From Siphonodentalium dalli (lineage: Eukaryota; Mollusca; Scaphopoda; Gadilida; Siphonodentaliidae), in the NCBI GenBank assembly GCA_032622095.1, contig CP136061.1, positions 85,348,324-85,412,323 of the forward strand: DNA of 64,000 bases, written 5' to 3'. The position numbers were made by a program, and so were the translations under genes. Shown piece after piece: positions 1 through 64,000 of the stretch. The notes under the pieces were generated by a model, which had not been told where the DNA came from, did not search any database, and saw only the letters and a list, made by a program, of their open reading frames with translations. Each line of letters opens with the position of its first letter. Position 1 is the first letter of the stretch.

Positions 1-560
1 GGAGTTTAAAAAAAATAAGTCGAAAAGCCCACAACTCTGAGAAAAATCATCGGATCAAACTCAAATTCGAACTTGACCTGTATCTTGATATGACTGATCC
101 ACATAAAAACGGTATTTGCAATTAAAGGATCCAAACTATAGATATCATCCGGAAACCGAAAAAGTGAGAAATTTTCTAAGTAAAAAAAAGTCGAAAAATG
201 GCCACAACTCTCGCAAAAATGGGCGGAGCATACCTATATTCGAACTTGACATAGGGCTGATAAACTCACATACCAAATTTGGTTCAGATATGATCACACA
301 AACTGAAGTTATCATCCGGAAACCAGAAAATTATCAGTTTCTAAGTAAAAAAAGGGCCATAACTCTCGCAAAAATGGGCGGAGCATACCCATATTCGAAC
401 TTGACCTGTATTTTGGTCTGATAAACTCACCGATGAAATTTGCTTTTGATCTAATAACCGAAACTAAAGTTATCATCCTGAAACCATTTCCGGACGGACG
501 GACGGACACAGGCTATTTTAATAGTCCCCCGAATTTTTGTTTTCGGGGGACAAATTATTT
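1..560 (-). repeat. Dispersed repeat R1, copy 1
   Basis: Read on the minus strand, this begins with a short GGGGGA / TCCCCC stem around 515-548, then a run of GTCCGTCC units, then about three diverged subunits of roughly 145 bp. Each subunit starts near 'ttccggatgataacttta' and ends near 'gagagttatggccc'. The same order of blocks recurs on the plus strand near 23895, 32530 and, more distantly, 43385. No coding potential is convincing; the open frames here are by-products of the repeat. The family identity is unknown. Confidence 0.75.
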
Positions 561-625
561 GAGTTGAGGAACCCACCTATCAAAGCTCAGAGTTATTAGG
601 GTTGCTCTGCAGACATGATATACTT
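545..625. repeat. Fragment of MITE family E
   Basis: The stretch containing 'gttgaggaacccacctatca' and 'aagctcagagttatta' matches an inner part of the terminal inverted repeat of the complete element at 56400-56852. It abuts repeat R1. Only this part of the element is present. Confidence 0.45.
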
Positions 626-659
626 AGTTTTGTTGATATTTCAAGCTTTCCTATCAACC

Positions 660-1890
660 TTGAACAGGCACTTTCAAATTTTAACTACAAGCTTAATAAC
701 CCCATACCCCATACCTACTTTTAGCCCCAATTCCACACCCCCCCCCACTGCATGCAGCCCTTGAACGAATGCATTAATTGTGTATTTTCATTGAATATTC
801 TTTCAGTGGCTATGTGATCAACCTGCTCAGGAGTGTACTTGCTTACCTAAACCTAAAAAGAGTCACCATTGCCAGTTGGACAAATTAGCTGAAGACTGCC
901 TCTTGTGTGAAAATAGACCTGATTTTCAGGGCGAAGTGACTTCTCCCCGTCACAAAAATAAGGCAAAAGTGGGTGTTCTCCAGGGCGAAATGGGTTGGCA
1001 AATTTGAAATCAGACCACACTGTACAGTCGCCTATATAACGAAAATAGGAGATAAAATGATGAAACAATGGTTCAAATGTGGAAACTTTGTGATGAAACG
1101 ACTAAAAGTATTGAAAATAAGGACATTAATTCATCTGTTGCTTCCAAAACATCATGTCAACTCGCGTGTCAACAAGGACCGGTGTCGCCAGAAATAGTAT
1201 AATCGGATAATTATCCCCCTTGGCCGTATTAGTACTATTTATAGCCGCCATGATTATGTTCATTTAAAAAAAAATCCGGATTGTTCCAGACAGTCTGTGA
1301 TAGCACGGCCATGTCGAGTTATCTGTGACTAAAATATACTCCCAGCACTAATGCAGGGCGCCTGGGTGTGAACCGCACTGGCTTTATACCATACGGTGAC
1401 TCCAGCATACAACCAGTGATTAATTAGCTCTCCATATTCCTTTCATATCTCAACCTGTGGGAGCCTGTGGGAGCATGGGCAGGGCACCCTGGCAAATTAA
1501 TCACCGTTTATTATTCGATGTATAAAATGTTAAATTGTATTGTTATTTTTAAAGGAAAAACAGAATTGCAATTAGCCAATAAAACGATAAAAACAATTAT
1601 GACGCAGCAAAACAAAGTTATCAAACGAATTATATTTTTTAGAAAATCAGCAAATTATAATTGAATTAGTTTCCAAACGACAATTTAACGCTTTAGTTCG
1701 TTCAATGCAAACGGAACCCAAAACCATGTATTCCTATAAACAATGCGCAAACGATCGTGCATTAACATGTTTTTATCGCTAATTGTATGAATTCAGTTCT
1801 TTCTAATTTCGGGTGTAGATTATATTTTTATTTATACATGCACATGGGTAATTTCCGTATTTATCAACGGATTCGAGCCATTGAAGTCTC
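660..1890. other. No gene recognised
   Basis: AT-rich sequence with short open frames only. I see no splice-bordered exon, RNA gene or clear repeat. Confidence 0.4.
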
Positions 1891-1899
1891 AAACCACAA

Positions 1900-4175
1900 C
1901 CGCGGATTCCAATTATACACTTGGTACATTTCGTTTTTGTCAAAAGCCCTGGGTGTGGGTGCGGTTGGGATATTCACAGTCATCGGCAAACTATTTAATA
2001 CTTCTTATACACAAGGCTCGCGCTGCTGTCAGAACGTTTCACTTTGAAACCGTTATATCTTGAAATATTAAGTCACAGCATATGATTCTATTTATTGGAT
2101 ATTATAGAGCTATATTCTCCCGACATATAGCCGTTTTCGAATCGAAAATATATCCACGGGAACATTGATTTATTTTCAATTTACCAGACCTGGGTTTGGG
2201 TGCGGTTCGGATATTCACAGTCATCGGCAAACTATTTAATACTTCTTATACACAAGGCTTGCGCGGCTGTCAGAACGTTTCACTTTGAAACCGTTATATC
2301 TTGAAATATTAAGTCACAGCATATGATTCTATTTATTGGATATTGTAGAGCTATTTTTCCCAGACAGATACCCGTTTTCCAATCGAAAATATATCCACGG
2401 GAACTTTGATTTATTTTCAATTTACCAGACCTGGGTGTGGGTGCGGTTGGTATATTCACAGTCATCGGTAGTGATGAGCCGATTGTCAAATAGAGCCGTG
2501 CGCCGATTGCCGATTATTTGAGATCACAATCGGCCGATTCAGGTGCCGATTCCGATTATTTCAATAATGTATAGCAGAATATGTTATATGTGTTATATAA
2601 TACTTAGAATTAGAAGCTATCAACAAACGTAGTAATATGCCAGTACACTGTATACATAAGTATATGTTTGGGTAAGTAGATAGGTGGGTATGGGCAGACT
2701 AGTGATCGAATACAGGCAACATACCCATGTATTCTAGGCTATTCCACAACAAATTTTTTGAAAGTTTGATGTAGCCACGTGCATGACGACATGTCCATGG
2801 TCCGTTTTTGATAACAATTCATCAAACGGCATTTTTCTTTGATCCCAATTCAAAGACATCACGTCAAAGGAAATGAGCCGACTGAACTAGTTGCAAGTTA
2901 CACCATGTTCATGTCAATTTCACAGACACGATTCGATTTCGGCGTGGTCATCATAATAATCATTTGTGGTGACATATACGTGACGTCACACGAGGCTGAC
3001 TGGATGGGTAGAGGATAGCTGCTATCCGTGATTAGGTGTTGTCTTCAACTATTTAAAGTCACGTGACATGCACTTTCGGTTTCTATAGTAGTGTTTATAC
3101 CTGTTACGCTGTATGTACTATATAGATACCTTTGTTGTACTGGTACTGCGTATGCATACATTTTGATTTTTGATAGTTTGACATACATAAATCAAAATGT
3201 CTACATGTTGACGAACAATAAAGTTACCTATTGGCGTACATGAGTCCCATGACATGTACGTTGTGTACATCACAATGCTAAAGAAATCAATCGAATTATT
3301 ATGCGCAATCACGGCGTCATGCTCGCTGCCTCACTCTAACTCAAAGTGTCACGTGCTTCCCGGCGACCCCCACTAATATATTGTTCACACATGGGCCCAG
3401 GTACGGCCGGGGTATTGCAGAGGGCATGTATGTATATCAAGTTTGTGTTTGGTATCACTTTCCCCATATTTACTGGTCATTTATTCAACAAAACATCGTC
3501 ATATTTAAAACAGTTTATTAAAGAAAATCAAGCACTCATTTATTATTTAGACAATCGGAAATCCCGATGTTCAAACCCGAGTACCGATTGTCATCCGATG
3601 GGCCACAATCGGCCGATTCCGATTGTCGTTCCCGATTATCGGCTCATCACTAGTCATCGGCAAACTATTTAATACTTCTTATACACAAGGCTCGCGCGGC
3701 TGTCAGAACGTTTCACTTTGAAACCGTTATATCTTGAAATATTAAGTCACAGCATATGATTCTATTTATTGGATATTGTAGAGCTATTTTTCCCAGACAG
3801 ATACCCGTTTTCCAATCGAAAATATATCCACGGGAGCTTTGATTCATTTTCAATTTACCAGACCTGGGTGTGGTTGGGATATTCCCAGTCATCAGCAAAC
3901 TATTTACTACTTATACACAAGGCTCGCGCGGCTGTCAGAACGTTTCACTTTGAAACCGTTATATCTTGAAATATTAAGTCACAGCATATGATTCTATTTA
4001 TTGGATATTGTAGATCTACATTGTATTTTTCCCCCGACAGATACCCGTTTTCCAATCGAAAATATATCCACGGGAACATTGATTCATTTTCAATTTACCA
4101 GACCTGGGTGTGGGTGCGGTTGGGATATTCTCAGTCATCAGCAAACTATTTAATACTTCTTATACTGGCACGGTA
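1900..4175. repeat. 241-bp tandem array, split by a hAT-like insertion
   Basis: About five copies of a unit of roughly 235-245 bp. The landmark 'gtcatcggcaaactattt' (or its 'gtcatcagc' variant) occurs near 1979, 2220, 3653, 3888 and 4133, and a sixth partial landmark at 2461 ends at the insertion. Each unit also carries 'gtcagaacgtttcactttga' and 'aatatatccacggga'. The array is interrupted at 2469-3652 by a transposon. The open frames in it repeat with the unit and are not treated as genes. Confidence 0.85.
2469..3652. mobile_element. Non-autonomous hAT-like DNA transposon
   Basis: The element begins 'tagtgatgagccgat' and ends 'atcggctcatcacta', a terminal inverted repeat. It is flanked by a perfect 8-bp duplication, 'gtcatcgg', at 2461-2468 and 3653-3660. 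The duplicated bases belong to the surrounding tandem repeat, so the empty site can be reconstructed from neighbouring copies. Subterminal blocks rich in 'ccgatt' and 'aatcgg' are present at both ends. An 8-bp target duplication and a TIR of this type are established hAT features. The 1.18-kb interior has no transposase frame, so it would have depended on an enzyme encoded elsewhere. Confidence 0.88.
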
Positions 4176-4179
4176 TATT

Positions 4180-4677
4180 TGTTTGGTTCCTATTTTGTCG
4201 GTTCATAGATGCCGACCAAAATATTATAGCTGAGTTTAGGCGGAGAAAACTCAGAAAATTTTCGGAAGATTAGTTTGCTACCAGTTACCATACCTAAAAA
4301 GAGTGTCTTGCTACCTGTCTTCCTTTTTAAAACTTTTAATTTCGTTTATTTATCATTTCAGATTCAGGTTTTTTTTTTAAATCATAAAAATTAAATTAAA
4401 ATTTTTTTAAAGTTAAACTTGGAATTTAAAATTTAAAATTATGAACTTGCAATGAAAAAGACAGTTTTATGGTGTATATTAGGCTAGACTGAGGATCTAA
4501 AAATGTAAAAAAAAAAAAAAAAATTAATTAAATTTTAAAATAAAAAAAATGAAATTTGAAACGTGATATACATTGCTTATGAAGACATATCTAAGCAGCT
4601 GACTGCAAATTAATTATTATAACAAGCCTTAAATGGTAAAAATACGAGCTGTGTTGTCACTGTGATTACCGGCAGTC
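4180..4677. other. AT-rich spacer
   Basis: Contains long A/T runs, including an A run near 4508-4523. No gene or structured repeat was seen. Confidence 0.4.
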
Positions 4678-4719
4678 AGCGTTAGTTAATTAGACAGCGC
4701 TGTCTAATTAACTAACGCT
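4678..4719. repeat. Perfect 42-bp palindrome
   Basis: The left half, ending 'ttaattagacagc', is the exact reverse complement of the right half, beginning 'gctgtctaattaa', with no loop. Beyond it, 'taccgg' on the left and 'ccggta' on the right extend the symmetry imperfectly. It could extrude as a cruciform or be the remnant of a small foldback element. Confidence 0.9.
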
Positions 4720-5309
4720 AGCGGCCGGTATGCAATAACCCAGTGCGGTTCGGATGGCTCTGGATTTAGTCACAGTTAACTCGACATGGCAGGTATAAAT
4801 TATTTTTGTTTCTGTCTACAAACTTAAGTTTGTATCCACTATTGGTTGATATTGCACCAATTATTTGGTCCGAATAATTTTCATTTTTTTTAAAATCAGG
4901 ATTCAGGTTCTAATTGATCGCATTTGAGCCCTAAAGGACAGCTTATTTTTTCGCCTTTATTTTTAGCGTGAAATCCAAACACATCTCGAAAGATGCCTGT
5001 TTTAGAATACCAGAAGTCAGATTACGACTACGACTCGTCAGGTCTGGCAAATGTGAGAATACAGCTACAATAGCTGTATTCAGCTAACCTAGCTGTATTC
5101 AGCTATATATTATACTCTCAAACCAGCTGTTTTTCGATAATAAACTAGAAGCGCTAATTTGTGCATCAAAATTAGGCTACCCTATTCTCCGGCCACCCTC
5201 AACCAAATCAAAATCGTCGCTTGTGTTCTGACAAAGTGTTGCCTTTTGTCGGCACGGCGATGGTGATTATGTGTGAAAACTTACTACGGCGGTCGATGTC
5301 GGTCATAAC

Positions 5310-6740
5310 GGTTAATAACTCTCTTATGCAATGCGGAATACCTTGAAAAATACATTAAATACAATATTTATCACCGAAGATGGAACATCTTAATCATTCC
5401 CGGAAGTATCAATATGATGCTGCTAAAACGCAGTTTGGTTGGTGCGTTAAAACAGGTAAAAAGGGGAACATCTCTAGCCAGAGTTTAACCGAGCGAGTTC
5501 CACTCACTGCTTGAGCTGATTCTCTCCAAAAATACGGAAACGCATACTTGTATGTCAAATCGCGAAAATACAAATACCAATGTTATGTTTAGTAAGTTTT
5601 CACACATTATATATTTTCCCTCCAAAACAGATTGAATAGTTCTGACTCGCTAACGACCAGGACTTCATGTTTGAAATACTTCAGAAATTATATAAGTCGC
5701 ATTTTAATTTCAGTTGTCCCTATGTTGTGCCATACATTTGCAATATGCCGCACAATATCTGTATATACAGTTATGAATAGTTTACCAGTATCGCTCACAA
5801 ACCGCTAGTGGTATGTAATTCTAAATGCTTGATATAGGTACACCATTCTAACGCCCCCTACCGGTTTAGCATCGGGAAGAAGTAAACGAGTGTTTGGGAT
5901 GAATTTGATCTTTATTTTATAAGTTAGTTAAAGTGATGTGAAACGTAAATTGAACCTCACAATTGAGTTCCCTGCGATATTCTGTGGAAAGACTGAATAA
6001 AATAACCCCCATACACGAAATGCCCCAACCAGATATCAGTTTGTACTAATTATACGGCCACGTAACTAACTATTTACTTTCCCTCAATCGGGACGAATAA
6101 TTCCACTGTAAACGCGAAATAAATACACTAACGAGTTGTCGTGTGCAGTCGCGGAAACACCCGAACACTTCCGACTTGGTCGGGATTGAGTCGGCTTTCG
6201 TTCTCAGAAAATAGCTTCCGTGGAGGGAGGCCGTTTGCTGGAATAGCGTAACATCAGCTTAATAAAACGAAAAACAAGCGGTATAGTCAATTCGAATGGG
6301 AGGGATTTAAAAGGAATTATTGCCTGAAATCACCAACGGAAGAACATTGACCGAGTTATGAAGGAATTATAATCAAAGTGGTCATGATCGAGCAATGAAC
6401 AACGGTAACAGTTGAAAATGTTACTATTTATAGAAATTTGTAATCGTTGCAGATCGTTGACCGATTTTATGATCGATATACAGCAGGTACAGTCTCGTGC
6501 AGAAAGAGTTGTCTTACATGTGTATTTCAAACTGTTTAATTACCTGTGCAATGCTACATGTGTGCCATATTGCTATTCACTATTCTAGTACAGACCGTAT
6601 TTGTTTGGGACAGCGATGGTGATATAGATATCCATATGGAATTATGTTTTCTTCAATTTTTGAGTTTATATAGGCCCAAATAAATATACCATAAGATGGA
6701 CTCAATCATTGACAGTTAGAATTGGATGGAAGTAAAGAAG
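5310..6740. other. Interior of large IR element, no gene seen
   Basis: No conserved reading frame, RNA gene or tandem repeat was recognised between the left arm and the CTTAAG cluster. Confidence 0.4.
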
Positions 6741-6749
6741 TGTTGTGTA

Positions 6750-7400
6750 TTTGCACTAAGTATAAGCGCAATTGCTTTATGCTTAAGCGCAAATATTTGT
6801 ATGCAAATAAATAATAAATGTAAAAAAGACTCCCATGTGATTTGGTCTAAACTCAAATTAACTCAGGCCATAAAACATTACTCAAACATAGGTGAGGACT
6901 CCACCCAGAATCCCAGATCCCATACTAAGATGGATATTCAGACTGAGGAAACCAGTTGGAGATAGGTACATGTATTTGCTTAAGCATAATTCATTTCAAT
7001 TACGCTTAAGTGTAAATGAAATCCACTTAAGCGTAAATGAGTTGCGCTTAACCGTAATTCATATACACTCCCATTGAACTCCACATACTCAAGCTGAAAT
7101 GGATGCAACCACATTACTAATGCCAGTAAGTTAACATACATCAGATTATACAATTATACATATAAGGTAAGACAGCCGATGAAATTATTGCTCTTAATAT
7201 AATTCCAATGTATTATGATAACGCATAAGTCAATTATGCTTAAGCGTAAATGATTACATTAAGCGTAACTGATTTATGCTTAAGCGTAAATTATTTACGC
7301 TTAAATGCAATTAGTTAATATAAAATGTGAAAATGAATCATTTGCGCTTAAGCGCAAGTATATGTCTATCAATATATTTGTGCTTAAGCGCAAATACCTA
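6750..7400. repeat. Cluster of CTTAAG-centred palindromic motifs
   Basis: The motif 'gcttaagcg(t/c)aaat' and its variants recur many times in both orientations, for example near 6778, 6977, 7003, 7025, 7228, 7276, 7347 and 7381. A few more copies lie near 7950-8020 and one near 25981. Spacing is irregular, so this is not a simple tandem array. The function is unknown. Confidence 0.7.
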
Positions 7401-7529
7401 ACACTCCCTTACTTCCCTCTGATTGTGAATGATAGAGTCCATCTCATAGTATATTATCATGGACCCATAGTAGTAGCCCCATATAATACTGAAACATTGA
7501 AGAAAAAATATTTCCATATGCATATATCA

Positions 7530-7900
7530 GCATCTCTGTCCCTGGTGTCCCAAGAATTGGTGCCTCACTCCCAGAGCAGCTCTAGTATATTATATTAAAG
7601 GGACATCTCCTACACAGATATATACCATTTCCATGGCCATAAATATGGAATTCAGGGTTACTGGGGGACTCGCTTCCCTCATATGGTGTACTTATTGACT
7701 TGAAATTGGGGAAAACCCCAATTTTCATATTATCAGCATCCCTGTCCCCAAGAATTTGTGTCTCCATCCCAGAGATCTAGTATATTTTATAAAAGAGATA
7801 TATCCTGCACATATCTCTACCATTTCCATGGTCATAAAAGAGTTATTGTGGTTACTGGGGGGGGGGGGGGGTGCTTCCCTCATATGGTGGGTCTGTGCCA
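7530..7900 (+). repeat. Two direct repeats of about 200 bp
   Basis: Two diverged copies share 'ccatttccatgg', 'gcttccctcatatggtg' and 'agtatatt', first at about 7570-7690 and again at about 7770-7890. The second contains a run of about 14 G at 7858-7871. Confidence 0.65.
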
Positions 7901-8044
7901 TTTAAAATTAATTCAGGGGGGTGATATCAATGCATATTAATTTTTATTTGCGCAAATGATTTACACTGAAGCGGAAATGATAGATGTTATTTTGCGAAAT
8001 ATTTGCGCTTGATTGTAAATGAATAATAAATGTGAAATGGGTAT

Positions 8045-8632
8045 CCCATACATGAAATGCCGCATCTATATGCTATAGCGCGTATATCCTACAGGTCTGG
8101 GTGAACCACCGATCAATCAATAACAGCCCGATCGGGCTAAAGTAGACCGATCAGGCTAAAATAGACCGATCGTTCTTTCACAGCCAGCTTGAATCTTGGA
8201 TAAAGGGAGTAGGCCTACTCTAAATTGTTCTTTCAAGAGAAATAGGCCTCCCATACATGAAACGCCTTATCTATATACTATAGCGCGCATACCCTACAGG
8301 TCTGGGTGAACCACCGATCAATCAATAATAGCCCGATCGGGCTAAAATAGACTGATCAGTCTTTCACAGCCAGCCTGAATCTTGGATAAAGGGAGTAGGC
8401 CTACTATAAATTGTTCTTTCAAGTGAAATAGGCCTCCCATACATAAAACGCCTTATCTATATCCTATAGTGCGCATATCCTACAGGTCTGGGTGAACCAC
8501 CGATCAATCAATAATAGCCCGATCGGACTAAAATATACCGATCGTGCTAAAATAATCCCATCGGTCTTTCACAGCCAGCATGAATCTTGGATAAAGGGAG
8601 TAGGCCTACTCTAAATTGTTCTTTCAAGTTAC
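8045..8632 (+). repeat. Three tandem copies of a 186-205 bp unit
   Basis: Starts are near 8045, 8250 and 8436, each beginning 'cccatacat'. Each copy contains 'caggtctgggtgaaccaccg', 'gatcaatcaata' and a palindromic 'cccgatcggg' block. The first copy carries one extra 'agaccgatcaggctaaaat' subunit. Confidence 0.9.
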
Positions 8633-8639
8633 AACCATT

Positions 8640-9590
8640 TTTTTGTAAAAATATTATTCTGATTCATTTTGAAACTAATGAAAGACAATTTTGAAACTAA
8701 TGAAAGACAATGTATAATTTTTTCCTGGTATATTCATCATAAATTTGAACAAATCTTCAAGCAAACAAAATTTCAATATTCAAGAAATCTCTTACAACAG
8801 TGTCAGGAAGACCAATCGATCTAGCTCAGCACGATTGGTCTATTGTTATGTCAAATATTATTGAAATATTGCTTATAATTTTCATTTACAGAAGTCAATA
8901 ATTCGCATGCAGATAACTTCACCTTGTATTCGGCCAGATATGTTGACGTTAGATTAGAAGGCAGAATTCCCAGATTTGTTTATTATTGGTGAACCTGGAT
9001 AATTTCGGAGGTGTGTCAATCGTCTTTTGCACACTGTGAATACGTACTCATTCTCTCCTAAATTTGCAAAAATCCATATATATATAAATATATATATACA
9101 GAGTGTGAAAACGTTGTTAGTTGCCAAATAATTGTCGACATTTTACTTAGAAAACTTGAATGCAAAAACTATGATAGGCCCCCTATTATTTTGTTTTTGT
9201 TTTTCTCTTTTTGTTGAATCTACTTTCGTTATCGACATGCCGGCCTTTGTTTTGGCTGTTCTCACAGTCGTGCGTGCCAGCCGATCGTCGTTATTCGGGT
9301 GGTTCCGATTTCCTCCGAATATATCCACGAGACTCCGCGCGCTGATTCGCTCCGAAAATGTGTTAGTATCTGAGAAGATTTCTTACTCTGATCGCAGTTT
9401 TCAACAATTTAATACAGGGCGAGTACCGCACTAATAATATGCCACATTGGGGTTTTCTTTCTAGTTTTTTATGACCTTTCTTGTGGCATATCGGGCACAG
9501 TTCTGTCTGACATCAAATATATGCCCACCGGGAGTGAAGCTAATGACTTTAATGAATGCATTTGCAGAAAATAGTCCCCAGAATATTTAC
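8640..9590. other. No gene recognised
   Basis: AT-rich. A 100-codon open frame at 9132-9434 has no domain that I recognise and no splice context, and is not called. Confidence 0.4.
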
Positions 9591-10262
9591 TGACATCGAC
9601 CACCGTAGTAAGTTTTCACACAAAATCAGAATTGCCGTGTCGACAAAAGGCAACACTTTGTCAGAACACAAGCGACGATTTTGATTTGGTTGAGGGTGAC
9701 CGGAGAATATGGTAGCCTAATTTTGATGCGCAAATTAGCGCTTCTAGTTTATTATCGAAAAACAGCCGGTTTGAGAGTATAATATATAGCTGAATACAGC
9801 TAGGTTAGCTGAATACAGCTATTGTAGCTGTATTCTCACATTTGCCAGACCTGCTCGTACGAGCGACCTCTCGTGGGAGGTAATCATGATCATCAATAAC
9901 GGTAATCACCGTAATGTACCTCAACTTTAGTCTTTAATTAGGGACATTACCTCCCTCGAGATGTCGCTCGTAAGATGACTTTCGTTATTAAAAAAAAGGC
10001 GTCGTCCCGACCATGGAACCGGAGCGGGGTGTTGCAATCTATGGAATCACATGACACTCGATCTTTATAGATCTTTTTGGATTTCGCGCTAAAACGAAAT
10101 CCGAATAAATAAGCTATCATTTAGTGCTCAAATAAATAACCGGGATCAATTAGAACATGATAAAAGAATTTTTCGAAAATTAGGCGGACACAGTAATTGG
10201 GGTTCAATGCAGTGCACGTGGATAACAAGTAATGTTTGAGACAGAAAAAAAAAACGATTTAC

Positions 10263-10449
10263 CTGCTGCGCTCTCATCGGCCAGCCGCTTATATGCCTGG
10301 TAAAAGTTAATGGCGAACCAAATTTTATAGTAGCTATAAATAGACGGCAAGGGTTCGTTTCGCTGAATAGTTCTCACTTCCGCTTTAGATCCAGATCGGA
10401 AGAATTGAAGCACGTTTTCGCGAACAGAACGCTTTTTACGAAGCAAAAG
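10263..10449 (-). CDS. Candidate internal exon, unknown protein
   Basis: On the minus strand this 187-nt stretch is open throughout, preceded by an AG at 10450-10451 and followed by a GT at 10261-10262 ('gcagcag|gtaaat'). The frame reads LLLRKKRSVRENVLQFF at its start and FYQAYKRLADESAA at its end, with a balanced composition unlike the AT-driven frames nearby. It would end with one extra base (phase 1). I do not recognise the family, and no partner exon was found on the same strand. It lies just outside the right arm of the large inverted-repeat element and could be a captured or orphaned exon. Confidence 0.4.
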
Positions 10450-10787
10450 CTATACTAAGAATATATTTCACTTGTTTATTTTGTGGTAGGTGAAGCTAAA
10501 CATTGAATACGTATATTCGGAGTGCCATGACCTTGTTCCCATTGTCTCCGACACAACTTATCAATTGTTGTGATTACCGTTATATCAGTTTCACTTTCAG
10601 TTTCGATTACACCTAAGTACCTGGTCAAAACAGCTGATCGCTACAGGTGTTAGATTATATTTTATTTTGTTAGCAGCCATAAACACGTTGAAAGTGTAAT
10701 TTTACACAAAATAGTATAACATTATGTGAATATAAACTATGTATAACATAAGTAAAAGTGGTTTATATATATTATACTGTGTGCATT

Positions 10788-10936
10788 CAAGCCTTGAAAT
10801 CGTGTGCCTGTCATTTGCAGAATGAGGTTCCCAGAGGGTGAATTTGGTGATGCTAACACGCTATGCTGGTTAGCATCACTAAATTTGCCCTCTGGGGACC
10901 TCATTCTGCAAATGACCGACACTATTTCAAGGCTTG
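10788..10936. mobile_element. Hairpin MITE, family M, short form
   Basis: A foldback of 149 bp. The ends are 'caagccttgaaat' and 'atttcaaggcttg', and the interior stem pairs 'agaatgaggttcccagaggg' with its complement near 10890-10910. The same stem occurs twice near 33260-33660, inside a larger element with related ends. No coding capacity. Confidence 0.85.
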
Positions 10937-10939
10937 GAT

Positions 10940-11710
10940 GTATAATATATGTAATAATCTCATTGAAAGCTGTGATGTGTAAAGTTTTGTAGTGACATTC
11001 ACATGCAGGCATTCGAAACAGTTGTGGTAGAGCACAGGGGTGGGTCTTTAGTGAACCATCAGTCGCTATAAGACAAACATTTATGGGGCTCTGAGTCTTG
11101 GTCAGGCAGGGTCTATAGTAAACTGAGCCTACCTTTAAATTAAAAGTCTTCATCATGCATTTATTTGATACTGTACTCATGCTAAACGGAACACATTCCA
11201 TAATTGAGTGATATCATATTAATAATATGTTTGCAAAAATTGAGGACCTCACAATTAGCCAACAAACACTACCTCAATAAAAATTAAGCCGATTTAATCC
11301 CTTCTAATTAATGGGGCCGACTTCGCATAGGGACGTCTTCGTATGGGCCCCGACTCCGTGGGGGCCGACTTCTCCAGATACCGTGCCCACTTACCTTACT
11401 ATAAATGGACTTCTTGTACAAAGTGATGGAGAATAGATGCATTAAATTTATATTTATCAAGATCTCAATCACTGTGTAGAAGGCCTGTGGTGACAGTACA
11501 TATTATTGAAAATCAGTTGGATGCACTCACTGGACTGTCATACAGTGTATGACTGAATGCTAGCAGGATAACATAATAACAAGCCCTGGCGCGCAATGCC
11601 CATTTATTTCCAATATATGGTGCTCCGGGGGACACAGTTTTTAGTTACCGTAATTATAAGGGAGAGGCAAGTTATACATTTTGAACTTCACATTCTTGGA
11701 GTTCTAAAGA
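10940..11710. other. No gene recognised
   Basis: Only short, composition-driven frames are present. No repeat structure was noted. Confidence 0.35.
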
Positions 11711-11712
11711 AG

Positions 11713-13906
11713 TGAAAGGCAATATTAGTCTGGTCGTTGAGACTCGATTTTGAGGTGAACCTAGAACAGATTGTTTACAAGCTGTTTTCGGTGTCATTCG
11801 ACGCGGAAAAGCATCAGGAACAACATATCCAAAATCCGCGTTGGGGAAACATTGTTATCCACGATGGCGTCCAACATGGTTGTCTATACTACATCAGTTC
11901 TCGATATAAGTCATTATACGATATATAGTGGCATCATAATTGTGCCGTTATATCAGTTTGTGTTAATTTAGAATGCGGGAGCGAGTAGAGTGACACGGGC
12001 AGAAAATTATACAATCGTGGCCATGAAATGGCTGTCAAAGTGGCCGCAACTCCAAACCATACCACGTAGAAAGCAACATATTGAGTAACTACATAAGAGT
12101 GAAATACTTATTGACAATATACAAGTCGGTTGTTAAATATCTTTAAAGGTACACACATCATTAAAACAGATCAATCTGAAGGATCATCGGTCACTGCACA
12201 GCAAGTCAACCCCCCAATGATTTACGTCTTTAACGTTTGGGTGTTCTGCTTATCCAACATCCAACTGTTGGGCAATACAAAAATAGCTCGTGCATGCAAC
12301 ACACGAACTAATGTTTCGCCTCACAGTGCATGGTAGTTTCATTCGGCATGGTGATTAAATATTGAATGCAACGCCGAAATTTAAGTGCATACTCTCGAGC
12401 TATAAATACTAGTTATATTTCCGGAATTGTCAACACTCCCGGTGATAATAAACGATACACGTATGTCGCAATGGTTATTATACTGTAAAGAAACACTCAT
12501 ATCTTCAATGGATTAGCACCGAATCTCACCAGGTCAAAGAGACTGTACATAGTACATTGTACGTAAGACTAATTTTCATTCTGCTACCAACCCGGTTTCT
12601 TAGTAGACAATTTTGTTAAACTAACTTCAGTGGCCACTTTACAACTAGAATAAGCTACAGCGCAATGCACACTATTAGTTTTCAGTATATTTTTGTTTGA
12701 AAATATATTGCCAATACCACACACGTAATCGTGCTAAATATCAGGTGATCATCGTTTAAGATGTTATTTCAACGTTGAACATTCACCCAATATCGTTAGT
12801 TGTGGTTCTGTGTGCAACAGACATGTGTAACATTATGGAAAATGGGTAAACATGGTGATGCGGTTGAAGACAACGTAGTAAGTTTCGCGTAGATGTGGCC
12901 TTGGTGAATTCAACCAAATATAATTTCCAGGTATAAACACAGTCTCTTTCACAGATTGTGCAGGCAATTTTGGTCAAGTTTTGAATTTATTGAAGAGAGT
13001 ATATGGTACTCATTTGTGATTTAATAAATTTAGTTCATGGTACACCATCACGCATTCTTGTGATAAAAGCGAAATATTCGTGTTTTATCACTTGATCTGA
13101 GGCAACTATAACTACTATTTTGAGAAACGTACAATAGGATCTACGCATTCTCCCCAGTACAATATGAACATAATCCATACCGTTTTATAGCAATTAATTT
13201 TTTAAGGTTTTATACCGTAGATATCCAAATAAATGGTGATCGGTCTCATTCGTGAGACTGCTCTGAATACATATATTTCTGCTTCTAGAGAAAGGCCGCA
13301 TAGTCAATACATCCCTACTAAATCCCGTTTAGCTGTTTAATTACACATATATCACACGATTCAAGATTAGCGGTATAGATAAAACTGCGTCGTTTTTTCC
13401 GTTTCTGGACACCCAAAAGTCCAGATTTTTTACCGTTCCACAAGACCCTGATTTCGCTTGCTCTCTCGTGAGATACATCAGAGAGAATTCGTACATCTCT
13501 AATCAAAAGTTTCTCTTATACTTGTAGTCATTCTTCCTCGCAATATTCGAGCGTTTGTTCACTCGTATAGGACTAGCTATTCAATTTTGCACTATATGTA
13601 AATTTCATTCGATTTTGTCCATTTTGGTGGCCATTTTGGGAAATATATTCTACATATATGGTTTACGACTAAGCAATGTTTGTGTATATTTCAATTTATT
13701 ACGAATTTGGCATTAATTGGAGCACCTACCGCAGAATTCAGTATTTTCCGATAACAGACATTATGGACGCCATCTCTAATAGAGAATTTTCCCCAAAGCG
13801 GATTTTAGATATGTTGTTCCCTACATTCTGCCCGACAATATGACACCAAAAACAGCTTGGAAACAATTTGTTCTAGGTCCAATGCTTCAACGACCAGACT
13901 ATATTA
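11713..13906. mobile_element. Inverted-repeat element with arms of about 170 bp
   Basis: The left arm, 11713-11890, carries 'gtctggtcgttga' and 'aacaacatat'. It recurs inverted and diverged at about 13740-13906. The roughly 1.85-kb interior shows no convincing exon. The arms are about 80% similar by eye, suggesting an old non-autonomous DNA element. No target duplication was identified. Confidence 0.55.
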
Positions 13907-13909
13907 TCA

Positions 13910-14830
13910 AGATCAAATCAAGGACATTCGAAAAAGTGAGCCGGATTGTCATTCACATAACTTAGCTGCAGCATGCTGTGTCATTCTATAGGCTGCTTTC
14001 CAGATATATATACATTCTGGCAAAATGTTGCAATTTTCTTCCTTTTTTCCATGTTGTCCGCCACTTGCCGCTCATGGCACATTCATTGCTGACAATTAAT
14101 TCCATCAATTCCATCATATTTCAACAGAATATAACCTTAAGTAAGACAAGGACACAATATTACCTAACTGAGTCAATCCTGGTGTGTTCTATGTCATGGG
14201 TTCGACTTTGGAGCATTTCTCGAAATATGAATTTCTCATGTGTTAAAACTGAAATTTTTTCAAAGTAAATTTTTCTAACTTAGACCTATTCTAAGTAATG
14301 AAACTCAATCAAATGGTTATGTTTATGTTCTAAATTACTACAATACCCAAAATATTTCAACAAAATCTCAAATACAAAAAAGTTTGTTATGTTGCTACTT
14401 TAAAGTTTAATTGTGAAATTATGTAGGCCTATAATTTAATTATAACAGAATGTTTTTTGCCATAATACTTCAAACTTGAATCGAACGGAAATTTCAATAT
14501 CTCGACGACCAAAATTGGACACTACATGTATGTGGGTTACGACAACGATCCCATCAGCGATTCGTCGTCATTGTCTGATCGGATAAAAAAAATTGCCGCG
14601 AAAAATTATTCAGATTATTCCAATGATTATTATAAATTTCGTGAAAATTTCCACTAAATGCGCTTAAATGCGTCAGAATACTGGACAGAGACATTATTTA
14701 ACATTAATCGATAAACCCAGACTTCGATAGATACCTTGTCTTCCGGACATTTTGAGTTTTTTTACACTAAAATCTTCCGACTTTACTCAAAAGAATTTCA
14801 CAACGTGAAAAGGAGGGTGTACTCGATTTT
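13910..14830. other. No gene recognised
   Basis: AT-rich. The open frame at 13978-14268 has no recognisable domain. Confidence 0.35.
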
Positions 14831-15307
14831 CCAAATCTGGGGACACACTATAAAGTGTATGCCGAGGCCGAGGCCGGCTCTAAATAAAAGGTGTAAACGT
14901 GATATTATGTGGCGTTTGGTCCGTTGTTTCTCAGTGGATATTAATGAAATTTGGTGTATATGTCCGGGCTGGGACATGGAATACAATATCGTTTGAATTG
15001 TTTTTTAATTCACAAAGTTGTTGATTTTATTCAACTTTTTCGTTCTGAAACATACTATAAAGTGTAAACGGCCGACTCCAATTAAAAGCTGTATTAAAGC
15101 GGCTTATGTGCTTAGCGGTATGGGTAATCGGATTAGCTTACTGACGACTCTAGACTATTAGTCTTGGGTGTTTTGTATCATTTGAAGTTTTAGGGAAAAT
15201 AATAATTTAGAAAGTGAAATACAAGATAAAATAAATTTAATCACAACGCATAAAATAATATAAAGACATTACATTCACAGAATAAAACAAACATACGGCA
15301 TACAGTT

Positions 15308-15478
15308 TCATGTTCGGTGCTGGGTGGCACCTCTCAGAATGCGTTCAATTCTCCTCTTATATCGGACGATTCCGATATTCTGATCTTTATTCTCAGGCTG
15401 GTAGATGTGTATAAGGTCGGAGGGGTCGAAGTCAGCAGAATACCTGATGTCGGGAAAGCGAACGAATTTTTTCTTCAT
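15308..15478 (-). CDS. Short ORF (56 codons) inside the IR element
   Basis: Starts at ATG (15476-15478 on the plus map) and ends at TGA (15308-15310). The peptide is charged and begins MKKKFVRFPDIRYSADF. The frame is open upstream for about 13 more codons. A second frame just upstream starts MSDFEEQRKKINRR and runs into a stop at the same place, so a frameshift between the two would join them. This looks like the degraded 3' end of an element-encoded protein. The family is not recognised. The longer plus-strand frame over the same bases is taken as its shadow. Confidence 0.35.
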   Translation of the reverse strand: MKKKFVRFPDIRYSADFDPSDLIHIYQPENKDQNIGIVRYKRRIERILRGATQHRT

Positions 15479-15659
15479 TTTTTCTGGATTCGTCTGTTTA
15501 TCTTCTTTCTCTGCTCTTCGAAGTCACTCATTGATATTCTGCCAGCTTTTTCAAAATTGCCTCGACGGATAATTTCCCCAAATCACATCTCCCTTTTGTC
15601 GTTTTTACCAAAAAATGCGATCTTAGTCTTGAACATGTGATTTTGGTGTTTGAAATAAA

Positions 15660-16035
15660 TATTTTTGATGATATGATTCAGTGTAGCAAGGAGAGATGTG
15701 ATATACATGGGCCCACTATAGATGCGTAAATATTTCCAACAGTAACGTGTCAACAATTGATTATGTTTGAATATCAATGTGCACTTCATAGACTTCATTG
15801 AGTTTGATATCTTTGTTATGTATCTTTTGTTAACATATCCACGTATGTCTCATCATGGACGTAAATGATAAGTATATACATCGCTGGTCTCATGTTTGTT
15901 ATTATATTTTATGTGTTTATTATATATGCATTATGATTAAATAAAGTTATCATTTAAAATAAATGTATTTAAATTATTATTTCGCCAAAACCTCAAATGC
16001 CCCAAAACACAATATTCTAAAGTCGCCAATTAGTT
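15660..16035. other. AT-rich spacer of IR element
   Basis: Repeated 'atttat' and 'ttatatt' runs; no gene seen. Confidence 0.35.
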
Positions 16036-17699
16036 AATCGGATTAGACCTACCTATAACGCTAAGCACATAAGCCGCTTACACCTTTTAATTAGAGCCGG
16101 CCGCTTACACTTTACAGACGAAAAGTTGAATAAAATCAACAAATTTGTGATTTTAAAAACGATTCAAACGTTAATGTATTCCATGCCATAACCCGGACAT
16201 ATGTAGTAAATTTCAGTCATATCCATTTATAAACAAAGAAGATAATGCGACATCAAGTCCGCTACACCTTTTAATAGCTGCCGGCCGTTTACACTTTATA
16301 GTGTGTTTCAGAACGAAAAAGTTGAATAAAATCAACAAATTTGTGAATTAAAGAACAATTCAAACGTTATTATATTCCATGTCCTAGTCCGGACATATAC
16401 ACCAAATTTCATTAATATCCATTGAGAAACAACGGACTAAACGCCACATAACACCCGTTTACACCTTTTATTTGGAGCCGACCTCGGCCTCGGCATACAC
16501 TTTATAGTGTGTCCCCAAATCTGTTACATATTTCCGGTTTGAACCAAACTCTATATTTAGATAGCCTAGTACCCAGGCCAGCAAACGTATTTGACGTACG
16601 GGCGAGTAGCAGAGTTGGGACAGGGTACCAGTCTATATTTAGAATCATTTAAACCGGAAATGAAATCTGGGAATTTCCCAAGTTCGCGAGGAAGAAACGA
16701 CGGATTCTTTCAGGTATATTCTCATAAAAAGAACACATGTTTAAAAGCATCTTAGTTTATGGATGTATTTATTATTGCTTGACGATTGTATATTCAATGT
16801 ATTGAACAGTTTACAAGTTACAAAACTGTTAACTTCGATGGTCATTCAATATTCTGCTTCTCAGTGTTTCGAAACCGAAAGTAATGATGAACTAATTCAG
16901 CAATACTTTACATGAGATAAAATTGCGCATGTTGAGTAATTTCTTGGTCTTGAATCTGTGTTGGTATTTGGAGTACTAATAAAGTTGGTCCTGTCATATG
17001 AAGATGACCCCCCCCCCCCCCCTGATTTCGCCTGTATTGTAGTCTTTGGTATCGCTTCAGCTTCTCTTCGCTGACCAGCTTTATGGTCATATCCGACATT
17101 ATCCGTCGCGGCAATTTCTCGTCTTAGCATCGGAATCAGCCGATAAAACGGAATGTTTGTCTGTCTGTTTTTATACCGGATCCGACGATGCCACCCTTCC
17201 GTGTCGTTGTTTGTTCGTATCGATCTTCCGAACACACACCATGTTGAGATTGGAAATGTCGTTGAATCAATCCATACGCAGCAAGTCCCTGGATATGCAG
17301 CAAGTCCCCGGTAAACGCAGCAAGTCCCTGGTAAATGCAGCAAGTCCCTCACACCTAGGGTGGATTACGGCGGATTATAGTCATGCGTGTTTACACAACG
17401 ATATGTTTAATCAGTGGAGGTGCTGATTACAAAGGGCTTTAATCACAGGGCTTTAATTTGATCGTAATACTGATAGATTATTGAAGGGAATTGGACTGAA
17501 TTGTGGGACTGAATCATTGAATGAAAAAATTAAGAGTTGGATTTTTTTTTAGATGTTTTTATTGGTAAATGCAAACAAGTAACATGAGAATAGTAGAATA
17601 GCAACAAAAGAAAATAGAGCACAGTTTTATAAATATACATATATATATAGCAGTGAGCTGAAAGAAAAGTTTATTAGAATAAATTGTATATATAAATTG

Positions 17700-18142
17700 T
17701 GTATATACTGCTGTAAGTACCATCCTCTGGCCGTCTGTTGTTCTCAGCATCTGTTCGTGTACTGGCTTGATCTCTCTTAAAAATCTGTTAAAATGCTTGT
17801 CCCTTACTTCTGATGATTTTGAATTCCAAATTTCCGGGCGAACATAGAATTTTGCGAACTCCTTGGTTAATGTAAACTGTCCGAATCCAAATAAACTACG
17901 TTGCAATTCCTTGTACTCTCCGTCAACTATACTAAACAGTGCCTGCACTAACTCCGTTAAAGGTTTTGATTTCCAGTCCGAGTCCACTGTCTGTTTAAGA
18001 ATATGGTTCAGAGATTTACAATTGTTGTTGGTCCAATTCGATAAGTCCATCGCCAATCCCGGTAGTTGTGCTGTCGCGAATTTTTCAGTGAAGAGTGGCT
18101 TCATCCTGTTCACAAAGTATTCTGAGAATGCTGGTGCTGTTA
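17700..18142 (-). pseudogene. Element A transposase, 3' exon fragment (TNNNC type)
   Basis: An open minus-strand frame begins just after a possible acceptor ('ttctcag') near 18142. It reads YFVNRMKPLFTEKFATAQLP, then WTNNNCKSLNHILKQTVD, then a helical segment (LVQALFSIVDGEYKELQRSL), then FTLTKEFAKFYVRPEIW. The WTNNNCxSxNHxLK signature followed by this segment is characteristic of the C-terminal part of a MULE-like transposase clade distinct from B, C and D. Earlier exons, with the catalytic core, are missing. The frame runs on to 17559, but the last part is low-complexity YI-rich sequence and is probably not protein. Confidence 0.65.
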
Positions 18143-18159
18143 ATTATTCAGTCTGGTTA

Positions 18160-18378
18160 AGAAAACAAACAAATCTTCAAATGAGCTTCAAAGGAGAAAC
18201 TCCCAGAAAGTTCCTTTGTCCTACAAAAACAAACACCTGTTCAGTGATAATTAATCACCGATATGTGTTTACGCAGTGAAAACAAACAAATATTCAAATG
18301 AGCTTCAAAGGAGAAACTCTCAGAAAGTTCCTTTGACCTACAAAAACAAACACCTGTTCAGTGATTTACGCAGTGAAA
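18160..18378. repeat. Subterminal direct repeats of element A
   Basis: Two adjacent copies share 'caaatgagcttcaaaggaga' and 'acaaacacctgttcagtga', followed by 'tttacgcagtgaaaac'. They lie between the coding part and the right TIR. Element D has an analogous pair in the same relative place. Confidence 0.85.
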
Positions 18379-18949
18379 ACAGGAATATTTAAAAAATATA
18401 TAAATCATATTAATTAAATTATATTAAATAGTAAGTAGAATAAAAGAAATAGCAACTTAATAAAACTTAGAAAAACTATTTTATTTTATATATAAAAATC
18501 TACAAATACACATCTTAAATAATTATAAAGGGATAAAGATTTCCAATCAATTCTAATCAACTGCCACAAATCATAAATCAAATGGATAATAAAACACTGA
18601 TTAAACTCATCAACAACTCCACTAATCCACCCTAGGTGTGAGGGACTTGCTGCATTTACCAGGGACTTGCTGCGTTTACCGGGGACTTGCTGCATATCCA
18701 GGGACTTGCTGCGTATAGTAGGACCCCATTGATGTTCTACATAGGTAAACAGCAACTGAATATCAGGACGGTTGACTGCAGGGGTCGGGGTCGATTCGGT
18801 CCAGGGCTGTTTCGGCCGGGCTTGTTCGGCCCATGGTTTGGGCCGAACAGTCTCACCTAAAAATGTTTTTATCAGTAGGATATTTGGATGTTTATATATA
18901 TTTTTCTTTTGTATGTTATTTTATTATTATAATAAAGCGTTTAATCAAC

Positions 18950-20129
18950 TGCTTCGTGAAAGAAGGCGACACGAAAAAACAGTTTCCACTGGTATTCGTG
19001 TTAATGTCACGGCGCAGAAAGACAGACTACATCGAGGTGCTGCAGGCCATCATAGACAAGATCGGGGAGCCTGACGTTGATTCATGTGTGATGGATTACG
19101 AGATCGGTAAGTTTTTCTCCCAGTCATTAATAATAATAATAATTTTTTTAATTTAAATAATAAAATTCATGATAACACAAAATGATTTTCAATAATAATA
19201 AGTTTCAATAAAAAAAAAAAAATAATAATATTTTTAATATCGATCATTTACAATTTTAAATATATATACGCGTATATACTCATTCTTACTTTTTTGTTTA
19301 TTTCACAGCTGCATGGCAGGCTATAAGAGAGGTACTACCTGGTCGCGATATTAAAGGGTGCGTCTTCCACTGGTGCCAGGCTGTGGTGAAGAAGGTTGGT
19401 GATATCGGCTCGAAAACCGCCTATAAAAACAACAACCCAATCAAGGCGTACATCCAGCAGTTCCTAGCTTTGCCATTCCTACCAGCAAGCCACATCCTGC
19501 CAACATACAACAGTTTAGCCACAAGAGCCAGAACCGACCAACTGAAGGAATTCGTGGAGTACATTGGGAACCAGTGGATGAGAAATAGCTGCATCGCAAT
19601 CAGCGAATGGTGCATATTTGACCACCAAGTTAGAACAAATAACCACATCGAAGGTGAGAATCATTATTCATTTAAAGAACATATATACTAATATACAATA
19701 AAAATATTAAAACTACAAAAGTACAAATTTAATGAAATTTCTTCTTCTTCACCATATTTTTATTGAACTACAAAAGTACAAACAAATTTAATGAAATTTC
19801 GTCTTCTGCACCATATTTTTATTGAACTACAAAAGTACAAACAAATTTAATGAAATTTCGTCTTCTTCACAGCTTGGCACAGGCGGCTTAACATGAAGGG
19901 GAGCAGATTGTCTTTCTACCCGCTGATCCAAGTGCTCCAAAAAGAAGCTGCACATATCGAGGTAGCTGTAGCAGCGAGGGACCTCGAGACCGACATAAAG
20001 CAGAAGTACACGAAGATTGACAGAGACCTTGAGGCGATATGGGCATCATACAAAGACGGCACCATCAAGACAACTGAATTCCTGAAAGATGTGAACGCGA
20101 TCTACAAGAATGGCCAATCCAAGAAATAA
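18950..20129 (+). pseudogene. Element B MULE transposase, 5'-truncated, three exons
   Basis: Exon blocks are about 18950-19106, 19309-19653 and 19873-20129 (TAA), all with GT/AG borders and consistent phase 1. The first reads LINCFVKEGDTKKQFPLVFV and ends in VMDYE, the second acidic catalytic position. The second has GCVFHW, LALPFLPASHILPTYN and RTNNHIE, and the third WHRRLNMKGSRLSFYPLIQV followed by a charged helical tail. The whole segment is about 250 codons, with codon use clearly protein-like and no internal stop. The N-terminal third, including the zinc finger and the first catalytic Asp, is absent because the frame begins only about 60 bp inside the left TIR. It is thus probably inactive alone. 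Confidence 0.88.
19705..19872 (+). repeat. Three tandem copies of about 62 bp in a transposase intron
   Basis: Copies contain 'aactacaaaagtacaaa' and 'aatttaatgaaattt', the last ending at the acceptor AG of the third exon of transposase B. Each copy therefore carries a potential acceptor ('cttcttcac'). Confidence 0.8.
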
Positions 20130-20199
20130 AGAAGAAGAATAATTAATTATATGCATGTTCAGATATATAATTACACCTCACACTCTGTACTCTCTGACC

Positions 20200-20470
20200 T
20201 TCTCTCTAAAATTATGACATTATCTTCTGTCCCTTTGTCTCGCCTCCACCTCATATTTCTTCTTTCTATTGATCTTTTTTATGCCTCTATTATTTACCCC
20301 TACTTGACTTGCAGTCAAGTAGGGCTGTGCCATTGTCAAGGGAGAGGGCTTCAAATAAGCCTATGGCTTGTTGCCTAATCCCATTTTTCTTCTAAATTTG
20401 TATCTATTGTAATTATTTATCTGAATGTCCATAGAGGGAAAAATAAATACTGTTTAAACTAATAAAGAAG
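20200..20470 (+). mobile_element. LINE-like 3' tail inside element B
   Basis: A pyrimidine-rich stretch leads to 'aagcctatggcttgttgcc' and ends in 'aaataaatactgtttaaact'. A related tail ('gcttgttgtcaaatcc', ending 'aaataaatattgtttaaac') lies at about 24480-24752. The shared 3' end at two loci is what a non-LTR retroelement or its SINE partner would leave. No ORF is retained. Confidence 0.5.
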
Positions 20471-20942
20471 AAGACCTACGCAAAGAAGAAGAAGAAAGAA
20501 GAAGACCTACGCTATGTTTTAATATTTATAAATAAATAATGTATTTCCATGTTTTATCTTGTTTTTAATCATTAAATAACCAGATGTTTTATCATGTAAA
20601 CTGTATATATTTACTGTTTTAACTTGTTTTTAATCAATAAATGTTCATATCTTTCATCATATATTCACGTTATTGTTCGAAATTGTTGCAGTGTTAATTA
20701 CTATGTGTGTATACCCATTACTATTGTTGCGAATAAAACGTTAATTACAAACATAAATCTCCATTGTCATCAAAAGACCGGTCCCAAATCAAAGGCAATT
20801 AATATGTCGTCAAATTAACACCCACACTACCCAATTACCCGAATTGAATAGGGGCCGAACAAGCCCGGCCGAAAGAGCCCTGGACCGAAAAGTCGAAGAC
20901 CGAAAGAGCCCTGGACCGAATCGACCCGCTCCCGACTGCAGG

Positions 20943-21021
20943 ATGGTCGCGCAATTTCGAGAAGGCAGGCTCAATGTGTTCTGTAGGAATTAGCGGCAGT
21001 GCAAAGAGCTTCCTGAGTTGT
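20943..21021 (-). pseudogene. MULE C, exon 4, part before insertion B
   Basis: Follows an AG at 21022-21023 and reads RQLRKLFALPLIPTEHIEPA, then FSKLRDHPA. The frame is cut by element B at 20942 and resumes without a shift at 18773 as VNRPDIQLLFTYVEHQW, once the 9-bp target duplication is counted once. Confidence 0.85.
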
Positions 21022-21202
21022 CTGTAACGAAAGATTAAAACATACATATATATAAATGTCAACAATATCATTAGAATAAAGTTAAACATTAAAGATTTAT
21101 GATTTTCAACTATTTACCGTAATTATTTTCAACTATAATATCTCGAGTTATCCATTCTACGAGATGTGATAAATTGATAATATATATTAATATTGTAATT
21201 AC

Positions 21203-21330
21203 CTATATTCTTCACCCTTTTTGTTGTAAAGTGGACTCAGACCCTTCATCTGGATATGTCTGTTCACTCCTTGTGTCACGGTTTTGACGGCTGGTGGTGT
21301 AGGCAGCAGGCGAAGAAGCGATTCAAATAC
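21203..21330 (-). pseudogene. MULE C, exon 3 (catalytic segment deleted)
   Basis: Acceptor AG at 21331-21332 and donor at 21201-21202. Reads VFESLLRLLPTPPAVKT followed directly by VTQGVNRHIQMKGLSPLYN. In the related genes B and D about 30 residues with the acidic VMDYE / VVDFE motif and GCxFH lie between these two parts, so an in-frame internal deletion is likely. Confidence 0.7.
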
Positions 21331-21549
21331 CTAAAAAGATAAATATAAATATAGACATCGTGAGAGATGTGTGACGGTGTGATTAGCGGTGATTGAAATA
21401 GGCCTATACATATAGAAATCACGAGAGAATTGTGACTGTGTGAATTCACATAAAATTGTGATTGTTTTTAAAGCAATGATGTGATGCAGTAATTCTGAAT
21501 TGAATTGATGTAATTGTAATGAAAAAATGATAAAAAAAAAAATAATAAC

Positions 21550-21973
21550 CTGATCATAGTCTTTTGCTCTTCGTCTAGTCATCATGACGTATACAAGCGG
21601 CACCTGCTTCATGTGGTCCGCTTTCCTCACAAAAGCATGGATTGTACACAGCTGCGTGAACGGATGGAATGTGGAGTGATCGATGATATTGTTGTCGGTC
21701 ATTTCAATGTCGAAGTTAGCGGCTGATATGTCGGTGGTTTGGCTGTTGACCGTCGTCATTTCAATGTCGAAGTTGGCAGCTGGTATTTCGTTGGATGATG
21801 GTATGTCGCTGGTTGCGTACAGGTCGTTGGCTGTCTCCTCTATACATATACTGTGGTGACACGCTGACATTCAGTGCATATCCAGTCTATGGGAGATGCT
21901 GTTTTAATGGCCAATCTGTATGTGACAAGGCTGATCCCGGTATTGCATGTTCTGTGTTGCCATCTCTCACAAC
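21550..21973 (-). pseudogene. MULE C, exon 2 (finger end plus transposase core start)
   Basis: Acceptor AG at 21974-21975 and donor GT at 21548-21549. The first part completes the finger (CERWQHRTC, then WICTECQ). The reading frame then stops (TAG) and the continuation ETANDLYATSDIPSS is in another frame, so a small indel has broken the exon. A spacer with two copies of ISAANFDIEMT-like peptide precedes the MULE motif HAFVRKADHMKQVPLVYVMM, ending DYDQ at the splice. The duplicated acidic linker is unusual for the family. Confidence 0.7.
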
Positions 21974-22094
21974 CTACAAATAATAAGAGCATTCATTATA
22001 TTAAATATATGTATTTGGCGACGTACCGGTATATTGTATGTGATTGACGAATTCGACTTGTATTTGAAACGTAAGTAAAATAAAAATTACTAAC

Positions 22095-22176
22095 CTTCGC
22101 ACTGTAAACCGTGCTGTCTTGGACGCACTTCTCTGGAACACTCTAAACAATTCACGTCGGAATCTAGATCAGTCAT
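22095..22176 (-). CDS. MULE C, exon 1 (start of zinc finger)
   Basis: ATG at 22174-22176, a 27-codon exon plus one base, ending at a GT donor ('gcgaag|gttagt'). It encodes MTDLDSDVNCLECSREVRP and then RQHGLQCE. The first CxxC and the following C fit the first half of a PHD-type zinc-binding module, completed in the next exon by the sequence CERWQHRTC. This start is the only ATG in the frame and gives a plausible short acidic leader. Confidence 0.7.
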
Positions 22177-22269
22177 GGTTATTGTCTGAATGCCTTGCTC
22201 TTGCGATCCGCATCATTTATAGGAGTCAAGAAAAACAACACACTTATCACTCGCGAATGCTTTAAAAAC

Positions 22270-22490
22270 AAACCGTACGAAGTGTGAACTTGGTGATTAG
22301 TGCTTCTAAAGACTAATCACTGACTACAATTTTGTTGTTACAACATACTTGTGTGCGGTATAATTTACGAAACACAAGAAAAACAAAACGGTGACACATC
22401 AGCAAAGTGTGAAATCACTGATGAGCACTTCTAAAGACTAATCAGTGATCGGCAACCCTTCGCTGTAACAACATACCAAGTATACTGAAC
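22270..22490. repeat. Diverged direct repeats upstream of MULE C
   Basis: Two copies share 'gcttctaaagactaatcact' (second copy 'gcacttctaaagactaatca') and a 'taacaacatac' block. They occupy the place that the subterminal repeats have in elements A and D. Confidence 0.6.
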
Positions 22491-22611
22491 AGACCTGGTA
22501 CCGCCGATTTCACGATTACTAGCTAGTATATACACATATATTAATACAGAAATAAAACAATGGTAATAGACATCTTTTCATTCAACACTATAGTAATTAC
22601 AATTTTTTTCC

Positions 22612-22730
22612 GATGGTACGAAACGACCAAAAAGTTTGGTACGAAACAACCAAACTAATGGTACGAATCGACCAGAGTGTACGAAACGTCTTTGTACGAA
22701 ACGACCAAGGTACGAAACGTCCAGCACCCT
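22612..22730. repeat. Iterated 'ggtacgaaacgaccaa' block, possible TIR of MULE C
   Basis: At least six copies of 'gtacgaaacgaccaa' and close variants, about 20 bp apart. The style matches the iterated TIRs of A, B and D, and the position upstream of the C start codon fits a terminal repeat. No matching inverted copy was found to the left of 16900, so that end may be lost. Confidence 0.55.
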
Positions 22731-22739
22731 AGTGGACCG

Positions 22740-23090
22740 GGGATCGCAACCTGGTCAGGTATTCTGACAAAAATCAGAACTCGGTACAAGTTTGTCAGGC
22801 TGAAAAGTCTCATTCGATATCACTGAATAAAGATCCGAATGCAAAATGCCGACTTCCCCCATTACAACATTTGTCCAGGTATGTTGTTGTGGGTGCAGTA
22901 CGTACACTGTCCGATCGGGCGCGGACATTAATGGCTGACCCTGTACACATCTCGGTGTGTGCACATTAAAGAATGCTAACTAGAGTCACCACAGAGTTAT
23001 AAAGTTACTCGGCCATGGTAGCATCTGGACCAGTGCGTCTAACCAGAATTGGTTCCTGCACTGAAAAATCTACAAATACAGAGGGCAAAA
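22740..23090. other. No gene recognised
   Basis: Unique-looking sequence without an exon or repeat that I can support. Confidence 0.35.
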
Positions 23091-23094
23091 TAAA

Positions 23095-23525
23095 ATATAC
23101 TCATATTGGGTGCAGGTCAAGTGATACCCAAACCAACTGATACTCAACGAAAAAAGTCAAGTGATACGTACCTCATCTTGAGTCAAGTGATACCTTCTTT
23201 TCGAGTCAACTGATACCTACCTGAGGCAAATGATGCCTTCTATTGTTTTAAGTGCAATAATAATTTCTCTTGTCAAATCGAAGTGTATGTTTATGTATTG
23301 AATGTCATGTTGTCCAATCGCTAATTAGAAGTCAATCATTTGACTCGGAATTGGGTATCACTTGTCTTGGGTATCACTGGAGTCGGAATTAGGTATCACT
23401 TGTCTCAGGTATCATTTGACTCAGATGGGGCATCACTTGTCTCGGGTATAATTGGACTCGGAATTAGGTACCACTTGACATGTCCCCGGGTATCATTTGA
23501 CTCGGGTGTCATTTCTGGAAAAACT
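23095..23525. repeat. Minisatellite of 'tcaagtgatacc' type
   Basis: About ten imperfect copies of an 18-20 bp motif: 'tcaagtgatacc' on the left half (23117-23230), and the reverse complement 'ggtatcacttg(t/a)ctcgg' on the right half (23350-23510). The array is therefore itself an inverted arrangement around a spacer of about 120 bp. Confidence 0.85.
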
Positions 23526-23889
23526 ACACCACTCTAGACTCCCAACTGGGTGCAATAGAATGAACAGGCTGTCTTCCTATCCATGCACCCATCATGAATT
23601 TTTTGTGAGGCTTTCATTTGTGTAAGTCTAAATATTGTTTAATACTCAACTAAAACATGTAATTTATTATCTAGGGGGTGCCATGATGGACGAGGTAGTT
23701 CATATAGGGCACTCTTTAATGTTCAGTTCATATATGACATTCATATGCATATTTAAAATACTTAGAGGTAAATAAAAATCTCCCGTATCAATTTAATTAG
23801 GGTATAGGTTATATATAGAACTGAACATTAAAAAAAATGCCATATAATGGTACTGGCAAGCTAGTGACTCCACTCTAAACATAGTTTTA

Positions 23890-24345
23890 ATTGTCCCCCC
23901 CCCCAAATTTTTTTTTCGGGGGACTATTAAAATAGCCGGTGTCCGTCCGTGCGTGCGTGCGTGCGTGCGTCCGGAAATGGTTTCCGGATGATAACTTTAG
24001 TTTCGGTTATTAGATCAAAAGCAAATTTCATAGGTGAGTTTATCAGACCAAAATAAAGGTCAAGTTCGAATATGGGTTTGCTCCGCCCATTTTTGCGAGA
24101 GTTATGGCCCTTTTTTGACTTGGAAAACCCCTGAAAGTTGGTTTCCGGATGATAACTTTAGTATAGTTAATCGGATTCAAACCAAATTTGGTATATTACT
24201 TTCTCCCAGCAAAACACAGGTCAAGTTCGAACTTGGGTTCTGCCCGACCATTTTTGGGAGAGTTATGCCCCTTTTTCGACATAGAAAATTCATTTTCTTC
24301 TTTTTTTTGGTTTCCTGATGATAACTTGATTTTGGATTGTTTATA
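23890..24345 (+). repeat. Dispersed repeat R1, copy 2
   Basis: Starts with C-run/G-run stem sequence, then 'gactattaaaatagccggtg', a GTGC/GTCC simple run (23941-23970) and three 'tccggatgataacttta' subunits. It is in opposite orientation to copy 1. Confidence 0.85.
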
Positions 24346-24469
24346 TGAAAAACCCGTTTTTTGTGGATTATACTTCTACAAAGCCTCTGCTCCAAATGAA
24401 GCCACCGGTTTTATTTTTCCTATGTAAAACAATATCATGCATAAGAGAAGTGATCATTAATTGTAAATA

Positions 24470-24755
24470 TATGTGCTAATTGTTTTTTTCCCTCTGTTCT
24501 CACCCAACTGTAATCCATCAGTTCATTAATCTTCTCATCATGCTCTGTATCTCTTCCTCTTACTTAATCTTGTCTTCCATTTCTCACTGACCACTATTTG
24601 TAATCTGTTCTTTTCTGAGGAAATGGCTCTATATAAGCATCTGATGCTTGTTGTCAAATCCTCTTCAACCCTTCTAGTCTTCTATTCATACATGTGTCAT
24701 GTTTATAATTATATCTTTTTGGGAAGAAATAAATATTGTTTAAACCAACATCTCC
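24470..24755 (+). mobile_element. LINE-like 3' tail
   Basis: A pyrimidine-rich region ending 'gaagaaataaatattgttt', similar to the tail within element B. No reverse transcriptase frame is left. Confidence 0.5.
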
Positions 24756-24861
24756 TACTATACTCAACAGGATTTATGCAACAAAAGATATGAGCTGATG
24801 AGAGCTCCGTGGTCCAGTGGTTAGCGTGTCGGACTTGTATTTGCTGTAAACACATAAGAAA

Positions 24862-25005
24862 TGAACGGCGGTTTCAATGTGGTCATGGGATTTTGACCAC
24901 GAGAAAAATTCAGCAAACTGCATGAACCCCAAAGGGGTTCATGCGGAGTTTGCTGATTTTTTATCGCGGTCAAAACCCATGACCACGTTGAATCCGCCGT
25001 TTATT
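24862..25005. mobile_element. Foldback MITE (about 140 bp)
   Basis: The outer arm, 'aacggcggtttcaatgtggt', pairs with its complement near 24980-25000, and the centre is 'gaaccccaaaggggttc'. It directly follows a tRNA-like stretch (24810-24845), which suggests insertion into or near a tRNA-derived repeat. Confidence 0.85.
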
Positions 25006-25059
25006 ATTTATATTTATATACTTACGCTCTTTAAAACACTTCTCCAAATATGTCCGTTA

Positions 25060-25250
25060 TTTCGTCAAAAACACTTTTTCAAATATCTCCGTTATTTCGT
25101 TTATAAAAATACTTTCCTATTTCTATATTTCGCTCTATATTTCGCTATTTCGTTGTATTTTCCTATTTTGATTTTTCGTACTATTTCGCTGTATTTTCAT
25201 ATTTCGCTTTTTCGTTGTATTTCATATTTCGATAATTCGCTATATTTGAC
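25060..25250 (+). repeat. Degenerate 'tatttcgctatatttcg' repeats
   Basis: A low-complexity run of T-rich 12-15 bp units each containing 'atttcg'. It gives rise to an F/Y/L-rich open frame that is not considered a gene. Confidence 0.75.
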
Positions 25251-25472
25251 ATATTATGGGATATGGGATTATATGATAACCAACATTATGATAGTCAATC
25301 GAACATCTCGTGCCACCCGTGCTCGCTATTAGATGCCACTAGCCATCCAATCGTGATCTTTTGAACATCGATTACATATTGTTTGCTATCAAATCCTTGG
25401 CGTATTGGCTGACTAGATACTCAAGCAGTCGGTAATGTCCGATAATCCCCGGTGATTTCCGGGACCAATGTG

Positions 25473-25540
25473 TTCATAAACCTATGAACGACATTGGAAG
25501 TGACATCACGTTACGTTCATAGGTTTATGAACGCATTGAA
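25473..25540. repeat. 20-bp inverted repeats around a short spacer
   Basis: 'gttcataaacctatgaacg' at about 25471-25490 and 'cgttcataggtttatgaacg' at about 25514-25534. Each arm is itself nearly palindromic. Confidence 0.85.
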
Positions 25541-25604
25541 TAAGGGGGCGTGTCTACCGTAACGCTATGGGGAAATCGGAAGAGATATTAGGGGTATGTA
25601 AATA

Positions 25605-25975
25605 TATCGATATGGGTTCGCAGCGCGTCCCGGTCATTGAGTCTCCACATAGCAGTGGCTTGGCCGCTCTGAGCGAGTGCAATTATCGGATTGCTCGCCG
25701 TTTCAAAACCCGTGCCAAGTTGTGACCCTTGAGCAAGGTCGCTGGTACTGTGTCGGCTTCGCATCACTCATGCGTTAAAAGAGTACCAGTCAGCTTGTCA
25801 TCAGAGCATCAGTATTAGAGCATGTTCTGATGCAGCGCCTGCGATGGCTGCAGCAGGTTCATTGGTTGGCTTGTATAAATGACTGGGGTAATATTGTACC
25901 AAGCGTGTTAGAGCAAGTAATTGGTTAATCGCTATATAAAACTTGTCATTATTATTTATGAGAGGGAGCTAATTG
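25605..25975 (+). mobile_element. tRNA-derived SINE-like unit
   Basis: A GC-richer block with a B-box-like 'gtttcaaaacccg' near 25709 and an A-box-like 'agcagtggcttgg' about 60 bp before it. Next comes 'tgacccttgagcaaggtcgc', and the 3' end is 'atcgctatataaaac' followed by an ATT run. This order (pol III boxes, conserved core, LINE-type tail) is that of metazoan SINEs. The exact family was not identified. Confidence 0.55.
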
Positions 25976-26173
25976 GGGAGCTTAAGCGTAATTGCTAATG
26001 CGTAATGAAACTAATACTGTACTGCTCGAAGAAAATGACTCATCAAAACACACCACATTTCGGTTAGACTGTTATTTACGGGGTTATATATATAAATCAC
26101 AAGACAACCAAAGGATTGTGTGGCTAAACGCACGTAATCAATAACTGGTATGAAACTTCCAGTAACTGGTAAC

Positions 26174-26394
26174 TTACAGTAATGCTCTAAATAATTGACT
26201 CCTTCACCACATCAGAATTATGGGTAACTTTTCAGGATTTAGTCGGAAATATGGCTTGTTGCCATTCATCGGAAAGCTCTCGGCGAGAGCTTTCCTATGA
26301 ATGGTAACAAGCCATATTTCCGACTAAATCCTGAAAAGTTACCCACAATAATCTGCTCTGGTTACGGAGTCGATTAATTAGGGAATTACTGTAA
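26174..26394. mobile_element. Snapback element (221 bp, near-complete palindrome)
   Basis: Ends are 'ttacagtaat' and 'attactgtaa'. The inner arms of about 60 bp pair almost perfectly ('aggatttagtcggaaatatg' and its complement), with centre 'gctctcggcgagagc'. The outer arms are more diverged than the inner ones. No coding capacity. Confidence 0.9.
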
Positions 26395-26574
26395 TTGAGG
26401 TAAAATTGCGGCTCCAGAAAATTTATATTTCATCATATGAGCAGTTATATCTACAGCTAGTGTATCAGCTAATCCTAAAATGACTAAATGCTAACATAAT
26501 ATATATGCGATTCTGTAAATTTTGAATTATGTATCGGCATTCAATCAAGGAATTAGACCATGACATGAATCTCT

Positions 26575-27060
26575 GCTCTGGCTAAACGCTGGTAGAGTTC
26601 ATATTCCACCTGCACAAAACCTGGGAACTTTTTGAAGTTTTGACAGGGAACCTTATAAAGTTGAAATATAACACGTGAAATATATTTCTTAGCTATTATT
26701 TGTTCCTTAATAATGTACACTGTACAGTAGGTGATGTTCCCAACTAGAAATTTCACGATTTAAGTGAGTTTGCGAGCGATTTTGCTTTGCGTCGCTTACA
26801 ATTATTGAATTTCTCCTGGGTAATAATTCAATGTTTATTGCGATATCGGCTGACAAAAGTCACAGAAAAGCATGCATTTTCGAGTTGGGACCTTCACCTA
26901 CATTGAAGTACATTATCAAGGAACAGATATTAACTAAGAAATATATTCCCCGTGTTATTTTTTCGACTTTATAAAGTTCCCTGTCAAACCTTCAAAAAAG
27001 TTCCCAGGTTTTGTACTGGTGGAATATGAATATAACCGGAGTTTCTTTACTGCATTTAAT
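26575..27060. mobile_element. Inverted-repeat MITE (about 480 bp)
   Basis: The left arm has 'acaaaacctgggaacttttt', 'ttataaagt' and 'ataaatatttctta'-like blocks. They recur inverted at about 26905-27030 ('aaaaagttcccaggttttgt'). Arms of about 110-150 bp flank a spacer of about 180 bp. An ORF at 26553-26756 on the minus strand lies inside the arm and is discounted. Confidence 0.8.
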
Positions 27061-28787
27061 CGTGGTGCCACAGCAGTAATAGAACCGTCAAATTTGGTGC
27101 AGTTATACTTTGACTGCACTTATAAACATGAATGCATAATAACCACAGTTACTGGGTAAATTACTTGGGGGAGTACATTATATGCTCATGTTTGATTATC
27201 GCTGTGTCGAGTGTGTGTCACTGTATATTAAAGTTACATAATCCTATTTAAATGCAAGTATCTGAAGAATAAGGATAAACTGTGACTCATTTATCAAATG
27301 TAGGTATTTCATAGGTTGTTGTTTATACTTATTTTAAAGACACATAATCCGATTTGATGGTCCACTTACAACAATAATGGAATTTGATGGTCCAGTTACA
27401 ACAACAACGGAATTTCACCAAAACCCGATTTAGTTATTCAAATTAATAAATACTCACAGCAATACCAATCAAAATATCATATTTGCCGAAAAAGTCCTAT
27501 AATAACGGGTTTTCTTGGCAGTTTGGAGGTGGGTGTGGTTTACAACTTCCATATATGATGATTCCTAGTTCAAATTTGAATTCCCGAACTCGTGTTATCA
27601 CAACCGTAAACACATAGTATTCACATGTAATCAGCGTGGTGCCATATAACATGTCTATTTGTACGAATAAAACATGTTATACCAATTCGTAAATAAGTAT
27701 TATGTACATGTATGTATCCGAAAGTCAACTATCACAACATACAGTATTCTTGTTGATGAGATACTTTTCATTCTGAACTAATTTATGATCGCCATTGTGA
27801 TGCGATGATAATACCGGTATATTGAGCAGTGACCTTGCGTGACCTCTCGTAATGGTGTCTATGCATGTCTGTACTATTTCTGGAATTTTTGCCAGGCCGC
27901 ACCAAATATTCCAGTTGTGAATAATAACAGAATTCAAAAATTGAAATCTGATAACTCTGAGATTTGACGGGTGGTTCCTTGACTCAAATAAAAAAACATT
28001 TACCCCCGAGGCCCGAAGATGAAGAAATAGGAATTTAGGCAATTTTAGGGGTGTTAAATATGATTACATGTATGTATCTTTAACCACGATGCCCACCACC
28101 ATATGTGCTTTAGCCAGAATTGTATAAATGCCGGGTGAAAGCTGTATAAATTTGTAGGAAGTCGGTGTATGTGTAGTTCAAGTTGGTTACATGTCACCTA
28201 ATGCGTACATTTATTCGCCCAACCTTGGGACTGTGATTCATCTCAAGAGCGATTATCTTACCCTACACTGTGGTTTCATGCAAACAAATGTGCTATGGAA
28301 ATTGTATCATGTTGCAGTTTGTTTCAGAGCCAGTTTTTGTTCTTTATTTCCAAATAAGTCGTTTACATTACAATTGAGGAAATTTAATATGTCTTATAAA
28401 CTAATGTAAAGGTATACAAGTTTCTCATGAACCAGAAATTGCAATTAAATGTTTCCTTTGCATTCAAAGTCAATGAAGATCTCAAAACTTGGTTTGGAGT
28501 AATTCTGTCTGGTTGATAAATCTCATGTATGATATGTGGAGTACATTTTCGTTTGAATAAATAAATAAATTTTAGTTGTAAATTTTCCTTGGAATCCCAC
28601 CAGTGACAATCTCAAATTTATTGGGGAATTGACGTCAGGACCACACATAACGTGGATAAAGTCCGCACCTTCCCAAAAACTCCAGTCCTGCAACAGCAAC
28701 ATAAGATCACAGCATGGCTGTCCGAATAGCTTGATTCAAGCAGATTCCAGTAAATTTGAATTCTTTTGAAGGTAACCTGACGAAAAA
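27060..28787. other. Upstream region of the HSPA12-like gene
   Basis: Mostly unique AT-rich DNA with a short direct duplication at about 27355-27415 ('gatggtcca.ttacaacaa') and, at about 27945-28030, a fragment of MITE family E. No TATA box, CpG-rich promoter or correctly spaced heat-shock element was found. The transcription start and any 5' untranslated exon could not be placed. Confidence 0.4.
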
Positions 28788-29087
28788 ATGTCCAAAGATA
28801 AGAAGATAATAACTGCAGCCATAGACTTTGGAACAACGTTTTCGGGATATGCCTATGGATTCACCGATGAACTCTTGAAACAAGATCCGCCTTCAATTTT
28901 CATGAACAAATGGGAGGGACAGGAGATTTCACACAAGGCACCGACAAATGTACTGTTTGATCCTCAGAAGAATTTCCATTCCTTCGGTTATGATGCGGAG
29001 GAGAAGTATGCTGAACTATGTGCTGATGAAAAGGAGAAGAATTGGTTCTATTTCCAAAGATTCAAAATGATGCTGCATTCAGCTAAG
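28788..29087 (+). CDS. HSPA12-like exon 1 (coding start)
   Basis: ATG at 28788 in the context 'cgaaaaaatgtcc'. The exon ends phase 0 at 'gctaag|gtattg'. It encodes MSKDKKIITAAIDFGTTFSG, with the phosphate-1 DFGTT motif at residues 13-17 (Asp13), and finishes WFYFQRFKMMLHSAK. This start gives the usual short leader before the ATPase fold. Reading through the donor adds only eight codons before a stop. Confidence 0.92.
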
Positions 29088-32000
29088 GTATTGAACTATC
29101 AACAGCATGATTAAATACACGTGGCCATCGATTTTCGGCATTCAGCTAAAGTATTAAACTATCAACAGCATGGTCATTCTTAAAGCCATGTGGTGGTCCA
29201 TTTCCAATTATCATATGATTAATCTTAAACTGACGTGGCGGTGCATTTCCGTTGATCACGTGATTAACCTCCCAGATAGCATGACATGGTTGGGCCAACC
29301 AACATCTGAATGGTTGGGCCAACGTAGGGCAACCAACGTTGGGCCAACGTAATTTTGCTCATTGGTCAACGTTGGGCCTATGTTGGGCCGACGTTGGACG
29401 ATATATAGAGAGCGTTGGGCCAACGTTGATATCCAGACTACATTTGGTTGGCATAACGTTGACCCAACGGAGGGACAACGTTGGGAACTCAAACTAAATT
29501 GGTTGGCATAACGTTGGGGATTAATTTTTTTTGGCATCCAATAATCCGTTCATAATTTAGTTACCACCGTCAGCCACCATGTCACTATCAGATGCAAGTT
29601 TGTGAGAAACTACTATGCATGTTAATAAGTATTCCCCGCTATAACTTATATGTACGCCGGGCAAACATTCAGAACTTTGTGATTCCGAGAAAAATATTGG
29701 AAAAATAATTAATTAATTTTACACAAAAGAGTAGTTTCTCACAAACGTAAACCTATCTCGGATAGCGACCCGATGACCGATGGTGGCATCTAAAGAGCGA
29801 ACAAATCCTTGAATTCCAATTTGAAGAAACTGAATCCTTTATTTGCTAAAATCAATACCAGCAGCAACACTGAACGAGAACCAGAACAAAACGCGCAATA
29901 TGAAAAGCAGACGCCTGATCTGTTGTGCACGCGCGTATAGTTTGACGTCAGAGCTTTCTACGTCATCTACGTTGGCATTACGTTGGGCCAACGATATACC
30001 AACCGACAACATCCAACGTGTTTTATGACATATCGTAGTATATATTGTGTCAGCAATGTTTGTACGTTTAATTGTTTACGGAACATACAGCATATCGTTG
30101 AGATTTATATCACATGTATGTACGCTACATATGTAATTGGACTATCGTGAAGCTGTAATTGGCCGATGGCATGTTCGCGTTGGCCCAACGTTATAATTCC
30201 AACGGTTGGGAGAAATAGGCCTACGTTGGGTCAACGAAGGGCCAACAACGTCAACACAACTGATGCTGCAGTAAATTCCGTTGTCACGTTCGCGTTGGCC
30301 CAACGTTGGACCAAAGTTATAATTCCAACGGTTGGGATGAATAGGCCTACGTTGGATCAACAAAGGACCAACGTCAACCCGACCGATGTGCTGCGGTAAA
30401 TTTCGTTGGCACGTTCGCATTGGCCCAACGTTGGATCAGCGTTGTAATTCCAACGGTTGGGAGGAATAGGCCTATGTTGGGCCAACGAAGGGCCAACAAC
30501 GTCAACCAAGCCAATAAATTACGTTGGTATATTTGCGTTGGCCCAACGTAGTCATGCTATCTGGGCTTAAAGTCATATGGTGGTCCGTTTCCAAGACTCA
30601 AAATAAGTGGCTGGTCAAGGTCATTGTCCGACTAAAAATAGCTTATGTCCAGTGCACTTCCGTATCTGTCGGTCATTTTGTCCGATGCAAATTTCTAAAC
30701 AATCCCTATCTGTTTGGGTACATCCAAGGAGCAACTACTGGCCAAATCGGACTTTGAAAGTGAAAAATAGTTGTTTTATTTCAGATCAATTCAGAGTGAA
30801 TATAATTATGTCGTTTGAGAATTGCATGTGTATTTATTAATCAACGTAAAAAAATTTAACTTGAAAAAAAAAATAACATGGGTTTTTCCTGGGTGGCATT
30901 TGGACACTCACTAAAATATGCACATCATTGATGAATAATGAGTCGATTGGAAATTTAAATACTGTCTCATACAGTACATCTGAAAATTTGACAGGCACCA
31001 TTTTGAAATGACCAACACCATCTATTTGATGCCTGTCATTTTGACAGTCAGTAAAAAACAATATTTTGAGGCTTGTCCGTTTCAATGATCACGTGATTAA
31101 TATAAATGTGTGATTATTTCTGGAACCCATGTGCCATCCGTTTCCGATTATCATGTGATTAACCTTAAATCCACGGGGCTGTCCATTTCAGATGATCACG
31201 TGATTAATCTTAAAGCCACATGGCGGTCTGTTTCAAATAATCATGTGATTAATCTTAAGAAATGTGGCGGTCCTTTTCCGATGATCACGTGATTAATCTT
31301 AACTCCACGTGCATGGCGGTCCGTTTCCATTGATCACGTGATTAATCTTAAAGCCACGTGGCGGTTCATTTCCGATGATCACTTGATTAATATTAAAGCC
31401 ACGTGGCGTCCGTTTCCAATGATCAAGTAGAAAAATGCATTAAATACTTTTATACGATCTTTAGAAGTCACAGAAAGGCTTAAAGATACGGATGGCCTTC
31501 GCGATGGGTATTGCTTTTTAAATAGTCACATCCGTTAAAACCATCATAAACATAAAGAATATTAAAATATAGACAGATTGTGTGTTTTTTCACCATTCAT
31601 AAGTATCACATAAATACCATAATATTGTCAATATCGTACGCAGCGTTAATACACAAGCGCCATGTTATGTTACAGTACAGTACATAAAGGATGTGCGATA
31701 AGCAAAACACTCAACATCTCATAAAGTGAACCTTGATTAAAACTGTACCATGTTGTTTACAACATACCGTTACAGTACTCATATTTTTTTATATGGAGTG
31801 GGTCACAGTGAATCAATCTCCAAAACAAACAAAATCACCATGGTGTCTGATGGGGTTGAGTGTTTTGCTTACTGTATACTCTTATGTGCTGTATATAAAC
31901 AAATGCTTGTACAATTGTGTTTTGTGGATAATATCATATTCATACTATCATTATACTATATACTATCAGTATATTCTTGGGGAAATTTTCACAATTTGGT

Positions 32001-35000
32001 AACTTTTATTTCTAAAATATAGCCTACAATTGAGCAAGCCTTATTACCAAGGCCATCTGTGCCTTTTAAAAAGGTGTTAATAATTCTGAAATCCGCATGG
32101 CGGTCCATTTCCGATGATCCTGTGAAATATTATAAATGTGTGATTAATCTTATATCCATATGGCGGTCCATTTCAGATGATCATGTGAAATATTATAAAT
32201 GTGTGACCTTAAAGCCACATGGCTATGGGAGGCTAATTAAAGTCATAGAATTGAGAAACTTCTTATAAAGCTGAATGTATCTCCATACATGTAGATGGGA
32301 ATGTATCTCCATACTGTATCGCCGGCATCATGTTTATAAAATATTACTCATACGATCATTCATGTCTCTATATATTTATCATATTAATATTCTCGTCTGA
32401 TCAATAATACATATAATTAGACAATTTCTCAATATCGAAACTGTATTTCTGTTGAGATAACTCAATGTTTGTTGAGAGAAATACAAATATGCTAAGAATT
32501 AGAACTTCACTTTCCAACTTGGTATTTTTGTTCCCCCGAAAACAAATTTGGGGGGACTATTAAAATGGCCGGTGTCCGGTCCGTACGGAAAGTTTCCGGA
32601 TGATAACTTTATTTTGAGTTATTGGATCAAAACCAAATTTGGTATGTGAGGTTATCAGATCAAAATACAGGTCAAGTTTGAATATGGGTTCAGTACTACC
32701 CTGTATAGTACTGACCCTTGTCTGTCCAGAACTTTGTCCGAGTCTGCATATTTTGTCATTTTCAGGTCAATTTTTTTAAAACATACATCAACCTGCACTG
32801 CAACCTGTAACCTGCACTGGAAACTGTGCACCTGCGATTTTGAGTTCGGGCGGACTCATTTTGGCAGAGTTATTGCCATTTTTCGACATAGAATTGTTCA
32901 TCCTGGGATACATCGTTTGTCTGATCCTGTATTCTGTCATTTTCCAGTCAATTTTTTAAAAACTTGGCACAAATGGCAACCAGCTTGGGAACCTGCGCAC
33001 CTGCAATTTTTAGTTCAGTCAGTTTCCGGATGATGACTTTTATTCCGAACATAGCCAATCCTTCATTTAGCCATTGTGTCGGGGGACATTGTGGTCAGTC
33101 AACCTTTTATTCAACTATCTTTTACCTTAAAACTTAGATATATTAATGTAATTTTAACATCAAAATTGCCTTCAGACAGTCAGTATAGATTGTTTCTTGT
33201 TGTAAAATTACTAAAAATCAATCAAAGTGTTTACTGTTATTCAAGCCTGCAAATTGCATGTCTGTCATTTGCAGAGTGAGGTCCCCAGAGGGTGAATTTA
33301 GTGATGCTATCCCGCACAGCAGGCTAGCATCACCAAATTCACCCTCTGGGAACCTCATTCTGCTTAGGCCCTCTAAGGTAGACTTAGGATCAGATTGAAG
33401 TTCTCCAGTTGAAGTTGGTGATGTTCACCCATTGGGCACCTCGATTATGAATTTTATCTTCTGCAAATAGAGACTTCCCAGATGGGAAAACGTAACTAAA
33501 AACAATGTTAATTTGTTACTATAGATACTTACCAGAAGATGAGGCCTAAGCAGAATGAGGTCTCAAGAGGGTGAATTTGGTGATGCTAGCCCACTATGCG
33601 GGATAGCATCACTAAATTCACCCTCTGAGGACCTCATTCTGCAAATGACAGACACGCTATTTGCAGGCTTGCTCTTATCGTTGTGTTCTTACCCAAATAT
33701 ATTTAGCCACTTGACGATCAGTCTACAGTCCACTTTATCAGACGGTCATTTCTGTTCCAGGATATCAAGAGGGATAATAAAATAGCTGATATTTATGGAA
33801 AGAAAATGTTAGCAGTCGATGTCTTCTCAGCGGCTATAAGGTTTCTGAAAGACCACTTGTTTGCTACAGTACTAAAGAAGGTTGATAGGATCAACGCTGG
33901 AGATATCCACTGGGTTCTCACAGTTCCCGCGATCTGGGAGGAATCGGCAAAACAATTCATGCGTGAAGCTGCTCAGAAGGTAACTATATCGGCCAAAATA
34001 AATTGGATTAATGTTTCTGGTAACGGGTCTAAAATAATCAAATGTGGGTAGTTTAAAAAATTGTACAGTGATTTCTGTATAAAATTATTTTTAAAAACAT
34101 TGAATAAGAAATTTTGTTTCGCCAAATATATAGGCCAATGATGGAAATTAAAAACATTTCAAAGTTACCAAAAGTTTTGTCATGAGACACACTTTTGAAA
34201 ATGTCTGACAGGAGCCTGACATGTTTAAATCCCTTCTATCAGGTGGGGGTAGTAAAAAAAATGCAGGACGGTATGCCATTTTTTTTGCATCTGGCATTTT
34301 CAGGGACCCACCACCCCCAAACCTGCACAAAAAAAAAATTCTTCAATTTTTTTTACACCCACCCCCCCAAATTTCACTAATTCTGGTCTAAAACCACATA
34401 AAATCCTACTGATATCATTCATTCATAAGACTAAGAAATTATCTCCTTTAGATCAAATGACAGTTTAACCTGTTTCAGAAACTGTTTTAATGGGAAAAAA
34501 TGGTTACCGGTATTGCAGGCAAATGTGAAGATTTTTTTTCAAATACTGGCTGATACAGTGGCTGATGGGCATATCGCGACCTGATTTCCATTCTGTCCTA
34601 AGTGCATTTTTTGTGTTTCCGAGTAAATCGATTTTTAAATTTCAAAGTTCTGGAAATTGGTTGTTATTAGACTTATGGTGGATATCCTGGTATCTGCCGA
34701 TAAGTCAGTATTCATTCTGCCAATAACCATCAACTTCGATAAGGAGATGCTCTTTCTTATATGATATTTCGACCAGATTCGGGAGGTGGGGTGCGATTTT
34801 TTGCATTTAGCACAATATGGACTCAGTCTTAGTAGAATATTTTTCGTGGGACACTATGGAAACGGAAATTTTTTCAGGACCGGTCTGTTCCAAGTGGTGA
34901 TTATAAAAGAGATAATACGCACTTGGGACAACATGAAGAAATATTTAGTCTCAATTTACCGTATAACATGATAGAATTAGAGATTACAATGTGAGCAGAG

Positions 35001-38000
35001 TGTGATATGTGCGCTCTTTGGAACAGTTAGCCAGCACATCGACATAGAAACAAGCATTTTGAATTGGTGTTGTATGGAAAGCATGCGACTCTTGATGATA
35101 TATTGCATACGTAATGTTGATATGGCTTCATGGAATGTACTCTTCGTTAATGTTACATTGCGAATTTGATGCGTATATATTAGTCCAGGAGATATTGGTC
35201 GACATCTGCACCCCCACCAGGACTCAACTTCACCCCACTAATTTTCTTTCGTAATGTCTCCTCTAATTTGTTTCGGTTGTTAACAAGAAAAAAAGTGGCC
35301 GCAGAGACTCCAGACAAGATGGCGTCCATCGTGGCGGCCATTTTGTTTATATGCATCATGTCTCTTTGATCGCCGTTATAGTAAAGATTATATAAAAAGC
35401 GGTCTTGTTTCCCGCTCGATTCGTTATGCTAATATACAACCCTCACAAATTAGCCAAAAGTCCGACACCAGAATCCAAGATGGCCGCCGAAATGTGAATA
35501 TATGCTATTTTTCTTACATTTTACCACCTTTCGTTTGTCTCTATGGGAAAATATTGGCAACTTGGAGTGAATTTATACATTTATCGTATAGAAGAGTCAT
35601 TGACGAACACAATGGGATCATAATATACATTCATAGCGGGATAGTTTTGTCCAATAACAAGTTTCCCAAATGCCGGTATAATAGGTCAAAGCCGAACCAA
35701 CACTAATAACGCGATGTAATGTTTCGAATCAATGAAAGTTATTGCTATCATAACAACACCCATGCATATATATGTGCAGGAGATACTCGAGCTAGGATTT
35801 CTCTTATACCTGAGTTGTGGAATATTTATCCAAATCCAAGACGGCTGCCAAAATGGCCACCAGAAATAGAAAAATCGCCAAAAATTGCTGATTTTAACAT
35901 CAGTGAGCGTTATTGTCACGACAATTCCACACCTGTTAACTATTGTGAGTTGGGAACACTTAGGCGAAGTACTTTCATTATACCATATCCAAATAAAAGT
36001 TCCCCAGATCTAAAATGGCGCCCACAATGGCGGAAAGATTTTGAAAAATCACCGAAATTCCCTCATATTCACATCATTGGGCATTATTTTCGAGACAACT
36101 GCACACATGCGGACAGTTGATTTGGAAATACTGAGGTGAAGTAATTACCTTGCATCTCATACAATAAATTGTTTTCCAAATCGATGATGGCGCCCAAAAT
36201 GGACACCGAAATTTGAAATCAAGCTCACATTCCTTTACTTTCTTACGATGGTCGTTATTGTTACGCGAATTCTGCCCACAATTACATGTTCATATGGAAC
36301 ATTGATATGAAGTATTCATTTGAGTTTGGCAAACTCTCACAGTCAAGATGGTGGCCAAACTGGCGGCCAGAAATTGAAAAGAAGTCGATATTATCACATA
36401 CTAATTTCAACTTTTTGTCATTATATCGATACGTATGGACGATACTGTACATACTATAGGCCATTTATTAGTTGGGAATTCTTATCCTTATTCTTGGCGA
36501 TCTTCATTCGTGGTATAGCTTATGGTATAATTCAGATGCTACATATGGGATCTGGGCGTTATTTTGTGCGATAAACTAGAAAGGAATGTGGTCGATGCGT
36601 ATACTAGCTTTCAGAAGGACCTCGCTATCTGCGTATTTTCAGCTTTGGTGACCTAATGGGGATAAAAACATATACACCTGGTGATCTTACCAAACAGCCA
36701 CTTCTCAATATATGGATCATCAATTCACATACTCATCTAATGCACTGACGTACCCGGACAACTTATGTATATGGCTTCGAATGTTGAAAGCCAGACATTT
36801 GACGGATGCCTTTCTGCTAAGGCGTAGAAGACCATAATGCATAACATACCCACACGTCTTGACCATGAACAAAAGAAAAATCTTGTTGCGTACAGCAATT
36901 GTCTCATCGAACAAATTCAAGCAGATAATAACAATACGCACGGTGCTAGTTTGTGGGCATGTGTCATGATAGTGGAAATGAAATTGGACCATGACTGCAC
37001 CGCCCTTCTTTGGGTATGTTTTAGATTCAGACATGATTATCATGTGTGGCTTTGCTTTCCTTGTATGCTAAGACTGTTCCCATCCGTTTGGAAGCCGTTC
37101 ACAATCAACTGGACCAGGCGTGTACCACTGGCTACTACTATATAAGCCCCACCCAGACTGGGATGTAGTCTTAAAGACGATGCCTTTCATAGTTGGTTGA
37201 TATGTCATACACACACTGGGTGGTGGTCGGTATGGTTCAAGAAAGTACAAATGCCATCAACACAAGGGTGAAATGTTCAACGCGAAGAACATCAAGAGGA
37301 ATGTTACGTTGATGAGATCTTGCATTCAGTTCAACATACGTTGGGTACACCAAGTGATTTCTTGGCAACATCACCATTCCGACCATTTTACAATAGCCAA
37401 TTTATTTCATTCCCACAAACTAACACCGCGAGTATTGTTCTTCTCTGCTGGGAGCTATTCGACGAGACGACTGCGGGACATCACACAGTTTCCTTAGGAT
37501 CATGGTCAAGAAATGTGGGTAGTCGGTACATTATGGTCTTCTCCTTCGCAGATATACATCTATCCAAGGGAATGAGACAGCTAGCAACCTTCGAAACAAT
37601 GCCGAAGTTGTCCACATATGCCAATGCGTTCGCTAAGTTTGTGAGTTGACGAACCATCTATTGAGAAGTGACTAGCTAATTGTGTTCGCCAGGTGTACGT
37701 GTCGTTATCCACATGGGGATATGAGACACATACATAGAGATGACATTATGCAAGCTTGTATACTCATCGACCATATGCCTTTCTAGTTCAAGATGACGCA
37801 CAAATCCCATATTTAGCATATTTAAAATCGTAAGCTAGACACCTTAGAATGAATTGTTTGAAACGTTATGATTAGAGGGACCCTTCTCCCAGGAGGTGTT
37901 GAATACTTTGTCGGTGTGAGCGACCCCAGATTTACCAGACAAAGAAATGGAAGCTGGTCCAGATAATTTTGGACGTGATGTGGCAAATCAGAATCTGTTA

Positions 38001-41000
38001 TCAGGTAATTGTTCTAATATTACTGTTCGGCGCACCTACGGTTACGGCCATTATCGGTGCTAAGTGGAGAATGGATTTCGAAATGCCACATCGCGATATT
38101 AATGGTGGGTTTTCGACTTTCCAGAAAGATACGAGCCATTTTATGCATTTTGATACGTATTAAGTTAAACAAATAGATTGTTTATGTACAGTTTCGTCCA
38201 CACATATCGATATTATGACAAAAAGTTGAAATTAGTATGTGAAAATATCCATTTCTTTTCAATTTCTGGCCGCCAATTTAGCTGCCATCTTGACTGTGAG
38301 TATCAATTGCCAAACTCAAATGAATAATTCATATCAATATTCCATTTCAACATGTAATGGGGGGTAGAAATCGCGAAACATTAACGCCCATCGTAAGAAA
38401 GTATAGGAAATTAAGGAATGTAGGCCTGTTTTAAAATTTCGGTGGCCATTTTGGCCGCCATGTTCGATTTGGAAAAAAATTCTTGTACCTCAGTATTTCC
38501 AACTCAACTGTAAGCATGGGTGGAGTTGTCTCGACAATAGTATCCAATGATGTGAGGGCATTTCGGTGCCATTGTGGCGCCATTTTGGAAACTTTTATTT
38601 GGATATGGTACAATGACAGTTCTTCGTCTAAGTGTTCCCAATTCACAATAATAAGCAGGTGTGGAGTTGTCGTGACAATAACGCTCACTGATGTTAAAAT
38701 CAGCGATTTTCGGCAATTTTTCTAATTCTGGTGGCCATTTTGGGTGAATATTCCTCAACTCAGGTATAAGAGGAATCATAGCTCGATTATCTCCTGCACA
38801 TATATGCATGGGTGTTGTTATGATAGTAATAACTTTCATTGATTCGAAACATTACATCGCGTTATTAGCGTCGATTCGGCTTTGACCTATTATATCGGCA
38901 TTTGGGAAAACGAGATATCTGACAAAAATATCCCACAATTAATATATATTATGATCCCATTGTGTTCGTCAATGATTCTTCTATACGATAAATGTATAAA
39001 TTCACGCCAAGATGCCAATATATTCCCATAGAGACAAACAAAAAGTGGTGAAATGTCAGAAAAATAGCATATTTTCACATTTCGGTGGCCATCTTGGCTG
39101 CCATATTAGATTATGGTGTCGGACTTTTGGCTAATTTGTAAGGGTTATGTATTGGCATAACGAATCGAGCAGAAAACAAGACCGCATTTGATATAATCTT
39201 TACGATAACGGCGATCAAAGAGACCTGGTGCATATAAAAAAATGGACGCCATGATGGACGCCATCTTGTCTGGAGTCTCTGTGGCCACTTTTTTTTCTTG
39301 TTAACAACCGAAAAAAATTAGAAGAGACATTAAGAAAGAAAATTAGTGGGGTGAAGTTAAGTCCTGGGGTGCAGAGGTCGACCAATATCTTCTCGACTAC
39401 GTGTGTTTCTTTTCGCGGGAAAATTTTTCTCTGTTCGATCGCAACTTGAGTTGCAACCTGTTCGATGTGAGAGAATTTAGCAAAATATTTCAGTTCCATC
39501 CTGTAGTAAGTGACAGTTCGTAAAGCCGAACTGCACATAGAACAATATCGATCTGAATAATTATCTGTTGTATCTGAAACTCAAGATAGAATTCATCTTT
39601 GTTTTTAAAAGACAGGATATAACTGGCTTTATAAGTATTTTTTAGTTATAGGACATAATGGTTCTAAGAAATAGTGTTTTTATGCAGAACGGACAGAAAA
39701 GAATAGCTAATATCGCCACGAAAACAACAGATACCGCTTAGGGGCCGGTATCGTTAGACGCGGAATTTGATGTTGATTCCAGCGATACCCATACGGACGT
39801 TTCGTACCAGCATGTCACTTAGGACAGAATGGAAATCAGGTCGCGATATGTCTACCACATACATGCATTGGAGTTTCCAGGTCAGTTTGTGATAAGAGTA
39901 TGCTATAGGTCTAAACTGTGTGGTCAAATTCTATACTGCTATTATGGAAATTCTAAGGATCTGCTCCTCGAAATCTCATTCCGCCCGAGCATTTAATGTC
40001 AATTCCGTTGTGAGTTTTACTGCTTGTCGACCGAGCAATTTTCAAAGACAGATATAAGATAAGTTTAATAACATGTTATGTTAATGTTTACCTCTAGCTT
40101 CAACTGGGACATGTTCTCTGATAATGTTGTTGCCAAAAAAGCCAGCAAAATGTTGTAATCGGTGATTTATGTTTTCGCTCCGATTCCCACCCTGTACGTA
40201 CTTTTCGTTGTTGCCCGAGTAAGTTCAATTGTTGCCCGAGCAATGCTCTTTAGATTTCATAGAAATGTCCAGTTTTCTAGCGATAAACATCCCCATGGGA
40301 TGCCCCTTAGCTTTTGTCTTCAAAATGATGACTAAAGTATTAAAGGGGCATGCAATCAGACTCTTTATCAGTACATATTCAAATGTTATCAAATGTTATC
40401 AATGTCTTCATTTTCCTGATATAAACAGTATTCGTCATTGAAAACTTTCCTATACATTAGCGTAATGACCAGTTTCCCGCCGGAAGTCGCACATTTTACT
40501 TTGAAATTGTACTGAGCGACAGCTATAGGTCAGTACGGTATATATCGAATAGCAGGGCAAATAGTCAACGATGATACAAGAGGTTAACTAGTATGGCTTT
40601 TGACTTAAAATGAGAATGATCATAATACCGATTTTCCACAAGTGGCTTGTCGCGATTGGAAAATCGCTATTTGCTTGTAATGACGAATGATAAGGTGTTC
40701 AGTCAAAAGCCGTAGGTTTCCTGAATGCCGGCTGATACGGACCCTGGCTCATACAGACCTCCGGCTGATACGGACCCTGAAACATACGGACCCCCGGCTT
40801 ATACGGACCCTGGCTCATACGGACCTCAATTAAAATATACAATTTTATTTTTTATGTTTTATGTTTATTTAAATAAATTAAAATAATGACAACATACATA
40901 CAGAGATAACATGATATGATGATAACAAAAATGGACGAACATCAGACGAACATTATTTAAACTGGGGCGTACAGCTTGGCGGCTTCTTTCAGTAGTTTGC

Positions 41001-44000
41001 TGGCAGTCTCCCTCGATTTTCTCTCCTGTCGTCTACGCATCTTCCCTTCGGAAACCATCCTGACGTTTGTTGGTGTATCAGCTGCCTTTTCGTTGAGTAG
41101 GATGACTTGTACGTAGAATGGCAGACTTCCCTTTTTCGCCGCATGGTTGAGTCGATTGTGCCAACCTTCGCAGTCGTTGTTGGTGCGGATACTTCTGCCG
41201 AAAACTGTCCACGTATAATTATATCAACTGGCCAGACGGTCGAATCCATCCACGTCGATCGCACATAGAAAGGTAGAGCGAAGACCTGTCGACAAAGCTT
41301 GAACACACGGTCTCTCTTGTTGTATACTGGCTGTAAACCTTTCTCCTGGACATTTCTCCAAAGCACCTGACCGAAGTGGAAGGAACAACCATGGATTTCA
41401 GGATCGACGAACACCTCCCTCAGAGCTCCCCACATGCCTGATTCGAAATCGACGACAAAAGACTCTACTGCGATGTCTACTGTGATGCAAACACCAGGTG
41501 TCGTTGATTGCTAACTAGTACCTCTTTTCGTAAGAACTCCTTCTCTGGTAATGATGCCATGTAGGGTTCGTCGATCTCGAAAGAAAGGTCTTGTGGATCA
41601 TCGGGTTTGACTGATGCCCTGGCACGGCGACATGGTATCTCCACATAAAGCACAGTTAGACATTGTGGAATTATGCCAGTCAACAATAAATCAGTTGAAT
41701 ATATACCAGTTGTGTTTTTACTAACATGTTTTCATAGCAAATCAAACTCAGTGGATTCATCCTGATCACCATTCACTGACCATTCATCATCGCATGTCTG
41801 TTTATAAAACAATATAAAGGGATCACACACGAGTGTTTATATAACGGACAATGAATCAGTTGAAACAAGTTGTGTTTTTACTAACATGTTTTCATAACAA
41901 ATCAAACTCAGTGGATTCATCCTGATTACCATTCACTGACCATTTATCACCGCATGTCTGTTTATACAATGACATAAAGGGATCACACACGCGTGTTTAC
42001 ACAACGGCGAAGAGATTAATTAACACGATTCAATAAATGCTTTTTCAAGTCAGAACATCACCTAAATTCTCAATTAATACAAATATCGGTTAAATTCATA
42101 AATATAAGTTTGAAAATCACCAAAAAAATCACATTAATTCTCAATTAATACAGATACATGTGTGAAAAGACAATCATAATAATCTATTAAATTCATAAAT
42201 ATAAGTTTGCAAATTGCATAATTTAATTGAGGTCCGTATGAGCCGGGGTCCGTATAAGCCAGGGTCCGTATTAGCCGGTGGTCCGTAAAAGCCAGGGTCC
42301 GTAAGAGCCAGGGTCCGTATAAGCCACATACCGGTTTACTTTTTAGCTCAACTTTACTTTGTAATGTTTGAGCTATTTCCATGGCTTGGTATCCGTCGTC
42401 CGTGTGTGTGTGAGGGTGCGTTCGTCAAGCGTTATTTGTGAGGTAAATCGTATGGATGCACAATCGCCTGCCGAGGTATTCCAAAATACCGAGGTACTTT
42501 TTCCCATTACCTCGCTTTGTAACCTCGTCAAGTTATTCAGAATTTCACGCAGATTATCATATTGCATTATGGGATATACCTCGGAATACCGGCGCACAGT
42601 CAGTGGAGTGTGTTTTCATCTTGACCCAGATTCCGCTGCCTAATATCATTTTCACACACTAATGATTCTCATTGGTCCCAACACCTGTCACCAGAGACAT
42701 CAAGTTTTGCGCATGCGCAATCCGGTGTGTGCATACCAACGACTCACAGAGGTAAATGCTATTTTTAGAAGTATTAATATTTTCGTTTTCAACTGGCGTA
42801 ACCTTTCACGAGTATGCAAGCAGCTCAACGAGGTAAATGCTATTTTTAGAAATGTTTATTTTTCTCTCGTTTTCAACTATCTAGTTACACAATGATTTAG
42901 TTTTATCACGGCATTTTGTGAATTCATAATTGCAAAAAATATTAATATCTACGTCTCAATCCTGCTTCAATACATCTGATTTGTGGTAAGTTTTGGAGTC
43001 GTAAATTGGAAGTACATCGGTATGTCTGTGTTCATGGCGAACACGTTTTATCACCTATCAGTGTTATTTTTAGAAGTGTTTATTTTTCTCTCATTTTCAA
43101 CTGTCTGACTGATTCTAATTCCTAAGCTATAAAAACTTTGTGGGATCTTTAACGGTGTTTAGAAAGGATATCTAGTCATTGGATTACCTTCTAAAAAGGT
43201 GAGTTTGATGCCTATCATCAATATTAATGAGCGCTTGCAAATACCGAATGTGCGAATTCGCGTGTCTGCTGAAAGATACAAAGTTTTCTCGACTAGATTC
43301 TGTCAAAATGCACCTTTATCGGTCAAATTCTTTCGATGATTTTATGTAAATACATGTTAGCTATTATTGAACCCACCACCGCAACAAAGGGGGGGGGTAT
43401 ACTGGAGTCAGCTTGTCCGTCCGGACGTCCGTCCGTCGTCCGTCCGCCAGTAAATACAAATTTGTCCGAAGTTTTTCTCAGTCGTTTTTTGATCAATTGC
43501 CGTGAAACTTGGCACAGACATCAGTCGCCATGGGAACCTGTGGACCCGCGATTATGACGTCTGTCGGACTTTTTTTGGTGGAGGTATCCCCCCCCCCCCT
43601 TTTTCGACTTCGAAAATTTTTGCAACATGTATTATTTTGCCCGAGCTTTTATTCCTACATTTTTATGTCAATTGTTTTTTAACTTGGCACAGATATTAAG
43701 TACCATGGGAACCTGTGCACCTGCGATTATGACGTCTGTCCGACATTTTTGGTGGAGTACTTTAAAACACGGGGGTATCCTTAGTCCCAGGGGGACAGTC
43801 ACACCTCTAGTTTGGATCAGCTTTCCCCCGTTGAAAAACTAACAGTTTGACCAAACGACACTTGAGAAAAGTTTGTTTACAAAATCAACGAACTTGTTAG
43901 CTCGTCCACTCTGTAAATTTAGCATCGAAAAAACTTAATTTCTTCCATCTAAAACATAATTGCGTTTTGGACTCTGTAATTTTGAGAATATATAAATATC

Positions 44001-47000
44001 ACACGCAGACACACGAAGTGTCAGCTTAATTTTTTGAAAAATAAGAGTTTCATCGACATAAATCAATTTTAATGGGAAATCCTATGTTAATGAATTTTAT
44101 CATTTTCACAGTTCTACATGACAAACTTTTCCGTTTGGGGCCTCTAGCTGGTCACCGCTGCCCCACACCCTAATACCACAAGTATAATCGTGATATATTA
44201 CAGTTTTGACACATGACATGCATGTTATTCATTTAGATATAGCCTTTGCGCGACAGTACAGTCACGATTCACTATATGTCAACATTGGTCTTTGTCGCTA
44301 TACAAATTTATATCGGTATAGTCGCATTAGCTGTTACGTATGTGTACATATATTTTATCATGGGATACTAATTTGTACTATATAGGTAAATCAGTTGCTA
44401 TTCCTTACAATAGAATTTGGCGCCATCTATAGACTATAGAGATACTGGTAGAGATCATTTCAGACCCCCCCCCCCCCCCTATTTTATAGCATTGCCGCGA
44501 CAGTACAGTCGCAATGCATTATATGTCAACATTGGTCGTTGTCGCTCTACAATATTTGCAGAATGTATATGCCCAGTGACTGTTTTAATCCAATTAGAAC
44601 AATGGGGACCCATTAATTTGGTAGAAACATGGGATGTTATGACAATATTTGCAGAATTTATATGCCCATTGACTGTTTTAATCCAATTAGAACAATGAGG
44701 ACACCTTAATTTGGCAGAAACATGGGATGTTATGATAATATTTGCAGAATTTATATGCCCAGTGTCCAATTAGAACAATGGGGACCCCTAAATTTGGCAG
44801 AAACATGGGATGTTATGACAATATTTGCAGAAATTATATGCAGAGTGAATGTTTTAATCCAATTAGAACAATGGAGACCCCTTAATTTGGCAGAAACATG
44901 GGATGTTATGGAATTATTTGCAGAATGTATATGCCCAGTGACTGTCTTATTCCAATTAGATCAATGGGTACACCTTAATTTGGCAGAAACATGGTATGTT
45001 ATGACAATATTTGCAGAATTTATATGCCCAGTGACTATTTTAATCCAAATAGAACAATGGGAACCCTTAATTTGGCAGAAACATGGGATGTTATGACAAT
45101 ATTTGCAGAATTGATATGCAGTGACTGTTTTAGTCCAATTAGAACAATGGGGACCCCTTAATTTGGCAGAAACATGGGATGTTATGACAATATTTGCAGA
45201 ATTTATATGCCCAGTGACAGTAATGTTTTAATCCAATTAGAACAATGGAGACCCCTTAATTTGGCAGAAACATGGGATGTTATGGAATTATTTGCAGAAT
45301 GTATATGCCCAGTGACTGTCTTATTCCAATTAGATCAATGGGTACACCTTAATTTGGCAGAAACATGGTATGTTATGACAATATTTGCAGAATTTATATG
45401 CCCAGTGACTATTTTAATCCAAATAGAACAATGGGAACCCTTAATTTGGCAGAAAAATGGGATGTTATGATAATATTTGCAAAATTTATATGCCCAGTGT
45501 CCAATTAGAACAATGGGGACCCCTAAATTTGGCAGAAACATTGGATGTTATGACAATATTTGCAGAATTTATATGCCCAGTGACTGTTTTAATCCAATTA
45601 GAACAACGGGGACCCCTTAATTTGGCAGAAACATGGGATGTTATGATAATATTTGCCCAATTTATATGCCCAGTGACTGTTTTAGTCCAATTAGAACAAT
45701 GGGACCCCTTAATTTGGCAGAAACATGGGATGTTATGACAATATTTGCAGAATGTATATGCCCAGTGACTGTTTTAGTCTAATTAGAACAATGAGGACAC
45801 CTTAATTTGCAGAAACAAGGGATGTTATGACAATATTTGCAGAATTTATATGCCCAGTGACTGTTTTAATCCAATTAGAACAATGGAGACCCCTTAATTT
45901 GGCAGAAACATGGGATGTTATGGAATTATATGCAGAATTTATATGCCCAGTGACTGTCTTATTCCAATTAGATCAATGGGGACACCTTAATTTGGCAGAA
46001 ACATGGTATGTTATGACAATATTTGCAGAATTTATATGCCCAGTGACTGTTTTAATCCAATTAGAACAACGAGGACCCCTTAATTTGGCAGAAACATGGG
46101 ATGTTATGACAATATTTGCAGAATTGATATGCAGTGACTGTTTTAGTCCAATTAGAACAATGGGGACCCCTTAATTTGGCAGAAACATGGGATGTTATGT
46201 CAATATTTGCAGAATTTATATGCCCAGTGACTGTTTTAATCCAATTAGAACAATGGAGACCCCTTAATTTGGCAGAAACATGGGATGTTATGGAATTATT
46301 TGCAGAATGTATATGCCCAGTGACTGTCTTATTCCAATTAGATCAATGGGTACACCTTAATTTGGCAGAAACATGGTATGTTATGACAATATTTGCAGAA
46401 TTTTATATGCCCAGTGACTATTTTAATCCAAATAGAACAATGGGAACCCTTAATTTGGCAGAAAAATGGGATGTTATGATAATATTTGCAGAATTTATAT
46501 GCCCAGTGTCCAATTAGAACAATGGGGACCCCTAAATTTGGCAGAAACATGGTATGTTATGACAATATTTGCAGAACTTATGTGCCCAGTGACTGTTTTA
46601 ATCCAATTAGAACAATGAGGACACCTTAATTTGGCAGAAACATGGGATGTTATGACAATATTTGCAGAACTTATGTGCCCAGTGACTGTTTTAATCCAAT
46701 TAGAACAACGAGGACCCCTTAATTTGGTAGAAACATGGGATGTTATGACAATATTTGCAGAACTTATATATGTGCACAGTGACTGTTTTAATCCAATTAA
46801 GAACAATGGGGACCCCTTAATTTGGTAGAAACATGGGATGTTATGACAATATTTGCAGAACTTATTTGCCCAGTGACTGTTTTAATCCAATTAGAACAAT
46901 GGGGACCCCTTAATTTGGCAGACACATGGGATGTTATGACAATATTTGCAGAATTTATATGCCCAGTGACTGTTTTAATCCAATTAGAACAATGAGGACA

Positions 47001-50000
47001 CCTTAATTTGGCAGAAACATGGGATGTTATGACAATATTTGCAGAACTTATGTGCCCAGTGACTGTTTTAATCCAACTGGAACAATGGAGACCCCTTAAT
47101 TTGGCAGAAACATGGGATGTTATGGAATTATTTGCAGAATGTATATGCCCAGTGACTGTCTTATTCCAATTAGATCAATGGGTACACCTTAATTTGGCAG
47201 AAACATGGTATGTTATGACAATATTTGCAGAATTTATATGCCCAGTGACTGTTTTAATCCAAATAGAACAATGGGAACCCTTAATTTGGCAGAAAAATGG
47301 GATGTTATGATAATATTTGCATAATTTATATGCCCAGTGTCCAATTAGAACAATGGGGACCCCTAAATTTGGCAGAAACATTGGATGTTATGACAATATT
47401 TGCAGAATTGATATGCCCAGTGACTGTTTTAATCCAATTAGAACAACGGGGACCCCTTAATTTGGCAGAAACATGGGATGTTATGATAATATTTGCCCAA
47501 TTTATATGCCCAGTGACTGTTTTAGTCCAATTAGAACAATGGGACCCCTTAATTTGGCAGAAACATGGGATGTTATGACAATATTTGCAGAATGTATATG
47601 CCCAGTGACTGTTTTAGTCTAATTAGAACAATGAGGACACCTTAATTTGCAGAAACAAGGGATGTTATGACAATATTTGCAGAATTTATATGCCCAGTGA
47701 CTGTTTTAATCCAATTAGAACAATGGAGACCCCTTAATTTGGCAGAAACATGGGATGTTTTGGAATTATTTGCAGAATTTATATGCCCAGTGACTGTCTT
47801 ATTCCAATTAGATCAATGGGGACACCTTAATTTGGTAGAAACATGGTATGTTATGACAATATTTGCAGAATTTATATGCCCAGTGACTGTTTTAATCCAA
47901 TTAGAACAACGAGGACCCCTTAATTTGGCAGAAACATGGGATGTTATGACAATATTTGCAGAATTGATATGCAGTGACTGTTTTAGTCCAATTAGAACAA
48001 TGGGGACCCCTTAATTTGGCAGAAACATGGGATGTTATGTCAATATTTGCAGAATTTATATGCCCAGTGACTGTTTTAATCCAATTAGAACAATGGAGAC
48101 CCCTTAATTTGGCAGAAACATGGGATGTTATGGAATTATTTGCAGAATGTATATGCCCAGTGACTGTCTTATTCCAATTAGATCAATGGGTACACCTTAA
48201 TTTGGCAGAAACATGGTATGTTATGACAATATTTGCAGAATTTTATATGCCCAGTGACTATTTTAATCCAAATAGAACAATGGGAACCCTTAATTTGGCA
48301 GAAAAATGGGATGTTATGATAATATTTGCAGAATTTATATGCCCAGTGTCCAATTAGAACAATGGGGACCCCTAAATTTGGCAGAAACATAGTATGTTAT
48401 GACAATATTTGCAGAACTTATGTGCCCAGTGACTGTTTTAATCCAATTAGAACAATGAGGACACCTTAATTTGGCAGAAACATGGGATGTTATGACAATA
48501 TTTGCAGAACTTATGTGCCCAGTGACTGTTTTAATCCAATTAGAACAACGAGGACCCCTTAATTTGGTAGAAACATGGGATGTTATGACAATATTTGCAG
48601 AACTTATATATGTGCACAGTGACTGTTTTAATCCAATTAAGAACAATGGGGACCCCTTAATTTGGTAGAAACATGGGATGTTATGACAATATTTGCAGAA
48701 CTTATTTGCCCAGTGACTGTTTTAATCCAATTAGAACAATGGGGACCCCTTAATTTGGCAGACACATGGGATGTTATGACAATATTTGCAGAATTTATAT
48801 GCCCAGTGACTATTTTAATCCAAATAGAACAATGGGGACCCCTTTAATAATTTGGCAGAAACATGGGATGTTATGACAATATTTGCAGAATTGATATGCC
48901 CAGTGACTGTTTTAGTCCAATTAGAACAATGGGGACCCCTTAATTTGGCAGAAACATGGGATGTTATGATAATATTTGCAGAATTTATATGCCCAGTGTC
49001 CAATTAGAACAATGGGGACCCCTAAATTTGGCAGAAACATGGGATGTTATGACAATATTTGCAGAATTTATATGCCCAGTGAATGTTTTAATCCAATTAG
49101 AACAATGGTTACCCCTTAATTTGGTAGAAACATGGGATGTTATGACAATATTTGCAGAACTTATGTGCCCAGTGACTGTTTTAATCCAATTAGAACAATG
49201 AGGACACCTTAATTTGGCAGAAACATGGGATGTTATGACAATATTTGCAGAACTTATGTGCCCAGTGACTGTTTTAATCCAATTAGAACAATGAGGACAC
49301 CTTAATTTGGCAGAAACATGGGATGTTATGACAATATTTGCAGAATTTATATGCCCAGTGACTATTTTAATCCAAATAGAACAATGGGGACCCCTTTAAT
49401 AATTTGGCAGAAACATGGGATGTTATGACAATATTTGCAGAATTGATATGCCCAGTGACTGTTTTAGTCCAATTAGAACAATGGGGACCCCTTAATTTGG
49501 CAGAAACATGGGATGTTATGATAATATTTGCAGAATTTATATGCCCAGTGTCCAATTAGAACAATGGGGACCCCTAAATTTGGCAGAAACATGGGATGTT
49601 ATGACAATATTTGCAGAATTTATATGCCCAGTGAATGTTTTAATCCAATTAGAACAATGGTTACCCCTTAATTTGGTAGAAACATGGGATGTTATGACAA
49701 TATTTGCAGAACTTATGTGCCCAGTGACTGTTTTAATCCAATTAGAACAATGAGGACACCTTAATTTGGCAGAAACATGGGATGTTATGACAATATTTGC
49801 AGAACTTATGTGCCCAGTGACTGTTTTAATCCAATTAGAACAATGAGGACACCTTAATTTGGCAGAAACATGGGATGTTATGACAATATTTGCAGAATTT
49901 ATATGCCCAGTGTCCAATTAGAACAATGGGGACCCCTAAATTTGGCAGAAACATGGGATGTTATGACAATATTTGCAGAATTTATATGCCCAGTGAATGT

Positions 50001-53000
50001 TTTAATCCAATTAGAACAATGGTTACCCATTAATTTGGTAGAAACATGGGATGTTATGACAATATTTGCAGAATTTATATGCCCATTGACTGTTTTAATC
50101 CAATTAGAACAATGAGGACACCTTAATTTGGCAGAAACATGGGATGTTATGATAATATTTGCAGAATTTATATGCCCAGTGTCCAATTAGAACAATGGGG
50201 ACCCCTAAATTTGGCAGAAACATGGGATGTTATGACAATATTTGCAGAATTTATATGCCCAGTGAATGTTTTAATCCAATTAGAACAATGGTTACCCCTT
50301 AATTTGGTAGAAACATGGGATGTTATGACAATATTTGCAGAACTTATGTGCCCAGTGACTGTTTTAATCCAATTAGAACAATGGGGACCCCTTAATTTAG
50401 CAGAAACATGGGGTGTTATGACAATATGCCCAGTGACTGTCTTAATCCAATTAGAACAATTGGGACCCCTTAATTTGGCAGAAACATGGGATGTTATGAC
50501 AATATTTGCAGAATTTATATGCACAGTGATTATTTTAATCCAATTAGAACAATGGGACCACTAACATGGCAATACCATGGCATGTTAAGAAAACATTTGC
50601 AAAAAATATATGTCCAGTGACTGTTTTAATCCAATTAGCAGAGTTAAATGTAGGTTCTGCCTATATTCGGCATATTTTACCGGACTAGAAACGGAATAAA
50701 GCCGATCGACAATGTTGTTGATGACCAATTCACATCCCAACTTCTGAAGAGCTCACAAACTCTGTATTCACAAAGTTACCTCTATCAGTAAATTGTTCAT
50801 AAAAAGCAGCTACCTCTGTATGTTACGTCGCCCCTTATATTGTAAAAAGTGTGTTATTTTGAATTTACCTCGTAAGGATGGTATCATGGTACACACAATG
50901 ATGCTATACTACCTCTCTATGTCACCCCTTATATGGAAAATGGGCGTGTTATGAATTTACCTCATGATGATGGTGAAGTGTTCGCTGCTGTAAAATGATT
51001 TGTGAGCCAATTACTGTTCCAGGGTCGTGGTTTCCCTGCAAAGGGACCGGTACAACTACACGATTATAACGCATGTTGGTCTCCAACTGCAGCAGAAAGG
51101 GTAGACCTCGGTTGGTAGTTATAGAGTTCGATACCTCGTTGGGATGGTAATACAAACATGTGTGTGTGCGTGTGTGTGTGCATGATCACTCGTCAACAAT
51201 TTCCTTTAGCACATGCTACAGGTCGTACCTTTGGTCAGATCATTATGAAATTTGTCATAGCTGTTGACATTGACATGGGCCATCTTGTTAATTTTGACAT
51301 GTAGATGGGAACAAGTCATTTTGGGGTCATTCGGCCATAAAATATGGCCGCTGGCACCCATCTTGGATTTTACTCTTTGCATGACTAAATCCTTTGGCAC
51401 GGGCTGCAAGTCATACCTTTGGTCAGATCATTATGAAATTTGTCATGGGTGTTGAGATTGACATGTAGATGGGAACGAGTCATTTTGGGATCATTCGGCA
51501 AAAAAACATGGCTGCCAGCGGCTATCTTGGATTTCAAAATTCAATCCTTTAGCACGAGCTACAGGTCATACTGTTGCACTGATCATCATAAAATTTGTCG
51601 TGGATGTTAATATTGACATGTAGATGGGAACGAGTCATTCGGCCATAAAACATGGCTGCCAGCCGCCATCTTGGATTTTACTCTCTGCATGACTAAATCC
51701 TTTGGCACTAGGCTACAGGTCGTACCTTTGGTCGATTCATTATGAAATTTGTCGTGGCTGTTGACATTGACATGTAGATGGGAATGAGTCATTTCGGTGT
51801 CATTTGGCAAAAAAAAACATGGCTGCCAGCGGCCATCTTGGATATAAAAAATCAATCCATTACCACAGACTACAGGCCGGTGTGTTCGTCTGATTATCAT
51901 GAAATTTGTCGTGGAAGTTAATATTGACATGTAGATGGGAAACATGGCCTCCGGTAGCCAGTGCGATATCATTGTTTCCCCTGCAAGCTAAATTACATGA
52001 ACCGAACATATGTTTTGGCTGTAATAAATTTTAAGCTGACAACATTTCAGGACACTTTCGAGTCACTGTTGACATTTTGTAGACAGATCAATGACATATC
52101 AGTCAACTTTTGTTAAGCTCCAATTCAACAAGAGTTGACATATTTTGAAAATAAATACATTAGAGAGGATATTTACCAGGCTGCAATTGGAAATATTATT
52201 TTATAAATTGCCGGTATCTGCAAACCTAGGATGTGGAACGACCTGCCAAAGGAGATACACCAAATTCATGACTTCATTGAGTTCAAAGGCAGATCCAAGA
52301 CATACTTAGGGAATATTATAATATTGAAAGTACACATCATTGATTATGCAATTACTGTCAGCAAGCAGTATTGTATTTGCACCACCACATATATGCATTT
52401 GGTCGTCAAGTATATTGATAGGCAGGCTATAATGCTATATTCATGTAATTCTACTGAATTCATTTGCTTTTTTTTCGTACATACGTCTGTTATATAAATA
52501 TGCCGATATGTTTGTTCATTGATGTAAGTTTAGGTTTGTTCGTGCAGGAATTTACACTTTACAAAATAAATTAATAATAATAATAATAATTGTGCGGTCA
52601 ACCAGCCCATCATCTTGCATTATTCCATACCACTTTTGTTAGCCTACTGGAGCAACTTCTGTTATACTAAATCACAAGCAGTCACTATACCAAACTTGGA
52701 TACTTTAGGTGTTGTGAGAGTACGTAACATATCATCTGAGTTATTAGACATGTACGTAATTCACTGATTAGCTTGATGCACTGATGACAGTTATTTTCAT
52801 CAGGAAATTAAGCAACATGCCATAGCTTAATGTCATCTCCACTGTACTAAGGCCCATATGAGCTCCCAGTGACATAAATATGGTGTATTTGCAGTTATAA
52901 TATGTTTTAAACTGTTACAAATGTCAAATATGAGCCCAAAAAGTCTTTATTAAAACATTTGCATGAGGCACCCACCCCAGCATACCTTCCTGCAAATTTT

Positions 53001-53488
53001 GTATTAACCCCCCCCCCCTGCTACTATACTAAATACTAATGGATGAGTAGTTGAACTTATTTTCTGAACTCTTCCACCAAAAAATAAGAATCTGTTTGCA
53101 CTTGTATTATCTTTATGGTTGTCTGCTCATTTTACCTGAACTTCCCTCCAAACAAATAAAAGACCATTGCAATACCTACTTTTATAACCGGGTGATATCA
53201 TTCCCATTATTTTGGTAACTAAAACTGTTTTCAACATGTCGAAAAATTACAACTTAAAACACCCTTGCTGGGCCCCTTAAGTGTTGAAAATTTGCCAACT
53301 GATTACTATTTCAGTCTCAATTTTTATATTATTGCAGGCAGGAATACTTGATCAAAATTTAACAATTGCTCTGGAGCCGGAAGCAGCAGCAATTCACTGT
53401 CAACGAGTTGCCACCGAAGTGGCGACAGATGGCTCAAACCTCTACATATCCAGACCTGGATCAAGATATATGGTCATCGATATTGGAG
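28788..53488 (+). CDS. HSPA12-like Hsp70-family gene, 5' part (three exons, incomplete)
   Basis: Exons 28788-29087, 33761-33979 and 53338-53488 join in frame (100 + 73 + 50 codons plus one base). They give the N-terminal third of an Hsp70-like ATPase of the HSPA12 type. Visible motifs are AAIDFGTTFSGYAYGF (phosphate-binding loop), FYFQRFKMML, MLAVDVFSAAIRFLKDHL, WVLTVPAIWEESAKQFMREA and ALEPEAAAIHC, ending at YMVIDIGG where the next GG/T continues. HSPA12 proteins are about 600-700 residues with a split, atypical actin-like ATPase domain and no EEVD end, so about two thirds lies beyond the window. Intron 1 is 4.7 kb and intron 2 is 19.4 kb and full of repeats. HSPA12 genes are known to be greatly expanded in bivalves. 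The assignment to a particular paralogue is not attempted. Confidence 0.93.
29075..29172 (+). repeat. Local duplication of the exon 1 / donor region
   Basis: The 34 bases spanning the end of exon 1 and the donor (from 'gcattcagctaag' to 'caacagcatg') recur about 64 bp downstream with three changes, near 29138-29171. The copy still has GT at the equivalent place but with 'aaa' before it. Confidence 0.9.
29180..29270 (+). repeat. CACGTG minisatellite, block 1
   Basis: Two imperfect units of about 50 bp ('gattaatcttaaa', 'cgtggcggt.catttcc', 'gatcacgtgatta') run up to element H, and one more continues beyond it at 30566-30600. Confidence 0.8.
29271..30565. mobile_element. Iterated-TIR element H in HSPA12 intron 1
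   Basis: Begins 'cccagatagcatgac' and ends with the inverted copy 'gtcatgctatctggg', followed inward by 'gttgggccaac' runs. The motif 'gttggcccaac' / 'gttgggccaacg' recurs dozens of times. Three direct copies of a unit of about 125 bp fill 30165-30515. It has interrupted a CACGTG minisatellite unit: joining 29270 to 30568 rebuilds 'gattaaccttaaagtc', implying a duplication of only 2 bp (CT). No transposase is encoded. The superfamily is uncertain. Confidence 0.85.
30610..31080. other. Intronic sequence, no feature recognised
   Basis: Lies between element H and the second minisatellite block; no exon or repeat was seen. Confidence 0.35.
31083..31430 (+). repeat. CACGTG minisatellite, block 2
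   Basis: Seven units of about 45-52 bp with consensus 'gatcacgtgattaatcttaa' followed by 'agccacgtggcggtccgtttcc'. Many units hold one or two CACGTG hexamers (E-box palindromes). A third small block with two units lies at about 32090-32215. Confidence 0.9.
31435..32080. other. Intronic sequence, no feature recognised
   Basis: AT-rich; the overlapping open frames at 31733-32022 are not supported by any motif. Confidence 0.35.
32085..32230 (+). repeat. CACGTG-type minisatellite, block 3 (decayed)
   Basis: Two units with 'catggcggtccatttc.gatgat' and 'tgtgaaatattataaatgtg'. The hexamers are mostly lost. Confidence 0.75.
32530..33075 (+). repeat. Dispersed repeat R1, copy 3
   Basis: Has the 'ttcccccgaaaac' / 'gggggactattaaaatgg' head, 'tccggatgataacttta' subunits and an additional 'cattttcaggtcaatttttt' block that occurs twice (about 32757 and 32937). 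Confidence 0.8.
33242..33671. mobile_element. MITE family M, compound form, next to exon 2
   Basis: Outer ends are 'caagcctgcaaat' and 'atttgcaggcttg'. Inside are two complete hairpins (about 33266-33362 and 33550-33645), each like the stem of the single hairpin at 10788-10936. They are arranged head to head around about 180 bp. The right end lies only about 90 bp upstream of the acceptor of HSPA12 exon 2. Confidence 0.88.
33761..33979 (+). CDS. HSPA12-like exon 2
   Basis: Acceptor 'tctgttccag' and donor 'cagaag|gtaact'; 219 nt, phase 0 at both ends. It reads DIKRDNKIADIYGKKMLAVD, VFSAAIRFLKDHLFATVLKK and then WVLTVPAIWEESAKQFMREA. The WVLTVPAIW segment is the most diagnostic HSPA12 signature in the window. 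Confidence 0.93.
33985..34565. other. Intron 2 start, no further feature
   Basis: Contains A runs (34328-34341, 34331-34355) and C runs near 34305-34372; no exon was found. Confidence 0.35.
35300..36470 (+). repeat. 170-bp units with ATGGCGGCC-like motifs (left arm)
   Basis: Motif positions are near 35318, 35482, 35846, 36015, 36187 and 36347, that is 160-180 bp apart with one double step. Each unit carries a motif pair such as 'atggcgcccacaatggcgg' and a following 'tcacgacaattccac'-like block. The mirror set lies at 38250-39270. Confidence 0.75.
36720..37043 (-). CDS. Hypothetical ORF in left palindrome arm
   Basis: Its C-terminal half (LFDETIAVRNKIFLLF, then KLSGYVSALDEYVN and a stop) matches the frame at 37320-37649 on the opposite strand. 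The two are the inverted copies of one ancestral frame. The start is uncertain, and the family is not recognised. It could be a relic of a protein encoded by the palindromic element. Confidence 0.3.
   Translation of the reverse strand: MIIMSESKTYPKKGGAVMVQFHFHYHDTCPQTSTVRIVIICLNLFDETIAVRNKIFLLFMVKTCGYVMHYGLLRLSRKASVKCLAFNIRSHIHKLSGYVSALDEYVN
37320..37649 (+). CDS. Hypothetical ORF in right palindrome arm
   Basis: Open for 109 codons, ending KLSTYANAFAKFVS and a stop. It aligns with the mirror frame over about 75 residues (LFDETTAGHHTVSL against LFDETIAVRNKIFL; KLSTY against KLSGY). Conservation of the frame in both arms despite nucleotide divergence hints at past coding. No known domain was recognised. 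Confidence 0.35.
   Translation: MHSVQHTLGTPSDFLATSPFRPFYNSQFISFPQTNTASIVLLCWELFDETTAGHHTVSLGSWSRNVGSRYIMVFSFADIHLSKGMRQLATFETMPKLSTYANAFAKFVS
39860..40725. other. Intronic sequence, no feature recognised
   Basis: No repeat arm or coding exon could be supported between the palindrome and element D. Confidence 0.35.
40729..42325 (-). mobile_element. Element D: iterated-TIR MULE in HSPA12 intron 2
   Basis: TIRs of about 95 bp at 40729-40826 and 42231-42325 consist of five to six tandem units 'ggctcatacggaccctggct' and variants, in inverted orientation. It encodes a decayed transposase on the minus strand (40957-41686). Two direct repeats of about 150 bp (about 41700-41850 and 41858-42005) lie between the coding region and the right TIR, as in element A. 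The 16-mer 'gcgtgtttacacaacg' at 41991-42006 also occurs in A at 17385-17400. No clear 9-bp target duplication; 'atgccg' and 'ataccg' at the edges are at best a decayed one. Confidence 0.85.
40957..41686 (-). pseudogene. Element D MULE transposase, decayed
   Basis: In order on the minus strand: LPEKEFLRKEVLVSNQRHLV (N-terminal side), then a frame change to VESFVVDFESGMWGALREVF with the second acidic catalytic position. Next are GCSFHF, KLCRQVFALPF, a gap, YVRSTWMDSTVWPV, another frameshift near 41222, and WTVFGRSIRTNNDCEGWHNR with a C-terminal stretch ending KLYAPV and TAA at 40957-40959. The segment with the first catalytic Asp, normally between RHLVFA and VVDFE, is deleted, and about 40 residues between ALPF and YVRST are also gone. 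It belongs to the same clade as B and C. Confidence 0.85.
42430..43110 (+). repeat. Scattered direct repeats of about 60 bp
   Basis: 'gaggtaaatgctatttttaga' followed by 'tttcgttttcaact' occurs at about 42749 and 42826, and a variant ('gtgttatttttagaagtgtt') at about 43062. Upstream, 42466-42590 contains 'cgaggtattcc' and 'ctcggaatacc' in inverted orientation. Confidence 0.7.
43385..43845 (+). repeat. R1-related repeat, distant copy
   Basis: G-run, GTCCGTCC run, then three subunits with 'aacttggcacagacatca' and 'cctgcgattatgacgtctgt'. It shares with R1 copy 3 the phrase 'aacttggcac' and 'aacctg.gcacctgc', suggesting a related but separate subfamily. Confidence 0.7.
43850..44240. other. Intronic sequence, no feature recognised
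   Basis: No repeat or exon identified. Confidence 0.35.
44243..44548 (+). repeat. Duplicated leader next to the 93-bp satellite
   Basis: About 66 bp ('gcgacagtacagtc', 'tatatgtcaacattggtc', 'gtcgct') at 44250-44308 recurs at 44487-44548, the second copy joining directly to the first satellite unit. A run of about 17 C separates them (44466-44480). Confidence 0.85.
44549..50637 (+). repeat. 93-bp satellite array in HSPA12 intron 2 (about 65 units)
   Basis: Consensus unit of 93 bp: 'acaatatttgcagaatttat', 'atgcccagtgactgttttaa', 'tccaattagaacaatgggga', 'ccccttaatttggcagaaac', 'atgggatgttatg'. Common variants lack 10 bp ('cagtgtccaattag') or 3 bp. The unit is 31 codons with no stop in one frame of each strand, so many apparent proteins of 60-140 residues arise; they repeat MTIFAEFICPVTVLIQLEQ on the plus strand and SANIVITSHVSAKLRGPHC on the minus strand. 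There is no start context or splice context to support translation. Confidence 0.97.
45240..48813 (+). repeat. 1,840-bp higher-order repeat within the satellite
   Basis: The order of unit variants in 45240-46973 is repeated with an offset of exactly 1,840 bp in 47080-48813, including rare marks ('attttatatgcccag', 'cttatatatgtgcacagtg', 'gccaatttatatgcc'). A second, shorter period of 552 bp is visible at 48815-49003 and 49367-49555. These show amplification of blocks of many units. Confidence 0.9.
50640..51160. repeat. Satellite right flank with a direct duplication
   Basis: 'tacctctgtatgttacgtcg', 'ccccttatatt' and 'gaatttacctcgt' at 50811-50880 recur diverged at 50911-50970. A TG-rich microsatellite lies at 51159-51181. 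Confidence 0.65.
51200..51960 (+). repeat. Tandem array of about 165-bp units with 'atggctgccagcggccatcttgg'-like motif
   Basis: Four to five units, each with 'catgtagatgggaa.gagtc', 'attatgaaatttgtc' and a motif of the type 'tggctgccagc.gccatctt' (near 51345, 51508, 51647 and 51820). The complementary strand reads AAGATGGCNGCC, the same theme as the units in the long palindrome. Confidence 0.85.
52195..52595 (+). mobile_element. Non-LTR retrotransposon 3' end
   Basis: The frame starting near 52231 reads MWNDLPKEIHQIHDFIEFKG, then RSKTYL. This matches the conserved C-terminal 'WNxLPxxI....F...K..L' block found at the end of many LINE reverse-transcriptase proteins. It is followed by a 3' untranslated stretch and an (AAT)n tail at about 52567-52590. 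The rest of the element is missing (5' truncation), as is usual for LINE insertions. Clade (CR1- or RTE-like) undetermined. Confidence 0.7.
52600..53337. other. End of HSPA12 intron 2
   Basis: AT-rich, with a pyrimidine tract and acceptor 'attattgcag' at the exon 3 border. Confidence 0.4.
53338..53488 (+). CDS. HSPA12-like exon 3
   Basis: Acceptor 'attattgcag' and donor 'tattggag|gtaagt'. 151 nt, entering in phase 0 and leaving with one base of a Gly codon. It reads AGILDQNLTIALEPEAAAIH, then CQRVATEVATDGSNLYIS and RYMVIDIGG. ALEPEAA is the HSPA12 counterpart of a core Hsp70 ATPase motif, and DIGGG(T) across the splice is the second phosphate-binding loop. The following exon was not found before 64000. 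Confidence 0.92.
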
Positions 53489-53582
53489 GTAAGTAGAAAC
53501 ATGGTCATTGACCTGGGAGTGAGAAAGTCGATCAGACCCAGATCGAGATACATGGTCATCGACCTGGGAGTGAGAAAGTATA
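53455..53582 (+). repeat. Triplicated end of exon 3
   Basis: The exon end 'atatggtcatcgatattgga' recurs twice in the intron as 'acatggtcattgacctggga' (about 53501) and 'acatggtcatcgacctggga' (about 53550). Each is followed by 'gtgagaaag', a good GT donor context. In frame these read MVIDLGVRK instead of MVIDIGG, which would not supply the GGGT loop. Confidence 0.88.
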
Positions 53583-53599
53583 AAGTCCCTTTCTTTTAA

Positions 53600-56395
53600 A
53601 AGTTCTTAATCCTTCTATACTAAATACTCATTGATGAGAAGTTCCCTCAGGAACAGTTCAGATAATTAGATAACCATAGGTTGTTTGTTGAACTTATTAT
53701 CTGAACCTTTCCACCAAAGAATATGAAACCTTCTGCACTTGTATTGTCTTTATGTCAGTCTGTCATCTGCTAATTTTTCATGAACTTCCCTCCAAATTAA
53801 TAATAGACCATTCCAATGTATGTTTTGATAACTGATGGGAGAATCCATTTAGATTAGATTATAGATAGCGTTAAATAGAACCTTCCTTGAAAAGTAGGTG
53901 GATTTATTTTCTTTCTTGAATATACTGCCCAATTTTCACCTTTAACCCTTGAGGTAGGATTCCCCTAAATGTTGGGAATATGCATTGTCGATGAGGGTGG
54001 GCTAGGTTTGGAGGCTCGGTTTTGACGATAACTGCGAGCACAGACTAAAGTGATACATCAAAATGTAGGTCCAGGTTTGGAGTATCGGAAAACAATGGCA
54101 CTTTCCGCATGAATGTATTCTAAGTGGCAGAAAAATGTCTTGGAAAATAGCCTTTGGCATTCGTACACAAACAACGGAAAACCACATTTCACTCCAAAAA
54201 ATAACTTAGTGACAGATGACCACGTGTCCCGACTACAATTCCATTTGAAAACATTTAACGTTTTCCACCTGCAATACCCATACAGCCGAATTCACCAAAC
54301 CCACAAAACACGTGGAGTCGGAATCCATTTTATCGATTTATTCGTTATCCGCACCAAAGTTCAAAGGTCAACTGTGGCGAGTGCAGATACCGGTATATAT
54401 GGAAGACCATAATTGTCAATCTTCCCAATGGAGAACTCTTAATACATGTAGAATGAATAGATTTTATATATATTTATTTGCCTGTAAATATTGGGGAGCG
54501 TAACTACTAGCTCCCCATTATTATTATATACATATGATTATAATAACATTTTACAAATTCTCAATTATATTGATACTCTTATATTTTATAGTTAATTGAA
54601 TTGTCAAGAGTCAAGATAGTATCAAGATTCAAAATAGGAGAATACAATAGAAGAAAATTCGAAAGTATGACATGTACATGTATACCATTCAACTGATCTA
54701 TTAAATTTTTGGCTAAACACGCCCAATACCATTAGAATATGGTAGAAAAAATAGAAATTGGACAATTCCAAAAATTAAGGGAAATTTCAGGTGGGCGGGG
54801 AAAAAAGCTGTTGACGACTCGCCGAATTGATTTCAAATGAATGCAGTGAGACAAACCGGAAGTAAATAGAAAGCACGGAACGTAGCCAATCAAATAGCTT
54901 GTTACTGTTACATAAGAGGTCAAGGGACAATTAAGCGCTCCAATGAATTACAAAATAAGGTGAAACAAATTTAAACTTGACATAAGGCAAATATAGGGGT
55001 TGGTCGTTACTCCGGGAAGATTAATTCTTTTAATATATTTTGCAAACATAATAATAAAAGCGATTTGCGCCATATGAATATGCATTGCTCAAATGGATGT
55101 GCGACAAGTAAGACGTCCTTTCTGAACGTGATTCCAGTAATAACTATATTATATTGTAGTGACTCCGTGCACAAACAACGTCTCCACCACCACCACCAAC
55201 AACAACAACCATACAACAACGCAGTACAGTTTGGAATCTCGAATTACGTTCCCGTTTGTTAGTACCCAGTCCAGTTCCATTAGATCATAATTTACGTAAC
55301 GGAATGTAAAAAAATGAGTTTTGTGTGTACCCATTACCCAATACTATACGACACAATATATTTGCATAAACATCAATAAAGGAGCAGTACGCTACAAAAC
55401 AATACAATATAATAATACTAATAAATAAAACTCATTTCTGTTTTGTTTGTCTGTCGGGCTTTGGTTATGTAGCTTTTTATTCCGAATACCCAATAATCCG
55501 AAGGTCTCATAATCCGAAGGTCCGATTCTACGAATATCCGGTATATATTCCGCACGAACACCTCCTGAGAAAGGTGACATTATAATTACACCAAGAGGCG
55601 TAATTGCAATGCATATTTGTGGTACAATTATGCTTTAAATATTGCCATTTGTTATTAGCATATTTTAGATTAGTATAGTCAGACTCAGGACTGTAATTTG
55701 TGCCATTTTGTGGTTATCACAGGCGTCTACCGGTACTTGTAGTTCAATCTGGTACTCGGTGCGGGGTCCAGAGAGTTTTCAGATATATATTTAAGAATAT
55801 TTTAGCACACATATCGCTGAATACAATTTGTGTAAGAACACCCATTGTCAGTGTTTGGCACAAATTTATTTGCCAAATTGCTGTTTGCTGATTTAGCAAA
55901 TTTCTTAAATCAACCCATTGCGAATAATTGCCATTATTATCATTTAAATTTCTTCTAATGCAAGGCGAGTGTGTCTGTTTTTACATACACGGGGACCTAT
56001 CAAAGCCAGTTTTCATACCGCTTACCGATGTGGGCACCCAAACTGCAGGTGCCAAAAAACAAAAAACATTTTTTTTTAATTCAGGTCCCAATTCATATCA
56101 TAACAAAACATTTATATACCAGTACCAGTATATTGACATAAGACATTTATTTTACAAACAGATGGTTGGAGTCATATTGTAAAGCATGTTTGGCTTTCAT
56201 CTGTGAAAACTTCTAATAGTTTGAGTTCAGGTTTGTTAACATTCAGCTACTTCCGTATTTCAATCAAATTCAAGTGAAATTACACAATACAGTGCAGGAA
56301 CAGTGACAATTTGATCAATTCAACATGGTTATTATGTGGAATATCATAATACCAAATTAATAATTAACATAGAGATTAGTACTAATATTAATTAC
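53600..56395. other. Intron 3, no exon recognised
   Basis: Includes the short frames at 54113-54412 and 55928-56182, which have no motif, and CAA/CAC-rich sequence near 55185-55215. Two diverged copies of 'ttatctgaac.cttccaccaa' (53060-53150, 53698-53790) flank exon 3. Confidence 0.4.
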
Positions 56396-56399
56396 TAAC

Positions 56400-56852
56400 T
56401 TAAAGGTACTCAATCCGATCGGAGGGTCCTATATTATTATTTCATTGGCTTTGGGAGTAAAAAATAATTGATTCGAGTCGAGGAACCTACCAATCAACAC
56501 TCAGGGTGATTATCGATATTTGAAGTTTTGTTATTTCTATTCTTTCTGTCCCAGAACATGGCGTCAAAAGGATGTTCTCGGTCAAAATTGCGCTATTATT
56601 ACGACTTGATTTTAGAGTTATCCATCCTTGTCTGTTTGAATAGTGTTTCTGGTGTACACATCTCGAGCAAATTACGAAGTTATGGGCAATTATTAGTACT
56701 CATCTCGGGGAAAATAAACAATTTCAACAATTCACTTTCTAATAACTCTGAGCTTTGTTTGATGGGTTCCTTGACTCGAATCAAATATGTTTTACCCCCA
56801 AAGCCAACGAAATGGTAATATAGGACCCTCTGATTGGATTGAGTACCTTTAA
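56400..56852. mobile_element. MITE family E with TTAA ends (piggyBac-like)
   Basis: Ends read 'ttaaaggtactcaatcc' and 'ggattgagtacctttaa'. TIRs of about 110 bp share 'ggagggtcctatatta' and 'cattggctttggg'-type blocks. If the flanking TTAA is the target duplication, the TIR begins AGGTACTC, consistent with piggyBac-type insertion. Fragments of the same TIR lie at about 545-625 and 27945-28030. The interior of about 230 bp has an open frame without a recognisable motif. Confidence 0.75.
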
Positions 56853-56942
56853 TATACATTGTTTCTGCATTACTACATGTAGTATATTATATGTACTGTA
56901 CATATAATATACTACATGTAGTAGTGCAGAAACAATGTATAT
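56852..56942. mobile_element. 91-bp near-perfect palindrome abutting MITE E
   Basis: 'atatacattgtttctgca' and its complement enclose 'ctacatgtagtatattatat' and its complement, around 'gtactgtac'. It starts in the TTAA end of MITE E. Confidence 0.88.
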
Positions 56943-57125
56943 TGTAAATGATTATAAGTTATTGTCAGATATCTTTTGGTTCAATGGATTATGATTATCC
57001 TGCATGAAATGAGATTTAACAGTACTGTTTAATATCACTCTAATTCATATATTAGGCTATTTTATAAAAATTCAAGTGAGAGACACTTACATGTACATAT
57101 CTGACAATAACTTAAAATCATTTAC
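56940..57125. mobile_element. Second inverted repeat, 185 bp
   Basis: 'attgtaaatgattataagtt' and 'attgtcagatat' at the left are mirrored at 57092-57125. This makes three inverted-repeat units in a row. Confidence 0.8.
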
Positions 57126-57129
57126 AATC

Positions 57130-58270
57130 CCATACATATACAAAAAATTCCAAAGTTACGCTTGACAAATTAAACTCTCAATACAATGGATTTAACAAAA
57201 AAGTTCAGGGGGACAACCGCCAGACCCAACCATCAGCAGGGGGACACCCCCTCCCGAACCTCCCCGCTCAGGCCTTTTGGATATGCTTTTGGCAGATCAT
57301 TCCCCGATAACAGTGTCCCCAAAAATGCCTGGATCATTTACTGATACATGTACGGTATATGTAATGTATAGGCGAGGGGTTGCACGTGGTCCTTCAGCCG
57401 CGAAACACGTTTTTTATCAAAATAATATTGTATTTGACCAATAAAACATTATAATTTAGTACATGTAAATAAACAATATAACGTATAGCATCAGATAATT
57501 GCTTAGTTTGGTTTCGAGATCAGATATCGGATGCTTCAGGTCGAGTCATTTTATGCACACAATATGTCTTAAGTATAGAATAGTGTTAAAATGCATTCGT
57601 TCAATTCATCACAACTGGAACAATCTACAATGGGGTCTCGAGCAGTTTACCCCTTCGCATATTGAACAACGATGCCATTAAAATGGCAGACAAAAAGTAA
57701 ATCGGTTTATATGGTATCAGATAGCACATGCCAATTTGGCATTTGTGAATGCAATCTGTAAAGCGTTAATAATTTCTAAACCGATCGATACAAAAACTAT
57801 ACAGGTGAGGGGTGTGTCATCATAAACATGTACATAAAATTTGAACAAGATCCGATAAATTATACTTGAGTCATCGTGTCGATAGCAAGTGTCTACGGAC
57901 GGACAAGACAGGCAGACAGATGAACGATAGCTGGTTGATCCAGACACTGGCATTATGTGTTCCATACATGCCTACACATAAACACATGCAACATACACTA
58001 CGTTCTAAATGAAATATTTGGATCAGAAATTTGCCAATCAAAAAGATCGATAAAATTTTACATTGATTTACCTTTTATACTCAATCGAGCTGCGGGGTCA
58101 AATGCTTCATTTTCAGGGCGGAAACAATAGGGTTTCAATTGGTCATTTGAATAGTACATAGACCAATAGACGATTCCCGGGTTACCAGAAAACGCGAGCT
58201 CTTATGTGTTGGAGGCGGAAATGAGCGTCACGTGACCGGCAATATAGGGTTCTATTTGTAAACAGTTTTA
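57130..58270. other. Mixed sequence upstream of the SAP-like ORF
   Basis: Includes a possible dispersed repeat near 57740-57910 ('tttgaacaagatccgataaa', 'cgtgtcgatagcaagtgtct'). Immediately upstream of 58276 there is GC-richer DNA with 'gcgtcacgtgacc', a CACGTG core, which could be promoter sequence. This is not proven. Confidence 0.35.
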
Positions 58271-58275
58271 TCAAT

Positions 58276-58491
58276 ATGGCAGATTCGAACGCGATGAATA
58301 GATTTAGTAGCTTGAATGTTGTCGAATTGCGAGAATATCTGAGGAAAAGGGGAATCACTACCACTAGTTACACAAAGGAAAAGCTTCTAAAATTGTGTTT
58401 CTTTTGTAAACAAACTGACCAGCCCGTTAACGAGCAAAATGTTGACAAAGAGATCTCTGGAAAACAAAGACGAATAGTTACGGCGTCCTGA
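58276..58491 (+). CDS. Short SAP-like domain protein or first exon
   Basis: ATG in the good context 'caatatggcagat'. 71 codons: MADSNAMNRFSSLNVVELRE, then YLRKRGITTTSYTKEKLLKL, a C-x2-C pair (CFFC) and a hydrophilic end. The pattern LNVVELREYLRKRGI...KEKLLKLC fits a helix-extended SAP (DNA-binding) motif, as seen at the N-terminus of several uncharacterised invertebrate proteins and transposon-derived genes. A possible donor near the end could make this exon 1 of a longer gene; none of the rest was found. Confidence 0.5.
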   Translation: MADSNAMNRFSSLNVVELREYLRKRGITTTSYTKEKLLKLCFFCKQTDQPVNEQNVDKEISGKQRRIVTAS

Positions 58492-58741
58492 TCACCCTAT
58501 CCTCGGGGCTTGTTTATTGCATGTGCTGTGGTAATGGAATTCTTGAAATAAAAAGTACATTCAAACATAAAAGGAGTACTATTGATGCCATTCTGGATGA
58601 CCCGTGTTACGACATAATACATGAACAATAATGGTGCATTATCACTGAAACAGACCAGTGTGTGATATAAACAAATACAGTGCCAGTTTGCCAAATGAAA
58701 TATTGTGACTTCGTATTCTACATAAAGGTGGCAACACCAAA

Positions 58742-58965
58742 AAGCATTCCATTATTACAGAGAGGATCTACCCGGTCGAGAGTTACATGTATATAAAACG
58801 AGTTGATAAAGTGTTAAATGTTTATGAAAGATGTGTTGTTCCCGAGTTACTCAAATGATCGCAAGTACACATGCCTATTGTTAATAAAGCCTTGGATAAT
58901 AAACATTTAACACTTTATCAACTCTTGTTCGGGTAGATCCTCTTTGTAATAATGGAATGATTTTT
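58742..58965. mobile_element. Inverted-repeat MITE plus direct duplication
   Basis: 'cattccattattacagagag' and 'gttgataaagtgttaaatgt' on the left are mirrored at 58893-58963. The inner segment 'ttcccgagttactcaaatga' (58848) is repeated directly just outside at 58972, together with 'tgcctattgttaataaagcc', suggesting insertion with rearrangement. Confidence 0.8.
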
Positions 58966-59374
58966 GGTGTTCCCGAGTTACTCAAATGATAGCAAGTACA
59001 AATGCCTATTGTTAATAAAGCCTTTTATTGAAACTCTATTAATAAATAGAGTGATTATTTTACACCTTCCCTGGTCAAATAACATTGTGGCAGATATTAG
59101 TTGAAAACAGCCCCTGGTCTCATATTATCACAGTTTCATGTGTGAAATATTTGCAATAAGATCATGTCCTTATCTACTGGTATTTATAACTAAAACTCGC
59201 AGGACTTTAATAATACTTGTTGAAGTTACCAGTAAATTTTGAATGAAATTATATCGTGATTTGAAGGTAACATACTGGTGTGGTAGTTTCAACGATTCAA
59301 TTATCACGGTTAATATTAATATAACAGATATATAAAATGATGTAATAATTATAAACGTGTTGCTTGATTTTTTG

Positions 59375-59513
59375 AAATTGTTGTATTTGAACAAAGTCGG
59401 CATTGAAATTTTGTCTCTCGGATCGTTTCTGTCGTCGAAATGAAGAGAACAAACTCGAGATAGTCTATTTGGACTGAAGTTTTTCCTTCGCATCACATAC
59501 ATCCATTTCCTCC
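59375..59513 (-). pseudogene. THAP-domain fragment
   Basis: After an AG at 59514-59515 the minus strand reads RKWMYVMRRKNFSPNRLSRV, then CSLHF, ending PTLFKYNNFK. The 'RK.F.P....RVCS.HF' block followed by 'PTLF' is the second half of a THAP zinc finger (C2CH), a DNA-binding module found in P-element and other transposases and in host genes. The first CxxC half was not found nearby. The frame continues into AT-rich I/L/V sequence and is probably a relic exon. Confidence 0.6.
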
Positions 59514-59519
59514 CTAAAT

Positions 59520-61265
59520 CCCGTTTGTGAATTTTATTTCATAAATTAACCTACCTCATATGGCTCAGAATATATCACTTTAACGCTTCATCTCAACTCG
59601 CATCGTTCCGTTTCCGGTGTGGCTTTTTTTAATTACCCACTTATGTGACGTCACACCGGAATACCCTCTGCCTACTTCAATTTATCTTCTTTGCGTCCTC
59701 GAAGCAACATCGTTTCTAATCGTTCGTCTAATATGACGGACTCTGTTCACATTATAAGCCTCTGGCTAGGTGAACGACACTTTATATGAGGATTATACAG
59801 TATTGTATGCCTCGTTTTTTGGCCAGAATATGGCCTCATTTGACAAGAGATCTTTGTCTTTGTCCGCGGGAAAATATGGCGGAAAATTTCGATGTGCGGT
59901 ATAGCCTACAATGGCTCCAGCACCTCGTTGATCAAGATTCAAGATCAAGATAAAGGAACAGAAAGTCCTCAGTGCTAGTGCCAGTACGGTATAGACTAGA
60001 CACGGACTCTTTCTCGGGCTGACAGCTCAGTAGAATCATTCCCTTGAAATCTCTTAACAGAGAAATGGGACAGTCCACTGTGTTAGTGCCTCTGGGCCAA
60101 GACATAGGAGATCATAGGACTTCATCGAGTTTATACACTCGGACGGTAATTGTGTCTGATGTAGAATCAGAACGCTCAAATTCGTGGCGAAAAGCCGACG
60201 TTAGAGCGAGACGTTTATGATGCAATAGTATCCCTGAAAACTCTGACAGAGAGATTTTGATACAATATACGTGTACTGACGAAAAGGCCGGAGAAGAACG
60301 AAACATTGCAATGTCTATTCGTATTCAAACTCCAACAAAATCTGTATTAGCTCCTGATTTCGTATCAGAACGCTCTATCACAGCGAAAAGAAGAGCGATA
60401 CTATACAATCGATCTCTATATTCCTCATAAATATAATATGAGAGAATTTGATATTAAAATTACGTGTGCTTCTATGTTGATATAGAAAAGCATCAGGCGC
60501 GCAGCTTTCAGCGCATGACGTCACTTGTTTATTTATAGGTCTTCTCCAATACTATAGGTTACTGTTCGGAGCCGATGCAATCTCCACAACAATTGCTGAA
60601 CTGAACTGAATTACGAACATATACAGACAGCTAATCTTGGCTTATCATTACTGAGGACAGTCGCTACTTACGTTTTGAGCGAACTGGTTATATATTTTTA
60701 CCAGCTGTCTTTTCCTGTGTCAAAGGACGCAGAAGAGTTCTTAAATATTCCTTTATTAGCTGAGATAATGTTCTTGATAATGAATTGCCAATAACATTCT
60801 TCAAAGCAACTATACTTGCCAAGAGAAACATAAGAAAATATACACTCAGTGTATCATCGCTGATGAAGGCCAGTTTTGATTATCGGGCAACTATATTATA
60901 TTTTGAAATGACGTTTTCAACTTCACAGCCTCTCTGATTATGATGGCTTACACACACGGTTCAAATACAGGCTACATTCACAGCCATATAAAAGTCTAAA
61001 TAGAGTATTAACCGTATTGGTATTTTGTTGCTAAACAGTAGTATAGACCAGTATATATGAGCTAGCTACGGAGCATGTACATGTACCTATACGCTGCTTG
61101 CTTAGAGTATTGGATCTATGACGAAAACTCTTAATCGTGAGGCAGGGTTATATATAGACCAAGACCACAAATTCTTACTCAATAAAATTGTTCCCACATA
61201 AAGTTAATTTCTCGCCATTTCTTGACTATATATAAAGCAAATTAAGCAATAAAATCATATGTTTA
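59520..61265. other. CpG-richer region, no exon supported
   Basis: Contains 'tgacgtcacaccgg' at about 59647 (CRE-like palindrome TGACGTCA), and two diverged direct copies around 60155-60290 and 60363-60480 ('tatcagaacgctct', 'gagagatttgatatt'-like). It may be regulatory DNA, but no start site is visible. Confidence 0.35.
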
Positions 61266-61269
61266 ATTT

Positions 61270-62152
61270 TTGTCATAAGTAGGTGCTGGGAGATACTCAG
61301 GCCTGGGTATCTTCCCCCCCACCCCAAATTCTTACTCTATCAAATTGTTCTCACATAAAGTTAATTTCTCGCCATTTCATGACTATATATAAAGCAAATT
61401 AAGCAATAAAATCATGTTTAATTTTTGTCATATGTAGGTGCTGGGTGGGGGGGGGGAAGATACTCAGGCCTGGGTATTTCCCCCCCCCCCCCCACCCCAA
61501 ATTCTTACTCTATCAAATTTTGCTCATATAAAGTTAATTTCTCGCCATTTCATGACTATATAAAGCAAATTAAGCAATAAAATCATACGTTTAATTTTTT
61601 CATATGTAGGCGCTGGGTGGGGGGGGGGGGGGGGGGGGAAATACTCAGGCCTGGGTATCTTCCCCCCCACCCCAAATTTTTACTCTATAAAATTTTGCTC
61701 ATATAAAGTTAATTTCTCGCCATTTCATAACTATATAAAGCAAATTAAGAAATAAATTCATACGTTTAATTTTTGTCATATGTAGGTGCTGGGTGGGGGG
61801 AAGTTACTCAGGCCTGGGTATCTCCCCCCCCCCCCCCCCCACCCACAAAATTTTTACTCTATAAAATTTTGCTCATATAAAGTTAATTTCTCGCCATTTC
61901 ATGACTATATAAAGCAAATTAAACGATAGAATCATAAGATAATATTTTGACATATTTATGCTATTATTGGGGTTAAGTTAAACTTCAAAATAACCACAAA
62001 AAAAAAAATATTTAATAGTTTTCTCGGCATTTCTTACCATAATAATATAAAATAAGTGAGGGGAAAAAAAAAAAACGAGTGGGGGGGGGAAGATACCCAG
62101 GGTGGGGGGGAAGATATCCCGGGGTATGTTCCCCCCCCCCCCCCCCCACGAG
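61270..62152 (+). repeat. Tandem 165-bp repeat with long G and C runs
   Basis: Five units with 'gtaggtgctgggtgggg', 'gatactcaggcctgggtatc' and 'cccaccccaaattcttactc', then 'taaagttaatttctcgccat' and 'taagcaataaaatcat'. The G-run, the palindrome around 'aggcct' and the following C-run can pair with each other. Runs vary between units (up to about 20 G at about 61617-61638), which is typical of slippage. A final pair of G/C runs is at 62078-62148. Confidence 0.93.
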
Positions 62153-62159
62153 ATATCGT

Positions 62160-62880
62160 GTTACACATGTACAACGTTATCAGAACGTGTGCAGTTTTTA
62201 ACACATTGTTTTAAAAGCAATTATGAAATATGAGAGTCATTCATCTGATGAGCTATATGTAGACTACAGCCAATCATCGATAGGCATACGGGTATCAGCT
62301 GTACCATTTTCTCCAAAACACATGCAGAAGTGAGGTCTAGGTCTATGTCTTTACATGGGCGATGGCTTATAAGACAAGACACGGATTGGGTCAATGACCG
62401 TCTTGCACACAATTGTTATCATGTGAAATAAATATTTTGATTCAAACATTAAACAAATCTTAAAATAATGTTTTCATCATGAATTGGAAATTTAAAAAAT
62501 CTCCCTGATGACTTGCATGGAGCAATAGCTTATATTGACAACCCAATTTTGGCCAGAAATAGGCATGCATAGCAGTTCCAACTGATGAATTAATAGAATG
62601 CCTTTTTCAATAACATCAAGGTGAAACTGAAATCTAACTATAGTATGGCATTGCAGGATATATTCAAACAATAGGCAGTATACATGGTACCTTACGTGGA
62701 GACAATTCTCTATAAAGGCTATTGATTACTTTCCCTTTTGCTAGAACAATGGTAGTAAATAATGAGTCTCAATTGTCCATACATAACACATTTCATGCCA
62801 GTTCTATAAAGAATGGTGTCTTCATTCAGCGAGACAAGACCGAGATATGCCGCATATTTTGTCCTCTGTTCCCTAAGATG
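62160..62880. other. No gene recognised
   Basis: Unique-looking sequence without a supported feature. Confidence 0.35.
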
Positions 62881-63039
62881 ATAAAGTGTTATTGATATGC
62901 AAGTCAGTCAGAGTATGGTGCACATTTCAACAATCTACTTTCTCTGGGTCATGGAGAAAAGCAAAAATGCATGTAAACAATTTGGAAATAAGACAAAAAC
63001 ATAAACAGATATATATTGGCCCAGTACTAACGGGTCACA

Positions 63040-63290
63040 AGATATTAATGCAGTCTGACTGTGGTCTACCTAGTGGTCCAGTGTATCAACATGACACTTC
63101 TCATGAAAACTCCAGTTGGGATCGCCACCAAGATCGTCCCCCAGCAGAGGCTCTGACCTTGGACTGGGAGAACATGTTTGCATATTTATGCATTTCCTCC
63201 CATAGCATTACAAGTTCTGACAAAAATTGCAAACTAATAATAATTCAACGTCAACTTATCCGAATAGCCACGGTTTTGGGCCGAAGCTGA
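63040..63290 (+). mobile_element. Degenerate retroelement fragment (DIRS-like?)
   Basis: The frame contains PPAEALTLDWENMFAYLC and, further on, KNCKLIIIQRQLIRIATVL. The phrase 'A.ALTLDWENMFAYAFPP....NCKLILI' is typical of the part after the reverse transcriptase in DIRS-type elements, where it belongs to the RNase H region. Here it is frame-damaged (the AFPP core is lost). The assignment rests on this short match only. Confidence 0.45.
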
Positions 63291-63299
63291 AACTCTTGA

Positions 63300-64000
63300 A
63301 TATGTTTTATTCCTCATATGAAATACATTTACAGGATATTGACAAGAATAGATATGTATATACAAACACATGCATATGTAAAATAAATATGTGTTAACAT
63401 ATAGACATATAGACTAGTATACATTCCGATTACATGACTTCTTCACTAAAAAATGGCAAGAAAGAAGCATGCCAAATAAATTTAGAATATTATTGGCAGC
63501 ATCTGACAAGGAGACATGGTACTACATGTAGTACACAACATGGCTATAGTGTGCAAATAAGTCTTCTTAATTCAGCCATTGTAGTGGCATGAAAATTTAC
63601 CCCCTCAAGACAGCACTCATGTTCTCTCTTATTTATACCATTACAATCTGCAGTATTAAACCATAGCAGGCTTCATATACATATATATAAATATATACCT
63701 CTACTCTGTCATCAGTAGTGGGCAAACCTATGTGGCAACAGCCAGTCATACTCAAAATGATTAAAGGTGTATTCAATTAAAGCTTATTCAAGCAAGGAAT
63801 TTGCCAACATTATTGAGATTGTTAGAACAAGTTGAACAACACCCATTTGAAACATGTCACATGAAAAACAATTCCTTCTGACAGATTTCTCATTTTTGCG
63901 TTGATGTGAAGATTTTCTATCTTCATCCATTGATCAGATACATGTATCTTGGCTAAAATACAAAAGTGTATAAGGCATATCAGACATGGCTTGTCAAAGA
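63300..64000. other. Right edge, no gene recognised
   Basis: AT-rich, with a 'tactacatgtagta' palindrome near 63522. The HSPA12 exon expected next (starting in the middle of the GGGT loop) was not seen. Confidence 0.4.

Follow-up and report, generated by a model that had tools for sequence, protein, structure and literature searches.

Degenerate, probable MULEs with iterated terminal inverted repeats in the scaphopod Siphonodentalium dalli

The analysed window, a stretch of 64,000 nucleotides of Siphonodentalium dalli contig CP136061.1, contains four degenerate elements, designated A to D, whose ends are built of short tandem units. With a probability of about 0.72, they are animal MULEs, two of which are nested in a third, and their ends are of the known iterated-TIR (type 2 Foldback) kind, with a unit that is putatively bound by the transposase. 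The sample consisted of three families of one transposase clade and one outsider, all from this single window.

Iterated ends and nested insertions

A search for 8-mers that recur within arrays inverted relative to each other returned 33 matches in six clusters, and no match was obtained in any of 20 dinucleotide shuffles. Two of the six clusters were A and D; the scan missed B, which lay below its threshold, and C, the array of which is one-sided. Tandem units inverted at both ends, as in type 2 Foldback or Muta1-like elements, were present in A, B, and D, and at one end of C. The iterated TIRs that an earlier note had described for A, B, and D were thus confirmed by TRF arrays or profile matches, by the inverted orientation of the arrays, and, for A and D, by the empty shuffles. 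For C, to which the same note had ascribed such TIRs as probable, the right-end array stood, and a second array of its unit at the left end was found nowhere in the window by pattern or profile. The spacing of the units was 14–17 bp in B and D, and 15, 16, 18, 22, and 23 bp in C.

Element B (18783–20933, plus strand) is a MULE with an N-terminally truncated transposase, and it is flanked on the left (18774–18782) and right (20934–20942) by an exact 9-bp direct repeat, GACTGCAGG. Since 30 of 300 random pairs also had an exact 9-bp match no more than 25 bp from both ends, this TSD is persuasive through its position at the tips of the arrays and through the reading frame of C that is restored around it. 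The left array (18789–18834, plus strand) comprises three units of a 16-bp site, with profile matches at 18789, 18805, and 18819, and the right array (20850–20926, minus strand) comprises five, with profile matches at 20850, 20864, 20880, 20895, and 20911. TRF listed the right array (20869–20920, period 16) and not the three-unit left end. Left units 1, 2, and 3 agreed with right units 1, 4, and 5 at 16, 15, and 15 of 16 bases, respectively, the outermost unit thus having the same sequence at both ends, so that the right end has two whole units more than the left. The transposase coding region between the arrays (18950–20129, plus strand) has three exons, with an approximate start and splicing done by eye, and it matched the MULE domain PF10551 (E 3.1e-8, 34.4 bits against a curated cut-off of 27.6).

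Element C is recognized by its right-end array (22613–22722, minus strand), which contains six units of a 16-bp site, GGTCGTTTCGTACC, with profile matches and TRF rows of periods 16, 22, and 33 (array 22613–22723). Its coding pieces, all on the minus strand, flank both A and B: the pieces upstream of the B insertion span 20943–22212, a short piece between the two insertions lies at 18726–18782, and a piece downstream of the A insertion, carrying the motif RTNNDTEGWH, lies at 16900–17271. When the sequences flanking B were joined with a single copy of the repeat, and those flanking A at CCATTGATG, one continuous frame was obtained, ...KLRDHPAVNRPDIQLLFTYVEHQWIDSTTFPISTWCVFGRSIRTNNDTEGWHRR. The transposase gene of C thus harbours both A and B as insertions.

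Element A (17276–18725) is a MULE-like, non-autonomous element within this gene. Its left array of ~20-bp units, GCAGCAAGTCCCTGGTAAAY (17276–17349, plus strand; TRF period 20, 3.8 copies), and its right array (18641–18712, minus strand; period 20, 3.7 copies), from each of which four unit starts were extracted, lie in inverted arms of 94 bp each (17274–17367 and 18623–18716) with 100% complementarity. The tips are unequal, the left being shorter than the right. Comparison of the flanks using the reading frame of C placed the presumed right copy of a 9-bp TSD, CCATTGATG, at 18726–18734, and the presumed left copy is reduced to CCAT (17272–17275). This remnant is most simply explained if the left tip has undergone a small deletion, the alternative being a 4-bp duplication.

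Element D, apart from the nest, extends over about 40730–42325, with mutually inverted arrays at both ends. Six units of a 16-bp site, GGCTSATACGGACCCT, form the left array (40730–40827, plus strand; TRF 40730–40825) and six form the right array (42229–42325, minus strand; TRF 42231–42326), both with period 16 and with profile matches, and the innermost units of the two ends have the same sequence. Degenerate transposase pieces (40960–41731, minus strand), distributed over more than one frame, were recognized by BLASTP to B and C. The best TSD candidate was GGTTTCCT/GGTTTACT, which is mismatched at one of 8 bp; no clean TSD was found for D, and this pair is considered tentative.

Transposase relationships and the assignment to MULEs

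Elements B, C, and D belong to one transposase clade and represent three diverged families with 31–43% identity, as the earlier note had proposed of the clade. BLASTP gave E 8.6e-30 for B and C (60 of 184 residues identical), 7.0e-27 for C and D (59 of 138, or 42.8%, the closest pair), and 4.5e-21 for B and D (48 of 154). The assignment to MULEs by PF10551 runs through B and extends to C by its homology to B; the pieces of C themselves gave no match to this domain, and D gave only E 0.23. A TSD of 8–10 bp was exact in B at 9 bp, partial and presumed in A, and tentative in D. A complete DDE catalytic triad, at the positions that we take it to occupy in these copies, was present in none of the three, since B is N-terminally truncated, C is interrupted, and D is spread over several frames. 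The loss of the complete triad means lower activity and leaves the kinship unaffected.

One zinc-finger-like piece was found, a PHD finger in C (22212–21843, spliced by eye; PF00628, E 5e-6). The FLYWCH zinc finger, a mark of Phantom transposases, had no match in the eight pieces scanned, a result that holds for C only, as the N-terminal part is missing from B and D. The PHD finger was thus seen in C and the 9-bp TSD in B, and no element had both. The clade profile matched none of the solved structures. Searches of viral and prokaryotic contig collections for protein relatives returned pattern matches and no confirmed relative, which in collections of this scope says little.

Element A, which has a unit of its own and a like architecture, appears to represent a different lineage. 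It contains an open frame of 194 aa (17562–18143, minus strand), presumed to be a C-terminal transposase remnant. Neither Pfam nor NCBIfam gave a convincing match to this frame, and comparison with the transposases of B, C, and D showed no relation to them, with a best BLASTP E of 0.043 and a clade-profile probability of 0.2%. In addition, no 8–11-bp direct repeat with at most one mismatch was found within 25 bp of the ends. These results would suit another kind of transposon with repetitive TIRs, which we consider rather unlikely. Against it, the frame-guided flanks, CCATTGATG on the right and CCAT on the left, are compatible with a 9-bp TSD if a small deletion has affected the left tip, and the 194-aa frame is presumably similar to the C-terminal region in a different clade of animal MULEs. 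A is treated here as a probable MULE.

The unit shared by B, C, and D and its likely role

B, C, and D appear to share one ~16-bp site, approximately GGYYNNTWCGKNCC, of which their units are variants, with good, not overwhelming, support for C. Written from the element end inwards, the typical units were GGCTCTTTCGGTCCAG in B, GGTCGTTTCGTACCAT in C, and GGCTCATACGGACCCT in D. Unit profiles were compared in every rotation and on both strands against a null obtained by permuting columns. Each pair peaked in one register and strand (p = 0.0010 for B–C, 0.0007 for B–D, and 0.038 for C–D), and the three-way score was equalled in 0 of 400 shuffles; the test used nine rows of B, one of which lies outside the array, and later comparisons with eight rows gave similar results. 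The units had been excised with anchor patterns picked after viewing the sequence. This result overturns the earlier statement that the TIR units of these elements are unrelated, since all three share one 16-bp register and orientation; their kinship had been hidden because the units had been written in different phases and on different strands.

In a cross-scan, which is independent of the pairing of profiles, each profile was run over the window after masking of the array from which it came, and the 15 best matches were kept. Among these 15, matches in the arrays of the other two elements on the right strand numbered 11 for B, four for C, and three for D, and such counts were reached by 0, 0, and one of 300 permuted profiles, respectively. 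The profile of another array, E, constructed by hand from 14 units without one irregular innermost right-end unit, placed none of its 15 best outside matches in the arrays of A to D, and the E units were not related to those of B, C, or D (p = 0.55, 0.19, and 0.70). The conserved columns of the B, C, and D arrays coincided, their alignment being the best of 256 rotations; the correlation of C and D taken alone was 0.41 (p = 0.11, not significant). For the profile of A, the comparisons yielded p = 0.74 with B, 0.17 with C, and 0.37 with D, and the unit of A appears unrelated to theirs. A motif CCCTGG common to A, B, and D was rejected, as its direction, judged by eye, is reversed in B, and the A profiles were not significant.

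Cruder comparisons discriminated less. Identity between consensus sequences only was significant for B–D (p = 0.012) and not for B–C (p = 0.35) or C–D (p = 0.16), and the best windows of whole arrays, a blunt measure, reached 13 of 16 for B–C and B–D, close to the null maxima of 12 or 13. The non-significant pairs and the near-null windows would be in keeping with chance or convergence. We nevertheless regard a coincidental likeness of the units as very improbable in view of the three-way profile score and of the cross-matches, which all fell on the right strand and were absent for the unrelated E profile. Unit similarity out of 16 was 9.4 for B–D, 9.1 for B–C, and 8.5 for C–D, so that the two rankings disagree, C and D having the closest transposases and the least similar units.

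A second question is whether a shared unit needs any function. The arrays could be passive by-products: part of the TIR would be expanded by replication slippage or unequal exchange, the ends would be homogenized by gene conversion, and the individual units would have no binding role. The whole-unit turnover between the ends of B and the full identity of the arms of A are in keeping with such a process. Drift alone, by contrast, would not hold the core columns in three families at 31–43% protein identity while the spacer columns vary, and we consider the passive origin unlikely. A core that is kept in diverged copies and across three families, in a fixed direction relative to the element end, is as expected of repeated transposase-binding sites, and the suggestion of the earlier note that the units serve as such sites is retained here as their likely role.

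B, C, and D carry three to six head-to-tail copies of the ~16-bp site at every end that is visible, inverted between the two ends of B and between those of D. In the mechanism that we propose, the repeated site is most likely the one to which the transposase binds; several transposase molecules would load side by side at each end and then cut at the nearby tip. The arrays would evolve through gain or loss of whole units, and copy number may affect efficiency. It is doubtful that the site is a ~16-bp recognition module of near-constant spacing conserved across MULE families at 31–43% identity and perhaps traceable to the nematode element Tm1. If it were so, related families in one genome could cross-recognize each other's ends, and activity would be tuned by array length, not by site sequence.

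Little is known of the sites at which the transposases of animal MULEs bind. With variants of one repeated site in three families of a single window, the likely binding core becomes readable, in that the GG, T.CG, and C(C) columns are kept and the spacers are free. The picture of the ends is also corrected by this comparison: within the clade of B, C, and D, the site is kept, and it is not swapped for unrelated units under a constant transposase.

Comparison with known iterated-end elements

The earlier note knew of no description of this architecture, which is in fact already in print for MULEs of Aedes aegypti (PMC5225508) and for Tm1 of root-knot nematodes (PMC3169594). According to the relevant parts of the Aedes report, subterminal tandem repeats of 9–15 bp occur in 10 of 12 long-TIR MULE families, and Muta1, which is active in yeast and is classed as type 2 Foldback, carries nine units of 12 bp separated by 3–4-bp spacers. 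Five natural Muta1 derivatives with differing TIR lengths were all mobilized in yeast, and an artificial derivative with 250 bp of each end was mobilized more often than these five (PMC5225508). The elements described here resemble the Muta families in combining a MULE transposase, a TSD of 8–9 bp, and long TIRs composed of a terminal motif and 9–15-bp tandem units. The Muta1 period of 15–16 bp is close to the 16 bp found here, and the Muta derivatives likewise vary in unit number. A FLYWCH domain was predicted in the transposases of 13 Muta families, whereas C has a PHD-like finger. Muta1 is active (PMC5225508) and the copies of A to D are broken; the likeness is one of architecture.

Tm1 is a MULE/Foldback family with one to nine copies of a ~14-bp unit per TIR and with TSDs of 8–10 bp, mostly 9 bp, in 45 of 53 complete elements (PMC3169594). 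It is similar to the present elements in its Foldback-like TIRs, unit numbers unequal between the ends, asymmetric 7-bp tips, and mostly 9-bp TSDs, and it differs in its Phantom-type transposase with a FLYWCH domain (PMC3169594). When the ~14-bp motif C unit of Tm1, represented by three near-identical consensus sequences, was compared with the units found here, five of 21 comparisons reached 0.017–0.033 of 120 shuffles; these were not significant after correction, and the likeness to B and C was no more than suggestive.

The PHD finger of C and the 9-bp TSD of B also recall, by description, the Rehavkus group, for which the pertinent part of PMC6446971 gives a PHD finger, a 9-bp TSD, and TIRs of 26–400 bp in arthropods and annelids, and which is listed there with a minisatellite after or in the C-terminal part. 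The mollusc MULEs in the same part of that source have TIRs of 48 and 296 bp or none, their unit structure being unlisted there. The literature searched yielded no report of MULE ends built of tandem units in molluscs, which does not prove that none exists.

Composite TIRs with tandem repeats, likened here by description, are also known from FARE of Arabidopsis and from FB and Galileo of Drosophila, FARE being a plant MULE and Galileo encoding a P transposase (as cited in PMC3169594). Plant MULEs with whole TIRs in tandem follow a different design (PMC3310237). Longer TIRs have been suggested, in a passage of PMC13359780, to offer multiple cooperative binding sites. Both the iterated-end architecture and the idea of multiple sites are already published, and A to D constitute a real, mostly ordinary new example of them.

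Element E and an isolated C-type unit

The small element designated E (23115-23545) carries two arrays inverted relative to each other, composed of GAGTCAAGTGATACC-like units, with six in the left array and eight regular units in the right. It is flanked by TTGGGTGCA and CTGGGTGCA, which differ by one mismatch. No transposase was seen within 23115-23545, and the E unit had no relationship to the units of B, C, and D, the MULEs whose visible ends are built of variants of one site of about 16 bp.

A single isolated unit of the type found in element C, GGACGTTTCGTACCAG, was located in 39776-39811, where it scored 21.8, as high as the real C units, and was overlapped by weaker D-like (39786) and E-like (39776) matches. 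This lone unit is possibly a degraded MULE end.

Elements with palindromic units

The element at 5039-9853 (about 4.8 kb) contains repeated TAGCTGTATTCAGCTA palindromes within its terminal inverted repeats, the tip of which was read by eye as CAGGTCTGGCAAATGTGAGAATACAGC. CTCGT is present at both flanks and may represent a 5-bp duplication. The element at 29271-30565 has perfect 15-bp ends, read by eye as CCCAGATAGCATGAC, with many palindromic GTTGGGCCAAC units inward of each end.

Other large repeats

A large imperfect inverted repeat occupies 35217-39367, with arms of more than 1 kb each and a complementarity of 72-95%, varying by segment. A satellite-like array of around 64 copies of a unit of about 93 bp extends over 44549-50638.
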